Shown: positions 1 to 64,000 of the stretch, piece by piece
How the letters are laid out: every line of letters begins with the position of its first letter
Position numbering within the stretch: the first letter of the stretch is position 1
Assembly: GCA_034401795.1 (NCBI GenBank)
Contig: CM067370.1
Span: 56,751,717 to 56,815,716 of the forward strand
Direction of reading: 5' to 3'
DNA: 64,000 bases
Source of the DNA: Chaetoderma sp. LZ-2023a
Taxonomy: Eukaryota; Mollusca; Caudofoveata; Chaetodermatida; Chaetodermatidae
Position numbers and translations under genes: made by a program
Notes under the pieces: model-generated
Databases searched by the model: none
The model's input: only the letters and a program-made list of their open reading frames with translations
Told to the model about the DNA's origin: nothing

Positions 1-300
1 TTTCCAAATTTACTATCTATACATGTAGTGTTTAAAAATCTGTTTCATCTTGTGGATATGCAAATGTTAGTAATTTGAAATTAGTGTTATTGAATGAGAG
101 TTATTTAAACTCTCAAAATTATTTTTATAATCGTATTCACAAATGCCATTGAATGCAGTAGAAGTTTAATGTACAGCTGTAAATTTTAGTCTGACTTGAA
201 AGTGAAAAAGTTGATATCTGTATTGCATTGATTAACTAATATCATTACTGATGTTTTTTGAAGATGTTGATCTAGTTATGATATTATTTTGACTGCCCAG
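1..300 (+). other. Intron 5' of exon A
   Basis: AT-rich intron sequence ending in the polypyrimidine-like acceptor of exon A. I see no coding exon and no recognisable repeat. Confidence 0.6.
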
Positions 301-393
301 GTTTGCCACATTATCCAGCATAAAGGATTCAAGTAAAACTTCAAAAGGGAAGGATGAACGACAAGCATATTATGCTGGTGGATCTGAGACAAG
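301..393 (+). CDS. NSFL1C: p47 exon A: linker with YYAGGSET motif
   Basis: The acceptor is ...TTTTGACTGCCCAG and the donor is GTATAG. The exon begins with the third base of a codon and ends with two bases (AG) that join the next exon as Ser. It reads [12 protein letters not shown], then [14 protein letters not shown]. The YAGGSE block is the conserved motif just before SGQQ in p47 and p37 proteins; the charged stretch before it corresponds to the acidic linker of human p47. The ATG at 354 lies in another frame and is not a start. Confidence 0.9.
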
Positions 394-3300
394 GTATAGC
401 AATTGTTTATTTAACCCTTTCCGGACGAAACTGGCCAAGACCGGTCTCTGCACGGGTCTTGAGAAATGCCCATTTGCAGTCCAAGAGAAGGTTAGTTTTG
501 AAAACTTACCACTGGAATGACTGGCTTGATAACCGAGCCAGTTATTCCAGTGGTAAATTTTCTAAAATAGTCTTCTCTTGGCCTTCAAATGGACATTCAA
601 TAAGTAAATATTTAAATTTTTTGAACAAATTTAGGCATTAAAGGGGTATTAATACTTCATACACAAGTCATGCCTACACATGCCATGTGGCGGGCCAACA
701 TGGAAATACAAAATATGACCTCAAAAGATTGTGTCTTAACCCTAGCACTCAACCTGCTCAAAAACAGCTTCTCAGGCTCTTGTGAAATGTCCATTGGCAG
801 ACCAAGAGAAGACTATTTTTTGAAAATTTACCACTCGATTGACTGGCTCGAAGTGGTACCTTTTCAAAAGTAATCTCTTGGTCTGCAAAGATGAGAAAAT
901 TAGATCTTCCGTGAACAAATTTGAGGGTTAAAGGGTTAAAACACATTGACACTTTGATGGTCAGTAGGGTTCTGGCCATGATGCAATGAGGGCGAGACGG
1001 TTTGAGGTTGTACAGCCAGAGGCTTGCGAGTTGCTCAACCATCTCATACAATTATGAAATTTTTATACCTTAAAGTATTATTTGGCCTATATCGCTGATA
1101 TTTTAGAAAGCTTTCTGAAAAACTTTGATTTCGAAAGATTTCTGAACTTAGTTTCATAAAAAAGCTGAAAACAAATGGTGTGTGGAAAAGATAATTTAGG
1201 TTTTAGAGCTGGTCAGAATTATTGAATGATGGCCACTTACATCCAGTGCCGACCAGTATGTGTAAAACCTTGGTCAAACCGAACAGTCAATTTCACTTGC
1301 TGAGATCAAAGAGCGCAAAGCATGGTACATATAACTGGTTTTAAAGGCATTCTTTGAGAACCTAACATGCATGAAGTATTACATCAACGTACATGTTTAC
1401 CTTATTTTAGTTTTGATTTGGCCACACTCCACTACAGAAAATGCATCATAATTTATTAAAAACTTGTTAAATATTGTTGTATGATCATATTGTTCTCTAC
1501 TTTATTTTTGTTTAATATTTAATTTACAGTGGTCAGCAAATCCTTGGTCCTCCTAAAGAAAAGAATATAGTGGATAGTCTGTTCAAATCAGCAAAAGAGT
1601 AAGTCCAATAGGTGAATACATATATTTCTATAATATTAGTTACACCAGTGTTTAACCATGGGTACAGGCTGTTACCACACGTGCAAACATTTTATACTTC
1701 TCGGAGTGTAGCGAGGGAAATATAATTGTTTGCATGTGTGGTAACAGCCTGTACCCACGGCTAAGCACTGGTGTAACAAATTTATTACCCCTCAGACGGT
1801 TGAGTGAGATAGTTCATCATAACGGAACATTTAGATAAGCAATTCTTGAATTAGACATCTCGACAGCGAAGCCAAACGCAGTTAGATCTGTCCATAACTG
1901 ACGCAGTATGGACCATTATAGTGTAGACAGTAAAGACTGAAAGTGCTAATACCATCCAGTTCATGTGATGTTTCAGTGTCAGATTTGTTGGTGTCATTAG
2001 CAGCTTGAGGCCATGGGTTTTCTGAAGCAGGGGTGTCGGCGTTATTTGTAAATATACTGTCACCGCAACTGTCAGCTGATCTAGCCGTTCTACATGGATA
2101 TGCATAATCCATTTCATATCGATATGTTGATTAATGTAATTGACACGCTCATCACACTTAAAGGTGACATATTGTTGGCAGATCAATATTCTCAGGTTGT
2201 GATAAACAACAGTTTGATGGTAATTAATTTGCAGTTTTGATAGCTATGATAAATTCATCGCTCTGTCGAGTATTAAATTTGGTTTAGAAGCGGGTTGCAC
2301 AGCCTTGCTGCAGCAACAGCACCCAGTCAAATTAGCTTCAAAATATGCAACAGCTTTCCTGTATAATTGTTTTGAAATTGAGACACTTGATTGTCAAAAT
2401 GCCGAATCGGGTGCATATCTGCCATTTTAGAGACAGGCATATTATTATAATGAGATTTATGGCTAGCTGCACAGTAAATCTAAAACGCACTTTTCACGCA
2501 GGGGATACCGTGTGGTATTGCCCTCACGTGAGGGAAATAGCAGATCATACATCCCTGATCTTAACCAATCAAAGAACAGCATTTGGTCATGTGACATTGC
2601 TGAGGGGTAGTAATAAGTGGTTTTAGCCCTTTCACTAATGAAATTACATTCACCCAATTTCAGGGCATTCATACAGGCTAGCTCACATCACAATCAAAAT
2701 GACATACATGTAGCTCTGTCATGAAAACTGAATTCAAAGTGTTCAAATTTTATGTTTGTGATGAATTTTACAATCTAATAATCATTCTGAAACTGATTTT
2801 TCTGGGAGCTGTTGCCTTGAGAGCAACAGCCTAGAGCCAATGATTTTCCATTATAGTGGAAACAAAGCGGAATTAACGGAATTCACATTGTGAAGCGGAA
2901 AATGGTTTTAGATGGAAATCAACAGAAATTCACATTTTACTTTTAAAATATCGGCGGCCATATTTGTACTTTTGGTTAAGGGTTTTAAATCAACTTATTT
3001 TTCAATAATGGCTCATCCGAATTCAATGAAATGTTACAGAAGTGATCTATTCTATACATAGATGCAGGTTGCATGACAACAGATTTCATTTTTGGGGAAT
3101 TTTGCGTACTTCTTTCACGGTCTTTGGACATTGAATATTTTCCATGTTTTTAGCTAACCTGGCCTGAAAGGCCAAGTGAGCTTATGCCATGGTGACTGTC
3201 CATCGTCCGTCCATCAACTTTTCCTTTGAATGACTTCTCAAGAATCACTGGGTGATTTCACTTATATTTGGCAGGAAGCATCCTTAGGCCTTAGGGATCC

Positions 3301-6300
3301 AAGTTTGTTCAAACGAGGACGATCGGCCAATTTAACTGATGGCCAACTTGGATTTTGGCCGATTTAAGGAAACGTCTTTAAAGATCTTCTCCGAAACCGC
3401 TTGAGGGATTGATGCAAACCTCAAGAAATATGATCTAGGGCAAGAGCTGAACCAAGTTTGTTCAAGGGAACTTGATTGATTAAATGGTTTGGCGGCCATC
3501 TTGGTTAGGGTTACGGTCTGACCTAGTTTTAGCGAAAATAAGTTCTCCAGAACCGCTGAAGGGATCAGGCCAAAATGTGGCAGATATGATTAGGGACCAA
3601 GGGCCAGTAAAGTTTGTTCAAGAGAAGTTGATCCGTCAAAATACATGGCCGCTGTGAGCCAGTCAAAATATAGCCTGTTTGGTGGCCATATTGGATTTTT
3701 TTATTTGATGGATTTTGAGGCCGATATTGGTTTTATATGTGTTTTTGGGTATTCTGATCTCAAATTTGTAATTTTCGAAACTGTCAGATAAACGGTTTGG
3801 CAGCCGTCTTGGATCATTTTCGTGCCAAAAGCTCCCATACTAAAGGAATGGGAAATTAGAAATGTATTCTTCTCAAGGCTACTGGGCTGATTTCAATTAT
3901 ATTTGGCAGGAAGCATCCTTAGGGCATAGAGATTGGCCAATTTTGCCAGAGGCCATCTTGGATTTCGGTCAATTTTTAGAAATGTCTTTAACCCTTACCA
4001 CTCTGTCAAAAAATTTTAAATATTCAAATGAAATTAAAAGATGAACTGGTGGTCATTTTTCAATAAATTGGGTGGAAGATGTTGCTGTATCGTCCACCAA
4101 AGTTGTAGAAAAACGTTCACCAATTCCTTTGCTACTGACACAGTAAAATATAGAATATTCACATCAGAGTTGTAGGGGTTAAAAATCTCAAAAACCGTTT
4201 AGGGGATCAATTCAAACCTCATGAAATATGATCTAGGGCAAGAGCTGACCCAAGTTTGTTCAAAGGAACTTGATTGACCAAATGGTTCAGCGGCCTTCTT
4301 GGATGACCTCATTTTCGCAAACCGACTTCTTCCCCAGAACCGCGGAAGCGATCAGGCCAAAATTTGTGATATATGATTAGGGACTAAGGGCCATTAAGGT
4401 TTGTTCAAGAGAAGTTGATCTGTCAAAACACCTGGCCGCCGTGGGCCAATCAATATATAGCGTGTTTGGCAGCCATATTTTATTATTTTATTTGATGAAT
4501 TTTGAGACTGAAATTGGTTTTATATATGTTTTTGCTTATTGTGATTTCAAATTTGCCGTTTTCGAGACGGTCCGATAAACAGTTTAGCGGCCATCTTGGA
4601 TCATTTACCAGCCAGAATCTCTGATACTAAAGCAATGGGAAATTTAAATGTATTCTTCTCGTGCCATCTTGGATTTTGGTTGATTTTTAGAAATGTCTGT
4701 AAAAATCTTCTCCAAAACCGCTTGGGGGATCAATTCAAAACACATGAAATATCATCTATGGCAATTGCTGCACCAAGTTTGTTCAAGGAAACTTGATTGG
4801 CCAAATGGTTTGGTGGCCATCTTGGATAGCCTATTTTTTACCAAAACAACTCCAGAACCACAGCGGATTGGGCCAAAATTTGGGAGATATGATTAGGCAT
4901 TGACCGCCATTACAGTTTTTTCAAGGGAAGGAGCTATGTCAGAAATATTGCCGCAGTGGATCAATCAAAATATAGTGTATTTGGCAGCCATATTGGACTT
5001 GCAAAAATGTCTGCACACTCATTTAAAAGACTACTCCTAAACCACCCACCAACAATTTTGACAAAAATGCATAGTGCTCCAGGTGAGCGACACAGGCCCC
5101 TTGGGCCTCTTGGTTCAGTTTGGGACTCTGAATATCTTCCATTTGCCTTGTAACTCAGCAATGGCCAGTCTGATTTCAATGAAACTTTACACAATTGTTC
5201 TAGACCATGCAGGGATGCAATCTCCATAACTAATTTAATTTTTCTGAATTTTACCTACTTTTTCACGGTTTTGGGCTTGAATTATTTTCCATGTTTTAGC
5301 TCATCTGGCCTGAAGGCCCAAGGGAGCTTATGCCATGGTGTCCCGCCATCGTCCGTCCATCAACTTTAGTCCTCATTAACCACTTTGCCGATTTCAAGCA
5401 AATTTGACTGGAAGTACACTATGGTTGTAAGCTCTAGAACATCCATTCAGAATTTATATACTGAAAATTGTCAAATTTCTTCTTCTCGTTACCATTTTGA
5501 GCGATTTCAACCAAACTTCGCTGAAGTGACGTGACACTGTTGTGATGGGCTCCAGAACTTCCATTCTGATTTTTGATTCATCAATTTTTTTGGTGAAAGT
5601 CTTAGATTTTATGAAAAATGTACCGGAATTTGTCAAATTGCTACTTGTCCTTACCATTCTGAACGATTTTAACCAAATGTGGCTGAAAGGTTGCTATGGT
5701 CATAGGCTCGAGATTCTCCATTTGGAATTTTGATTCAATAAACTTTTTGGTGAAAATCTTACATTTTATGAAAAATGTCCCCCAAATTGTCAAATTGATT
5801 CTTTTTACCGTTCTGAGCGATTTCAACAAAATTTGAGATGAACATGTGGTGATGGGTTCTAGAAAATCCATTCAGAATTTTGATTCCTCAATTTTTTTAG
5901 TGAAAATCTTAGATTTTATGAATAATTTGCCGGAAATTGTTAAAATGCTACTCCTCCATAGCTGCTTGACATATTTCAACCAAATTTGGTTAGATGGATT
6001 CTATGGTGGTAGCCTCCAGAACTTCCATTCAGAATTTTGATTGAACTCTTTTATGGGTGAAAAACCTTTATGACAAATTTAGTGGAAATTGTCAAATTGC
6101 TTGTTCTGCTTGTCAACTTAACTGATATCAAGCAAATATGTCCAAAAGGACCCTATGATCATAGGCTTTAGAACTTGCATTCAGAATTTTGATTCATCAA
6201 ATTTTTTGGATAAAAAACTTACATTTTATTACAAATTTACTGGAAATTGTCAAATTGCCTCTCCTTACTACTTTGAGCAATTTCAACCAAACTTGGCTAA

Positions 6301-9300
6301 AATTATCCTATAATCATAGACGCCAGAATTCCATTCAAAATTTTGATTGGTAGATTTTTCCTGTGAAAACTTTTCCATCTTGTTTAATGTAACGAATCAT
6401 GTATATTTAAATGCAAATCCTTCAAATGCTAATGGTCCAGGTGAGCGTCATAGCGCCTTGGGCCTCTTGTTAATATTAGGCCTGCATACTAAATTTTGAG
6501 TTGATGGTAGGCCTATTCAGTATTCCATGTTGTAGCGAAGGCCACAAATTTTGACAGTTGTTGACACATACGGTACTACGTCAATAGGCAGCCTATGTGA
6601 CAAACGAAATCTGGCACACATACATTACAGTGACAAATTTATTTACGCCATTCTTCATGAATACGGTGTAACTATGATGTGTAACTCTTTGGGGTGTAGT
6701 TTATGCAAGGTGTAAGCAATGCCCTCTTCGTGACTATGGGCCCTGCAGTGGCATGTTTTGTCCAGTTTAACCATTAAAGTGTTAACGTTGTATCCTAGTC
6801 CAGAACTAGGCAGTAGTCATTGGTGCTGGATCATTTAACCCTTAAACGCTGCAACCAAGAGTTATATTTTATTCAACTTCCTGAAGTCACCAGCTGGTCT
6901 TGATTTTAAAAACTGTTGCGGACAGATGTTGCTGTCATAGCTAGCAACAGCTGTCAGCAATACAGTATCGTATTCAAATTGAAAACGTGTTATTATATGA
7001 TGGTGTGTTGACATTGAATTAGGGAGTAGGTTAGTTTGGTTGACATTTTGTATTGTATACATGTTAGGTTGGGTTGGGTTGGGTTGATTAACTTGCCTGG
7101 GCTCCTGTTCTATGTATGTCAAGGAAGTTAAAAAGAAATAAGTATTTTGGTTCCACTTATGTTGCGGAGTAAATCACATCTCAGTTAAACAGTTGTATAG
7201 GCATAGCGAAGACGGGCAAGTATAAATCATATGTATAGCATAGATTTTATTAGTGATGTGACTGTGTACATATTATGTTTCTTTATAGTTGACTTTCAAA
7301 GCTTTTTATATAAATACATGTTTAACATCTGGTGGTCAAAAATGGGGAAATGTCCATTTGCAGGTCAATAGATTTCTTTTGGCAATTATCACTGGACTGC
7401 TGAGCTCAATAACCAAGCTAGTCACTCTGGTGGTAGATTGAAAATCTTATGTTGGCCCTTGAATGGATATTTACATGGCTAAAATGTTGATTAACACTAT
7501 TTCCTTATTAGCTCACCTAATGTCTATCTGTCTGTCCATCAACTTTTTCTTTAAATGTCTACTCATTAACCACTTGACCGACTTTAATCAAACTTGGCTG
7601 GGAGGATCCTAGGGTGGGAGGTCTCAGAACTTGTATTACAGAATTTTGATTGGTCAATTTTTTTCGCCAATCATCTTGGAAATACTAAAAAAATTTGCAA
7701 ATCAGTTAAAATCCTACTCATTAACCACTAGTCCGATTTCAGTCAAATTCAATGGGAAGGACCCTAGAATAGTATGTTTCAAAATTCGTATACAGAATTG
7801 TGATGGGACAATTTTTTTGGTGGCCATCTTGAATTTTCTGAAAAATGGCGGGAAATTGTTTAAAACGCTACTCCTAATTAACTGCTTGGGAAATTTCAGC
7901 CAGTATTGGCTGTAAGGATACTATGGTAGGAGGTTTCAGAATTTGTATACAGAACTTTGATTTGGCAATTTTTCTGGTGGCCATCTTGGATTTTCTGAAA
8001 ATTTCTGGAAACCGGTTAAAATCCTACTCATTAACTACTTGGCCGATTTCAATCAAACTCAGTGGGAAGGAACCTAGAGTAGTATTTCAGAATACGTATA
8101 CAGAATTTTGATGGGACAATTTTTTCGGTGGCCATCTTGAATTTTCCAAAAAATAGCGGGAAATGGTTTAAAACTTCATTAACTGCATGGGCAATTTCAG
8201 CCAGACTTGGCTGTAAGGATACTAGGTTTCAGAACTTGTATACAGAATTTTGATTGGGCGATTTTTCTGGTGGCCAACTTGGATTTTCTGAAAATTTCAG
8301 GAAATCAGTTAGAAGCCTACGCTTCATTAACCACTTGGCTGATATCAAGAAAACTCGGCTGGAAGGACACTAAAGTGGTATGCTTCAGAAGTGTATACAG
8401 AATTTTGATTGGTCAATTTTTGTGGTGGCCATTTTGAATTTTCTGGAAAATGTGGGGAAATTGTTTAAAAAGCTACTCTTCATTAATTGCTTGATCAATT
8501 TCAACCAGATTTGGCTGGGAAGAATACTAGGCTCGTAGTTTTCAGAACTTATATACAGAATTTTGATCGGTCAATTTTTCTAGCAGCCATCTTGGATTGT
8601 CTAAAAATTTCTGGAAATCAGTTAAAAGCCTACTCATTAACCACCTGGCCGATATCAAGAAAACTCGGCTGGAAGGACCCTAGAGTGGTATGCTTCAGAA
8701 GATGTATACAGAATTTTGATTGGTAAGTTTTTACAGTGGGCATCTTAAATTTTCTGAGAAATGGCGGCAAATCGTTTAGAACACTACTCTTCATTAACTG
8801 CTTGATCAATTTCAACCAGATTTGGCGGGAAGAATACTAGGCTCGTAGGCTTCAGAACATATATACAGAATTTTCATCGGTCAATTTTCTGGTGGCCATC
8901 TTGGATTTTCTGAAAATTTCTGGAATCAGTTAAAAGCCTCACTAACCACTTGGCCGATTTCAAGCAAACTAGGTTGGAAGGACCCTAGAGTGGTATGCTT
9001 CAGATCATATATACAGAATTTTGATAAGTTAGTTTGTTCGGTGGCCATCTTGAATTTTCCGAAAACTGTAGGGAAATCATTAAAAAACACTACGCCTCAT
9101 TAACTGCTTGGACAATTTCGACCGGACTTGGCTGGAAGGATACTAGGCTCGTAGATTTCAGAACTTGTATACCGACTTAATTTGGCAAATTTTTTAGCTG
9201 GCCATCCTGGACTTCTTTTAAATTTGTGGAAATCAGTTACAAGACTACTCATTAACCGCTGCAACGATTTCAAGCAAACTCAGCTGGAAGAACCCTAGAG

Positions 9301-12300
9301 TGGTGTGCTTCAGAATTTGTTTACAGATTTTTGATTGGTCAGTTTGTTCGGCGGCCAACTTGTATTTTTTTTTAATTTGCGAAAATAGTTTAAAATGCTA
9401 CTCCTCATTAACCGCTTAGGCAATTTCAATCAGATTTGAGTGGAAGGATCCTATAGTGGTAGCCTCTAGTAAATCTATTCAGAACTTTGATACGTAAATG
9501 TTTTGGCAGCCATCTTTGTTTTTCTGGAAAATCTCCGGAACCATTTAAAAACAGTACTGCTTAATCAATGGCCCGGCCCACCTTCAACAGAACTTGGGTG
9601 GAATGATCCTATGATGATAGGCTTCAACATATCAAATGAAAATTATTTGGTGGCCAACTTAGATTTTCCGAAAATTATGCATCATGTCTATTCAAATGCT
9701 AATGGTCCAGGTGAGCGTCACAAACCCTTGGGCCTCTTGTTGTGTTCAGTTTTTAGTATGCTTTGTAACTCATCAATGGCCATTCCGATTTCAATGAAAC
9801 TTTACGAAGCTGTTCTATGTTATGTATGGATACAATCTGTATCATTACTAATTTGATTTTGGGGAATTTTGCCTACTTTTCAGTTTCCAACCATGACTAG
9901 TTTCTATCAAAATGGCAATCCACATTATCCATGACTTGTACAGGCGGGGAATGTCACACTCCAGCGTTCTTGTTTATTTCTTAATTGTTTCTATATACAA
10001 ATACTGCAAATGGAAGTCCATGGAATGTACATCCTAGGAGTTGATGTATTCACTATAGACACATAACACAAGACAATAGTAACACTAATATTTACCTTGT
10101 TTAAAGTCCAACAAGACATTTATCTGATCATGACATAAACAAACTCTGGCCAATAAGATTTTGCTTAACGGAATAACTAGATAAAAAGAATCAGAATAAA
10201 TGGCCAGAAAGCAGAGATACCTCCTTTGAAAATACCCCGTTTTCTCAGCCTTCAATTTTAGTCCTCTCAGACTACTTATTTGTTTATAGACTATGTTAAT
10301 ATCCATCAATGTGTCTAATCGCTATTGCATAAAATGAAGAATTATGTTCATTAAATACATGTAAATTTATTTTCTCCTTGACTCTGGAAAATGGTCCATG
10401 AGATTGACTATTATGCTTTGTGATTAGACATGGTGCAGAACCGCCTGAAGAATCTTCCGGTCCATCAGAGTCACATGGTATGCATCGAGGTTCACGTTTT
10501 ACTGGAGCTGGCTATAGACTAGGAGACACTGAGGATGATTCAGAAATGATACAGGGAGCTCTGGTTCCACAGCAGCCAAAACAGGTACAAGCACCTTTCG
10601 TACTTTAGTGCTAAAGAGAAGCAGAAGCTTTGCTTAGTGTATGAAATAGACCAAGAGAAGGCAATTTCTCATAATATTTTCTATGATATATGTATATATA
10701 TATATATCAGGGCTCCTGAGATGGCCGTATTGTGTGGACATGTCCGGGAAACATTCTCAATGTCCGGTAGCGTATAACACCAGCCGGACATCTTGACAGC
10801 TTTTTGCGATCGCGCAGAGCAAAAAATCAATATTTACAGTCGGAAATATCATTGAAATCATGATACTTCCTTGTATAAACCGACTCTTATGGACAAACAT
10901 TTTTTATCAAACAGGTAACCATTAAGCGGACCAGATAGAATGCATAATACTCGATCACCATCGCGTTATGATCATATATAGAGTAATTTCCCGAGTCCAG
11001 TATATTAGGTTCGTAAATCATAAGCGACTACCGAGTACTCGCTCTAAATATTGATACTTCTTAATTTGTTAAGTTTAGGTCACCACTCTAGTAGCTACTC
11101 GAGTATGTACTCGAGGCTACCGCTCTATTTATATAGTTTGCGAAAGTACCTAAATTATAACTTGTTTAAATTTTCATCTACCGGTATATGGAATAAGTGC
11201 GAAACACGTGATAAATGTCCTTAACTTGCATATCCTATAATCTCCAGCACCAAAGCGCTTATTTATGAGGTTTTTTATTCATACGGCTACAAACATAAAA
11301 ACCCAACCATGTCATGAATATATGAGTTTTGGCGCTATTCGAGTAATGAGCTAAACTCATCATTAGCTAATTGTATTTTCACGATGCCATTTTGTCAAAT
11401 TGTGGATTAAATTTGATGTAATAAATGGGAATAAATGCCGTTTATTACAGCGTAGACAATATTTAGACAGTCCCATTTAATAATTTCACTACCGCAATGA
11501 TGGATATGAGGTATACATTAGTCGTAAGAGCGCAAGAACCGCTACCATGACTAGGGTGAAAATGTGTTCTATTTTCGTGTTATTGTCTATTACCACTTAC
11601 CGACTTAGACATTTTAGGGAATCGCTTTTTCTTGTGAAATATAGAAATATACGTAATACAAGTAGTGAATATTCGAATTTAAACAATTTACAGCCTTATC
11701 GTATTAGAATCCGGGATTGCAAATATGGAATTTTTGGTAATTAATTTCACTTACCTTAACACACACACACGCACACACACACACACCACCCCACCCCCAG
11801 GTCGTCACCCCACCCCATGTCCGGCTGGTAAAAATCTGTTTTTGGGAGCGATATATATATAATTTATAATAATTATATATAATATATAATAATATATATA
11901 TTGGTTAAGCAAAGTCATGATCTGAGCAGTTTTGACTATATAGGTACAAAATGTAGTTAATTACAGTAGTTTTTGTCTGGCCTGCGAAGCAGAAAGCGAG
12001 ACATATGGGCCACTTTTTCGACTGCGACGACAACCGCGGTGTCAACAATGTTAAGTTTTGGAGCCATATATATATAATTTATAATAATTATATATAATAT
12101 ATAATAATATATATATTGGTTAAGCAAAGTCATGATCTGAGCAGTTTTGACTACCGTTAAATTCCGTGTATATTGCGCTATCATGCATAGTGCGCACCCC
12201 TAAATTTAACCAAAATCGGCCTGAAAAAATGTTGTTTTCATGTATAGTGCGCAGTAAGATTGAGAGACGTGTGAACGAAAACTGGTAACAAAAAAATCAA

Positions 12301-15300
12301 TGACTTACTGCGTGTCGTGTCGAATACGCTTTCCTTATAAAATCTCGTTTGTGGCGTGCGTCGCTCTGTTGTTTAATCATCGGAATATTATTCGCCTACA
12401 CTTTTAGCAAATATTTTGTATTAAACTTTATTGAATGATATAAAAATACAAATATAATTTCTATCAGAACAGGTTAGAATCCGAATTTGATTTGAGCAGA
12501 GCTCATTAACATAAATGGTCGTTAGAACATAAAAAATCGGATATTTATTTTGTTTCAATTCATAAAATATGAGTTTTGTGCCTGATACTTGAGAATAAAA
12601 TCGATTTTAATAATAAAAAAAACAACCTCAAATCCATTTTGGCTCACTAACAGTGCCAGTAATTACTTTGATAACTATATCAAAGGCGAGCCCATGAGAT
12701 CTTGTTCAATCATATACGCAGTCGATGAGTGGTTTCGGTTCACAGGCAGTGTAGTCAGGTGGTGGGGCGGGGTGGGTGGATTAACGCGGTCAGAAGTATG
12801 ATAAACAAAGGTGATAGAGCTGACCGCCTGCCGTTTACAAAATCGACAGTGATCAATCGTGGGTATGGTTTGAGTGGGGGTGGGGTTTATATAATATATT
12901 ATAGTATATCATCATCATAATAATAATATATTATAATATCGTGCTATAATCTAGTTTATTCCACTCATTGTTTATTAAATAAATTGAATTATCTTCAATT
13001 TGAAATGATTTTCTATTCTCATCCTTTCATTTCCAGATTTATTTCGTCATACATTGACGGCTGTGACCTTTAACCTTAACCTGTCAATCATAATCATCCT
13101 GCCCGCCGATTGGTCAAAACATTGTGCCGTTTAGTACATAGGAAACATTCCTTTCTATATCTATGTAAATGCTAGATCACCTTGAAAAACATCGGCTCTA
13201 TCATTTTTTTTTTAACACATTTATGTCCGTATCTGTGTAGCAATCTATGGATTTTAAACATCTCTATGTTCAACTTGGGAAGACAGGAGTAACCTCCCTT
13301 TATAGAAATAAATTAGAACAAATTACAGGAAATAATGGCGTTGTAAAAAAGTTAAATGATGGTTTATTTGATCATTTTACAACACTATGGTATTTAATAA
13401 AGGTATAACACAATATTTAGACAGTAGTAAGACATTTTAACGATCTAGTTTAGATAGTACCATTATAGACATGTTAGAATGCGATCGTTATTCCCGACTG
13501 ATTCCCAATCCATAAAATCATATTTTCAGCCCTGAATTTAGCTTGGACGATGACCGCGGTGTCAACAATGTTAAGTTTTTACGTTTATCATAACTTCTCA
13601 GCTTATATTTCAGGATCATTTAATCCTATAGCAACAAAACATGGCTATGTGGTTACCTATACTGTTAGGAAGCAGTAGGATGATACTGAGGTCACAAGGT
13701 CAAAGGTCACTGTGACCTGATAAAAAAACCACTGTTTTTTAATGTTAAGTTTTTGCGTTTACTAAAACTTGGCTTATCCTTTAAGGATTGGTTAATCCTA
13801 TTGGAGGTGAACTTGGATACATTGTTACCTATAATGTTAGGAAGCAGCATGCTGACATTAAAGTCACAATGTCGACGGTCAAGGTCATTCTGACCGCTAC
13901 AAAACTATTTTTCAATGTTAAATTTTTAGGCGTAGCAAATCTTATCATGTTATATTTCTGGATTGCTTAACCCTAATGGAACACAACTTGGGTACATGGT
14001 TGCTTATGCCAAGTGGATAGAGCATGATGACATGGAGGTCAAAGCCATTCTAATATCGCTATTTGGCCTCTGCTTTTTTTTTTCATTCATCAAATCATTT
14101 ATATTTCAGGATTAATTAATCCTATTGGAACTAAGCATGAATACATGATTACCTATAATGTTAGGAGGCAGCATGATAACACAGAGGTCACAAGGTCAAA
14201 GGGCAATGCCACTGGTACAAACAGGAGACAGGCGAGACATTTAAGGCAGAATTCTTGTTAGATTGTGACAAAAAAATGCATTTTTGATGACCAAACTGAT
14301 GAACAAAGTGATTCTTAAAATATTTATTTATTTCGACTCATTTCTATGACAATGCTCTTTCACTTGTACAGACTAGTTACAAAACATCCTTTGTAATGTA
14401 ATAACTATTCTGTTGAATTTTTAGCCCACATTGCCTGAAGGGCCAAGTGAATTTATGCTGTGGCGACTGTCCATCGTCCGTCCGTTGGCCATCAGCTTTT
14501 GCTTTTAAACACTACTCATTAACCACTGGCCGATTTCAACCAAATTTGGCTGGAAGGACCCTATGGTCATAAGCTCCAGAACTTCCATACAGAATTTTGA
14601 GTTGTCAATTTTTTGGGGTGAAAATCAGATTTTCTGAAAAATTTACCGGAAGTTGTCAAAATGCTACTCGTCCATAACGGCTTGACATATTTCAAACAAA
14701 TTTGGTTGGATGGATTTTATGGTGGTAGGCTCCAAAACGTCCATTCAGAATTTTGATTCATCAATTTTTTGGGTGAAAATCTTAGATTTTATGAAAAATA
14801 TACCGGAAATTATCAAATTGCTTCTCCATACCATTCTGAGCTATTTCAACTAAATTGGAGTGAAAGGATCCTGTGATGATAGGCGCTAGACAGAATTTTG
14901 ATTCGTCAAATTTTTGGATGAAAATCTTAGATTTTATGAAAAATGTACTAGAAATGGTCAAAATGCTACTCCTCCTTAGCTGTTTGACGTATTTCAACCA
15001 AATTTGACTAGATGAATTCTATGGTGGTAGGCTTTACAACTTCCATTCAGAATTTTGATTGATTAATTTTTTGGGTGAAAATCTTAGATTTTATGATAAA
15101 TTTACCGGAAATGGTCAAAATGCTACTCCTCCTTAGCTGTTTGACATATTTGGAACTAGAAATGTAAAAAAAATAATAGACCGCTTGGCTGATTGATGGA
15201 AAACTCAAAGAGCATCATATAGAGCAATTATAGCTTAACCAAGTCATTTGAAGACAGTCTGATTAGCTGATGTGTCTGCGCAAAATTTGCTTAATATGAC

Positions 15301-18300
15301 TAGAGACGAAGAGACATTCAACCTTGTTCAAGAGAACCTAAGGCATGAAAGAATATGTCCACGATCGACCAATCAAAATTGGGCTTTTGTTATTTGATGG
15401 TTTCTGACAGTGCAAATAGTGATATATAGGACTTATTGGCTCTCTAATTTGTATATTTGAAAAAACCTTTAACGATCCTGCAGTTGTGTTGAGGAATGTC
15501 CATTTGCACCCCAATCATGCCAATAGAAGACTATTTTTGAAAATTTACCACTGGAATAACTGGCTACGTAACTGAGCCTGTCATTCCAGTGGTAAATTTC
15601 CAAAAATAATCTTGGCCTGCAAATGGACAGGTATTTTTATTTTCTTGACCAAATTTATCAATTAAAGAATTAAGCAGCCTTTCTATTAAAATAGGTTGGC
15701 CAATAGATGTGAAACACAACAACGACAGCGAAAATTATCATACATAGGTTTGTGGGGCCTGCTAAATAGGAATTTGATACTTCTCAATCTTATTTTTGGA
15801 TTAGGTCAGTGGCCATCTTGAATTTTTTTTGTATTTTAGATATTGGACATAGTTACTTAGATTTCCATGTTCCATAGATAAATGGTTATATTTGTGGCCC
15901 AAATCTACATATGTTTAACTTTTTTATCCCCCCCCCCCCCCCGGGTCTGGAAAAGGGGGGAATAAAGCGATCAGCATGTCCGTCCGTCCATCTGTCTGTT
16001 CCCGTCTTGTCAACGCAACTCCGCCTAGAGGTCTCAATGGATTAACTTAAAATTTTGTCCACAATATCAGTATCATGTGTGGATGTGCATGTGCTTTTTT
16101 TCGCATCCGAAATATTGTTCATTACAGAGTTATCCCCCTTTATATATCTTAAAGCCGATACATAAACTGCATTGCCAATCATTTCTTGTCAACGTAGCTC
16201 CTGCTAGAGGTCTTAATGGATTAACTTAAAATTTTGTCGACATCAGTATCATGTGCAGATGTGCATTTGCTTTTTTCGCGACCAAAAAAAATTTCATTAC
16301 AGAGTTATCACCCTTTAAATATCTTAAAGCCGATACATAAACTGCATTGCCAATCATTTCTTGTCAACGCAACTCCTACAGTTTAGGGTTGATTCTTTTG
16401 AAAATTGGTATGTGTTATCATTACCACATGTATGTGTGCATGTGCTATCCGTGTACATGTATGGCCATCCGTCTGTCCAAAATGTATGTATGTTCATCTG
16501 TCAGTCCATCCATCTCTGACAATCATTTCTTGTCAACGCAACTCCTCCTAGAGGCGCAACTCCTCCTACAGTTTAGCTCCGATTCTTTTGAAAATTGGTA
16601 CGTGTTATCATTACCACGTGTAGGTGTGCATGTGCTATCCGTGTACCTGTACATCCATCCGTCTGTCCAAAATGTATGTATGTCCGTTTGTCAGTCCATC
16701 CATCTCTGACAATCATTTCTTGTCAACGCAACTCCTCCTAGAGGTCTCAATGGATTAACTTAAAATTTTGTCCACAATATCAGTATCATGTGCGGATGTG
16801 CATGTGCTTTTTTGCGGCCGAAATATTGTTCATTACAGCGTTATCCCCATTTATATATCTTAAAACCGATACATAAACTGCATTGCCAATCATTTCTTGT
16901 CAACGCAACTCCTAAAGGTCTCAATGGATTAACTTAAAGTTTTGTTGACATTATCAGTATCATGTGCAGATGTGCATGTGCTTTTTTCGTGACCAAAAAA
17001 TTGTTCATTACAGAGTTATCCCCCTTTAAATATCTTAAAGCTGATACATAAACTGCATTGCCAATCATTTCTTGTCAACGCAACTCCTCCTACAGTTTAG
17101 CTCCGATTCTTTTGAAAATTGGTATGTGTTATCATTATCACATGTAGGTGTGCATGTGCTATCCGTGTACCTGTATGGCCATCCATCTGTCCAAAATGTA
17201 TGTATGTTCATCTGTCAGTCCATCCATCTCTGACAATCATTTCTTGTCAACGTAACTCCTAGAGGTCTCAATGGATTAACTTAAAATTGTGTCCACTTTA
17301 TCAGTATCATGTGCAGATGTGCATGTGCTTTGTTCGCGGCCAAAAAATTGTTCATTACAGAGTTATCCCCCTTTAAATATCTTAAAGCTGATACAAAAAC
17401 TGCATGGCCAATCATTTCTTGTCAATGCATTTCCTCCTAGAGGTCTCAATGGATTAACTTTAAATTGTGTCCACATTATCAGTATCATGTGCATGTGCTT
17501 TTTTCGCGACCGAAAAACCTTTCCGTACAGAGTTATCCCCCTTTAAATATCTTAAAGCCGATACATAAACTGCATTGCTAGTCATTGTCAATGCAACTCC
17601 ATCTAGAGGTCTCAATGGATTAACTTAAAATTTCGTCGACATCAGGATCATGTGCAGATGTGCATGTGCTTTTTTCGCGACCGAAAAATTTTTCCTTACA
17701 GAGATTTCCCCCTTTATATATCTTAAAGCTGATACATAAACTGCATTGCCAATCATTTGTCAACGCAACTCCTCCTACAGTTTAGCTGCGATTCTTTTGA
17801 AACTTGGTACGTGTTATCATTACCACTTGAAGATGTGCTTGTGCTACCCGTATGCCTGTGCATCCATGCGTCTGTATAGAATGTATGTGTGTCAGTCTGT
17901 TGGTCCATCCCTCTCTGGCAATCATTTCAAGATGTTAGCACAACTTCAGTTTAGCTACGATGTATGTTTATCTGAAATGTTTGGATCCAGGGGGGATATG
18001 CCGTCTTCTGATGGCTCTTGTTTTGTTTATTGGTTGCTGTCAGTAGTGCAATAGTAAGTTGTTGTTTATCTGAATGATGATGGTCAGTGTGATAAAGTTA
18101 AAGTGACAATGTTCTTACTTTATATACAGGTTGATGTTGTCTTAAAGCTGTTTAAAGAAGGATTTAGTGTTGATGATGGGGAGTTGAGAGACTATCAAGA
18201 GCCGGCCAATAAAGACTTCCTCAACTCGGTCTTCAAAGGGTAAATGCTTGACACGTTGTAATGCTTAATGATTAGTCATATGTGCTTTCAAATGTTCCCT

Positions 18301-21300
18301 GGTTGTACTGGACGATCATTAGAAAGTTAGTATTTTATGATGCAGAACAAAATACATAGAGAATCCAGATGTGTGTTATAATAGAAATTAGGAATCAAAT
18401 ACATATACCGATGCATCCTTTCCTTTTGAAAGGTGAAACATAGGTGCCTAAAAGTGCTTCAAAAAGGCATTTTCTGTCTAATTTGAACAAACATGTTTCA
18501 TAAAAGTTTTCCACAGCAAGATATATTTATGACATTGCATCACATGTAGATGTAACTGCTTATGATGCAGGCCACCATACTGAAAACAAGTAGACCTACT
18601 CGGATCAGTATGCCATTATTCAGCATAGCAGCAGCTTTTAGCACCAGAACTCAGAGATTTCTTAGTCTAATGTGGTCGTCTTATCGGCTTATGATAGCTT
18701 TAATTAATCATATTTTCTCTCCACTACTCATCTTCAAACATGGTTCGCAAAATGGGAAAGCACTAGGAAAACAGGTTGTCTGAGAGGGAGAGTGCTTTCC
18801 ACTCTGCAAAGTGCTCTCCATTTTGAACAAACTAGGATAGTTTCTTGTGCATACGTATTACATGGTATGACATCAATGGAAAGAATTATGTAATTACTCA
18901 TGTCGCCAAAGGCTGGCGTGTGTTTCAGTTGGTACCGTGTGTCTGTCTGTCTGTCGCTCTGTCTGTCTGTCTGTCTGTGTGTCTGGCTGTCTGTGTCTGG
19001 CTGCGCGATATCTCCAGAGTCCAAGAAGTTAGAATCACCAAATTTGGCATATTGATTGGTGTTTTAGATGACTAGGATAAAATGAGGTTGAGGTCAAACT
19101 GTCAAATTTCTAGGTCAAGGGGACATTAAGTGCATCCCGAAATACACATTTTCAGCCATAAATCAGGAACGCAGGTATGTAGTGTGACCAAATTTTGCAC
19201 ATCCGTTCATAGTATCTAGGTGGCTATACGTTATATGAGTTTCAGGACAAAGCATGAAATATCTATGTCACTGGGTCACAAAGTGCATACTGGAACACAC
19301 CTTTTTGGCCATAGCTCTAGGGTGCATGTAAGCAGAATTAGCACATGCACTATCTAGGTAACTGGGTCACTAAGTGAATTGCTGTGACAGAGCGCAAAGT
19401 CGTAAGTCAGTATCTCCTTCAAATGCATTCTAGTTAAGTTTAATATTTTTTACTGATAGGGAAGTATCACAATCATCACATTCATAAACTTGTTACCATA
19501 TTACTTTATTGAAATTATCCCAGTATTTTAATTCTAAATAATGCAGGTACATTATTGGTTATTTTGAAACTGGAAGATCCTGTTTCGAAATACTCAATAG
19601 ATTAGAGATACATGTATCTGATTTTAGGGTTAGAGTTGAAAGATTTGATTCAATAGAATTATAGACTTTACGAAGTAAAACAAGCTGTTGTGATATTGTC
19701 AGCATCGTTTAGCAGTGATGGCAGGCTCATCCATTTTGCATTTAACTCGACTTTTCAGTTCATATCTCATGTTTAGTCAATCATACTGGACCTAAACTTG
19801 CTTCCTTCTAATGAGGTCAAAAGGTCAAAGTGTGGAGTCACTGTGCCATTGGTAAAAGCCTTACTGTGTTCAATAGTAACATTTTGCATTTAGCTCAACC
19901 TACCAGTTCATATCTTGTGTTTGGTTAAGCCTACTGGAACCAAACTTGGGCACATACTTCCTTATAATGAGAGGGCATGACGCACTGACATTTGAACCAA
20001 AATCTTAAAAGTCAAGTCGTTGTGACATTGGTAAAAGCTTGGGGGTTTTCAACATTAACATTTTTGTTTTGTGTTTATCTCTTGCAAATTATCTACTGTC
20101 CCCAAACTTGGACACATGCTTCTTTATAATGAGAGGGAATGACACATGGCAGATTGTAGTCAAAAGGTTATTGTTCCTTGCTAAAACATTTTTTTCAACA
20201 TTGACATTTTGCATTTAGCTCTACTTAGCAGTTTATAGCTCATGTTTGTTTAAGCATGCAGGGTCCAAATTTGGACGCATGCTTCGTTATGATAAGATTG
20301 CATGACACAGTCACATTGACATCAAAAAGTCACGGTCAGTGTGATAATGACAAAGTGTAAGAGATTTTCTCAACATTAACATTTTGTCTGTCAATGTAGT
20401 GGTTCATATGTTATGTTGTGTTAATCACATTGCACCCAAAATTAGATACATGCTAATGAAAGTTGATGACGCAATTACTTTGGGGTCAAAGGTTCAAAGG
20501 TCATGGTGACTGATACGTGTATTGATAAGCGATATATGTTTTCTGTTTGAAGTCACACTTCATAGTTCATTGCATAGTCGAGCTTCAATTGCAATCATAT
20601 TTATGCTTTATTATGGACCCCATATAGATATATGTCTGTCCATTAGTTTGTCCATCCAGGATTTCATTGGCTCATCCACTTCACATTGATATGGGTAACT
20701 CGCATACCAAATTTGGTTGAATTCCATCCAATGGTTTCGGAGAGAGATTCGTCACAATCAATTTCCGCAGGTTAAAATTTTATCTTGAGTGAATGTCATA
20801 AGTGGAGTACATACTTGCATATACAAATACGCATAACCACAATATGCTGTGTCAATTTCATTTGACACTGCACTGCTAGATAATATTGATGCTACATTAA
20901 TCCATTGTGTGATGGTGGTGGGAGAGGGGGGCATATATTTCAGCAATCTCTGATTGTCATTCTGGTTTATTTTAATATTTTTAGAGAAATTCCAAAAGAA
21001 CTGCTTCGTAATTCAAAGGGCATGGACATAAAATTAGACATGGAAAATCATAGGAATGAGGACTATGTGAAGCCCAAGCAATCATTGAAAGCCTTCTCTG
21101 GTGCCGGACATATGCTTGGAAGGTATCATTACTTACACAGCTCCACAATCACTCTTCTGTCATTCACATTTTTTTTATTATAGTACAATTGTTGTCATTT
21201 TGTTATCGTTAATTTGTTGTTGAACCGTATCATGCTTACACAAACTTGAAGATGGCTAAACATTTCTGTTAGTGACAGGGTCTAGACAAATAGATATTTT

Positions 21301-22616
21301 TCAGCAGTGCCATCTCTTTCCAATTGTCATTAAATTCACCTATGTCTTCACCATACCATTACACCAGTACTCAATGAAATGTATAAACGCATCCTGCACC
21401 ATTAAGCATCTTTACGGGTCAAAGTAATAGTTAGTTGGCCTTTTGCAAATAACGGTCAAGTAGAATTATGTTAATCATGCGATCTTCAGCACGGTAACCC
21501 CATTTTCAGTTTAAAGACAAAGTTGACAGACAGACAGACAGACAGACAGGCAACGTAAGCTCAACGAACTAATGAATGTCTGTACTATAGGGATGACGAG
21601 GAGCTGGTTGTATAAGGGTGAGATACTTCTGATATTATAGTGTCAGAACGTGCAAAGTCAAAGAATGAGCAGGATAACCATTCTACAGTACAGATCATAG
21701 TTAGCTTTAATGTTTGACGAAGCAAAAACGAGAAAAAAATGCATCTTTTTAGCGTCAAAAGCTTGTAGTGTTTACAGGTGTGGCAAACTACCAAACGCAT
21801 TTAATTTATTTTATAGGCGTCTAACGGAAAGTCAAAACCATCCTACAATATGCTAAACACATTATGGAATATTTTAAACCCATCACGAAAAAAGTCAAAT
21901 GCGCAATCAAATGTATTCAGTAACGCGACAAAGATTCTTACTACGCGTCATTAAACATAAAGTGGAATCGGTCTAAGGTCTGTCGAGGACCCATACATGT
22001 AGATCTAAATTGCAATTGGAGCCATATATGTGTTAAGTACATGCATCATATTTAATTATTTTTTTCGTGGCCGTAAATGATAATTGCCGAAATGCCATAT
22101 CATCGTAATCGTAAATCGTACTTTTGTATAAAATGAATGTGTGGAAACTCCACACCAGGGTATTCTTTACTGTGTATGAAGCCAGTGTGATCAATCCACA
22201 ATTTCTCTTGAAATCTGGATGAATATACCAAAATATTCTCTGAAATGGGATTATTACAATATAGTCTAATTTGAGCCGACGTAAAAGGCATAACTTTTTA
22301 GAACAATATATGCATCAGTTGCGGCTAGTGTTGTAGCATCTTATAACGGAAAGGGAAGCGATTTACAAAGTCCGCAAACAGGCCATTTGGTTGTTTTCGA
22401 ATTCACTATTTCATACATAGTGTGTAACCGAAAATCTCCGCTTTTACATAAAAAGTGTGATGCCTATATATTTGACCACTTCAGCATCCTAACTCGGCCC
22501 TTTTACTGACAGTGCTTGAAGTTAGTTTTCTCGAAAATTGTAAACAAAGACACTCATTGATGATTGAGTTTATCGGATTGTTTACATTATTATTTTCCGT
22601 GACAGGTAAACGAAAT

Positions 22617-22672
<56 letters not shown>

Positions 22673-24333
22673 CTGTGCAAAAGCACCAGCAAAAACAATA
22701 GAACGTAGAAACATGATGGTACAACTAGGCTGCCATACTTTTTGTCTCCGCGTTAGCTGACATAATTCCAAGTACGAAATGCACATGCATGCATGACTTC
22801 ACGCCGCTTGATGTCCGTGCGTGGCGGGAAACAGCACACGTGTTCAGTTATGTAAAAGTCCAGTTTGAGGTGTGGAACATTACATACAGATTTAGGCGAC
22901 AAGATTAGGAATTTTGTGTTCATGACCGTGGTTTATTTGTACAGAGAGAATTAGCTCTTGATTGTGAACCGCTATGGCAAGACGAAGGTTAAGTGATCGT
23001 GTGAAATGGCAAATCATAGGCATGCATACCACTGGTATGTCATGCAGAGAGATTGGCAGACAGCTGAACATTAACCATACTGTAATCAGTCGTTTGATTG
23101 CAAAACATGGGCAAACTAACGAGGTGAAGGACAGGCCTAGATCTGGAAGACCGAAGAAGACTACTGCCCGTGATGATCGAGCCCTAGTACGCCTTGTTAG
23201 GAGATCTCCATTCACCAACAGCAGAGTGCTCAGCCAGCAATGGGAAACGCGCAATAGAGTGTCAATGTCTACCGTCAAAAGGAGACTGTATGCTGCTGGC
23301 ATGAAAGCTAGGAGACCTGTCAGACGTCCTCTCCTCACTGCACACCACAAAGAGGAGCGTCTGAGGTGGTGCAACGAAAGAAGACACTGGAACATGAGAT
23401 CCTGGAGACGGGTACACTGGTCCGATGAAAGTCGGTTCCTGCTTCATGCCACAGATGGTCGAACTCGTGTATGGAGGTCCAGACGCACGGCGTACGACCA
23501 ACGTAACATCATGGAAGAAGTTCCATTTGGTGGAGGTTCCGTTATGATATGGGGGTGCATCTCATTTGATTGTAAGCTGGATCTGTTGACTGTACCTGGA
23601 ACACTAAATGGACAAAGATATCAAGATTCCATACTGGATAGAGTTGTGGTCCCTCATTTTGTAAATCATGCACCTGGAACCCACCCTATATTCATGGATG
23701 ACAACGCCCGACCACATCGTGCTAGAGCTGTGCATGAATACCTCCGCCAGAATGCCATCGAAACCCTACCATGGCCAGCAAGGAGCCCTGACATGAACCC
23801 TATTGAGCATATCTGGGACATTCTGGGAAACATGGTGAGAAGGAGGGATCCTCCTGTGCAGAACCTACAGGAATTAACAGACGCACTCCATCTTGAATGG
23901 CAACGAATACCACAATGGCGTATCAGTCGGTTGGTGACCAGCATGAGACGTCGTGTCCAGGCCGTCATCCAGGCACAAGGTGGATATACCCGGTATTAAT
24001 AATGACAGTCTCAAACTCGTGCACAGATGTTAAACTTCGTTTTCAGACACCATTAATGACAATCTAGCCACGTGTGTCAACTGTAGGGCAATAGTTGTCA
24101 GTTGTGTCAACGTAACCATATTCAGGCCTCGTTTTCAAGTTCAAACAACAACATACAGTGTTTCCCCACCATCATAATCAGCATTACTCTAGTTGCATTA
24201 TTACCTCTTGCACTAAGATGGATGGGTACATAAATGTTTATGCTATTGCTTTCTTCATAGCACATGAATATACCCTCGCATGTGCGTAAAAATAGGGTGG
24301 TGCTTAACTTTTGCACAGGTGTATATATATATA

Positions 24334-24409
<76 letters not shown>

Positions 24410-27400
24410 TGCGCCTCTCTTACGACAATCTATAACTTTCTCCTTAGCAGTTACATCACATTTACTAAAACAAGAATGATAATGCAGGTTACTGGGCCAA
24501 TATTGGCTAGGTAGCCTGCATTATCAGGGAAGTGGGCCCCAATTCAAAACCAATGAATTATCATATTTTACCCATTGTACCTGAAATCCCAAAATTCCAC
24601 TTTTATAGTCATTATATAAGTATGATGTTGAATATTTTGAAAGCAATTTGACTGGAAGCTTTCAGTTAAATTAGTTTAAAAATATTCAACAGAATTTTGA
24701 CACATTCGTAACAGATTTATTATTTTCTCTTGTTGGTTGAAAGGGTTAATTCAATAGTAGAAGTACTCCATTTGATTTCTACGCTAAGGTCTGAGGGCGG
24801 TGTATGACCATAACACCCGCTGTCGGGTCATAGGGCCTAACAGTACTTGTATATAGTATATTATTGACTATATTGTGCCGTACATTTTTAACCAAATATC
24901 ACTCATGGTGATGTTATAAACATGGAATCAGACACTGATCGTAATGGTGAGACAGCTAATGTGTTGGACAGTGAATCTTGTGATGATGACATGTTTGACG
25001 ATGAGGAAGCCACCACTACTGGAAACACTTGAAGATGAACTTGAAGCTACTACAGTACAGAGTGAGTGCACTGCTCCAGTCAGTGACAAAGTGCCTTTAA
25101 GTTTGGTATATTTTGGTGCATTCACCATGATCATTTGTACCGTTTGCATTTAATTAACTGTTAAAGTTTATTCTATTGAATAATTAGCTCTAACTATCAT
25201 GATTAGATATAACAATAACACACCCAGAGTTAGTAGATAGTCGCTATTATAAGAATTGAACATTTTAGCAATTAACCCTTTAACACTCCAGCTGGTTAAA
25301 ACATGTTCTGTAGTGGCCTTGAGAAATGTCCATATGCAGAACAAGAGAATTATTTTTTGGAAAAATTACCACCGGAATGAGTATCTCCATAACTGAACCA
25401 CTGGTAAATTTTCACAAATTTATTTCCCTTGCTCTGCATATGGATATTTTCGATAGGAAAATTTAAATTTTCTTAAACCAGTTTTAGGATTAAAGACCCA
25501 AGGCATATGAAAACGTTACTGTGACTCAGTGAGTGGTCAAAACCGGCATCTGAAATTAAATTGGCTTGAGAAATGACCATTTGCAGGCCAAGGGAAGACT
25601 ATTTTTGTCTCGCCTGCGAAGCAGGATCGAGACATAGGTATCACTTTTCCGGCGGCGGTGTAAACTTTTAAGCTAAGTTTATATCTCAGCAATGCCTGAT
25701 CCAATTGGAACCAAACTTGGGTGCATGGTAATATACATCAAAAGGAAGCAGCCCGCCAATAAAAAGACCATGAGCTCATGGTTACAGGGGTCAAAGGTTA
25801 CAGTATAATCTTTCTTAATATTTTACGTTAAGTTTTTGCATTAAACAAAAGTTATTGCCTTATATCTCAGCATTGCCTGATCCAGTTGGTGATATACATT
25901 GAATGGAAGCAGCCCACCGATAAAGTGGTCATGATGTCAAGGTTATGGGATCAAAGGCTATTTCAACATTAAGTTTTTGCGTTTAGCAAAACTTCTCAGC
26001 TTATATTTCAGGTCAAAGGTCAAGGTAACTGTGACAAACAGGAGACAGGCGAGACATATAATTCCGCGGAATTCTTGTTTTTACATTTTACCACTGGAAT
26101 AACTGGCTTGATAACCAAGCGAGTCATTACAGTTCTAAATGTTAAAAAATTATCTTGACTTTCAAATCGCCATTTATTAACCCTTTAATGGTCAAATCAG
26201 CCATAACCAGCCTCTGCAGTGTTCCTGAGAAATGCCCTTTTGCTGACTAAGAGAATACTATTTTTGAAAATTTATCGCTGGAATGACTGGCTCCCAGAAT
26301 ACTCTTGATCAGCAAATTGATATTTTATGAGACGATTGGAATTTTCTTGACCAAATTTAACCATTAAAGGGTTCAGCAGAAATTAACATTTTCTTGACAA
26401 AGATTGACCAGTAAAGGGTTGTAAAGCTGAAGCTAATACTTACCTTTAACTACCTTGTTCCATTGTTCACAGTCGGGACAAATTCTCAATCCTTGTTCCA
26501 CTGAAGATCAAAGAAATGATGAAAACACCATACAACCTTTACCTACATACAGTAAATAAGTCAAACCCAGTCATTTTGGATTTGATTAAATTGTTTATTC
26601 ATTCACTTAAAAGTTTTATATCATTGTTATTGAATGCTGCCATATCGATATAATGCAGAGTTTGCTCAAACAATCACCAACACAGACAGTGGCGCAAACC
26701 ACCACTGTTTACAAGCATGAGCAATATCATATAGGACCAATATAGTTTACTGTTGATTTTGAGACTTGTATTGTTATCGATGATCAATAACAATACAAGT
26801 CCAGTCTCTAGAATAACCGTAAACTATCTTGGTCCTATATAATATTGCTCATGCTGGTCATCAGTGGTGGTTTATGGTTATGTTACTGTCTGTGTTGTGT
26901 TGATGAATGATGTTGTGCAGTGCTGGTTTTTACTGTAGTTTCTTCTGCTGGTCACAGGTCATATATTACTGATAGTGGTCTTTCAAATTTTTGTCCTACT
27001 GTTCCAGATTTTGTACGTTTATTTTTGATACTTGTGTTTGTGGTTTGGCTATGTTTCAACAGTAGCTGAAATAGAAAGTGAAACAAATATGATTACACAG
27101 GGAGTTATAAGTATTACATAATGGACCTTTCCATTTTATCCATCAACCACATGATGCATAAGGATGACAACATAATGAATGACATAGATAGGTTCGTCAA
27201 TCGTCAGACACTTAATTGATCACGAACTATATGCATACTATTTAACCCTTTAATGGTCAAATTTGTTCAAGAAAATTTTAATATCCACTTATTGAATGTC
27301 CAATTAGAGGCCAAGAGAATACAATTTTTGAAAATTTATGACAGGAATTACTGGCTCGGTCATTGAGCCAGTCATTCGTGGTGAATTTTCAAAAATTCTA

Positions 27401-30400
27401 TTCGCTTGGCCTGTAAATTGACATTCCACAAGGCCATAACAGAGGCCGGTTTTGGTCGGCATGACAATTAAAGGGTTAATAAAAATGATGTTGAATAATT
27501 TAAAACTAATTTGACTGGGAGCTGTTGCTGTCATATCAACAGCTTACATGTATAGTTTTCTGGAATTTGAGATTCAGAGAGTGCAGAGCTCGATCCCAAA
27601 GCAGGCAAAACATGGGTGAAGCTTAGCTAGAGATGGGCGGGGCATAGCTAAAACTGGATTCCTCCATTGTGCAAAACTGTAAGTAAGACTGAGCGGTGGT
27701 AGTGAACACCTGACCTAGCACTGCAACAGTAGCATAACAAAATAGCATTCTAACTGTGTTGGTACAAGTACATTATGTACCGTATTCCACTTAATAGTAG
27801 CCTATACTCTCATAGAAGCCCACCCCCTAACTTTGACATATGAGTTCCAATGATTTCTTAGCAGTTTCAAAACGGCAAAACTGTATTAGAAGCCCACCCC
27901 CTAACTCAGCAGGCTGTATAGGACAGTTTTTCTTACGAGCAAATTTGTAAGAATAGCGTGTATAATAATAACAATCATGTCACAGGGTGTGTCTACTTCA
28001 GACCGATCTCAGCCCTGATACATTCCCGGCCCCTCTAGAAAATCAATACAGGCCTTGGATTTGTAAATCTCGACCGCCTATTAGATTAATACTAGTAGTA
28101 AGCCACATATGTTCAAGATATAATAAAGTTTATTCCACACTTTTGTTGTCAAAATGCGTGTAAAACAGTCTTGGCGTGATTAAATACCTTCCTTATTTTA
28201 AGACCAAATTTATGTACCAAACAACAAGCACGGGAGAAAATGTGCATCAATTTTGTAACGCCGATCAACATTAAATGATCCAAATTGAATTATTACGAAC
28301 GACTATAGCCGGCTTCTTAAGTTGGCGAGCCAGCGGTTCTTGAGATGGGAGGCATCATGTTCTCGCGAGATATTATACGCTAACAGGAGTTTATCAAATG
28401 GGTACCGGTTTTTTAAGATCAGGATAATACTCAGTTCCTATCGGGCAATGATAATATATAGATATTCCTGAGTTCCGAGTCCCTGGTTCCAGAGTATTTA
28501 TATCCGAGTACTCGCTCTAAAATAAACTCTTCAATTGGAGGCGAATCACGTGATTTGTATTTTTTCGCGACGCCATTTTATATCAAATTGTGGATTAATT
28601 TTGATGTAATAAACAGTCTTTATTAAAGGATACGCAATATTTAGGCACTCAAATCACATAATTTCACTTCCCCGATGATGTTTTGAGGTATACATTAAAC
28701 GTAGGCGGTGGGAATTTTTACCGGAGAAAATACGTTGAATTTCCGTGGTATCAATTTTAGAACTTTTTTGGGGAAACTCTGTAATATAAGCCCACCCCCT
28801 TTCTCAGAGAAGTTTGGTTGGAAATTGAACACCTCTTGTCCTAATAGAAGCCTAGGCTATTATTAAGTGAAATACGGTAATAAATTATTAAAAAGTGTAC
28901 CAATACAAATACTGATGGAATGCTATTTTGACATGATACTGGTGCAGTGCCCAGTCAGGTGTTTACTACGAGCACTCAGTCTCACGCCGCAATAATAAAT
29001 TAGCTACTATAATCTCACTGTCTGAGTACAGCGTATATTGCTCATAGTGATATTCACTATACCACCACATACCTCACCGATAATATTTGTTAGAATAAAC
29101 CAGCATGATTATTTGATAATCATGCTGGTTTATTCATTCATTTTTCTGGGTGACATGCATGGTGGTTACAACTCGGGTGATGAAGGGTGAAAAAAAAATT
29201 CTGGAAAATTAGTAAAAAATATTTAAACTTCATAGACAGCAAAACACCCTTTATGCCTGTTTATACCTGGAAACGCCTCAGCTGCTCTCAGAGAGCATCT
29301 AGACTTCAAAGTTTTCCGGTGGAGGGTTGGGTGAGTCGACCACTCGCTTTGGTGTTTCCAGGTGAGTGACCGCTGAGGACAGTGAATCACACATTTCAGG
29401 AGAGTGATTCATAGTCCTTCAGTATCTAAAGGTGAAAGACTGCCTCAAGTCAGACTGCCAATGACCGATAGGAAAATATCCATTTGAGAACAAGACAAGA
29501 CTATTTTAGAAAATTTACGACTGGAATGACTGGCTCTGTTATCGAGACAGTCATTCCAGTGGTAAATTTTCAAAATAGCCTTGTTATGCAAATAGATTGT
29601 TTCTCAACACCACTGCAGAAGCCGTTTTTGGATGATATGAGCAGGGTTCTGCCGATCCGGTTGCTTAGTGGGGTCAACTGGCTCATTTCCTCAAGAAATC
29701 ATGGGTCATTTTGCCAAATGTTGGATCACGTACATGTATGATTACTTTATTCTGTGGCTGTAGTAGTAGAAACATCCTACAGCCGCAATGAGTCCATCTT
29801 CGCTTTTGCCCACTGTGTCGTGTGCTCAACCGAAATCATTAGCTTCCTCAGGTCCATTCTTGACTTGAGTGTACCGAGTTCTTTTTACTTGAGGTCACCT
29901 CGTAACACGCTTAGCAGATTTATGCAATGATTTCCTCTCCTGATTTTGTATTTGCTGGCTCCGAGTAGGGCGAATTCCAAGGCTCCCTGTGCTGGTGTCT
30001 CTTCTGGCATCCTTGGCACATGGCCAAACATGGATCATCTTTGCTGGGCGACTTTTACAGACAGCGGCGACGCATTTCACATCTTGTATAGTGCATCGTT
30101 GGAAATTATGCTATCTGGCCATCAGTGTGCGATGATGGTGCGTAGGTGTTTGCGGTGCCAGCCATTGAGTTTGTCTGGAGCTGCCCCGCTGTTACAGTTA
30201 TACAGCTTCAAGGATACGCAGGTTGCATTGTATGAACGTAGCCTCTTTATCAAGGGCAGCTTTGATCTATGAATCCATAGCTTCCAGAACGACTGGAAAG
30301 CTATGTTCACATGACGCAGCGTGCAGAAATGTCAGCAGTACTGCAAAGCAGTGAGCCTAGGATTTTACTTTTCCTCCATGGTTCGCCGCCACGAAGTGTG

Positions 30401-33400
30401 TCGTCATTTTCTATAGTTTCATGCTTTGTTGATAGGTGTATGTCGGTGAACTCTGTTTTGGATTTATTCATAAAGATTCTTAATTTTTAATTTGTTTGCA
30501 ACTATTGGGAGAAGTTCGTCAACATCGTCGGCATATTCCATCTCTAGCGCCATGCCCAGTATTGACACTGGGGGATTTGGTCTTGTGGAACTTTTCCACA
30601 CAGATTTCAATGCGGCAGCAAGGTAGCAGGTGAAAAGCACCGGAGATAGACCATCTCACTGTGGGGAGCCAATTGATGTCTCAAACGCTACAGACTTCAC
30701 TGACTTGACTCGTACTCTCCGCTTGGTGTCTGCAAGCAGTAGTCTCACTAGTCGTAGCCCATCTGCATTGCAACTGGCCTGGCTTAGTACATCTAGGATC
30801 TTTGAGCGTTTAATTGTGTCAAAGGCGCGTGACATGTCAATGCCCTTTTTGTGGAAGTCCCAGTGTTTGGACATGTCTACCAACACAAGCATGCGTGAGC
30901 CCATACAATGTCTGCGCAGCTGCGTTCACGTTTGAAGCCACTTTGACATGATCCGTTGAAGTAATCGATCTTGTCTCGGATGCGGCATAGAGTAACACTG
31001 GATAGGATTTTCCATATGCTGTTGAGGAGCACAATGGGTCACAAATTGGCTGGGGGCCCAGGTAGCTTCTTGGGCTTGGGTAGTGCGATAAGGGTGGCTT
31101 GGCCTACAGCGTCTATGGGAAGGTGGTGCATAAAAGCTGAATTGATTAGGTGCGTGATCGGTTTTGAGATAATGTCACTTGCATACTTGAATAGTTCATT
31201 GCTAATGCCATCAGGTCCAGATGCACGTCCATTTTTCAGAGCTTTAAGTGCCTTCTCAACTTCTGCTGTTTTAATTGGTATTAGTAATGGCCGGGGGTCT
31301 CCTGAGAACGGGTGCAAGGACTCATCATCATTGTCAGTGAACTGTTCTTTGAACCATTCTCAGATCACCTCGGCTTTTCCCTGGTCAGTTCCGATAAAGT
31401 GTACGTTAGAGTTGTGTACAGTGAGTGGTGGTGTGTAGTCAGTAACTCTCAGGGCTCGGGCTGCCCGAAACATTTTGTGACAGTCATCCGTGGCAGTGAT
31501 TTCATCTGCTAGGGAGTGTGCCTGTTGAATAGCAAGATCTTTTAAACGTTTGCTAATGTGGCGCAGAATAATGTGCTCCCGGCATAATTTGGTACGGTCT
31601 TCACTTTGGCCACTTTGATAGATGTGCAGTCGTAATGCTTTCTACTCTGCTGACAGTTTTACTACTAGATGGTCGTCAGTATACCTAGTTTGGTTGTTTT
31701 TAAGAACACCTATGGTGCTGGTAGCGGATGATTCCATAGATTTCAGTATTTTGGTTAGGGCTTCGTTTGGATCGGAGCTGACATCGATGTTAGCTATCTG
31801 CTCCCTGAGGGCTTTTTTGTATGACATTTGAATGTCGGTGTCGCTGATGAGCTTGGGTAGGTTGTAGGTGACTCTACCCTCTTGCCTGGTATGGTGTTTA
31901 TATATTAGGTAGAGATTGTTCATCTGAAGGCGTGTAATGACTAGCTTATGGTCAGAATTGAGGTCTGTGCCTCCATACGAACGAGCGTTCCGGAGTTTGG
32001 GTTTTGCTTCTGTCTTGCATATAGTACGAAGTCTATTTGGTTGAAGACAGCTGTTGTAGCCTTAGAACCTTTTGGGGCTTTGCGATCAGTAATGTGTCCA
32101 GTCCATGTTGTCTGGTGACGGCATGGGTGTTTGAAAGCCGTATTTGTGACAAATAAGCCATTGGAAATAAGGAATGCCACCAGTACATCTCCATTGCTGT
32201 TGCGTGTACTCTCTCCATAGGATCCCATGCATAAGCCAAGTACATACATGGAAGATATCTATGGCCTAAAATCCAGTGGGCCAATGACCCATGTGTGAAG
32301 GTAATGCTTGGACATTGTGAATTTTAGAGTGCTAAAACGTGCAAGGGCCCTGCCTCCGCGAAACCCTGCATGAGTATTAAAGGGTTAAGTACATGATGTC
32401 ATAATGAATAACATCATATGTAGGCTGATGTAGCTAAATCTGTCAAACTTTTAAGAGTCAGTTGTACGAATTGTATGTCTTTACTATTTAGTAAACATTC
32501 TGTTAAATATTTAACAACAGACCCCAGTCAAATTATTTGAAATTAGTTTCGAAATATTCAACAGGTTAACTGTATCTATAGTTACCTTGAAGTTTGGAAT
32601 TCAGGATTCAAAGTACTTATTGATTCCAACACACGCAGTCGCAAAGCATCGACGGGGCCTAGGGCTGCGCGATATACCGATACCATATTTAAAACCGATA
32701 TCCTGCACTGACAGTTTCATAACCGATTATAAAAAATAAATATCGAAAAACCGAATATGAACATATTTTCGTTTTTTCGTATCAGGATTGTTAAAAATAA
32801 AAGTTACTAACGAGCATGAAAATCGTAATGAATAATAATGGCCATACTTTCCATTAAGCTATGTTCGGGGCAACTAATAATTGAACGTGGCCCCAATTGC
32901 GCATATTGTGTAACTCCATGTAACTCGCTGTACGCCGAGAGAAATCAAGCAACGAATTAATTAAATAAATATCCACTCGTCTTTTCTCTAGTAGTCTCAG
33001 ATAAATTTGCAATATAAAACACAATACTAATGTGGGAATTTGTCATTAAAATTTGTATCGGGGAAAACATTTCTAAACAACGGCATCCATTTTATTTACG
33101 TCACCGGCTAATTAACATAATGCAAAGTCGTCCCAACACTAAATCGCCCGAATGCATCAAAATCTCGCCAATAAATATAATGCTGAATACATTTTGCTGA
33201 TTAGGATATACATGTAATTTTAAATAAAATTATTACTCAAATCGTTTTTAAAACGTTATCTTCTATACACAATATCATATTAACTTATGAAATTCGCGAT
33301 CGCAATATTACAGTTAATATTTTCTTCAAGGCATGATTTCGTCCTCTGTCCGAATTGGAAATGAAAGAAGAAAGGGAGATAATTACATCATAATTAATTA

Positions 33401-36400
33401 CAATCGCGTGATTTACGTCTTTTCGCAACCTGTTTTGCTGATTTATGATTAATTTTGACAAAATAAATGATGTTTATTTAACTGTGCGTAATATTTAGGC
33501 GGTCTAATTAATAATTTCACTCCCGCGATGATGGATATTATAAGGTATATTAAGCCTTAAAGGCGTAAAACGTTACGAATGTATCAGGGCATGAAAATAG
33601 GTTCTGTTTTCGTGCTAATTTTTATCATTTAAATTTTTTGTTTCATGTCCATAAAACCGATATTCGGTTAAAACCGATATGAAAAGTCATATCGAAACCG
33701 ATATGGCTGTAAGCCAAACCGCGCAGCCCTAACGGGGCCTATGTAGAGATGGCCGGGGCATAGCTAAAAGTAGATCCATCTATTAGAAAATCTAAATTTC
33801 TGCTTTATCCTCTTGCCAATTCCAGTTTTTGCTATGTTTATCCCTTTCACCAACACGTCCTGAAAACAATGTGGCATGGCGAATGATTCTGGTAGCCTAA
33901 TTTCTCAATCCGAAAGAAAACAACATTTTAGTATGACTTTGAATTAATTACCTACCTACTTTTAAAATCTCGAGTCCTTTCTTTATCTCCATGTTTTGAA
34001 AAAATTAGGATACATTTGTCTCCGTCCATCCATTATGCTATCTCCTCCCAAACAGTTGGGTGGAATTCAACCAAATTTGATATATAGGATATCCATATGA
34101 TTGCGGATTGGCTGACATTTATTTTATGTAGTCAGAGATTGGGGGGTCTTCCACATTTGTCTAGATTTCCCATAGTTCTGCCCACACTCTCGCACATCAT
34201 TTGACACCCTCTATAGTTTTAAATTAAGCCAGATGAGCCACTACATTCACAATGTAGATAGAAGGACTAGTGATTACTAGATTATACTAAGCCCTTCAAA
34301 TCTTCTTTGCGGACCAATGGAAGACTATTTTTTAAATTTTACCACTGGAATGACTGGCTCAATTGTCGAGCCAGTCATTCTACTGGTAAATTTCCAAAAA
34401 TTGTCATCTTGCTCTGCAAATCGACATTTCTGATGATCACAGCAGAGGAATTTTTTGACCACCTTAACCATTAAAGGGTTGACATGTCAAATTGTTACCA
34501 TTGGGTTGGTCAGTTACAAGTTGTATTAGCCCTGGTCAATTTCTGCTAACCTCCAGCTCATGTTAATTTAACCCCTGCTCTCACAGATCATTTCCCCTTA
34601 TGACATCCAGATTTTTCACAGCAATCCACACCAGTCTGTGTAATGCAAATGTTGTAGGTTACTAATGAGCTATTGTGATACCCTGCACATCGGCCGGCGG
34701 CGGCCAATTTGTGTTTAGCTCAACTTTTCTGTTTATATCTCATGTTTGGTTACTGGTTCCAAACTTGGACACATGCCTCCTTATAATGACATGACATCAC
34801 ACAATGCTGTTCTGGTCAAAAGGTCAAAGTCACTGATGCACATGGCAACCATCTGCTGTCTGCCGTCCATCCGTCAACTTATGTTTAAAATCGACACTCC
34901 ACATTAACAGCTTGGTGGATTTCAAGCTAATTTGGCTGGAAGGACCCTAATGCTTTCAGCTTCCGCACATGCATACAGAATTTTGATTGGTCAATTTTTG
35001 TGTGAACTCTTTGACATTATGAAGTATTTAGCAGAGATTGTCAAAACGCTACTCGTCATTAACCGCTTGACAGATTGCAACCCTAGTTGGCTGGACATAA
35101 ATTGCCAAAATGAATATTCTCCATAACCGCTTGGTGGATTATGTCAAAATTTGGCTGGATGGATTCTGTAGGCTCTAGAACTTCTATTCAGAATTTTGTG
35201 TGGTCATTTTTGCTGGCCAGTTGGATTTTTTGAAAACTCTAGAACCATTTAAAACCCTACTCCTTAATTAGTGTTCCAATTTCAATGAAACTAGGGTGGA
35301 ATGATCATATGGCTGTGGGCTTCAACATATCAAACAAGAACAACAATCAATATTGAATATGAAGATCAAAATGATTTTTATATTTCTTTTTTTGTGTATC
35401 TACACTTTTAGATCCTTATGGATTGCGATTCAAACATTCAGTAGTTTTTCGCATGTTATAATATGTGTTCACTATAGAAATAACTGACGAAATAAACTGA
35501 AATTATTCAACCAATTTATTTTATTCATGTTTGTTTTAAAACGGTTTTATACCGAAAGTTGAACGTTATAAAATTACTTTTGTTAACAGTTATCCCTATT
35601 TCTAATTCTGTGCAACAACCGTCATCGGATGAGATATTTTGACAGTTCGCCTCTATGTCCACCTCATCTGAAAAGGAAATTAGGAAGTGGAAATTAGCCT
35701 TCTAAATTTATTTTATGTTTGAAATCAATCTTCATAATTCATTAAGATTTAACAACCTTGGATGTGATCAAAAGAAAGTTTTAGGCTATGGGTTACAATC
35801 TCTGATAACTTGGATCTATCTGACGATGGAAAGTAAGTGATAACTAGATTGTTTGGTCGATGACGTGTCATAGCAATCGACCACATTCACTACTTTGACC
35901 TCTTTAGCCTACCCCAACCCCCAGCGGAGGAGCCAAATGTAATACCAGAAATGTGGCTGCAATGCAACCATGAATAGGAATCGTTTAGCGTGAAAGATTG
36001 TCAGAGAACGAGAAGAATTTGCAGAGTCTGATCCGTATCTAATTTCCGAGAACCAAGCTCATTACCCGTTATTGGCAATACCGTATCACGTGCTATAAAA
36101 TTGACGCGTCTGATTGGTCGGGAATTCACGCATATTAATTTTTTCCAGTAAAATGGTGTCACAATCCGCTGTTTTGCAAAAAAAGTAGTAAACTTTGTGT
36201 GCCAATACATCAATCTATGCATATTTCTTGTATGCCACAGACTACAAAGTAGACAGATGACTAGATCAACGAAACCGCCAATTAGGAAGTGTGAGGGCGA
36301 TATATTTGACCGCTTTGGCATCTCAACTCGGCCTTATTACTGACAGTGCTTGAAGTTGAAAATTGTAAACAAAGACACGCATTGTTGGTTGAGCTGATAG

Positions 36401-36810
36401 GATTGTTTATCTTCAACCGTATCACTATTTCGCGACCAGAGGTAAACGGAAGGGATATATATTATTGTTTCTGCATCCCTCTTGCGACAATCTATAACTT
36501 TCTCGGTTAAATCGACTATTGAGTAACTGGTGAAAATAAGCAGTGACATCACATTTACTAACTTAATAATCATAATGATGCCGGAGAAGACAAATATTTC
36601 ACTATAGCCCAGTAACCTGCACCATTAGGGAAGTGGGCCACAAATCAAAACCAATTATCACATTTTACCACTGAACCTGAAATCCCAGAATTTCGCTTTT
36701 ACAGTCATTATATAAGTAAGATGTTGAATATAATTTTGAATTCAACTTAATTTTGACACATTTGTTTCAACTTTATTAATTGCTCTGGTCAGTTGAAAGG
36801 GTTAATGCAA

Positions 36811-36883
<73 letters not shown>

Positions 36884-39800
36884 CCCTTCATGGAGGATAT
36901 ATTCCCACCCTGTATTATGTTTGATTTCTGTGCTTAAGTCTGCATGTGGTGTATGACCATAACAGCCGCCGTCGGGTCATAGGGTCTAACAGCATATACC
37001 GTATTACCGGCTATATGTTGCACCGTATATTGTTAACCATCTAGCACTAAAGTCAGACCGAAACTGCATCTGTAGTTATCTAGGAAAATATCCATTTGCA
37101 GACCAAGAGAATACTATTTTTGAAAATATATCACTGGAATGACTGGCTCTTGGTCTGCAAATGGACATTGTCTATGAGAAGTTTTCATGAACAAATTTGA
37201 GTGTTAAAGTCTATAACTCTTGTAGAATTTGGATATTTCTAACTTATCCTTCCTATTTTTTGCAAGTGACTGATGGCCGATGGCTTGTAAACGGACTCAG
37301 TTTTTCCTGCTACGGCTAATGGATTTACTAACGTGGATTTTGTAAAAATAAAAATTTGATGACCTGTGTTATTCTTTCATCTAATTTCTGTAGGGAAACA
37401 GTATATTTGAACTAAAACATGATGATGTGTAATAAGGAAAAATTAGTTACCTCTCCGGGATGTAGAAATTGTTTGAGTGTAGCTTTCGTGACCATCTCGG
37501 TCACTTCTTCAGCACTAACTGATGGTCGCTGGCAACGTCACTCTGGTTAGTTCTTGTGGAGTCACGTGACAGCATGGAAGGTTAAAGAGGCCATAGAAAT
37601 CTACAAGCAACCATGAACAGAGATGAAGTCTACCGTATATCAGGTGTCTACCAGTCCATGCTGTCACGTGACTCCACAAGAACTGACCAGAGTGACGTTG
37701 CCAGCGACCGTTAGTTAGTGCTGAAGAAGTGACCCAGATGGTCATGAAAGCTACAGTCAAACAATTTCTACCTGTTATCAACCATATTCCTGAGGGCTCA
37801 GCTAATGTACATCTCACATAAGCTCTATGTACCATTTGAGATTGGGTGGGATTTCAATCAAATATCAATAAATTTAATTTAATCTCTTAATTATACCCAC
37901 ACATGAAAAAACTGCAAGTATATTACAATCACCTCCATCGATTTGTGTAAATTACTGATATGCTTGTGGATTGGAAGATGCTTTACACTAGGCTCCATCC
38001 CCAGCCTGGGGGTGGGGTCATGGGAGACTGCCAAAGTTACAGGAATATAACCAAATCTGGTGATTTACCATATCATAGCCCTATGATTGTAGAATGCGAG
38101 ACAACCTAATACATTGGGCTGTGACACTGCTTGGGTCGGAAGGGGGCTGTTGGGAAGGGGCAAAATGTCAACTGAAATGTTTATGTGAGTAGAGGCGACA
38201 GCAGAGTGAAATCTACACAATGTAACGCGCACAATATCAACGTAAGAGATGAATTGCCGATATCTCATTTTAATGTTACCATCAGGGCTGGGCTGGGGTC
38301 AAATGCTTTCAAAAATATTTAAATACAAATACTTTGGAATTCGCCAAATACAAATACTTGTTTTTTGCACAGTATTTAAATACAAATACAAATACTTAGG
38401 GTAAGTATTTGAAATACTTCTCAAATACTTCTTACATGGCTTATAGAAGACCAAAGTATGGTGCTGATGTAACTCTAGTGATGGACAGCCAGATCATCAA
38501 ATTTACATGAGCACAGACAATCATAGATACCAAATTAAGGGTGCAAAAAGAAGTCAAGTTCAACAGGCTAAGCATAGTTAAATATATTTGACAAGATCCC
38601 AGCCAAAGTTGAAATAGTAAACTACCTAGAATAGTTAGTCAACCAGCATCCTGAATGGTTAATGCAAAATTACATCAAATTCAAAATGGCAGATAGCCTT
38701 TGCTTTTCACATTTAAATAAACAAGTAAATAGTTCAATATCTAATTGAAGTTGGATGAAATTATACGTTCCTGATTTATGTTAATGTTGCCAAGGCCTAT
38801 TCCTTTCCCACTTTATCTCAAATGGACGTTGTTTGACATGTTAGCATGCTAACATACTAATTTTCATAGCATCATAGCCACAAACGCTTCCACCAGACCA
38901 AAGCCATAAGACATATATTAAATCTTGCTTTGCCTGTGAGGTTTCCATGATTGTGGGTTTCTGTTTAACTGAAACTTGAATATGACATTTCCTACAGGAG
39001 AGTATATACTAATTGATACAAAATCATGTGATTATTTTGAAAACAATTTGACTTAGAGTTGTTGCTGTCTAGGGCTAGAACACGCCCAGTCAAAGTATTT
39101 TTAGCGCACCTGGCCTGAAAGGCCAAGTGAGCTAATGCCATGGCGACCATCCGTCATCTGTTGTCCATCTGTCCGTCTGTCAACTTCCTTTAAAGGATAA
39201 CTGATCCCATCTTTTGATAGCTATTCAGGTGATCTAACACGCCGGTCATAAACTATCCAGGTAATTTTAAGCTTTTTATCACGGCGCTAAGGAAAGATAT
39301 TCAGGATTTAGTAGTTAAATGTTGGTACATTTCTACGCTCTAAGATGGCTGTCATGATTTACTTTACAACCAATCAGAAAAACCCTAGTGTGTCCGCGTT
39401 GCTATATACGCTCAGTCATAGAGGCACCAGCTATAGCTTGGCAATGTAGTATAAAAGCAATCCTACAGGTAAGCTTTTGAATATTTTGAAACCAATTTGA
39501 TTGGAAGTTGTTGCTGCCATAGGCAGCAACAATTTCCAGTCAAATTAGTTTCAAAATATTCAATGGGATGAGCATTACATAATAAAGAATGTGATGCATT
39601 GGAGCTTACATAACATCACACACAATAGCTTGAGGAGACAAAATGGTGTCGATCACTGTTCAACATTTAGTCGATATTACAAAACAGATAATTGCGATAC
39701 AGATCAGGGAATGTGACAGGATATGAATGATATGGAATCTATAAACCATATTATATCGGTGAAATACAACATTTGAGATGAGATTAGTATCGCTTTAAAC

Positions 39801-42800
39801 AATGACTTCTCAAGAACCACTGGCCCGATTTCAATTATATTTGGCAGGAAGCATCCTTAGGGCATAGGGATCCAAGTTTGTTCAAATGAACCCGATCAGC
39901 CAATTTGGCCAGTGGCCATCTTGGAGTTAGACCGATTTTAGGAAACGTCTTTAAAAATCTTTTCCGAAACCGCTTAGGGGATTGATGCAAATCTCATGAA
40001 ATATGATCTAGGGCAAGAGCTGAAGCAAGTTTGTTCAAGGGAACTTGATTGGTCAAATGGTTCGGCAGTTATCTTGGTTGACCTAGTTGTAGCGAAAATG
40101 ACTCCAGAACCACTGAAGGGATCGGGCCAAAATTTGCCAGATATTATTAGGGCCTAAGGGCCATTAAAGTTTGTTCAGAAGAAGTTGATCCGTAAAAAAA
40201 ACATGGCCGCCATGGGCCAATCAAAATATAGCATGTTTGGTGGCCATATTGGATTTTTTTGTTTGATGGATTTTGAGGCCGAAATTGGTTTTGTATGTGT
40301 TTTGGGGTATTCTGAGCGCAGATTTGAAATTTTCGAAACTGTCAGATAAATGGTTTGGCGGTCATCTTGGATCATTTTCCCGCCAAAAGCTCCCATACTA
40401 AAGCAATGGGAAATTTAAAATGTTTTCTTCTCGAGAACTGCCTGACCGATTTCAATTGTATTTGGCAGGAAGCATCCTTAGGGTGTAGAGATTCAAGTTT
40501 GTTCAAACGAAGCTGATTGGCCAATTGGGCGGGTGGCCATCTTGGATTTTGGCCGATTTTTAAAAACGTGAAATATGATTTATGGCAAGAGCTGAACCAA
40601 GTTTGTTCAAGCGAACTTGATTTGTCAAATGGTTTGGCGGCCATCTTGGTTGACCTAGTTGTAGCGAAAACGACTTCTCCAGAACTGCTGAAGGGATCGG
40701 GCCGAAATTTGGCAGATATGATTATGGACCAAGGGCCATTAAAGTTTGTTCAAGGGAAGTTGATCCGTCAAAAAACCTTGAACACCATGGGCCAATCAAA
40801 ATATAGCATGTTTGGCGTTCATATTGGATTTTTTATTTGATGCATTTTGAGGTCGAAATTGGTTTTAGATGTGTTTTTGGGTATTCTGATCTCAAATTTG
40901 CAATTTTCAAAACTGTCAGATAAACGGTTTGGTGGCCATCTTGTTGATAAAGAGCATTCTAGTTGAAATGCCTATGGTCCAGGTGAGCTATACAGGCCCC
41001 TTGGGCCTCTTGTTAAAATATGAATTTCATATATATATTACCTTTGAAACCAGCTTTATTAAAGTTCAAACAGAAATGGGATAACATTAAAACAATGTTT
41101 ATTTATTGATTCTGTTTATTTATGTAGATCCTTGCAGATTATTCTTAAGACTATCTAATTCATAAACTTGTATTCAAATTGTTGCCCAAGATATTCCAAT
41201 CTTTTATTTAATTTGAAAACCAAACTTGTTGTATACTGTTGCTGTTTAACCCTTTAACATTCATATCAGCCAAAAACGGCTTCTGCAGTAGTCTTGAGAA
41301 ATGTCCAGTTGCAGACCAATAAAAGACTTGAAAATTGTTGAAAATTTAGCACTGGAATTACTGGCTCGATAACCAAGCCAGTCATTCCAGTGGAAGTTTT
41401 CAAAAATAGTCTTCTCTTAGTCTGTTAATGGACATTTTCTATGAGAAATGAGAAAATGAAAAATAATTTTGGAACAAATTTGAGTGTTAAAGGGTTAAGA
41501 AAGCAATAACATTTCTAAAATGTACTAAAAAATATTGACATGATTATGATGAGGCATAATGAACAGTATCATCTAAATGAATGCTATGAACATAAAATTC
41601 ATGATGAAAATGGTTAACACTGGGGTATAGAGTCATGCAAGATAGTACTCTGTGAAGGTGTTGTTAATACCTGACTAGCTCTACCTAAGTTGCTTTGAAA
41701 CGAAATAATTGCCCAATCTACTACTGTTAAGAGGTGTGATATTTAGACCAATTAAACAAGTTCCTGACTTGGACTCAAGTGGTCTATCAGCTTTATGCAG
41801 TTAACCCTTTCATACCTTTAATGGTCAAGCCAGTCCAAACTGGTCTCTGCATTGGTCTTGAGTATTTATTGTGACAAATATTTCACTCGAGATTGTTGCT
41901 TCTTGAGGCAACAACTGCATTCAGTCAAATTAATTTTTAAACATTCAACAGTATGTCAATGCAAACAGTTAGAAGATAGGAGAAATCTGTATACAATTTT
42001 TATTTGCAATATGCATGTACATGTAAGAATTTATCAGAAATAGACAGAAGTATTTTGAAAAGTATTTGAAAATACTCAAATACATTGAAATATAATATAC
42101 AAATATAAATACTTTTGCCTTAAATACTTTTCAAATACAAATACTTTTAAATACCTGAAAAATATATTTAAATTACTTCAAATACAAATACTTTTGTATT
42201 TTACCCCAGCCCTGGTTACCATAAAGGAAAGCTGGTGAATATTGTAGAATTAGTTTGACTGCAAGCCTTTGCTGCCCTGGTGAGTTGGGCAGCAACAGCT
42301 TTCAGTCAAATCAAAGTGCTTGGAATTAGTTTCAAAATATTCACCGGGTTAGCAGTATCTATGGTTACCATGAAATTTGGAATTCAGGATTCAAAGTATA
42401 GAAACTGATCCCAACACGTGCAAATCATCGACAGAGCCTATGTAGAGATGGGCGGGGCAAAGCTAAAAGTAGATCATTAAGCAATCAAAATTTCTGCTTT
42501 GTCCTTCCTTTTATCAATTCCAGTTTTTACTATGTTTAACCCTTTCATGACAAGTCCTGAAAACAATGTGGCATAGCAAATGATGGTTGTAGCCTAATTT
42601 CTCAATCCGAAAGAAAATTACATTTTAGTATGATGACGTTGAATTAATTATACCTACCTACCTTGTCTCCTTGAGTCCATTCATTATCCCCATACCTACC
42701 TTGAGTCCATTCATTATCCCCACGTTTTGAAAAAATGGGGATAAAATTGCCTCCATCCGCTCATCTGTACGTCCATCATGCTACCTCCTCCCAAACAGTT

Positions 42801-45800
42801 GGTTCGATTTCAACCAAATTTGGTATGACGGTTACCCATATGATTGCGTTTTGCAAGATATTTAGATTTGGCTCCGTCCACTGGAGGTCAGGGGGTGGGG
42901 TACAAAGTTCAAATATCCCCCAAAAATGTCTGTCACACTTTACTCACAAACTGTTGTGTGAAATTGAAAGAAATTTGGTGTGCGGGTTGCCAATATAATT
43001 GTGGATTGCCTGACATTTATTTCTTTGGGGTGGAGAAGGGGTTAAAAGGTCAAAAAATTTATTGTAAGCAGAGATTGGAGTCTTCCAGATTTATCTAGAT
43101 TTATGGATTTTTCATAGACCACTTTCACACATCAGTTGACACCCTCTCCATGAATTGAAATTAAGCCAAATGAGCCACTACATTTAGATAGGACTAGTGA
43201 TTACTAGATTCTACTTTAGCCCTTCCAATTTTCTTTACAGACCAAGGGAAGACTATTTTTGAAATTTTACAACTAGAATGACTGGGTCAGTTACCGAGCC
43301 TGTCATTATAGTGGTCAATTTTCAAAGTCTTGCTCTGCAAATCAACATTTAAGATCACAGCAGAGGCATTCTTTGGCCAACATTAAAGGGTTGACATATG
43401 TAATTGTTACCATCGGGCTGGTCATTGTACTAACCCTGGTCAATTTCTACTATAGCCTCCGTCCGGCTCATGTTAATTTTAACTCCTGTTCTCACAGATC
43501 ACTTCCCCTTATGACATCCAGATTTTTCACAACAATCCACTCCAGTCTCTGTGTAATGAAACTAATTCAAACAAATTTGGTATGTGATTATGGAGTGCAG
43601 AGGACATTTACATTTGGCTCCGCCCACAGGGATGGGACGTCAAAGCGGTGAACATACTCTCCATCATTGTCGAGGACTTTATTCTTGATAGATAACATTA
43701 TTAACAGGAGTAATCAGAGCTTGTAAACCACCGCCGAGACCACCCTACCATTTTTGTTACAATGTAGATTTTAAAAATGTTTCCCGCATATCCAAATTTG
43801 TTCAATCTTTATGTATGATCACACCCTCTCCTTTGTTAAAATTTGACCAAAATCTAATCAGTAGTTTCCAAGATGTCCATAGATTAAACTTTGTATCCGA
43901 TCTGGATCCTGGGTTTTTGTCCAGATCACACCCAAAGTCTGGAAACCCCTGCTTAGTTTATGTTGCTTTCTTGTGTTAAAACCTTAAACGAATCGGATCA
44001 GTAGCTTTTTAGATGTAATACCAAACGTGTGTGCGCACGCACGCACGCACGCACGCACACACTTAGGGCAAGGGTAATAATCCAGGAATGAATAGCAATA
44101 AAGATCAAAAGTACCTGCAGTCTGAAGAAGCAATCTGTTGAGTATATTTTGACAAATTTAAGATGAATCTATTGTTGTCCAAAACAGCAGCAGTTTCCAA
44201 TCAAATTGGACTCAATTTATTCAGCAAATCTACTATACATAGTCCAGTCTGATTACCTAGGATGAGATTCTCTCTCCCTCTCACTGCGAGTAAACTTTAT
44301 TTGATATTTACACTGATAGTTTACAAATAATACAGTATTCAACCTTATAACACGCTAGCTTTACCACTGGAACATGTTGTCACCTAATGCAGTAACATCT
44401 TCCAGTCCAATCGATCTCAAAATATTCAACAATTTAATCACCAGTCCTAAGTAATATGACACTCTTACATAGAAGAAACTGTATTTGATATACATATAGT
44501 TTAAAATGGCAGCATATACAATAAGTGATTCGAAATAAAATGGTACAGTAGATTTACATCAAGCGCATCAGATTTAACCCTTACCACTCTGATGTCAATA
44601 TTCTATCTTTTAATGTGGCAATAGCAAAGTAATTGGTGTACATTTTTCAACAATTTTGGTTTGGTAGATGATGGTGCTATCTACGACAGCAACATCGTCC
44701 ACCAAATCTGTTGAGAACTGAACACCAGTTCTTTTAATTTAATTTGAAAATTAAAAATTTTGGCATAAGAGTTGTAAGGGTTAATAAAATAGCACAGAAG
44801 ATAGAATTACCGAATCATCATTTTCATGAAATCTCAACCTGATCACTGTCGTATTCACCATATTATCCTGAAGAAGAAAAGAAGAGAAACATTTACGAGA
44901 TGAAAAAACAATAGAAAACAACAAAGTTGATTTCAAATGGCAATAACATGCCAATAGGCCTCATGACTGCTTACTCTAATAATGCATGTTACGGGCCTAT
45001 ATTAACCCAGTAGCAGCCCTGTAACATGCATTATCAGGATAGATGATTGAGGAACAGAAATTAGAAGCATGCCAATATCGCCTTAGAAGCTAAAATGATG
45101 TGTGAGATAATGTATTAACGGACAAGCTATGTAACGATGCACACTTTAAATATTTTAGGCGTCGGTTTAGATATTCAGTTGTATGTAATATTTTATCGAC
45201 CAAAATTATAAATCATAATAATAATAATTTCTTCGCGACTCGACCAATCAACTGAATTTGAAATTTGCCTGTAATTGCCAGAGTTATCCACTTGATTTCT
45301 TAAAAATCTAAAATATTTGATTTCCTCTTGATAACTTCAGTTAGTCTACAGGGATTCAGTTAAAATTTCAGAAATACATGCCTCCGCTTGAGACCTTGAA
45401 TGGGATTGCGGCTGTAATCACGAGAGTAATTCCCTTGATTTCTTAAAAAATCGTAAAATAATTGGTTTCAACTCGATAATTTGTTTGCTTGCATGTATTT
45501 AGTTCAAATTTCAAAAGTACATGCCTCCGCTTGAGACCTTGAGTGAGATCGCATACTGCCAAAATCTGCTTGTAATCACCAGAGTAATGTTGCTTGATTT
45601 CTTGAAAAAATGTGAAATATTTAATTTCTGCTCATTAACTTCAGTTAGCCTGGATGGATTCAGTTCAAATTTTAGAAGTCCATGTCTCCACAGTTGACTT
45701 CACTTGACTGGAATTCCGTGTTTTTAAAATATATATATTTTTTGCTCAATAACTTAGTTAGCCTACATGGATTCAGTTGATCTCAAGAGCTTTAGACGTT

Positions 45801-46079
45801 ACCCTGTCACTGGTGTCTGAGTAGAGATGTAAAAGATAAAATACTATAGTAATGGTAATCATATCTTTGTCTTTATATTGCAGTATCTATTGCTCATAAT
45901 ATTCTGTGCATTTTGTTTCTCTGTAGCCCTGCCCCGACAGTTGTAAGTCACACAGCCGGTGCAGCAGCGGCCGGTGAGCCATCCATACCAGGGTCATTAA
46001 CAGCCTCATCGCCATCTCCTGTCATAGATAACACTCAACCAGTAACTAATATTCAAATACGACTAGCGGACGGAAGCAA
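301..46079 (+). CDS. NSFL1C: p47 (NSFL1C) p97/VCP cofactor gene, partial, six exons
   Basis: p47 is an adaptor that recruits the AAA ATPase p97/VCP to membrane-fusion and ubiquitin-linked work, notably Golgi and ER reassembly. The family has an N-terminal UBA, a SEP domain and a C-terminal UBX domain. Six exons (301-393, 1530-1598, 10428-10584, 18130-18239, 20985-21122, 45927-46079) splice in one frame with GT-AG borders. They give, in order, a FATLSS linker, [38 protein letters not shown], the SEP core ([41 protein letters not shown]) and the UBX start ([10 protein letters not shown]). From memory these match metazoan p47 block by block. The UBA-coding exons must lie upstream, and I did not find the rest of UBX before 64000. 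All introns are invaded by mobile elements. In vertebrates UBXN2A/B share this layout; I infer a single invertebrate p47 orthologue. Confidence 0.93.
411..652. mobile_element. Palindromic TTAA-flanked MITE (family F1)
   Basis: Begins TTAACCCTTT and ends near ATTAAAGGGGTATTAA. The centre is a long inverted repeat: ACCACTGGAATGACTGGCT, short spacer, AGCCAGT(T)ATTCCAGTGGT, with outer arms CCAAGAGAAG... and CTTCTCTTGG. The TTAA borders and terminal CCCTTT are typical of piggyBac-superfamily non-autonomous elements. No coding capacity. Confidence 0.8.
736..939. mobile_element. F1 palindromic MITE, second copy
   Basis: TTAACCCTAG at the left and TTAAAGGGTTAA at the right, with the same internal AAATGTCCATTTGCAGACCAAGAGAAGAC-type arms. 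The central palindrome is shortened: one arm of the ACTGGCT hairpin is missing. Confidence 0.78.
940..1529 (+). other. Intron sequence, nothing recognised
   Basis: No repeat family shared with the rest of the window and no plausible exon, apart from the acceptor tract of exon B at its end. Confidence 0.5.
1530..1598 (+). CDS. NSFL1C: p47 exon B: GQQILGPP segment
   Basis: A 69-bp exon between a TTTAATTTACAG acceptor and a GTAAGT donor. It contributes one base to a Ser codon, then [22 protein letters not shown] and the first two bases of Glu. This is the conserved GQQ(I/V)xGPP motif followed by the amphipathic VDxLFKxAKE helix of p47. It contains no start codon and is identified only by homology and splicing. 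Confidence 0.93.
1639..1777. repeat. Inverted repeat, about 50-bp arms
   Basis: Left arm GTTACACCAGTGTTTAACCA... through CACGTGCAAACA is the near-perfect reverse complement of the right arm TGTTTGCATGTGTGG... through CACTGGTGTAAC. The roughly 40-bp centre is a CTTCTCGGAGTGTAGCGAGG stem. It looks like a foldback element lying against the next MITE. Confidence 0.8.
1782..2616. mobile_element. Non-autonomous TIR element, TTATTACCCCTCAG ends
   Basis: Left end TTATTACCCCTCAG and right end CTGAGGGG(TAG)TAATAA are inverted copies. The interior has no transposase. A CCAATCA-type box and CACGTGAGGG lie near the right end. Superfamily not determined. Confidence 0.6.
2995..3150 (+). repeat. Spacer repeat flanking Helentron-like units (copy 1)
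   Basis: Contains AATTCAATGAAATGTTAC, an ATAGATGCAGG motif and TTTTGGGGAATTTTGCGTAC. The same order of motifs recurs at 5113-5296 and 9740-9900, always next to a unit of the AGCTCACCTGG family. Confidence 0.7.
3151..5112 (+). mobile_element. Helentron-like unit a1 (AGCTCACCTGG family)
   Basis: The 5' end is a palindrome (GGCCTGAAAGGCC within TAGCTAACCT...AGTGAGCTTATG), followed by a GTCCATCGTCCGTCC tract. The interior repeats blocks such as TTGGCAGGAAGCATCCTTAG, GGCCATCTTGGAT and AAGTTTGTTCAA. The 3' end is CCAGGTGAGCGACACAGGCC then CCTTGGGCCTCTTG. GCTNACCTGG and CCAGGTGAGC form subterminal inverted repeats. It is interrupted by a TTAA MITE at 3988-4182. Classification as a Helentron-associated (HINE-like) element is inference; no Rep/helicase is present. 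Confidence 0.75.
3988..4182. mobile_element. TTAA MITE inside unit a1 (family F3)
   Basis: TTAA at 3988-3991 and 4179-4182 bracket a 187-bp element starting CCCTTACCACTCTG and ending CAGAGTTGTAGGGG. Uninterrupted relatives of the host repeat read AAATGTCTTTAAAAATCTTC here, so the TTAA is a target-site duplication. A second copy is at 44574-44784. The pattern fits a piggyBac-type MITE. Confidence 0.85.
5113..5296 (+). repeat. Spacer repeat between units a1 and a2 (copy 2)
   Basis: Shares CAATGGCCAGTCTGATTTCA, AATGAAACTTTACACAA and the terminal TTTTCCATGTTTTAGCT with copies 1 and 3. It joins two units head to tail. Confidence 0.7.
5297..6469 (+). mobile_element. Helentron-like unit a2 with about 150-bp tandem core
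   Basis: The 5' palindrome TAGCTCATCTGGCCTGAAGG is followed by a GTCCGTCC tract, then roughly seven monomers containing GCGATTTCAACCAAATTTGG, CTCCAGAACTTCCATTCAG, AATTTTGATTCATCAATTTT and ACCGGAAATTGTCAAATTGC. The 3' end is GGTCCAGGTGAGCGTCATAG, then CGCCTTGGGCCTCTTG. The core monomer differs from that of a1 although the termini are the same. Confidence 0.75.
6470..7508 (+). other. Intron sequence, mostly unassigned
   Basis: Includes a short (TTGGG)n tract near 7067-7085 and, at 7320-7495, a diverged F1 MITE (AATGTCCATTTGCAGGTCAA, then CAATAACCAAGCTAGTCACT). No exon seen. Confidence 0.5.
7509..9739 (+). mobile_element. Helentron-like unit a3 with long tandem core
   Basis: Starts TTAGCTCACC, lacks a full 5' palindrome, and ends GGTCCAGGTGAGCGTCACAA, then CCCTTGGGCCTCTTG. 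Between them about 14 monomers of roughly 150 bp alternate in two types. One carries CTACTCATTAACCACTTGG and GACCCTAGAGTGGTATGC, the other TTAACTGCTTGATCAATTTC and GGATACTAGGCTCGTAG, giving a roughly 300-bp higher-order period. Every open frame here is repeat-derived. Confidence 0.78.
9740..9900 (+). repeat. Spacer repeat after unit a3 (copy 3)
   Basis: GTTCAGTTTTTAGTATG, CAATGGCCATTCCGATTTCA, AATGAAACTTTAC and TTTTGGGGAATTTTGCCTAC match the spacers at 2995-3150 and 5113-5296. Confidence 0.7.
9901..10427 (+). other. Intron before exon C
   Basis: Unassigned AT-rich sequence. On the minus strand 10093-10169 forms an exon-like open segment before a GTAAAT donor, but nothing identifies it. Confidence 0.4.
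10428..10584 (+). CDS. NSFL1C: p47 exon C: KEHGA to start of SEP region
   Basis: The acceptor is GTGATTAG and the donor is GTACAA after CCAAAACAG (phase 0). The first base completes the Glu of KEHGA, the same junction context as in vertebrate p47. The exon continues through a Ser/Glu/Pro-rich linker to [17 protein letters not shown], which corresponds to the GGGYRLG block at the N-terminal edge of the SEP region. An open reading frame starting at 10420 crosses the acceptor, so its ATG is not used. Confidence 0.93.
10708..11850. mobile_element. Non-autonomous hAT-like element A
   Basis: The left end is CAGGGCTCCTGAG after a TATATATA tract. The right end is GGGAGCG before ATATATAT, so a TATATATA target duplication is possible but not provable in microsatellite sequence. 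CAGCCGGACAT near the left reappears inverted as ATGTCCGGCTG near the right. The interior 10930-11650 is homologous to elements at 28420-28790 and 33400-33640. An (AC)n tract lies at 11759-11787. No transposase. Confidence 0.5.
11851..11938. repeat. 88-bp direct repeat, copy 1
   Basis: An AT-rich block ending TTGGTTAAGCAAAGTCATGA, TCTGAGCAGTTTTGACTA. It is identical base for base to 12066-12153. Confidence 0.95.
11975..12055 (+). mobile_element. GTCTCGCCTGCG-family unit, 5' fragment (b2)
   Basis: GTCTGGCCTGCGAAGCAG followed by AAAGCGAGAC is the degenerate 5' palindrome seen intact at 25607. The fragment runs to GGTGTCAACAATGTTAAGTT, where it stops against the second 88-bp repeat. Its continuation is probably 13546-14257. 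Confidence 0.65.
12066..12153. repeat. 88-bp direct repeat, copy 2
   Basis: Exact copy of 11851-11938, 215 bp downstream. The two enclose the 5' fragment of a GTCTCGCCTGCG-family unit. Confidence 0.95.
12154..13545 (+). other. Intron insert, unassigned
   Basis: Opens with CCGTTAAATTCCGTGTATA and a TAGTGCGCACCCC motif that resembles one terminus of a TIR element. I could not find the matching end. Otherwise AT-rich with a TATAATA tract around 12890-12945 and no credible exon. Confidence 0.4.
13546..14257 (+). mobile_element. GTCTCGCCTGCG-family unit, 3' part (b3)
   Basis: Tandem segments of about 170 bp carry AGCTTATATTTCAGGAT, TTACCTATAATGTTAGGA and GAGGTCACAAGGTCAAAGG. The unit ends GGAGACAGGCGAGACATTTA and AGAATTCTTG, the same 3' terminus as the unit at 25607-26077. 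The first 33 bp repeat the end of fragment b2. Confidence 0.65.
14422..15150 (+). mobile_element. Helentron-like unit a4, 3' truncated
   Basis: 5' palindrome TAGCCCACATTGCCTGAAGG, then GTCCATCGTCCGTCC, and about four of the 150-bp monomers found in unit a2. No CCAGGTGAGC/GGGCCTCTTG end follows. Confidence 0.7.
15468..15673. mobile_element. F1 palindromic MITE
   Basis: Central palindrome ACCACTGGAATAACTGGCTA / GAGCCTGTCATTCCAGTGGT with flanking GAATGTCCATTTGCACCCCA. The terminal TTAA motifs are eroded. Confidence 0.7.
15920..18022 (+). mobile_element. Tandem-array element c (CCCCGGGTCTGG ... TCTTGTTTT)
   Basis: The 5' end is a C-run (15928-15942) with CGGGTCTGGAAAAGGGGGGA, a palindrome, then GTCCGTCCGTCCATCTGTC. 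The core holds about eleven units of 165-190 bp starting at TCTTGTCAACGCAACTCC. Type A units read GAGGTCTCAATGGATTAACT. Type B units read ACAGTTTAGCTCCGATTC and CATCCATCTGTCCAAAATG. The 3' end is GGATCCAGGGGGGATATG, hairpin GCCGTCTTCTGATGGC, then TCTTG. The architecture matches units a and b. Confidence 0.75.
18130..18239 (+). CDS. NSFL1C: p47 exon D: SEP domain, first half
   Basis: The acceptor TTTATATACAG is followed by [20 protein letters not shown] and then [16 protein letters not shown]; the donor GTAAAT follows two bases of a Gly codon. This is the SEP signature (hydrophobic strand, W/F-K-x-G-F, DG-x-L-R-x-Y, N-x-x-F-L-x-x-I/V-x-x-G). In p47 the SEP domain mediates trimerisation and inhibits cathepsin L in vitro; that is family knowledge, not visible here. 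Confidence 0.95.
18240..18910 (+). other. Intron D-E, proximal part, unassigned
   Basis: No known repeat family and no exon. The open frame at 18562-18783 has no recognisable domain. Confidence 0.4.
18915..19400 (+). repeat. (GTCT)n with downstream simple tandem blocks
   Basis: A GTCTGTCTGTCTGTC-type tract at 18941-18989 precedes GCGCGATATCTCCAGAGTCC, AATTTGGCATATTGATTGG and AGGTCAAGGGGACATTAAG. This is the usual 5' layout of the tandem-core repeats in this window, but I cannot define its ends. Confidence 0.5.
19664..20540 (+). repeat. Tandem repeat d1, about 170-bp units
   Basis: Starts with the palindrome ACTTTACGAAGTAAAACAAG. About five units repeat ACATTTTGCATTTAGCTC, AGTTCATATCTCATGTTTGG and GGTCAAAAGGTCAAAG. 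The same family is at 46520-47080 and in part at 34675-34830. Confidence 0.7.
20985..21122 (+). CDS. NSFL1C: p47 exon E: SEP domain, second half
   Basis: The acceptor is ATATTTTTAG and the donor is GTATCA. The first base completes the Gly left open by exon D, then [32 protein letters not shown] and FSGAGHMLG follow. This matches the C-terminal half of SEP (GE(V/I)PxEL, LDMExHRxExFxxP, FxGxGxxLG). The exon ends two bases into the next codon (Ser). The following intron is 24.8 kb, the longest complete intron in the window. Confidence 0.95.
21123..22447 (+). other. Intron E-F, first part, unassigned
   Basis: Contains a short (GACA)n tract near 21529-21549. No repeat family shared with other parts of the window, no exon-like segment that I trust. 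Confidence 0.4.
22619..22669. repeat. (AT)n at the left Tc1 border
   Basis: A 51-bp pure AT run lies directly against the transposon end. The unoccupied R1 copy at 36455 has only GGGATATATATTATTG here, so the run is associated with the insertion. Confidence 0.9.
22670..24321 (+). mobile_element. Tc1-family transposon, copy 1 (1652 bp)
   Basis: Inverted ends CACCTGTGCAAAAG... are flanked by TA. The full terminal repeat, seen at the right end and in copy 2, is CACCTGTGCAAAAGTTAAGC plus ACCA. The left end of this copy lacks five bases (TTAAG or equivalent). The transposase frame is complete. The insertion lies in R1 copy a. Confidence 0.95.
22974..23999 (+). CDS. Tc1-like DD34E transposase, intact (341 aa)
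   Basis: This is the cut-and-paste transposase of a Tc1/mariner element; it binds the terminal repeats and inserts at TA. The length of 341 aa is normal for Tc1. The N-terminal half (residues 1-120) holds two helix-turn-helix regions ([19 protein letters not shown] first) separated by a basic RPRSGRPKK linker resembling the family's GRPR motif. The DDE core follows: D151 in HWSDESRF, the glycine-rich [10 protein letters not shown] box at 185-194, D243 in FMDDNARPH, and E278 in [11 protein letters not shown], with 34 residues between the last two. Start at [10 protein letters not shown], about 300 bp inside the left end. No stop or frameshift. The copy at 57296-58321 differs at only four residues, including I15K, E50K and P238L. 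Confidence 0.96.
   Translation: MARRRLSDRVKWQIIGMHTTGMSCREIGRQLNINHTVISRLIAKHGQTNEVKDRPRSGRPKKTTARDDRALVRLVRRSPFTNSRVLSQQWETRNRVSMSTVKRRLYAAGMKARRPVRRPLLTAHHKEERLRWCNERRHWNMRSWRRVHWSDESRFLLHATDGRTRVWRSRRTAYDQRNIMEEVPFGGGSVMIWGCISFDCKLDLLTVPGTLNGQRYQDSILDRVVVPHFVNHAPGTHPIFMDDNARPHRARAVHEYLRQNAIETLPWPARSPDMNPIEHIWDILGNMVRRRDPPVQNLQELTDALHLEWQRIPQWRISRLVTSMRRRVQAVIQAQGGYTRY
24322..24406. repeat. (TA)n at the right Tc1 border
   Basis: An 85-bp TA run interrupted once by TATAATTATA, starting at the transposon end. It expands the TA target to microsatellite length on this side too. Confidence 0.9.
24624..24694. repeat. Foldback repeat F2
   Basis: GTTGAATATTTTGAAAGCAA then TTTGACTGGAAGC is mirrored by GCTTTCAGTTAAATTAG and AAAAATATTCAAC. 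The same hairpin lies at 27487-27552, 32500-32570, 39475-39563, 42236-42350 and 48984-49069. Confidence 0.75.
24922..25032 (+). pseudogene. Short acidic reading frame, possible transposase remnant
   Basis: ATG opens 36 codons, [19 protein letters not shown] then [11 protein letters not shown], ending at TGA. A +1 frame continues [20 protein letters not shown]. Acidic N-termini like this occur in piggyBac-type transposases and many other proteins. I do not recognise the gene, and it may be chance. Confidence 0.2.
25273..25494. mobile_element. F1 palindromic MITE
   Basis: TTAACCCTTTAACACTCCAG at the left, AAATGTCCATATGCAGAAC and TTACCACCGGAATGAGT inside, and GTTTTAGGATTAAAG at the right. The hairpin arms are partly deleted. 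Confidence 0.7.
25556..26176. mobile_element. F1 MITE split by a GTCTCGCCTGCG-family unit
   Basis: The left half (GAGAAATGACCATTTGCAGG, GGGAAGACTATTTTT) stops at 25606. The right half resumes at 26078 with TTACATTTTACCACTGGAA and the palindrome arm GATAACCAAGCGAGTCATTA. Intact F1 copies read GACTATTTTTGAAAATTTAC, so the insert lies within the T run. Confidence 0.8.
25607..26077 (+). mobile_element. Helentron-like unit b1 (GTCTCGCCTGCG family)
   Basis: The 5' palindrome GTCTCGCCTGCGAAGCAGGA then TCGAGAC leads to a core of about 2.5 units (TTATATCTCAGCAATGCCTG, GTTAAGTTTTTGCATT). The 3' end is GGAGACAGGCGAGACATATA, then the hairpin AATTCCGCGGAATT and CTTG. GTCTCGCCTG and CAGGCGAGAC are inverted copies. 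It is inserted between T residues, as known for Helentrons. No protein is encoded, so the class is inferred. Confidence 0.75.
26177..26374. mobile_element. F1 palindromic MITE
   Basis: TTAACCCTTTAATGGTCAAA at the left and ACCATTAAAGGGTT at the right. One central arm, around CTGGAATGACTGGCTC, is kept. Confidence 0.75.
26375..27241. other. Intron block with a 230-bp palindrome and exon-like minus-strand segments
   Basis: 26673-26903 is a large inverted repeat: AACACAGACAGT, CAAACCACCACTG, GAGCAATATCATATAGGACC mirrored by GGTCCTATATAATATTGCTC, CAGTGGTGGTTT, ACTGTCTGTGTT, with a CAATAACAATACAAGTC centre. On the minus strand 26444-26500 is an open 57-bp segment between a CTTTGATCTTCAG acceptor and a GTAAGT donor. 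26920-27065 follows a TTTCACTTTCTATTTCAG acceptor. Neither matches a protein I know. Confidence 0.5.
27242..27479. mobile_element. F1 palindromic MITE with both TTAA ends
   Basis: TTAACCCTTTAATGGTCAAA ... TGACAATTAAAGGGTTAA with the central hairpin GGAATTACTGGCTCGGTCAT / TGAGCCAGTCATTC. The longest and best preserved copy together with 41246-41498. Confidence 0.85.
27778..28879. mobile_element. Non-autonomous TIR element B (TACCGTATTYCACTTAATA)
   Basis: The left terminus TACCGTATTCCACTTAATAG and the right terminus, read in reverse complement as TACCGTATTTCACTTAATAA, are inverted repeats of about 28 bp extending through TAGCCTA. Subterminal AGAAGCCCACCCCCTAACT repeats occur at both ends. The interior (28420-28790) is homologous to element A but the termini are unrelated. 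No transposase. Confidence 0.8.
28880..29479. other. Intron block with a perfect hairpin
   Basis: 29093-29112 and 29116-29135 are perfect 20-bp inverted copies (GAATAAACCAGCATGATTAT) with a 3-nt loop. The rest is unassigned; the frame at 29187-29369 has no recognisable domain. Confidence 0.6.
29480..29625. mobile_element. F1 palindromic MITE, ends eroded
   Basis: Central palindrome TTTACGACTGGAATGACTGG / CCAGTGGTAAATTTTC with flanking AAATATCCATTTGAGAAC. The TTAA termini are not preserved. Confidence 0.7.
29755..32310 (-). pseudogene. Dead APE-type LINE (endonuclease, reverse transcriptase)
   Basis: Reading leftward, 32285-31941 gives the C-terminal half of an APE endonuclease ([38 protein letters not shown]). 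31923-31642 is the linker to the RT. 31317-31039 is the start of the RT palm ([38 protein letters not shown]). 30904-30656 gives [20 protein letters not shown] and TSIGSPQ. The catalytic YADD box is at 30524-30535. 30310-30122 is the thumb region ([14 protein letters not shown]). The C-terminus ([20 protein letters not shown]) reads in another frame near 30030 and ends by 29777. Stops and frameshifts separate all of these, so it is inactive. The clade within APE LINEs is not resolved. Confidence 0.88.
32660..33731. mobile_element. hAT-type element C (1072 bp, 8-bp TSD)
   Basis: The ends TAGGGCTGCGCGATATACCG and, inverted, TAGGGCTGCGCGG are flanked by ACGGGGCC at 32652-32659 and 33732-33739, an exact 8-bp target duplication. 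The empty-site paralogue reads CGACAGAGCCTATGTAGAGA at 42430. Subterminal ACCGATAT motifs repeat at both ends. The core 33400-33640 is shared with elements A and B. No transposase. Confidence 0.93.
33975..34255 (+). repeat. Repeat e1 (TATCTCCATGTTTTGAAAA)
   Basis: CTTTATCTCCATGTTTTGAA / AAAATTAGGATA is a degraded 5' palindrome, clearer at 42714 as TATCCCCACGTTTTGAAAAA then ATGGGGATA. It is followed by GTCCATCCATTATGCTA and CTCCCAAACAGTTGG. Confidence 0.6.
34291..34480. mobile_element. F1 palindromic MITE in composite segment, copy 1
   Basis: Nearly perfect hairpin ACCACTGGAATGACTGGCTC / GAGCCAGTCATTCTACTGGT; right end CCATTAAAGGGTTGAC. The equivalent copy sits at 43219-43392. Confidence 0.8.
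34675..35340 (+). repeat. Fragments of tandem families d and a
   Basis: 34710-34830 carries one family-d unit (GTGTTTAGCTCAACTTTTC, GTCAAAAGGTCAAAGTCACT). 34860-35340 carries about three 150-bp monomers of the a2/a3 type (GGATTTCAAGCTAATTTGGC, TACAGAATTTTGATTGGTCA). No complete termini. Confidence 0.65.
35341..35974. other. Unassigned block with an exon-like minus-strand segment
   Basis: Minus-strand 35667-35578 (90 bp) follows a CCTAATTTCCTTTTCAG acceptor and precedes GTAATT. Only one of its frames is fully open: [18 protein letters not shown] then [11 protein letters not shown]. No family is recognised. See findings. Confidence 0.35.
35975..37039 (+). repeat. Dispersed repeat R1, copy b (uninterrupted)
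   Basis: Begins AATAGGAATCGTTTAGCGTG just upstream, contains CCGTATCACGTGCTATAAAA, GATTGGTCGGGAATTC, TCGCGACCAGAGGTAAACGG and GCGACAATCTATAACTTTCT, and ends GTCGGGTCATAGGGTCTAAC. It serves as the empty site for the Tc1 insertion in copy a. Confidence 0.8.
36812..36883. repeat. (AGT)24 microsatellite
   Basis: 72 bp of perfect AGT repeat within R1 copy b. Copy a has only CAATAGTAGAAGTACTCC at the same place. Confidence 0.97.
37047..37210. mobile_element. F1 palindromic MITE, short
   Basis: AAATATCCATTTGCAGACCA / TGGTCTGCAAATGGACATT arms with a single CACTGGAATGACTGGCTC between; right end AAATTTGAGTGTTAAAG. Confidence 0.7.
37211..38274. other. Block with a 310-bp palindrome
   Basis: 37462-37577 and 37656-37771 are near-perfect inverted arms of about 116 bp (AACGTCACTCTGGTTAGTTC, GTGGAGTCACGTGACAGCAT). 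The loop reads [11 protein letters not shown] before a stop, resembling a motif seen near the C-terminus of some retroelement proteins; that link is weak. 38069-38171 on the minus strand is an exon-like open segment. The rest is unassigned. Confidence 0.5.
39101..41012 (+). mobile_element. Helentron-like unit a5
   Basis: 5' TTAGCGCACCTGGCCTGAAA palindrome, GTCCATCTGTCCGTC tract, two rounds of the TTGGCAGGAAGCATCCTTAG / GGCCATCTTGGAT core, and a complete 3' end TGGTCCAGGTGAGCTATACA, then GGCCCCTTGGGCCTCTTG. The core is split at 39190-39798 by a TTAA-flanked element. Confidence 0.78.
39190..39798. mobile_element. TTAA-flanked element inside unit a5
   Basis: TTAA at 39190-39193 and 39795-39798 bracket 601 bp. 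Its ends AGGATAACTGATCCCATC and, inverted, AGCGATACTAATCTCATC are imperfect terminal repeats. Uninterrupted relatives read CCTTTAAACGACTTCTCAAG at this point. It contains an F2 foldback at 39475-39563. No coding capacity. Confidence 0.75.
41246..41498. mobile_element. F1 palindromic MITE with both TTAA ends
   Basis: TTAACCCTTTAACATTCATA at the left, GTGTTAAAGGGTTAA at the right, and a full hairpin GGAATTACTGGCTCGATAAC / CAAGCCAGTCATTCCAGTGG. It lies inside hAT element D. Confidence 0.87.
41801..41862. mobile_element. F1 MITE, left end only
   Basis: TTAACCCTTTCATACC then TTAATGGTCAAGCCAGTCCA ends abruptly at GGTCTTGAG, where an F2-like hairpin (GTTGCTTCTTGAGGCAACAA) begins. Confidence 0.6.
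42230..43560 (+). repeat. Duplicated composite segment, copy 2
   Basis: Same order as 32500-34650: F2 foldback, GAATTCAGGATTCAAAGTAT, CTATGTAGAGATGGGCGGGG, AACAATGTGGCATAGCAAAT, repeat e2 (42708-43190), F1 MITE (43219-43392), CTTATGACATCCAGATTTTT. There is no hAT insert. A small tandem duplication of CCTTGAGTCCATTCATTATC lies near 42670-42722. Confidence 0.85.
43561..44140 (+). repeat. Unassigned block ending in (GCAC)n
   Basis: Blocks such as AAAATTTGACCAAAATCTAA and CGGATCAGTAGCTTTTTAGA lead into TAATACCAAACGTGTGTGCG and a GCAC microsatellite at 44034-44061. This looks like the tail of a retroposed or tandem repeat, but I cannot assign a family. Confidence 0.45.
44574..44784. mobile_element. 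TTAA MITE, F3 copy 2
   Basis: TTAA-CCCTTACCACTCTG ... AGAGTTGTAAGGG-TTAA; 203 bp between the TTAA sites. It has the same termini as 3988-4182 and shares CGTCCACCAAA and TTTTTCAACAATTTTGG segments. Confidence 0.85.
44785..45264. other. Block with exon-like minus-strand segment and an inverted repeat
   Basis: Minus-strand 44867-44811 (57 bp, phase 0 to 0) lies between a TTCTCTTCTTTTCTTCTTCAG-type acceptor tract and a GTAATT donor and reads [19 protein letters not shown]. 44979-44996 and 45015-45033 are inverted (ATAATGCATGTTACGGGC). No known family. Confidence 0.4.
45265..45790 (+). repeat. Tandem repeat, about 140-160-bp units
   Basis: Three to four copies of CTTGATTTCTTAAAAA, TAACTTCAGTTAGCCT, GGATTCAGTTCAAATTT and TACATGCCTCCGCTTGAGAC, starting near 45293, 45434 and 45594. 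It lies directly upstream of exon F. Confidence 0.8.
45927..46079 (+). CDS. NSFL1C: p47 exon F: linker and first UBX strand
   Basis: The acceptor TTTGTTTCTCTGTAG and donor GTATGT bound 153 bp. The exon completes a Ser, runs through a low-complexity Ala/Ser/Pro linker, then gives [14 protein letters not shown] and two bases (AA) of a Lys/Asn codon. [10 protein letters not shown] is the first beta strand of the UBX fold in p47. The FPR-type p97-binding loop of UBX must be on a later exon, which I could not find in the remaining 17.9 kb. Confidence 0.93.
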
Positions 46080-46519
46080 GTATGTAAACCATTTTCCTGC
46101 CTCCAATATGAGTACAAAGGTGTTATCCTCAATCTAACCTCCATCCTTGTAAACTAGATACATGAACTTATGATGTCAGTAATATATTCTTGAATATTTA
46201 AGATTAATTTGATCAGAAGTCAAATATCTTACTGTACTATTATTTTCAGAGGATTCATTATCCTGTATGACTGCCTTAAGACTGAGCAATTCAGATGCCA
46301 AAATTGAAATAGTTAAGCAGTGCTTATAGTATATTAAGTAGCTGGTGATGAGAGTTAGTAGATACTGTGTGTAAAGAAGACACTTTTGACACCCCCTCCC
46401 CCCCCCCCCAAAGTGCTTCCTTAAGTGTGTGGGTCTTTGACCCTTTAATGGTGATACCGGCCAAAACGTGCCTGTAGTTGTTGGCAGTTTTCGTTTGTAG
46501 GTCAAGCGAATGTCTTTAG
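46080..46519 (+). other. Intron after exon F, mostly unassigned
   Basis: Begins with the GTATGT donor. A C-rich run (CCCCCTCCCCCCCCCCC) lies near 46393-46409 and an F1 MITE fragment (GACCCTTTAATGGTGATACC) at 46438-46510. No UBX exon found. Confidence 0.5.
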
Positions 46520-47080
46520 TTTCACTTTATGAAATAAAACAAGCTTTTTGTGATACCCTCATCATAGTCTGGCGGCGATGGTGATGGCATCGTCATTGTC
46601 CAATTTGTGTTTAGCTCAACTTATCAGTTTATATTATATCTCTTGTTTGGTTAATATACTAGATCTAACCTGGACACATGCTTCCTTATAGTGAGAGGGC
46701 ATGCCAAAATTACCTATGGGGTCATAAGGTCAAAGGTGAAGGTCATTGAGGCCTTGGTAAAAACTTTTGTTCAACATTAACATTTTACATTTAACTCAAA
46801 TTCGCAGTTCATATCCCATCTTTGGTTAATCATATTGGACCAAGTTTAAATAATTATTCCTTATAATGAGAGCATCACACAATGACCTTGTGGTCAAAAG
46901 GTCAAGGTTACTGTGATATTGGTATTCTTTCAACATTAAGATTTTATCCTTATCTCATCTTAGCAGTTCATATATCTAATGTTTGCCCAAATTTGGACAC
47001 ATGCGTTCTTACCATGAGAGGGCATGAGGCAATCGCCTTGTCATGAAAGCATCAAGGTCAATGTGATAATGACAAAACTT
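46520..47080 (+). repeat. Tandem repeat d2
   Basis: Starts CACTTTATGAAATAAAACAA. About three units carry TTGTGTTTAGCTCAACTTAT, CATGCTTCCTTATAGTGAGA and GGTCATAAGGTCAAAGG. Same family as 19664-20540. Confidence 0.7.
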
Positions 47081-47098
47081 AGGGTTTTTAGCTCACCT

Positions 47099-48820
47099 GG
47101 CCTGAAAGGCCAAGTGAGCTTACGCCATGGCGCCCGTCCATTGTCCGTCAACTTTTCCTTTAAACGACTTCTCAAGATCCACTGGCCCAATTTCAATTAT
47201 ATTTGGCAGGAAGCATCCTTAGGGTATAGGGATCCAAGTTTGTTCAAATGAAGCTGATCTGCCAATATGGCCGGTGGAAACCTCTTTAAAAATCTTCTGC
47301 GAAACCGCTTGGGGAATCAATTCAAAACTCATAAAACATCATCTAGGGCACGAGGTAAGCCAAGTTTGTTCAAGAGGACTTGATTGACCAAATGGTTCGG
47401 TGGCCATCTTTGATGACCTAGTTTTCCTGAAAATGACCTCCAGAACCGCTGAAGGGATCAGGCCAAAATTTTGGAGATATGATTAGGGACTAAGCGCCAT
47501 TTAAGTTTTTTCAAGGGAAGTTGATCCGTCAAAAAACATGGTCGCCATGGGCCAATCAAAATGTAGCGTGTTTGGTGGCCATATTGGATTTTTTTATTTG
47601 ATGGGTTTTGAGGCCGAAATTGGTTTTATAGGTGTCTTTGGGTATTCTCAAATTTGACATTTTCGAAACTGTCGGATAAACGGTTTGGTAGCCATCTTGG
47701 ATTATTTTTCTGCCAAAGGCTCCCATACTAAAGAATGGGAAATTTAAAGTCTTCTCGAGAACTACTAGGCCAATTTCAATTATATTTGGCCATGGTCACT
47801 GCGAAATTGGCTTTATATGTGTCTGGGTATTCTCAAATTTGACATTTTCGAAACTGGTGGATAAATGGTTTGGCGACCATCTTGGATTATTTTCCTGCCA
47901 AAGGCTCCCATACTAAAGCAATGGGAAATTTAAAGCCTTCTCGAGAACTACTAGGCCAATTTGAATTATATTTGGCAGGTGGCCATCTTGGATTTTGGCC
48001 GATTTTAGGAAACATCTTTAAAAATCTTCTCTGAAACCGCTTGGGGAATCGATGCAAAACTCATGAAACATCATCTAGGGCAAGAGGTAAGGCAAGTTTG
48101 TTCAAGAGGACTTGATTGGATAAATGGTTCGGCGGCCATCTTGGATGACCTAGTTTTCCCGAAAACGACCTCCAGAACTGCTAAAAGGGATCAGGCCCAC
48201 ATTTGGGAGATATGATTAAGGACTAAGAACCATTAAACTTTGGTCAAAGGGAGTTGATCCGTCAAAAAACATGGCCGCTGTTGGCCAATCAAAATGTAGC
48301 GTGTTTGGCGGCCATGTTGGATTTTTTTATTTGATGGATTTTGAGGCCGAAATTGGTTTTATATAGGTTTTCGGCAATTCTGAGCTCAAATTTGCCATTT
48401 TCGAAACTGGCGGATAAACGGTTTGGCGGCCATCTTATTTCCCCGCCAAAGACTCCCATGCTAATGCAATGCGAAATTTAAAATGTCTTCTCGAGAACTA
48501 CTAGGCCAATTTCAATTATATGTGGCAGGAAGCATCCTTAGGGCATAAGGATTCAAGTTTGTTCAAATGAACCCGATCGACCAATTTGGGCGGGAGCCAT
48601 CTTGGATTTCGACCGATTTTAGGAAATGTCTTTTAAAATCTTCTTTTCCGTAACCGCTGGGGGAATCAATTCAAAACTCATGAAACATCTAGGGCAAGAG
48701 GTAAGCCAAGTTTGTTCAAGAGGACTTGATTGACCAAATGGTTTGGTGGCCATCTTGGATGACCTAGTTTTTCTTGGATGACCTAGTTTTCCGAAAACGA
48801 CTTCTCCAGAACTGCTAAAC
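47099..48820 (+). mobile_element. Helentron-like unit a6, 3' end lost
   Basis: 5' TAGCTCACCTGGCCTGAAAG palindrome, then three to four rounds of the GGCAGGAAGCATCC / GGCCATCTTGGAT core with internal duplications. It stops at GACTTCTCCAGAACTGCTAA where inverted repeat R1 begins; no GGGCCTCTTG end. Confidence 0.72.
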
Positions 48821-48825
48821 TGTTA

Positions 48826-49905
48826 TGGTCATACACCGCCCTCAGATTTTAGCGCAGAAATGAATAATATAATAAATGGTGGACATAAATAGTCCAAAAA
48901 GGGAGTATGACTACTAGTTACTGGATTAACCTTTTCAATCGACAAGAGTGAATACAAAATTTGTTACGAATGTTTCAAAATTCTGTTGAATATTTTGAAA
49001 CTAATTTGACTGGAAGCTGGCTAAGGCATCACCAGCTTCAAACTGGATTTAAAATATTCAACATCTTACCTTTATAATGACTGTAAACGTGAAATTCTGA
49101 AATTTCAGGTTCAAATGTGATAATTGTTTTTAATTTTGGGCACACTTCCATGATAGTGCAAGTTTGTTTCAGGGCCCTGGTTCTCTATATCTTTGATCAG
49201 AGGATACTGGCCACACAGTAAATGGTGATAGAATGTTTGTAACAAGGGCAATAGTGAAATATTTGTTTTCTAAGGAATAATTAGTAAGTTCCAATCATCA
49301 ATGATTGTTAGTCAATGTGGTGTTACTTCCAAGTTTTCAGTTACTCAATGACTAATTTAACCGAGAAAGTTATAGATTGTGGTAAGAAAGCAACAGAACC
49401 AATAATATATAAATCCATTCGTTTACCTCTGGTCGCGAAATAACAATAAGGTTATAGATAAACAATCCGATAATCTCAATCATCGATGCGTGTCTTTGTT
49501 TACAATTTCCGAGAAAACTTACTCTTCAAATTACTAGCATATTTAGGCCGAGTTGAGATGTGAAAGCTGTCAAATATATCGGCATCCCACTTCCCGATTG
49601 CCAATATGGTTAATCTAGTCATCTGTCTACTTTTTAGTTTGTGGCGTACAAGAAATATGCATAGATTGACATATTTTACACACAACTATTTTGCAAAACA
49701 GCTGATCGTGTCGCCATCTTGCCGGAAAAATTAATATTCATCAATTCCTGACCAATCAGACGTGTCAATCTTATAGCGCGTGATACGGTGTTGCCATAAC
49801 GGGTAATGAGCTTGGTACTCGTATATTAGATACGGGTACTATTCTATAAATTCATCTCGTTCTCTCACAATCTTTCACGATCTTTCACGATAAACGATTC
49901 CTATT
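48826..49905 (-). repeat. Dispersed repeat R1, copy c (inverted)
   Basis: Reads in reverse complement as R1. It starts with CTGTTATGGTCATACACCGC, contains GAGAAAGTTATAGATTGTGG and CGTTTACCTCTGGTCGCGAA, and ends CGATAAACGATTCCTATTGG. An F2 foldback is at 48984-49069. It is uninterrupted at the Tc1 site (TAATATATAAATCCATTCGT). Confidence 0.8.
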
Positions 49906-50579
49906 GGAGACGCCGCTATGAAAAAATGTCTGATGCTATAGAATCTTAGTGTAAAACATTCGCGTTCGCTTCTTAAATTGCTGATTGCAACCAGCAATGC
50001 TACATAGCATAAAATTTGCCATTTATTCGTTGTCAACGCTGAGAAACCCTGGTATGTGTTCGGTTATGTACAAAGGAATTATTCAACATTGAATGAGGCC
50101 TCCCCCCAAAATCATGACTGGAATTTCTCGAAATTTTACGGTACCACGACATAATATAATTGCCATTTTCACATCTTATCGGATGAAAACTTTAACGAAA
50201 CTTTGGTATTTGTTAGTTTTAATACCATTGTGATTAAATTTATCAATGGCATTTGTAAAATTTAAAAAAAATTCGATAAACTTAGACCGATGTATTTATC
50301 CTACAAGGTGTGGCCATTTTGAGAGGCACATTGACTAACTAAAATATATTTTATTCATACAAATTTTATATGTACTTAAAGGAATTTTATTGCCTTTTCT
50401 AATGATATATAGTTTTATATATAGTGAGCTGTTACTTTGCCAAAAATAGTTAATATAATTGGCATAGTAGCACTACGCCGCTATCACGCCACTACCGCTT
50501 TTAGGCTAGGGTTCTAAGCAAGTTTCTAGTTTTTGGCTGTAGGGTTTGTAACACTTTTTTGTAAATTCTTGGTAGGGCC
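49906..50579. other. Unassigned AT-rich block
   Basis: No repeat family shared elsewhere in the window and no exon-like segment that I trust. Confidence 0.4.
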
Positions 50580-51175
50580 CAGAGGGTTAAATCAATGGGA
50601 AATTTAAAATGTCTTCTCGAGAACCACTGGACCGATTTCAAGTATATTTGGCAGGAAGCATTCTTAGGGCATAGAGGTTCATGTTTGTTCAACTTGTTCA
50701 ATTTATCGGCCAATTTGGTTGGTGGCCATCTTGGATTTTGGTCGATTTTTATAAATGTCTAAAAATCTCCGAAACTGCTTGTGGATCAATTCAAAACGTG
50801 CATGAAATATCATCTAGGGCAAGAGCTGCACCAAGTTTGTTTAAGGGAACTTGATTGGCCAAATGACTTGGTGGCCATCTTGGATAACCTAGTTTTTGCC
50901 AAAGCAACTGCAGAACCACTGAGCAGATTGGGCTGAAATTTGGGAGATATGATTAGGCATTGAGTGCCATTAAATTTTGTTCACGGGAAGGAGCTACGTC
51001 AGAAACATGGCAGTCGACCAATCAAAATGTAGCATGCTTGGCGGCCATATTGGACTTGCAAAAATGTCCACAAACTCATTTAAAAGTCTCCTCCTAAACC
51101 ACCCACCAACAATTTTGACAAAAATGCATAGTGTTCCAGGTGAGCGACACAGGCCCCTTGGCCTCTGGGCCTCTG
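50580..51175 (+). mobile_element. Helentron-like unit a7, 5' truncated
   Basis: Enters within the core (ATGGGAAATTTAAAATGTCT, TTCTCGAGAACC) and keeps the 3' end GTTCCAGGTGAGCGACACAG, then GCCCCTTGGCCTCTGGGCC. The terminal hairpin is altered by a small duplication. Confidence 0.7.
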
Positions 51176-52416
51176 GTTTCAATAATAACTTTTTGCTTTT
51201 GGCACAACTTAGAGGTTCATACTCTACCCAAACTTGAACACAGGCTTCCTTGCAATGAGAAGGGACGACACAATGATGTTGTGGTCCAAAAGTCAAAGGG
51301 CATGATCTCTGACACATCTGATAAGCGTATTGATCGGGCTTCTATATTTATTAGCTCACCTGGCCTGAAAGGCCAAGTGGGCTTATGCATGTCAACTTTT
51401 CCTTTAAACGACTTCTTCTCAAGAACCACTCCGGAAGCGTCCTTAGGGTGTAGCGATTCAAGTTTGTCAAACAAAGCCGATTGGTCAATTTGGTCGGTGG
51501 CCATCTTGGATTTTGGCCGATTTTTTAGAAATGTCTTTAAAAATCTTCTCTGAAACCGCTTGGTGGATTGAAGCAAACCCCATGACATATGATCTAGGAC
51601 AAGAGCTGAACCAAGTCTGTTCAAGGGAACTTAATTGGTCAAATGGTTCGGCGGCCATTTTGGTTGACCTAGTTTTAGCGAAAACGACTTATCCAGAACC
51701 GCTGAAAGGATCGGGCCGAAATTTGGCAGATATGATTAGGGACTAAGGGTCATTAAATTTGTTCAAGGGAAGTTGATGCATAAAAAAACATGGCCGCAGT
51801 GGGCCAATCAAAATATGGCGTGTTTGGCGGCCATATTGGATTTTTTTATTATTTGGATTTTGAAGCTGAAATTGGTTTTATATTTTTTGGGGGGTATTCT
51901 GATCTTAAATTTCCAATTTTCGAAATTGTCAGATAAACGGTTTGGTGGCCATCTTGGATCATTTTCCCGCCAAAAGCTCCCATACTAAAGGAATTAGAAA
52001 TTTAAAATGTCTTCTCGAGAACTACTGGGCCGATTTCAATTATATTTGGCAGGAAGCATCCTTAAGGTGGAGAGATTCAAGTTTGTTCAAACGAAGCTGA
52101 TCGGCCGCTTTGACCGGCATCCATCTTGGATTTTGGCCGATTTTTAGAAACATCTTTACAAATCTCCGAAACCGCTTGGTGGATTGAAACAAACCACTAT
52201 GAAATATGATCTGAGCCAAAAGCTGAACCAAGTTTGTTCAAGGGAGCTTGATTGGTCTCATTGTTCGGCGGCCATATTGGTTGATCTAGTTTAAGCGAAA
52301 ACAACCTCTTCTCCAGAACTGCGGAAGGGATCGGGTGGAAATTTGGCAGATATGGTTAGGGACTAAGGGCCATTAAAGTTTGTTCAAGGGAATTTGATCC
52401 GTCAAAAAACATGGCC

Positions 52417-53284
52417 TAGGCTTGCACAATTTCGATTATTCGGTTATTCGTGATTTTTTTTTTTAATCTGATCGTGGACAATAACAAAACCAAATAATCG
52501 AATAATCGAAGATTTGCAATCTCCAACATAGCATCTATATTACTTATTTTGTGACTTGTTTTGATAAAAGAAAACATTAAAATGTTTAAATCCGCCATTG
52601 GTTCTTTTTCAAACAAAATTTTGGGGGCATTCAACCCAGTTCTTTTTCGCCCCGGGACAAGAATAATTTGGATATCAATGTGTTTCAAACTAAACACTCA
52701 CTAGTCATAAAATATCGCACAATGCAGATTTGTGATAATTATTTTCATTAATAGCATCTATGGTTGACCAAAGTGTGGGCAAGCCAGTTAGAGAAATATG
52801 TAGCCTTAGAAAACCACTGCGCCACACTTGCAGAAACCACTGCGCCACACTTGCAGAAACCACTGCGCCACAGTAAAATCACTGCGCCACAGTTTTAGAA
52901 ACCACTGTGCCACACCTAGCTGAATTTTCATTTTTCTTGGGCCCTTTTGGTCTTGCCAGATTGTATTGATATTGTGTTCAGAAATTTCACTCTAATGTTT
53001 ATAATAGCATATTAATTGTGATTTCTGAACACCTATTACTATCTGGCAATTAGACTGGCCATTTTAGTGATCTGATCAGCGATACCAATTTTCGTTTTTT
53101 CAAGCATTGTGTTAGTAATTCCCATTTGGAGTAAAGTTTGTAGCTTTTTTCAGACATTTGCAATACTAGCGGTTTTGATAGTTTAATGCTTCCACAACCC
53201 ACCATCACCAGAACAGCTGCGATTAATCGAATAATTTAGCTAAAATGATCGCGATTAAAAATACTGCGTAATCGTGCAAGTCTA
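52417..53284. mobile_element. hAT-type element E (868 bp, 8-bp TSD)
   Basis: The ends TAGGCTTGCACAATTTCGAT and, inverted, TAGACTTGCACGATTACGCA are flanked by ACATGGCC at 52409-52416 and 53285-53292. Other a-family units read AAAACATGGCCGC at this point, confirming the target. Subterminal AATCGAATAATCGA motifs and a minisatellite (52811-52917) lie inside. No transposase. Confidence 0.93.
52811..52917. repeat. About 23-bp minisatellite within hAT element E
   Basis: Around five units of AAACCACTGCGCCACACTTG(CAG), the last ones diverged (AATCACTGCGCCACAG, AAACCACTGTGCCACACC). Confidence 0.9.
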
Positions 53285-53466
53285 ACATGGCCTCTGTGGG
53301 ACAATCAAAATATAGTATTTGGTGGCCATATTGGATTTTTTATTTGGTGAATTTTGAGGCTGAAATTGGTTTTATATATTTTTTGGGTCTTCTGATCTCA
53401 AATTTGCAATTTTCGAAACTGTCGGGTGTAGAGATTCAAGTTTGTTCAAACGAAGCCGATCAGCCA

Positions 53467-54235
53467 TCTTTTTTGTTATTACACCACAAACATCCATTAC
53501 CGTTCAATCACTACTTGCTAAATCAAACCATCTGCATTTAGCACCAGAAAAAGATTTTTATGCTTGCTTTCATGCCCCCATATGCCTATACAAATTCATC
53601 GCACCCTCAATCAGGCTTCTGGTAGAGTACACTCTCACCATACAGCGTGCATTAGACTGGCAGCAGTCTATACTCACTCCTCTAAGACCTAGGTCAAAGT
53701 GCATGCGCAGAGGAGACGAAGAGTAACATAGAATCACTTTCAAATTTTTCTGCTAGCAGAAAGGTTTGTTTTGTGCCGGTCTAAGCTTTTTTGTGCTTGT
53801 TATCTGTGTCACAGATATTTATTTAAGAGGATTACTTCTTAATATCATGCATGCAATGAAGTCCCTATTATCTAAGTTATGTGGTAGAGTAACTTTATTG
53901 TTTTATATGATTTTGTACTATTGTATCTTTGTTACCGGTTTTCGTGGTAGTCAACGATGCCTATCCATTTATTCACTCATTAAAACTCGCTAATTAGGAT
54001 TGATAAAAATATCAATCCTAGGTTCTCTTTATTTTTATCTGAAGAATTCAATTTATTTTTGTAATTTTTACTTAAACAAAACGATGATTTTGAATCTTCT
54101 TTTTCCCCGCCTTTTCTAGCATGTGCTTTCTCTGCCTTTGTTAGGCATTTGTTAGAAATGGCTAGCGATTTCAGAAGCTGTATGCCTCATCTTTTCCTAT
54201 TTTTTCGCTTATAGGATTCACTAAAATCAGCAGAA
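53467..54235 (+). other. Probable 5' flank of DIRS-like element
   Basis: Not part of the preceding Helentron-like unit. Contains a perfect 11-bp hairpin at 53995-54020 (TAGGATTGATA, AAAA loop). Assigning it to the DIRS-like element is inference from position. Confidence 0.35.
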
Positions 54236-54758
54236 ATGGTGAAATGTTTGGTGTCTAAGTGTGATCGCCATCACCCCTCTGAATTCGCAGGGCACGTGTG
54301 CCTTATATGTACATCATGTACACCTCATTATGTGCAGTATTTGCAAGGCTGGTCGCCAGCTTTACAAAAGATTTATTTCAAGGATTATGTTATGAAAGCG
54401 CTGGTGGCCCCTGATCTCTCCCCTTCTATTGCTGCAAAGGGCAAATCGGTATCTAGCCCTTCTAAATTAGCTCCAGCAGCAGTGGAGGGTGCCTCCATCT
54501 AAAAGTCAGAATAGTGATGCGGTTATGGCTTTTTTCACTTGTTTTGAGTCGTTTGCCACTTTTTTAGCGCAATCTTTGGATGAGCATATTTCTTTGGCCA
54601 TTCGGGTAGCGAAAGCGGACAGTGATTTAGCAGGAGCTGGTCAGAATCTTAACGGCCAAGTCCGTAAGTGGGGAAAACCAGTGTCCCTCACTACGCGACA
54701 GGTGGCGAGTTCACCTAAGGCCAGGAAGAAGGACAACAAGAAGAGAATCGTGGGCTAG
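54236..54758 (+). pseudogene. DIRS-like gag (ORF1) fragment, frameshifted
   Basis: The first frame (54236-54502) starts with a Cys/His cluster, CLVSKCDRHHPSEFAGHVCL then ICTSC. This resembles the C-x-C...D-x-H-x-x-C-x-x-C head of animal DIRS-type ORF1 proteins. A second frame (54489-54758) continues with FESFATFLAQSLDEHISLAI and a basic tail, so a frameshift lies near 54490. In intact elements ORF1 is the structural protein preceding reverse transcriptase. The assignment rests on this motif and on the tyrosine-recombinase half at 62210-64000. Confidence 0.55.
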
Positions 54759-56640
54759 TGCAGGTCACCAAATTCTCAAACCCACCTAAATCTTGGGCCA
54801 GGCAAGACCCACAAGTGGTGGTACCGGACGTGTCCGGTTAACCTATTGCCACCGTAAAAGTCACTGTCGTTCCAGTTATGCGCAATGTTCATAGGTCGCC
54901 CGGTTTGATTCCTGCTAGTTGTGAGAATAGTTTTAATGTTTCTGCATGATCCTAGTCGACTTCCGGTGTTAGCTTCCGGTTCCTGTTCTTCCGCTTCCCG
55001 CTTGACTTCCAGTTTTATGTATCACTCAGATCTGCATGATCCTGGTCAATTTCCAGTTTTCAGCTTCCGGTCTTCGCGCTTCCATTTCCCGTGTGACTTC
55101 CAGTTTGACTGATCTCCAAGGTCTTCAGGATCCTGGTCTTCCGTCTTCCGCTTCATGTATTTCCGGTCTTTTCTTGACTTCCGGTTCACGTATGTACGGT
55201 TCCGTTTTTCGTTCATCCGGGGATAGGCTCGCTTACAGTCCCAGGGACATCAATTTCCGTGTTCGTTTTCTTAGGACCTAGTCTCATCTGGCCTAAGAGT
55301 TAGTCTTATTTCCGCAGTTGCTTTAAAGAATCAGAATATTTAATGACTGAAAATCTTCATTCGGAGACATTGACAGTCTTGAATTTATACGGTCATTCAG
55401 CATTTATTCTTTAGCAGTAACAGTATTTCAATATAATTAAAGACTTCTGACTGGTTCCCGTATGAGATCTTTGGTTTAGCTTATTTCATATGCACCTATT
55501 ATAAGCTTAAATAGACCACTCAGCTGATAAGGCAGTTGTATTCTTCTGTCAAGCATGTAATTTCAGTTAGTTTTAACGTTCCCATGCTTCGTTATTAAAT
55601 TTTTTCTTTTGGGTTTAGTTTATTTATTGATTTATTTATTTCTCTTTCTGACTAAGTTTCTACGCATCATATCTAGATACGTCATTTTTTCTTTCATCCG
55701 CCTTTAGATGGCCAGGTGTCTTCGGGCCATTCAGCCTTTTCTCTTGCTCCTCTCCTTTCTCCTCTTATGGTGGCAGGGTGACATATTTATTTTAACCTAA
55801 GAGAGTTAATTCGTTGCCATTTTTCTCTCTAAATCTCAGCTTTTATTTCTTATTCTTTTCTTTTTATGGGTTATTTCTCCTTTCATAGTTTTTTAAAAGT
55901 TTTTGTGGACATTATTCTTGGATCCATTCTCTTCTCGGAGTTCCCTCTCTTGATTCTATTCCTTTTCAGTGACTGTCAGTTTTCTTCTCTGTCGTCATGG
56001 TTACAGCGAGTCATTTCACCCTGGTTTCATGTCATCTTGTCATTTCAGCGTTTTTCTTCCCTTTTCGCTATTATTTTTCAGATTTTGACCTGCCTTTAGT
56101 TTTATCCTTTTACCTAAAAGCTTGTTTTGTCCTTACATCTCGGCGTAATTTTTATCGGCTAGTAAATTTACATTTTTTGTTCTTTTCTACTTCCGGTAGC
56201 TGTAGAGCGTCGTCTTATCTGTCAGTTTGATTCTTCCTTTTTCCCCTTTAATTCCTTTCATGATATCTTTCTATCTTTTTCTGGTTTTCTGAGGTTTTTC
56301 TCCTAGATCAGAGTTTATTGTGCTGATCCTTGAAGTTGTCTTTATGGCCATGTTTATTTCATAGCTTTATTTTTTCTATAGTCTCTTCTGTATTATTCAG
56401 TTCCTTGTCATTCTCAGTGTATGGTTTTCAGTTGTTTTTTCTGTACCTTGGATTCTGTCTTGTGGGATGGGGGGGGAGGAATGTGTGAGATCAGGTTTTC
56501 TGTCGTGTAAGTTTAATATCTTCATAATAGCCTTAAATCTCTTATTTTTTCTTGTCTGATTAGTAGGTTCCTTGAATTATTTTTATATTTTCCTTCCTCT
56601 TTTCGGTTGTTCTCATAGAGGTTCTTTACTAGGTCTTACT
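54759..56640 (+). other. Degenerate, pyrimidine-rich DIRS-like interior
   Basis: Repeated TTCCGGTTC / CTTCCGGT segments occur at 54960-55260, followed by T/C-rich sequence to 56500 with a (G)10 run near 56468. No conserved domain is readable. It may be decayed ORF1 to RT sequence. Confidence 0.35.
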
Positions 56641-56662
56641 AGATGCTGAGTGGTCGCAGACT

Positions 56663-56940
56663 CTAGTCCTCTATAACCACATCTTCTTCATCTGGCCCCT
56701 GATTAACTGTGTGACTTCCAGTAATCAGGGGAATTTTATAATTAAATAATACATCCTGGTTTCTCCAGGCCTTATCCAATTTTTTTTTTAAAGGTATTTA
56801 AACTGGGTGCATTATCTACATGGATTGGCAGATTATTCCAAATATTTACTATTCTAGATGGAAATGCTTTAAGTCTTATATTCTTTTTAGATCTTTGTTT
56901 GCTTAATTTACATGTTAATAGGCTGATCGGTTGATAGCTC
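56663..56940 (-). pseudogene. CR1/L2-like LINE, C-terminal fragment
   Basis: The minus strand reads, without interruption, SKKNIRLKAFPSRIVNIWNN, LPIHVDNAPSLNTFKKKLDK and AWRNQDVLFNYKIP, ending at a TAG (CTA at 56663-56665). The F-S-x-R-I/V-V-N-x-W-N-x-L-P...AP-S-L-N-x-F-K-x-x-L-D-K-x-W signature is the conserved extreme C-terminus of CR1/L2-clade reverse transcriptases. The rest of the protein is absent (typical 5' truncation), and the Tc1 copy starts 34 bp away. Confidence 0.82.
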
Positions 56941-56973
56941 TAATTCAGGTGCTACTTCAGTATCATATATATA

Positions 56974-58630
56974 CACCTGTGCAAAAGTTAAGCACCACCC
57001 TATTTTTACGCACATGCGAGGGTATATTCATGTGCTATGAAGAAAGCAATAGCATAAACATTTATGTACCCATCCATCTTAGTGCAAGAGGTAATAATGC
57101 AACTAGAGGAATGCTGATTATGATGGTGGGGAAACACTGTATGTTTTTGTTTGAACTTGAAAACGAGGCCTGAATATGGTTACGTTGACACAACTGACAA
57201 CTATTGCCCTACAGTTGACACACGTGGCTAGATTGTCAGTAATGGTGTCTGAAAACGAAGTTTAACATCTGTGCACGAGTTTGAGACTGTCATTATTAAT
57301 ACCGGGTATATCCACCTTGTGCCTGGATGACGGCCTGGACACGACGTCTCATGCTGGTCACCAACCGACTGATACGCCATTGTGGTATTCGTTGCCATTC
57401 AAAATGGAGTGCGTCTGTTAATTCCTGTAGGTTCTGCACAGGAGGATCCCTCCTTCTCACCATGTTTCCCAGAATGTCCCAGATATGCTCAATAGGGTTC
57501 ATGTCAGGGCTCCTTGCTGGCCATGGTAGGGTTTCGATGGCATTCTGGCGGAGGTATTCATGCACAGCTCTAGCACGATGTGGTCGGGCGTTGTCATCCA
57601 TGAATATAAGGTGGGTTCCAGGTGCATGATTTACAAAATGAGGGACCACAACTCTATCCAGTATGGAATCTTGATATCTTTGTCCATTTAGTGTTCCAGG
57701 TACAGTCAACAGATCCAGCTTACAATCAAATGAGATGCACCCCCATATCATAACGGAACCTCCTCCAAATGGAACTTCTTCCATGATGTTACGTTGGTCG
57801 TACGCCGTGCGTCTGGACCTCCATACACGAGTTCGACCATCTGTGGCATGAAGCAGGAACCGACTTTCATCGGACCAGTGTACCCGTCTCCAGGATCTCA
57901 TGTTCCAGTGTCTTCTTTCATTGCACCACCTCAGACGCTCCTCTTTGTGGTGTGCAGTGAGGAGAGGACGTCTGACAGGTCTCCTAGCTTTCATGCCAGC
58001 AGCATACAGTCTCCTTTTGACGGTAGACATTGACACTCTATTGCGCGTTTCCCATTGCTGGCTGAGCACTCTGCTGTTGGTGAATGGCGATCTCCTAACA
58101 AGGCGTACTAGGGCTCGATCATCACGGGCAGTAGTCTTCTTCGGTCTTCCAGATCTAGGCCTGTCCTTCACCTTGTTAGTTTGCCCATGTTTTGCAATCA
58201 AACGACTGATTACAGTATGGTTAATGTTCAGCTGTCTGCCAATCTCTCTGCATGACATACCAGTGGTATGCATGCCTTTGATTTGCCATTTCACACGATC
58301 ACTTAACCTTCGTCTTGCCATAGCGGTTCACAATCAAGAGCTAATTCTCTCTGTACAAATAAACCATGGTCATGAACACAAAATTCCTAATCTTGTCGCC
58401 TAAATCTGTATGTAATGTTCTACACCTCAAACTGGACTTTTACATAACTGAACACGTGTGCTGTTTCCCGCCACGCACGGACATCAAGCGGCGTGAAGTC
58501 ATGCATGCATGTGCATTTCGTACTTGGAATTATGTCAGCTAACGCAGGGACAAAAAGTATGGCAGCCTAGTTGTACCATCATGTTTCTACGTTCTATTGT
58601 TTTTGCTGGTGCTTAACTTTTGCACAGGTG
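56974..58630 (-). mobile_element. Tc1-family transposon, copy 2 (1657 bp)
   Basis: Both ends carry CACCTGTGCAAAAGTTAAGC plus ACCA and are flanked by TA within short TATATATA tracts. It is five bases longer than copy 1 because its terminal repeat is complete at both sides. The transposase is intact on the minus strand. Confidence 0.96.
57296..58321 (-). CDS. Tc1-like DD34E transposase, intact (341 aa), copy 2
   Basis: Same protein as at 22974-23999 apart from four residues (K15, K50, L238 and one Leu to Phe near residue 308, in the ALHFEW segment). The catalytic residues D151, D243 and E278 and the helix-turn-helix region are unchanged, and there is no stop or frameshift. With complete inverted repeats on both sides, this is the better candidate for a functional autonomous element. 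P238L sits just upstream of the second catalytic aspartate ([12 protein letters not shown]); its effect is unknown. Confidence 0.96.
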   Translation of the reverse strand: MARRRLSDRVKWQIKGMHTTGMSCREIGRQLNINHTVISRLIAKHGQTNKVKDRPRSGRPKKTTARDDRALVRLVRRSPFTNSRVLSQQWETRNRVSMSTVKRRLYAAGMKARRPVRRPLLTAHHKEERLRWCNERRHWNMRSWRRVHWSDESRFLLHATDGRTRVWRSRRTAYDQRNIMEEVPFGGGSVMIWGCISFDCKLDLLTVPGTLNGQRYQDSILDRVVVPHFVNHAPGTHLIFMDDNARPHRARAVHEYLRQNAIETLPWPARSPDMNPIEHIWDILGNMVRRRDPPVQNLQELTDALHFEWQRIPQWRISRLVTSMRRRVQAVIQAQGGYTRY

Positions 58631-58926
58631 TATATATATATTATTATGTAGTTTATATACTTCAATCATATCTCCCCTATGTCTCCGGTATGATAATCTT
58701 GGCAACTTTCACTCTATGTCTTCTTTCCTTTCCTTTTAGTTCTCCCCTTCAAGGCTTTGGGGGGGGGTTGCTGTTGCTGATATTACATTTCTTTTGATTA
58801 CTCACATTTTGGGTGTTGATTTACATTCTGTATCATGCAAGGCTGTATCTGAATACAATATTTTGGCGCAAATATAATTTAGTCTTTGATCTTTATTACT
58901 TTAGTGTTATTGGGGCAATCCCCTTT
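58631..58926 (+). other. Short unassigned block between Tc1 copy 2 and unit a9
   Basis: T/C-rich with a (G)9 run near 58761. No feature recognised. Confidence 0.35.
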
Positions 58927-60072
58927 TTAGCTCGCCTGGACTGTCTGTCATCTGTCAGGCATCTGTCCGTCCGTCAACTTCTTTTTAAACGACTTCTCAA
59001 GAACCACTGGGCCGATTTGAATTATATTTGGCAGGAAGTATCCTTAGGGCATAGGAATCCATGTTTGTTCAAATGAAGCCGATCGGCCAATTATAATAAA
59101 TGTCTTTAAAAATCTTTTCCGAAACCGCTTGGTGGATTGAAGCAAGCCCCATGAAATATGATCTAGGGTAAGAGCTGAACCAAGGTTGTTCAAGGGAACT
59201 TGATTGGTCAAATGGTTCGGTGGCCGTTTTGGTTGATCTAGTTTTAGCGAAAACGACTTCTTTTCCAGAACCGGGGAAGGGATTGGGCCGAAATTTGGCA
59301 GATATGATTAGGGACTAAGAGCCATTAAAGTTTGTTCAAGGGAAGTTGATCCGTCAAAAAACATGGCCGCAGTGGGCCAATCAAAATACAGCATGTTTGG
59401 TGGCCATTTTGGATTTTTTTTATTTGATGGATTTTGAGGCTGAAATTGGTTTTGTGTAAGTATTTAGGTATTCTGATCACAAATTTGCAATTTTCGAAAC
59501 TGTCGAATAAACGGTTTGGTGGCCATCTTGGATCATTTTCCTGTCAAAAGCTCCCATACTAAAGCAATGGGAAATTTAAAACGTCTTCTAGAACTACTGG
59601 GCCGATTTCAATTATATGTGGCAGGAAGCATCCTTAGGCTGTAGAGATTCAAGCTTGTTCAAATGAAGCCAATCAGGCAATTTGTCCGGCGTGTATCTTG
59701 GATTTGGCCGATTTTTTGAAATGTCTAAAAATCTTCGCAGAAACTGAGCGATTGATCCAAAAGTCATAAAATATCATTTAGGGCACGAGTTGCCAAATGG
59801 TTTGGCGGGCCATCTTGGATGGCCTGGTTTTCATGAAAGCAACTTTGTCTCCAGAACCACTGAACGGATTGGGCCGAAATTTTGGAGATATGATATTGAT
59901 GACTAAGGGCCATTAAAGTTTGTTCAAGAGAAGTTGATACATAAAGAAACATGGCCTCTGTTTTCTTGTTATAAGTCTGCTCAACTCATTAGAGTTTTAC
60001 TTATTGTTAATGACCATTCTGGTTGAGATGACTATGGTCCAGGTGAGCACTACAGGCCCCTTGGGCCTCTTG
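58927..60072 (+). mobile_element. Helentron-like unit a9, complete
   Basis: 5' TAGCTCGCCTGG followed by GTCCGTCCGTCAACTTC, two core rounds, and 3' TGGTCCAGGTGAGCACTACA, then GGCCCCTTGGGCCTCTTG. It lies within the DIRS-like interval. Confidence 0.78.
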
Positions 60073-60433
60073 TCTAGGTTGCTTAGCAGGGCATCATTTT
60101 GAGGCGAGTTTATCTCTTTCATCCAAGGAGAGCAATAAATAGCTCACCTTTAATATCAAATCTTTGATCACGGTTTAGATATTTTACTTCTTACATGTAA
60201 GCTCAGAATTAATATCACACAAATGTATGATTTTTCGCCACGATTTTCTAGAAATTAAGCCCGGGTTTAGCATGAAACATTTCATGTTATGTCGATTTCA
60301 TTTTATTCTTTCTTCTGTTGATAGAGTGGGAGTTCTTGTTCTATCGCTATTATATTTTTATTGTCCTTGTTCTTACTTCTATTTCTGGGTCTCTCTTATT
60401 ATGTTGAAAGATTTCAGAATTTCAGTTCCATTT
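60073..60433 (+). other. Unassigned block between units a9 and a10
   Basis: T-rich sequence with no readable domain. By position it may be DIRS-like interior. Confidence 0.3.
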
Positions 60434-61999
60434 TTCGCTTACCTGGCCAGAATGGCCAAGTGAGCTTATGCTGTGGCGACTGTCCGGCAACTTTTTGGTT
60501 AAATGACTTCTTCTCAAGAACCACTTGGCCGATTTCAATTATATGTGGCAGGAAGCATCCTTAAGGCATGAAGATCTAAGTTTGTTCAAACGAAGACGAT
60601 CGGCCAATTTGGCCGACGGCCATCTTGGATTTTGGCCGATTTTGAGAAAAGTATTTTTAAATGTTCTCCGAAACCACTTGGGGGATCGATTCAAGACTGA
60701 TGAAATATCATCTAGAGCAAGAGCTGAACCAAGTTTGTTCAATATAAATTAATCAATCAAACAGTTCTGTGGCCATCTTGGATGACCTGGTTTTCCCGAA
60801 GACGACTTCTCCAGAACCGCCAAATGGATAAGGCCGAAATTTGGCAGATATGATTAGGGACTAAGGGATATTAAGGTTTCTTCAGAGAAGTTAATCCGTC
60901 GAAAAACATGGCTGCCGTGGACCAATCAAAATGTAGCACGTTTGGCGGCCATTTTGGATTTTTTTATTTGATGGATTTTGAAGCCGAAATTAGTTTTTTT
61001 ATGTATGTTTTTGGGCAATCTGATCTCAAATCTGCCCTGTTCGAAACTGTTGGACAAACGGTTTGGCGGCCATCTTTGATCATTTCCCGCCAAAACCTCC
61101 CATACTAAAGCAATTGGAAATTTTAAATGTCTTCTCGAGAACTCATAGGCCGATTGCAATTATATTTGGCAGAAAGCATCCTTAGGACATAGAGATTCAA
61201 GTTTGTTCAAACAAAGCTGATCAGCCAATTTGATTGACGGTCATCTTGCATTTGGGCCAATTTTTAGAAATGTCTAAAAATCTTCTACGAAAGCGTTTGA
61301 GGGATCGATTCAGAACTCACGAGATATGATCTAGGGTAAGAGCGGAACTTCTTCACCAGAGCCGCTGAAGCGCTCGGACCGAAATTTGTGATATATGATT
61401 AGGGACTAAGGGACATTAAAGTTTGTTCAAGAGAAGTTGATCAGTCAAAAAACATGGCCACCATGGGCCAATAAATATATAGCGTGTTTGGCGGCCATAT
61501 TGGATTATTTTATTTGAAAGCTCCCACACTAAAGCAATGGGAAATTAAAAATGTCTTCTCGAGAATTAATAGACCGATTTCACTTATATTTGGCAGGAAG
61601 CATCCTTAGGGCATAAAGATTACATTTTGTTCAAACGAAGCCGATCGGCCAATTTGACCGGTGGCCATCTTGGATTTCTGCCGATTTTTAGAAATGTCTA
61701 AAAATATCCGAAACCGTTTGAGGGATCAATTCAGACCTCATGAAATATGATGTAGTGCAAGAGCTGACCCAAGTTTGTTCAAGCAAACTTGATTGACCAA
61801 ATGGTTCAGCGGCCATCTTGGATGACCTCGTTTTCGCAAAAACGACTTCTTCCGCCTGAACCGCTGAAGTGATCATGCTGAAATTTTTGATATATGATTA
61901 GGCACTAAGGGGTTCAAGAGAAGTTGATCCATCAAAAAGCCTGGCCGTCGTGGACCAATCAATATATACTGTTTGGCAGCCATATTGAATTTTTTTATT
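60434..61999 (+). mobile_element. Helentron-like unit a10, 3' end lost
   Basis: 5' TCGCTTACCTGGCCAGAATG palindrome, GTCCGGCAACTTTTTGG, then three core rounds. It stops near GAATTTTTTTATTTGTTAAA, after which DIRS-like sequence resumes. Confidence 0.72.
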
Positions 62000-62209
62000 T
62001 GTTAAAGGAAGAGTTCATATCTAGAATCATGTAGCTGTCTGTAGTCAAATTTTTTACAAGGAAATTTAGATCCAGGATTTAATCCCGCTGCATAGTTTTC
62101 AGCTGCAGCAGGAATTCTTCATCATCTATCAATTCAGACAATTTATCCTTGGTCATCTATTTCCTTGAGTATAGATTCTACATTCAACTCTTTCAGGAAT
62201 TATTCCAGA

Positions 62210-64000
62210 GGTAGGCAGTTTGACATGTAGGCTAGGTTGGATTATCAAAATTCTCAAAAAGTCATGCCTAGTCCTTTCTCAAGTTTTCACCCATCTAGGC
62301 GTCTCTTTCGACCTGTTTCAGGGCTTAGTCTCCTTCAGAGGCAAGGGTTGAGGCAATCTTGTTGGCTACGGACATTCTGAAATCCTCTTTCTTAGTCAGG
62401 GCAAGATTTTTTCTCAAGAGTTCTGGGCTTGATGGTCAGCGTCGAGAATGCCATTCTCTGGGCGGCGCTGATGAGAAGACCCTTTCAAATGTTCCTGATG
62501 TCCCTCTGGAAGCAGTCAGTTCATTCTATTTACCATCAGAGAACAACTGATCCCTCATTTAGACTTTTGGAAGGATCGTTCTGTGCTTCCGATAGGTGTT
62601 CCATTAGTCAAGACCTCTCCTCAGGCAATTATTTTCAGACACTTCCCAGGAGGGGTGGGGAGCAGTCTGAAACTCCCTGGAGGAGTCGACTGCTTTTCAT
62701 CAATATCTTGGAGGTGTGGGCTGTCAAGAAGGCTCTCCTCTCGTGGTCGGATCGAGTGAGAGGCCTCAAGATCTCGATTCAATCAGCCAATTCCACGGTA
62801 GTTTCCTACATCAACAGACAGGGGGAACGAGGTCTTCACTTCTTTGTATGCAAATTTGGAATCTTCTGTTGTGGTGCCGCAAGAACCAATATTTTTTCTA
62901 ATGGCCAATCATGTTACAGGCAGACTGAACATTTTTGCGGTCCAGTTGTTAAGACCCAGCAAGTTTGTCCACTCCGAGTGGCAGTTAAAGAAGTCGGTTG
63001 TCTAAGGGTCGTCTCCACGTAGATCGCTTTGCGACATGTCTGAATGCCCAGATCTCCTCTTTCACGTCTCCTTTTCCGGACAGTCAGGCTCTGGTGGTGG
63101 ACGCCCTGTCTCAATCCTGGACGGGAATGTTTGCCTTCACATTCCCACTAACAATTTTGATTCCGTTGGTTCTGAAGAAGGTCTGGGACCAGATCTGCGA
63201 ATTTCTTCTGGTAGCCCCTTTTTGGCCGAAGAGAATCTGGTTCGTAGACCTTGATCTTCTGGTAGACTTTCCTCGTCTTCTTCCAGTGTCTCCAGATCAT
63301 CTCGGTCAAGTATGGGGCACGTGTCTTCATCCAAATTCAGAAATCGTCAGTCTGCATTTCTAGAATATCGAGTGTCCAGTCCCTGAGATCAAGTTTTCTT
63401 CAAGATCTCAGGAAATCCTTGACGCATCTAGGAGGGAGTCGACACGTCGAGTTTACAATGATCATCTTAAAATCTTTGGAGAATGGTGTTCAAACCATAG
63501 TTTCTTGCCTGATTCCTTTTCTATTTCCCAGGTGTTAGATTTTTTATCATATCTTTTCGATTCTTAACTATCAGCTAACACTGTTAGGGGTTTTAGATTT
63601 TCCATGGCTTCTTCCCTTCCTTGTCTGTTTAATGCCAATGTTAAGGATTCGAAGATTCTCAATGGTTTTATTAGTGGTTTGGGCAATATTCGTCCTCCAG
63701 TGGCTAAGCCTTTGCCTTCCTGGAATTTGGCCGTGATTCTTCTAGTATCGGCAGGTCTCCATTTTGAATCATATTGGATCTATCAGTCTTCGCACTTTTG
63801 GGTCTCGTACGCGGAGGGGGTAGCTAGACCAGTTTCTAAGGCCTCGGTTGTCGAATAGATCTGTGAGACCATTAAATTATGCTATGAGATTGCCTCCCCT
63901 GGTGAGATCAATTTAGCCCATGTGAAGGGGCACGATTTTCATGATATGACTACCTCCTTCCTGGTCGGCTCATGATTGGACGACATCATGAAGTTGCAGG
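62210..64000 (+). pseudogene. DIRS-like retrotransposon 3' half: RT end, RNase H, tyrosine recombinase
   Basis: The fragments read in order on one strand. 62285-62350 gives THLGVSFDLFQGLVSF, the end of the RT region. 62430-62600 gives the connection (ALMRRPFQMFLMSLWKQSV). 62690-62830 is RNase H (FINILEVWAVKKALLSW, NSTVVSYINRQGE). 62998-63280 gives VDRFATCLNAQISSFTSPFP, VVDALSQSWTGMFAFTFP and LLVAPFWPKRIWF. 63420-63860 is the core-binding part of a tyrosine recombinase (SRRESTRRVYNDHLKIFGEW, VLDFLSYLF, NTVRGFRFSMASS, PSWNLAVILL). 63915-64000 gives HVKGHDFHDMTTSFLV, where the HD-x-R recombinase box is expected. Several frameshifts and an in-frame TAA (63565-63567) show it is dead. It runs off the window. 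Confidence 0.8.

Follow-up and report, generated by a model that had tools for sequence, protein, structure and literature searches.

Repeat families a, b and c of the 64-kb stretch of DNA analysed here (the window), and probably also d, e and f, are very probably HINEs (Helentron-associated interspersed elements, the non-autonomous Helentrons): gene-less DNA transposons that rely in trans on the Rep/helicase(-endonuclease) of a Helentron encoded elsewhere in the genome. For a and b, the assignment follows from sharp ends, insertion into T-runs, lack of target duplication, subterminal inverted repeats, a 3′ hairpin (in a), repeated cores, and the absence of a Rep/helicase domain. The first-pass annotation had called all three families Helentron-associated, which is supported for a and b; c is a single copy. 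Empty sites within the window support this hard-to-annotate type of repeat as a Helentron derivative, and the well-bounded ends of a and b provide a handle for seeking the autonomous partner.

Elements and their ends

The window contains an NSFL1C (p47) gene, and the probable non-autonomous Helentrons sit in an intron. Nine 5′ ends and six 3′ ends were tallied for family a, two copies for b, and one for c; the a copies at 39103-62000 lie past the range of the first-pass annotation. The elements are as follows.

3152..5112, + strand: a1, family a element; TTTTT before it, CTCTTG at its end; core diverged
5298..6469, + strand: a2, family a ends; core is a 157-bp tandem repeat
7510..9739, + strand: a3, family a; 5′ tip palindrome lost (5′ end placed by eye); 157-bp core, 13.5 copies (TRF)
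11975..14257, + strand: b1, family b; another insertion after ~12056, core resuming at ~13555 (by eye)
14423..15160 (right limit approximate), + strand: a14, family a 5′ end and 157-bp core, without 3′ end
15922..18020, + strand: c, single copy; tip TTATCCCC, then a GTCC tract and a 175/190-bp core
within 15922..18020, + strand: 3′ end of c, hairpin GCCGTCTTCTGATGGC, then CTCTTG; both c ends placed by eye
19664..20560 (right limit approximate), + strand: e, first copy; b-homologous core, other 5′ tip; 3′ end not found
25607..26077, + strand: b2, a short member of family b that inserted into the T-run of a palindromic MITE (empty site)
39103..41012, + strand: a4, family a; nested palindromic repeat at 39477-39563, a4 itself lying within a similar repeat
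42714..43200 (right limit approximate), + strand: f, c-like tip, different core; convincing 3′ end not found
46519..47089, continuing at ~51175-51345, + strand: e, second copy; e tip, split later by a5
47090..51174, + strand: a5, family a, inserted in an e-type core; 3′ end altered
~48820-50585: later insertion in a5 (by eye)
51353..53470 (approximate, by eye), + strand: a6, family a 5′ part; nested insertion at ~52412-53288; without 3′ end
58929..60072, + strand: a58, family a; 5′ palindrome lost (5′ end placed by eye); 3′ end intact
60436..62000 (right limit approximate), + strand: a7, family a 5′ part, without 3′ end

Elements of a, b and c open with a palindromic 5′ tip behind a T-run, continue into a diverged repeated core, and close with the tip in inverted copy, in many cases a hairpin, and TCTTG. 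Element ends lie where the first-pass annotation had put them, at edit distances below those of shuffled sequence. Family a copies other than the query differ from it by 1-8 edits at the 5′ end and 1-4 at the 3′ end, versus at least 14 and at least 11 for the best match in five dinucleotide shuffles; b1 differs from its query by 5 and 6, versus at least 11. Copies b2 and c themselves served as queries. Among seven of the nine a 5′ ends (leaving out a3 and a58, which both lack the palindrome), pairwise identity is 0.20-0.31 upstream, reaches 0.89 in the T-run, and is 0.73-1.00 across the element's first 25 bases. At five of the six a 3′ ends (leaving out the altered a5 end), it is 1.00 over the last 10 bases and 0.38 over the next five. 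Sequences of b1 and b2 likewise diverge outside the element ends. The ends of a and b are thus sharp; c is one copy with ends placed by eye.

Static satellite arrays edged by chance palindromes would account for the tandem cores and the heavy nesting. They would not place identical ends on unrelated flanks or leave empty sites; this contradicts them for a and b, and we give the reading next to no probability.

TCTTG is the 3′ terminus at eight of the nine 3′ ends. It is common to a and b, and to c as well, but the CTTG end of c is the first-pass placement.

Insertion sites and coding capacity

Of the nine complete elements, eight have at least four T among the five bases of the left flank; the nominal p of 5e-10 is inflated, since TT and TTTT already stood at the start of the a and b queries, respectively. 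The right flank, where no query contained the T, starts with T in seven of nine (p 0.007); those of a1 and a5 begin with G. Three empty sites in the window (b2, a4 and a5) show insertion in or near T-runs and no target duplication. The joined flanks of b2 align across the junction to the MITE 18 times, at 12 distinct loci and in one further match that is short and weak; most of these place the insertion at a T-run. For a5, e-type cores align to the joined flanks across the junction with z 19.4 and 14.0, and in a third target only the right flank aligned; BLAST at the first coordinates tried gave no a5 empty site. Those of a4 match one similar repeat in both orientations at 74% identity. No empty site was found in the window for the joined flanks of a1, a2, a3, c or a58, and the only match for those of b1 is its own 3′ end.

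Canonical Helitrons, with 5′ TC, 3′ CTRR and insertion between A and T, share with these elements the hairpin near the 3′ end and the absence of target duplication. The ends here are CTTG rather than CTRR (TCTTG in 8/9), insertion is in or near T-runs with flanks that are mostly T-runs, and a and b carry an inverted tip copy. Ends and target contradict the canonical reading, which is very unlikely.

Target duplications typical of DDE transposons had been named in advance as evidence against a Helentron origin; in eight of the nine elements the junctions hold no direct repeat other than poly-T. The exception is the altered a5 end, whose 5-bp junction match reflects its own duplicated 3′ end. 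Terminal palindromes and inverted repeats would suit MITE-like elements mobilised by a DDE transposase, a class to which the cited part of PMC5139131 assigns Pearl-type elements as well. However, duplication of fixed length was not found, and the 3′-side inverted repeat is subterminal; poly-T around b2 could mask a TTTTT duplication, but its length varies among elements. We consider a DDE origin extremely improbable, and HINEs remain the preferred reading.

Domain searches covered 135 of 203 stop-free ORFs (at least 62 codons), leaving out 64 inside a/c cores or Tc1 copies and 4 that are AT-rich, and apart from one chance-level match to Rol_Rep_N (E 0.045) detected none of the Rep, helicase, OTU or endonuclease families; a decayed, frameshifted gene could escape such a scan. 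The scanned ORFs thus show the lack of coding capacity characteristic of HINEs, and no autonomous Helentron is seen among them. Rfam (gathering thresholds) and ARAGORN reported nothing in the window. The terminal patterns had 0 matches each in viral contigs and prokaryote genome contigs, as expected for animal DNA, a result uninformative on animals. Among the literature matches listed for the short terminal sequences, the papers look unrelated by title and abstract start.

We infer the enzyme, strand polarity and rolling-circle copying from the known class. By that analogy, Rep would nick one strand at the junction of T and tip, the helicase would peel that strand away in the 5′-to-3′ direction along the repeated core, its cut end would be marked by the 3′ subTIR together with the hairpin and TCTTG, and the single-stranded copy would be joined into a T-run elsewhere.

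Palindromes, cores and shared modules

The 5′ palindromes of a1, a4, a5, b2 and c are matched in stability by 0-6 of 400 random window sites; the corresponding counts are 15 for b1, 33 for a2, 50 for a58 and 400 for a3. Only a1, a4, a5 and b2 exceed their own shuffles (z -2.4 to -4.6), and c shows no excess (z 0.5). In families d and e, the 5′ palindromes were read by eye only. The inverted tip copy is 10 bp and exact in a5 and b2 (equally good in 208 of 19,884 random pairs), has one mismatch in a1 and b1 (2,348) and in a4 (851), spans 8 bp in a3 (1,527), and is longer and imperfect in a58 (118); the best inverted match to the a2 tip is a different stretch. In 5/6 a and 2/2 b elements, 19-24 bp separate it from the 3′ terminus. 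Single-copy inverted repeats are weak, so the weight rests on recurrence at the same position (7/8 a and b elements), which gives a and b, as families, the subterminal inverted repeats of HINEs. The inverted copy claimed for c reduces to TCCCCCC, a C-run matched equally well in 4,392 of 19,884 random pairs and not significant; for the e tip, a search for such a copy at the 3′ side found none.

Equally stable random sites for the 3′ hairpin number 0 of 400 for a1, 6 for a4, 4 for a5, 2 for a58 and 18 for c; folding gave no significance for a2 (69), a3 (133), b1 (400) or b2 (127). By eye, the b palindrome is perfect in b2 and eroded in b1. A number of hairpins have eroded, and those that fold better exceed their own shuffles only modestly (z -1.0 to -2.3); overall, the short 3′ palindrome of HINEs is present.

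Tandem cores of 150-190 bp had been ascribed to all three families. Units of 157 bp are present in a2 and a3 and of 175/190 bp in c, and TRF finds no array of 150-190 bp in a1, b1 or b2; autocorrelation peaks are weak and outside this range in b1 (326, z 3.3) and a4 (383, z 2.4). The optional central tandem repeat of HINEs is present. The GTCC-rich or TGGCGAC tract, also given as common, is absent from b, both copies of which lack any GTCY-like word and TGGCGAC. The proposed common architecture is partly confirmed, less the tract in b and the inverted copy in c.

The families had further been described as unrelated in sequence, which is not supported: they are not wholly so. The tips of a and b are identical at 7/11 positions in register (p 0.012), in addition to their common TCTTG; the c and f tips are alike (z 6.0) on different cores; and b and e share cores under different tips (z 6.5-14.1, four comparisons). 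Core a2 scores z 3.6 against c190 (0/100 shuffles as high), the pairs a2/e46, a2/f34, a1/e19, f42/g43 and f42/e19 score z 3.0-3.2, and the remaining pairs, including a/b and b/c, at most 2.6, in a between-family comparison that skipped pairs sharing a first letter. A motif derived from family a matches 8 times across 6,316 bp of core outside family a (11 regions; none in c), where shuffled sequence would give ~1.2; the 19,874 bp of non-repeat window contain 4 matches. This is only suggestive, because the regions were picked after the motif was seen and a further one, 34870-35350 with 3 matches, was set aside as a-type core.

In the first-pass annotation, a single Helentron machinery mobilises all the families by reading the fold of their ends and not the sequence. 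Such an enzyme would fit the a, c and e tips, which are unlike at most positions within a like layout, but the shared a/b terminus, the similar a/b tips and the c/f tips speak against it. So does a search by structure: a strict scan of the window returned 0 pairs on either strand, with 11 5′ palindromes following T4 on + and 3 on - versus 1, 3, 4, 4, 4 and 7 in six shuffles. A looser scan returned 5 pairs on + and 4 on -, against 0, 0, 1 and 2 in four shuffles; the true elements among its pairs were a4 and a58 alone, two of nine. In the cited part of PMC4067079, Helentrons and their partners are grouped by identical subTIR sequence, which points to sequence recognition. We judge recognition of structure alone distinctly improbable. 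A modular version is also unlikely, if a little less so: tip, core and 3′ end would each be exchanged independently, and one Helentron enzyme would need no more than a minimal T-run and a tip of any self-complementary sequence, paired with a hairpin-TCTTG terminator. New families would then form when an old core gains another tip (b/e) or an old tip another core (c/f).

Comparison with known systems

Although the families do have a layout in common, this layout is the published one of HINEs, including the GTCC tract of the oyster Cg_HINE (Crassostrea gigas, PMC7492417). In the cited sections of that source, as compared by description and not by sequence, the left module comprises a subTIR, an inverted repeat and a GTCY/GTCC microsatellite, monomers average 140-180 bp, the right module is a subTIR plus a palindrome, and insertion is T-rich and without target duplication. 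The same sections describe some families as unrelated in all modules and leave the oyster autonomous partner unresolved. Each Cg_HINE array type is there tied to one flank pair, whereas here the same core type occurs in b and e, each with its own tip; an excerpt of PMC12628747 describes the same array type across different Helitron elements in C. gigas, as in the b/e core.

HINE/DINE-1 elements and Helentrons, as portrayed in part of PMC4067079, likewise have palindromic subTIRs, a 3′ palindrome, central repeats, and insertion within TT with a variable number of terminal T; the 3′ subTIR is nearer the terminus here (19-24 bp) than in mite HINEs (38-60 bp). The oyster Pearl elements CvA, CvE and CvG, again by description only (portions of PMC7492417, PMC5139131 and PMC11136912), carry short arrays of ~160-bp repeats between conserved ends and differ in sequence while sharing structure. 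Satellite arrays carried by oyster Helitrons, as outlined in part of PMC8268682, resemble the present elements by description in their conserved left and right boxes, microsatellite and short tandem array, and in the presence of several end groups in one genome.

Element ends and genomic setting

Families a, b, and c, read as non-autonomous Helentrons (HINEs), are represented in the window by nine complete elements (a1 through a5, a58, b1, b2, and c). Their ends were located by edit-distance scans, in which b2 and c were the queries themselves.

Features mapped in the window
3150, 5296, 14421, 39101, 47088, 51351, 60434; +; family a 5′ ends (edit-distance scan)
7510, 58929; +; two more family a 5′ ends, without palindrome (by eye, then aligned)
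5112, 6469, 9739, 41012, 51167, 60072; +; family a 3′ ends (edit-distance scan)
11971-14257, 25603-26077; +; family b copies (edit-distance scan)
15937-18020; +; family c copy (edit-distance scan)
458-597, 15489-15629, 27295-27454, 29474-29575, 34306-34431, 41293-41437, and others; palindromic MITE (12 loci besides that of b2)
22640-24330; +; Tc1-like transposon, 343-aa ORF (Pfam-scanned copy)
56965-58659; -; Tc1-like transposon, 343-aa ORF
293-517; NSFL1C (p47)-like exon, first in the window (by eye only)
20890-21180; NSFL1C (p47)-like exon, second in the window (SEP domain; p47 hits in the PDB)
45859-46134; NSFL1C (p47)-like exon, third in the window (partial UBX domain, Pfam)

The ends of family a are sharp. 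At the 5′ ends (7 of 9 aligned), identity is 0.20 to 0.31 upstream and high from the T-run onward; the last 10 bases are identical in five of six 3′ ends, with divergence immediately after CTCTTG. Sequence outside both ends of the two b copies diverges likewise, and the ends of c follow the first-pass annotation because there is only one copy. Five minus-strand matches to a (distance, 11 to 13) are the same palindromes in reverse reading, and we take a weak minus-strand match to b (26453-26482; distance, 10) to be chance.

Plus-strand ORFs match SEP and UBX domains (Pfam), and the SEP exon resembles NSFL1 cofactor p47 (PDB match); these ORFs and the p47 match indicate that the DNA is of animal origin. 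The repeats sit inside introns of the p47-like gene or adjoin it. All 12 known 5′ ends of a, b, and c (10 by scan and 2 by eye, spanning 3152-62000) share the + orientation, which is sense for the p47 gene, although copies are perhaps not independent and decayed minus-strand ends were possibly missed. Outside the elements, 66% of T-runs at least 5 bases long fall on the + strand (121 versus 61), an asymmetry that accounts for the uniform orientation in part only.

One repeat occurs upstream of a1 (3007-3150), in the a1/a2 gap (5160-5297), and after a3 (9759-9880) at 74 to 80% identity, which suggests local tandem duplication or insertion into a host repeat. A direct repeat of ~95 bp flanks the b1 5′ end (about 11846-11940 and 12061-12155; by eye and from TRF rows), and about 1.5 kb was later inserted into b1 (by eye). 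The two Tc1-like copies are 98.6% identical and oppositely oriented, and a 310-bp inverted repeat (37462-37771) matches its own reverse complement at 82% identity.

Terminal and internal features

The 5′ palindrome stands out from random sites in a1, a4, a5, b2, and c (0 to 6 of 400) and from its own shuffles only in a1, a4, a5, and b2; b1, a2, and a58 show a weaker palindrome, and a3 has lost it. An inverted copy of the tip (the palindromic 5′ end after the T-run) matches perfectly along 10 bp in a5 and b2. A single mismatch interrupts it in a1, a4, and b1; the copy is 8 bp long in a3, and in a58 it lies within a longer imperfect match. The best inverted match to the a2 tip is another stretch, and that in c is a C-run, with 22% of random pairs matching as well. 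In single copies the signal is weak (1 to 12% of random pairs are equally good); it gains weight because its position, 19 to 24 bp from the 3′ end, recurs in 7 of 8 a and b elements.

In a1, a4, a5, a58, and c, the 3′ hairpin stands out from random sites; the margin over their own shuffles is only modest (z, -1.0 to -2.3). Those of a2, a3, b1, and b2 are not above random sites; by eye, the b2 palindrome is perfect. Most a copies, and c, carry a GTCC-rich tract; neither b copy contains GTCC-type words or TGGCGAC. Core tandem units measure 157 bp in a2 and a3 and 175/190 bp in c. The a1-type core yielded no TRF array and is homologous to the a3 monomer (z, 10.7 in a1 and 11.5 in a4). The first-pass annotation, which had credited all three families with these features, therefore holds largely for a and in part for b and c, failing on the tract in b and the inverted copy in c.

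A 21-bp motif taken from family a cores is found in most other core types examined (its sites in cores include 14530 and 42805) and is absent from c; this wider recurrence, noticed post hoc, is suggestive only.

Insertion sites and proposed mechanism

The predicted insertion between T and T agrees in large part with the flanks. At least four Ts occur in the five bases to the left of 8 of 9 complete elements, a count raised in part by queries that themselves started with T; on the right, 7 of 9 are followed by a T that was in no query. Target duplications typical of DDE transposons, named beforehand as evidence against Helentron-associated elements, were not seen in 8 of 9 complete elements, whose junctions show no direct repeat beyond poly-T.

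Empty sites are visible within the window for b2, a5, and a4. The b2 host is a palindromic MITE recognizable at 12 other loci, with the insertion point at a T-run in most. That of a5 is an e-type core (e and f are further families distinguished here): two other e-type stretches could be aligned with the joined flanks across the junction (z, 19.4 and 14.0), only the right flank aligned to a third, and joined flanks at slightly different coordinates gave no BLAST match. The a4 host is another palindromic repeat (74% match). Within the window, joined flanks of a1, a2, a3, c, and a58 found no empty site, and for b1 the sole match was to its own 3′ end.

In the established Helentron model, a Rep/helicase supplied in trans nicks and unwinds one strand and joins it elsewhere. 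End structure and target are directly visible in this window; the protein and the copying step are inferred from the class. The Rep/helicase would nick at the junction of T and tip and unwind one strand of the element, halting at the 3′ signal of subterminal inverted repeat (subTIR), hairpin, and TCTTG, and the freed strand would be joined into a T-run. No gene was recognized in the elements themselves. A scan of 135 ORFs, out of 203 in the window that are stop-free for 62 codons or more, found no Rep/helicase family; the scanned set excluded 64 ORFs lying in a/c cores or in either Tc1 copy, along with 4 rich in AT.

Relatedness among families and known elements

The families had been described as unrelated in sequence, which does not wholly hold. 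TCTTG (word frequency in the window, 0.002 per position) forms the final bases of 8 of 9 3′ ends, independently in the six copies of a and the two of b, one of which has an empty site; the CTTG end of c was set by its first-pass placement. In register, the a and b tips carry the same base at 7 of 11 positions (p, 0.012). The b core is homologous to the e core (z, 6.5 to 14.1 in four comparisons), with a different tip in e, and the c tip resembles the f tip (z, 6.0), with no match between cores (c175/f42 z, 0.3; c190/f42 z, -0.2). In our reading, the families originally called d and e fall within e, f, and a family with a GTCT tract at about 18894. The evidence does not support one machinery that reads structure alone: the 3′ terminus and the tip have sequence in common between a and b, and passages of PMC4067079 define families through identical subTIRs. 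A structure-only scan recovered only a4 and a58 amid several false pairs, and a stricter one returned no pair in the window.

Palindromic subTIRs, a 3′ palindrome, central repeats, and TT insertion are described in parts of PMC4067079, as is, for HINEs, a variable number of flanking Ts like that among the elements here. Sections of PMC7492417 report 11 oyster elements with the same modules, including GTCC microsatellites, and monomers averaging 140 to 180 bp; some families within one genome are unrelated in every module, and the autonomous partner is left open there. The same arrays occur in different Helitron elements, according to portions of PMC12628747. Given these shared features, the window families therefore appear to belong to an already known kind. 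The word CTTG is absent from the text of PMC4067079 (figures and supplements aside), and we do not claim that the TCTTG end is unreported. What is slightly new here is the occurrence of empty sites inside the window, the TCTTG end common to a and b, and the sharing of modules between b and e and between c and f.
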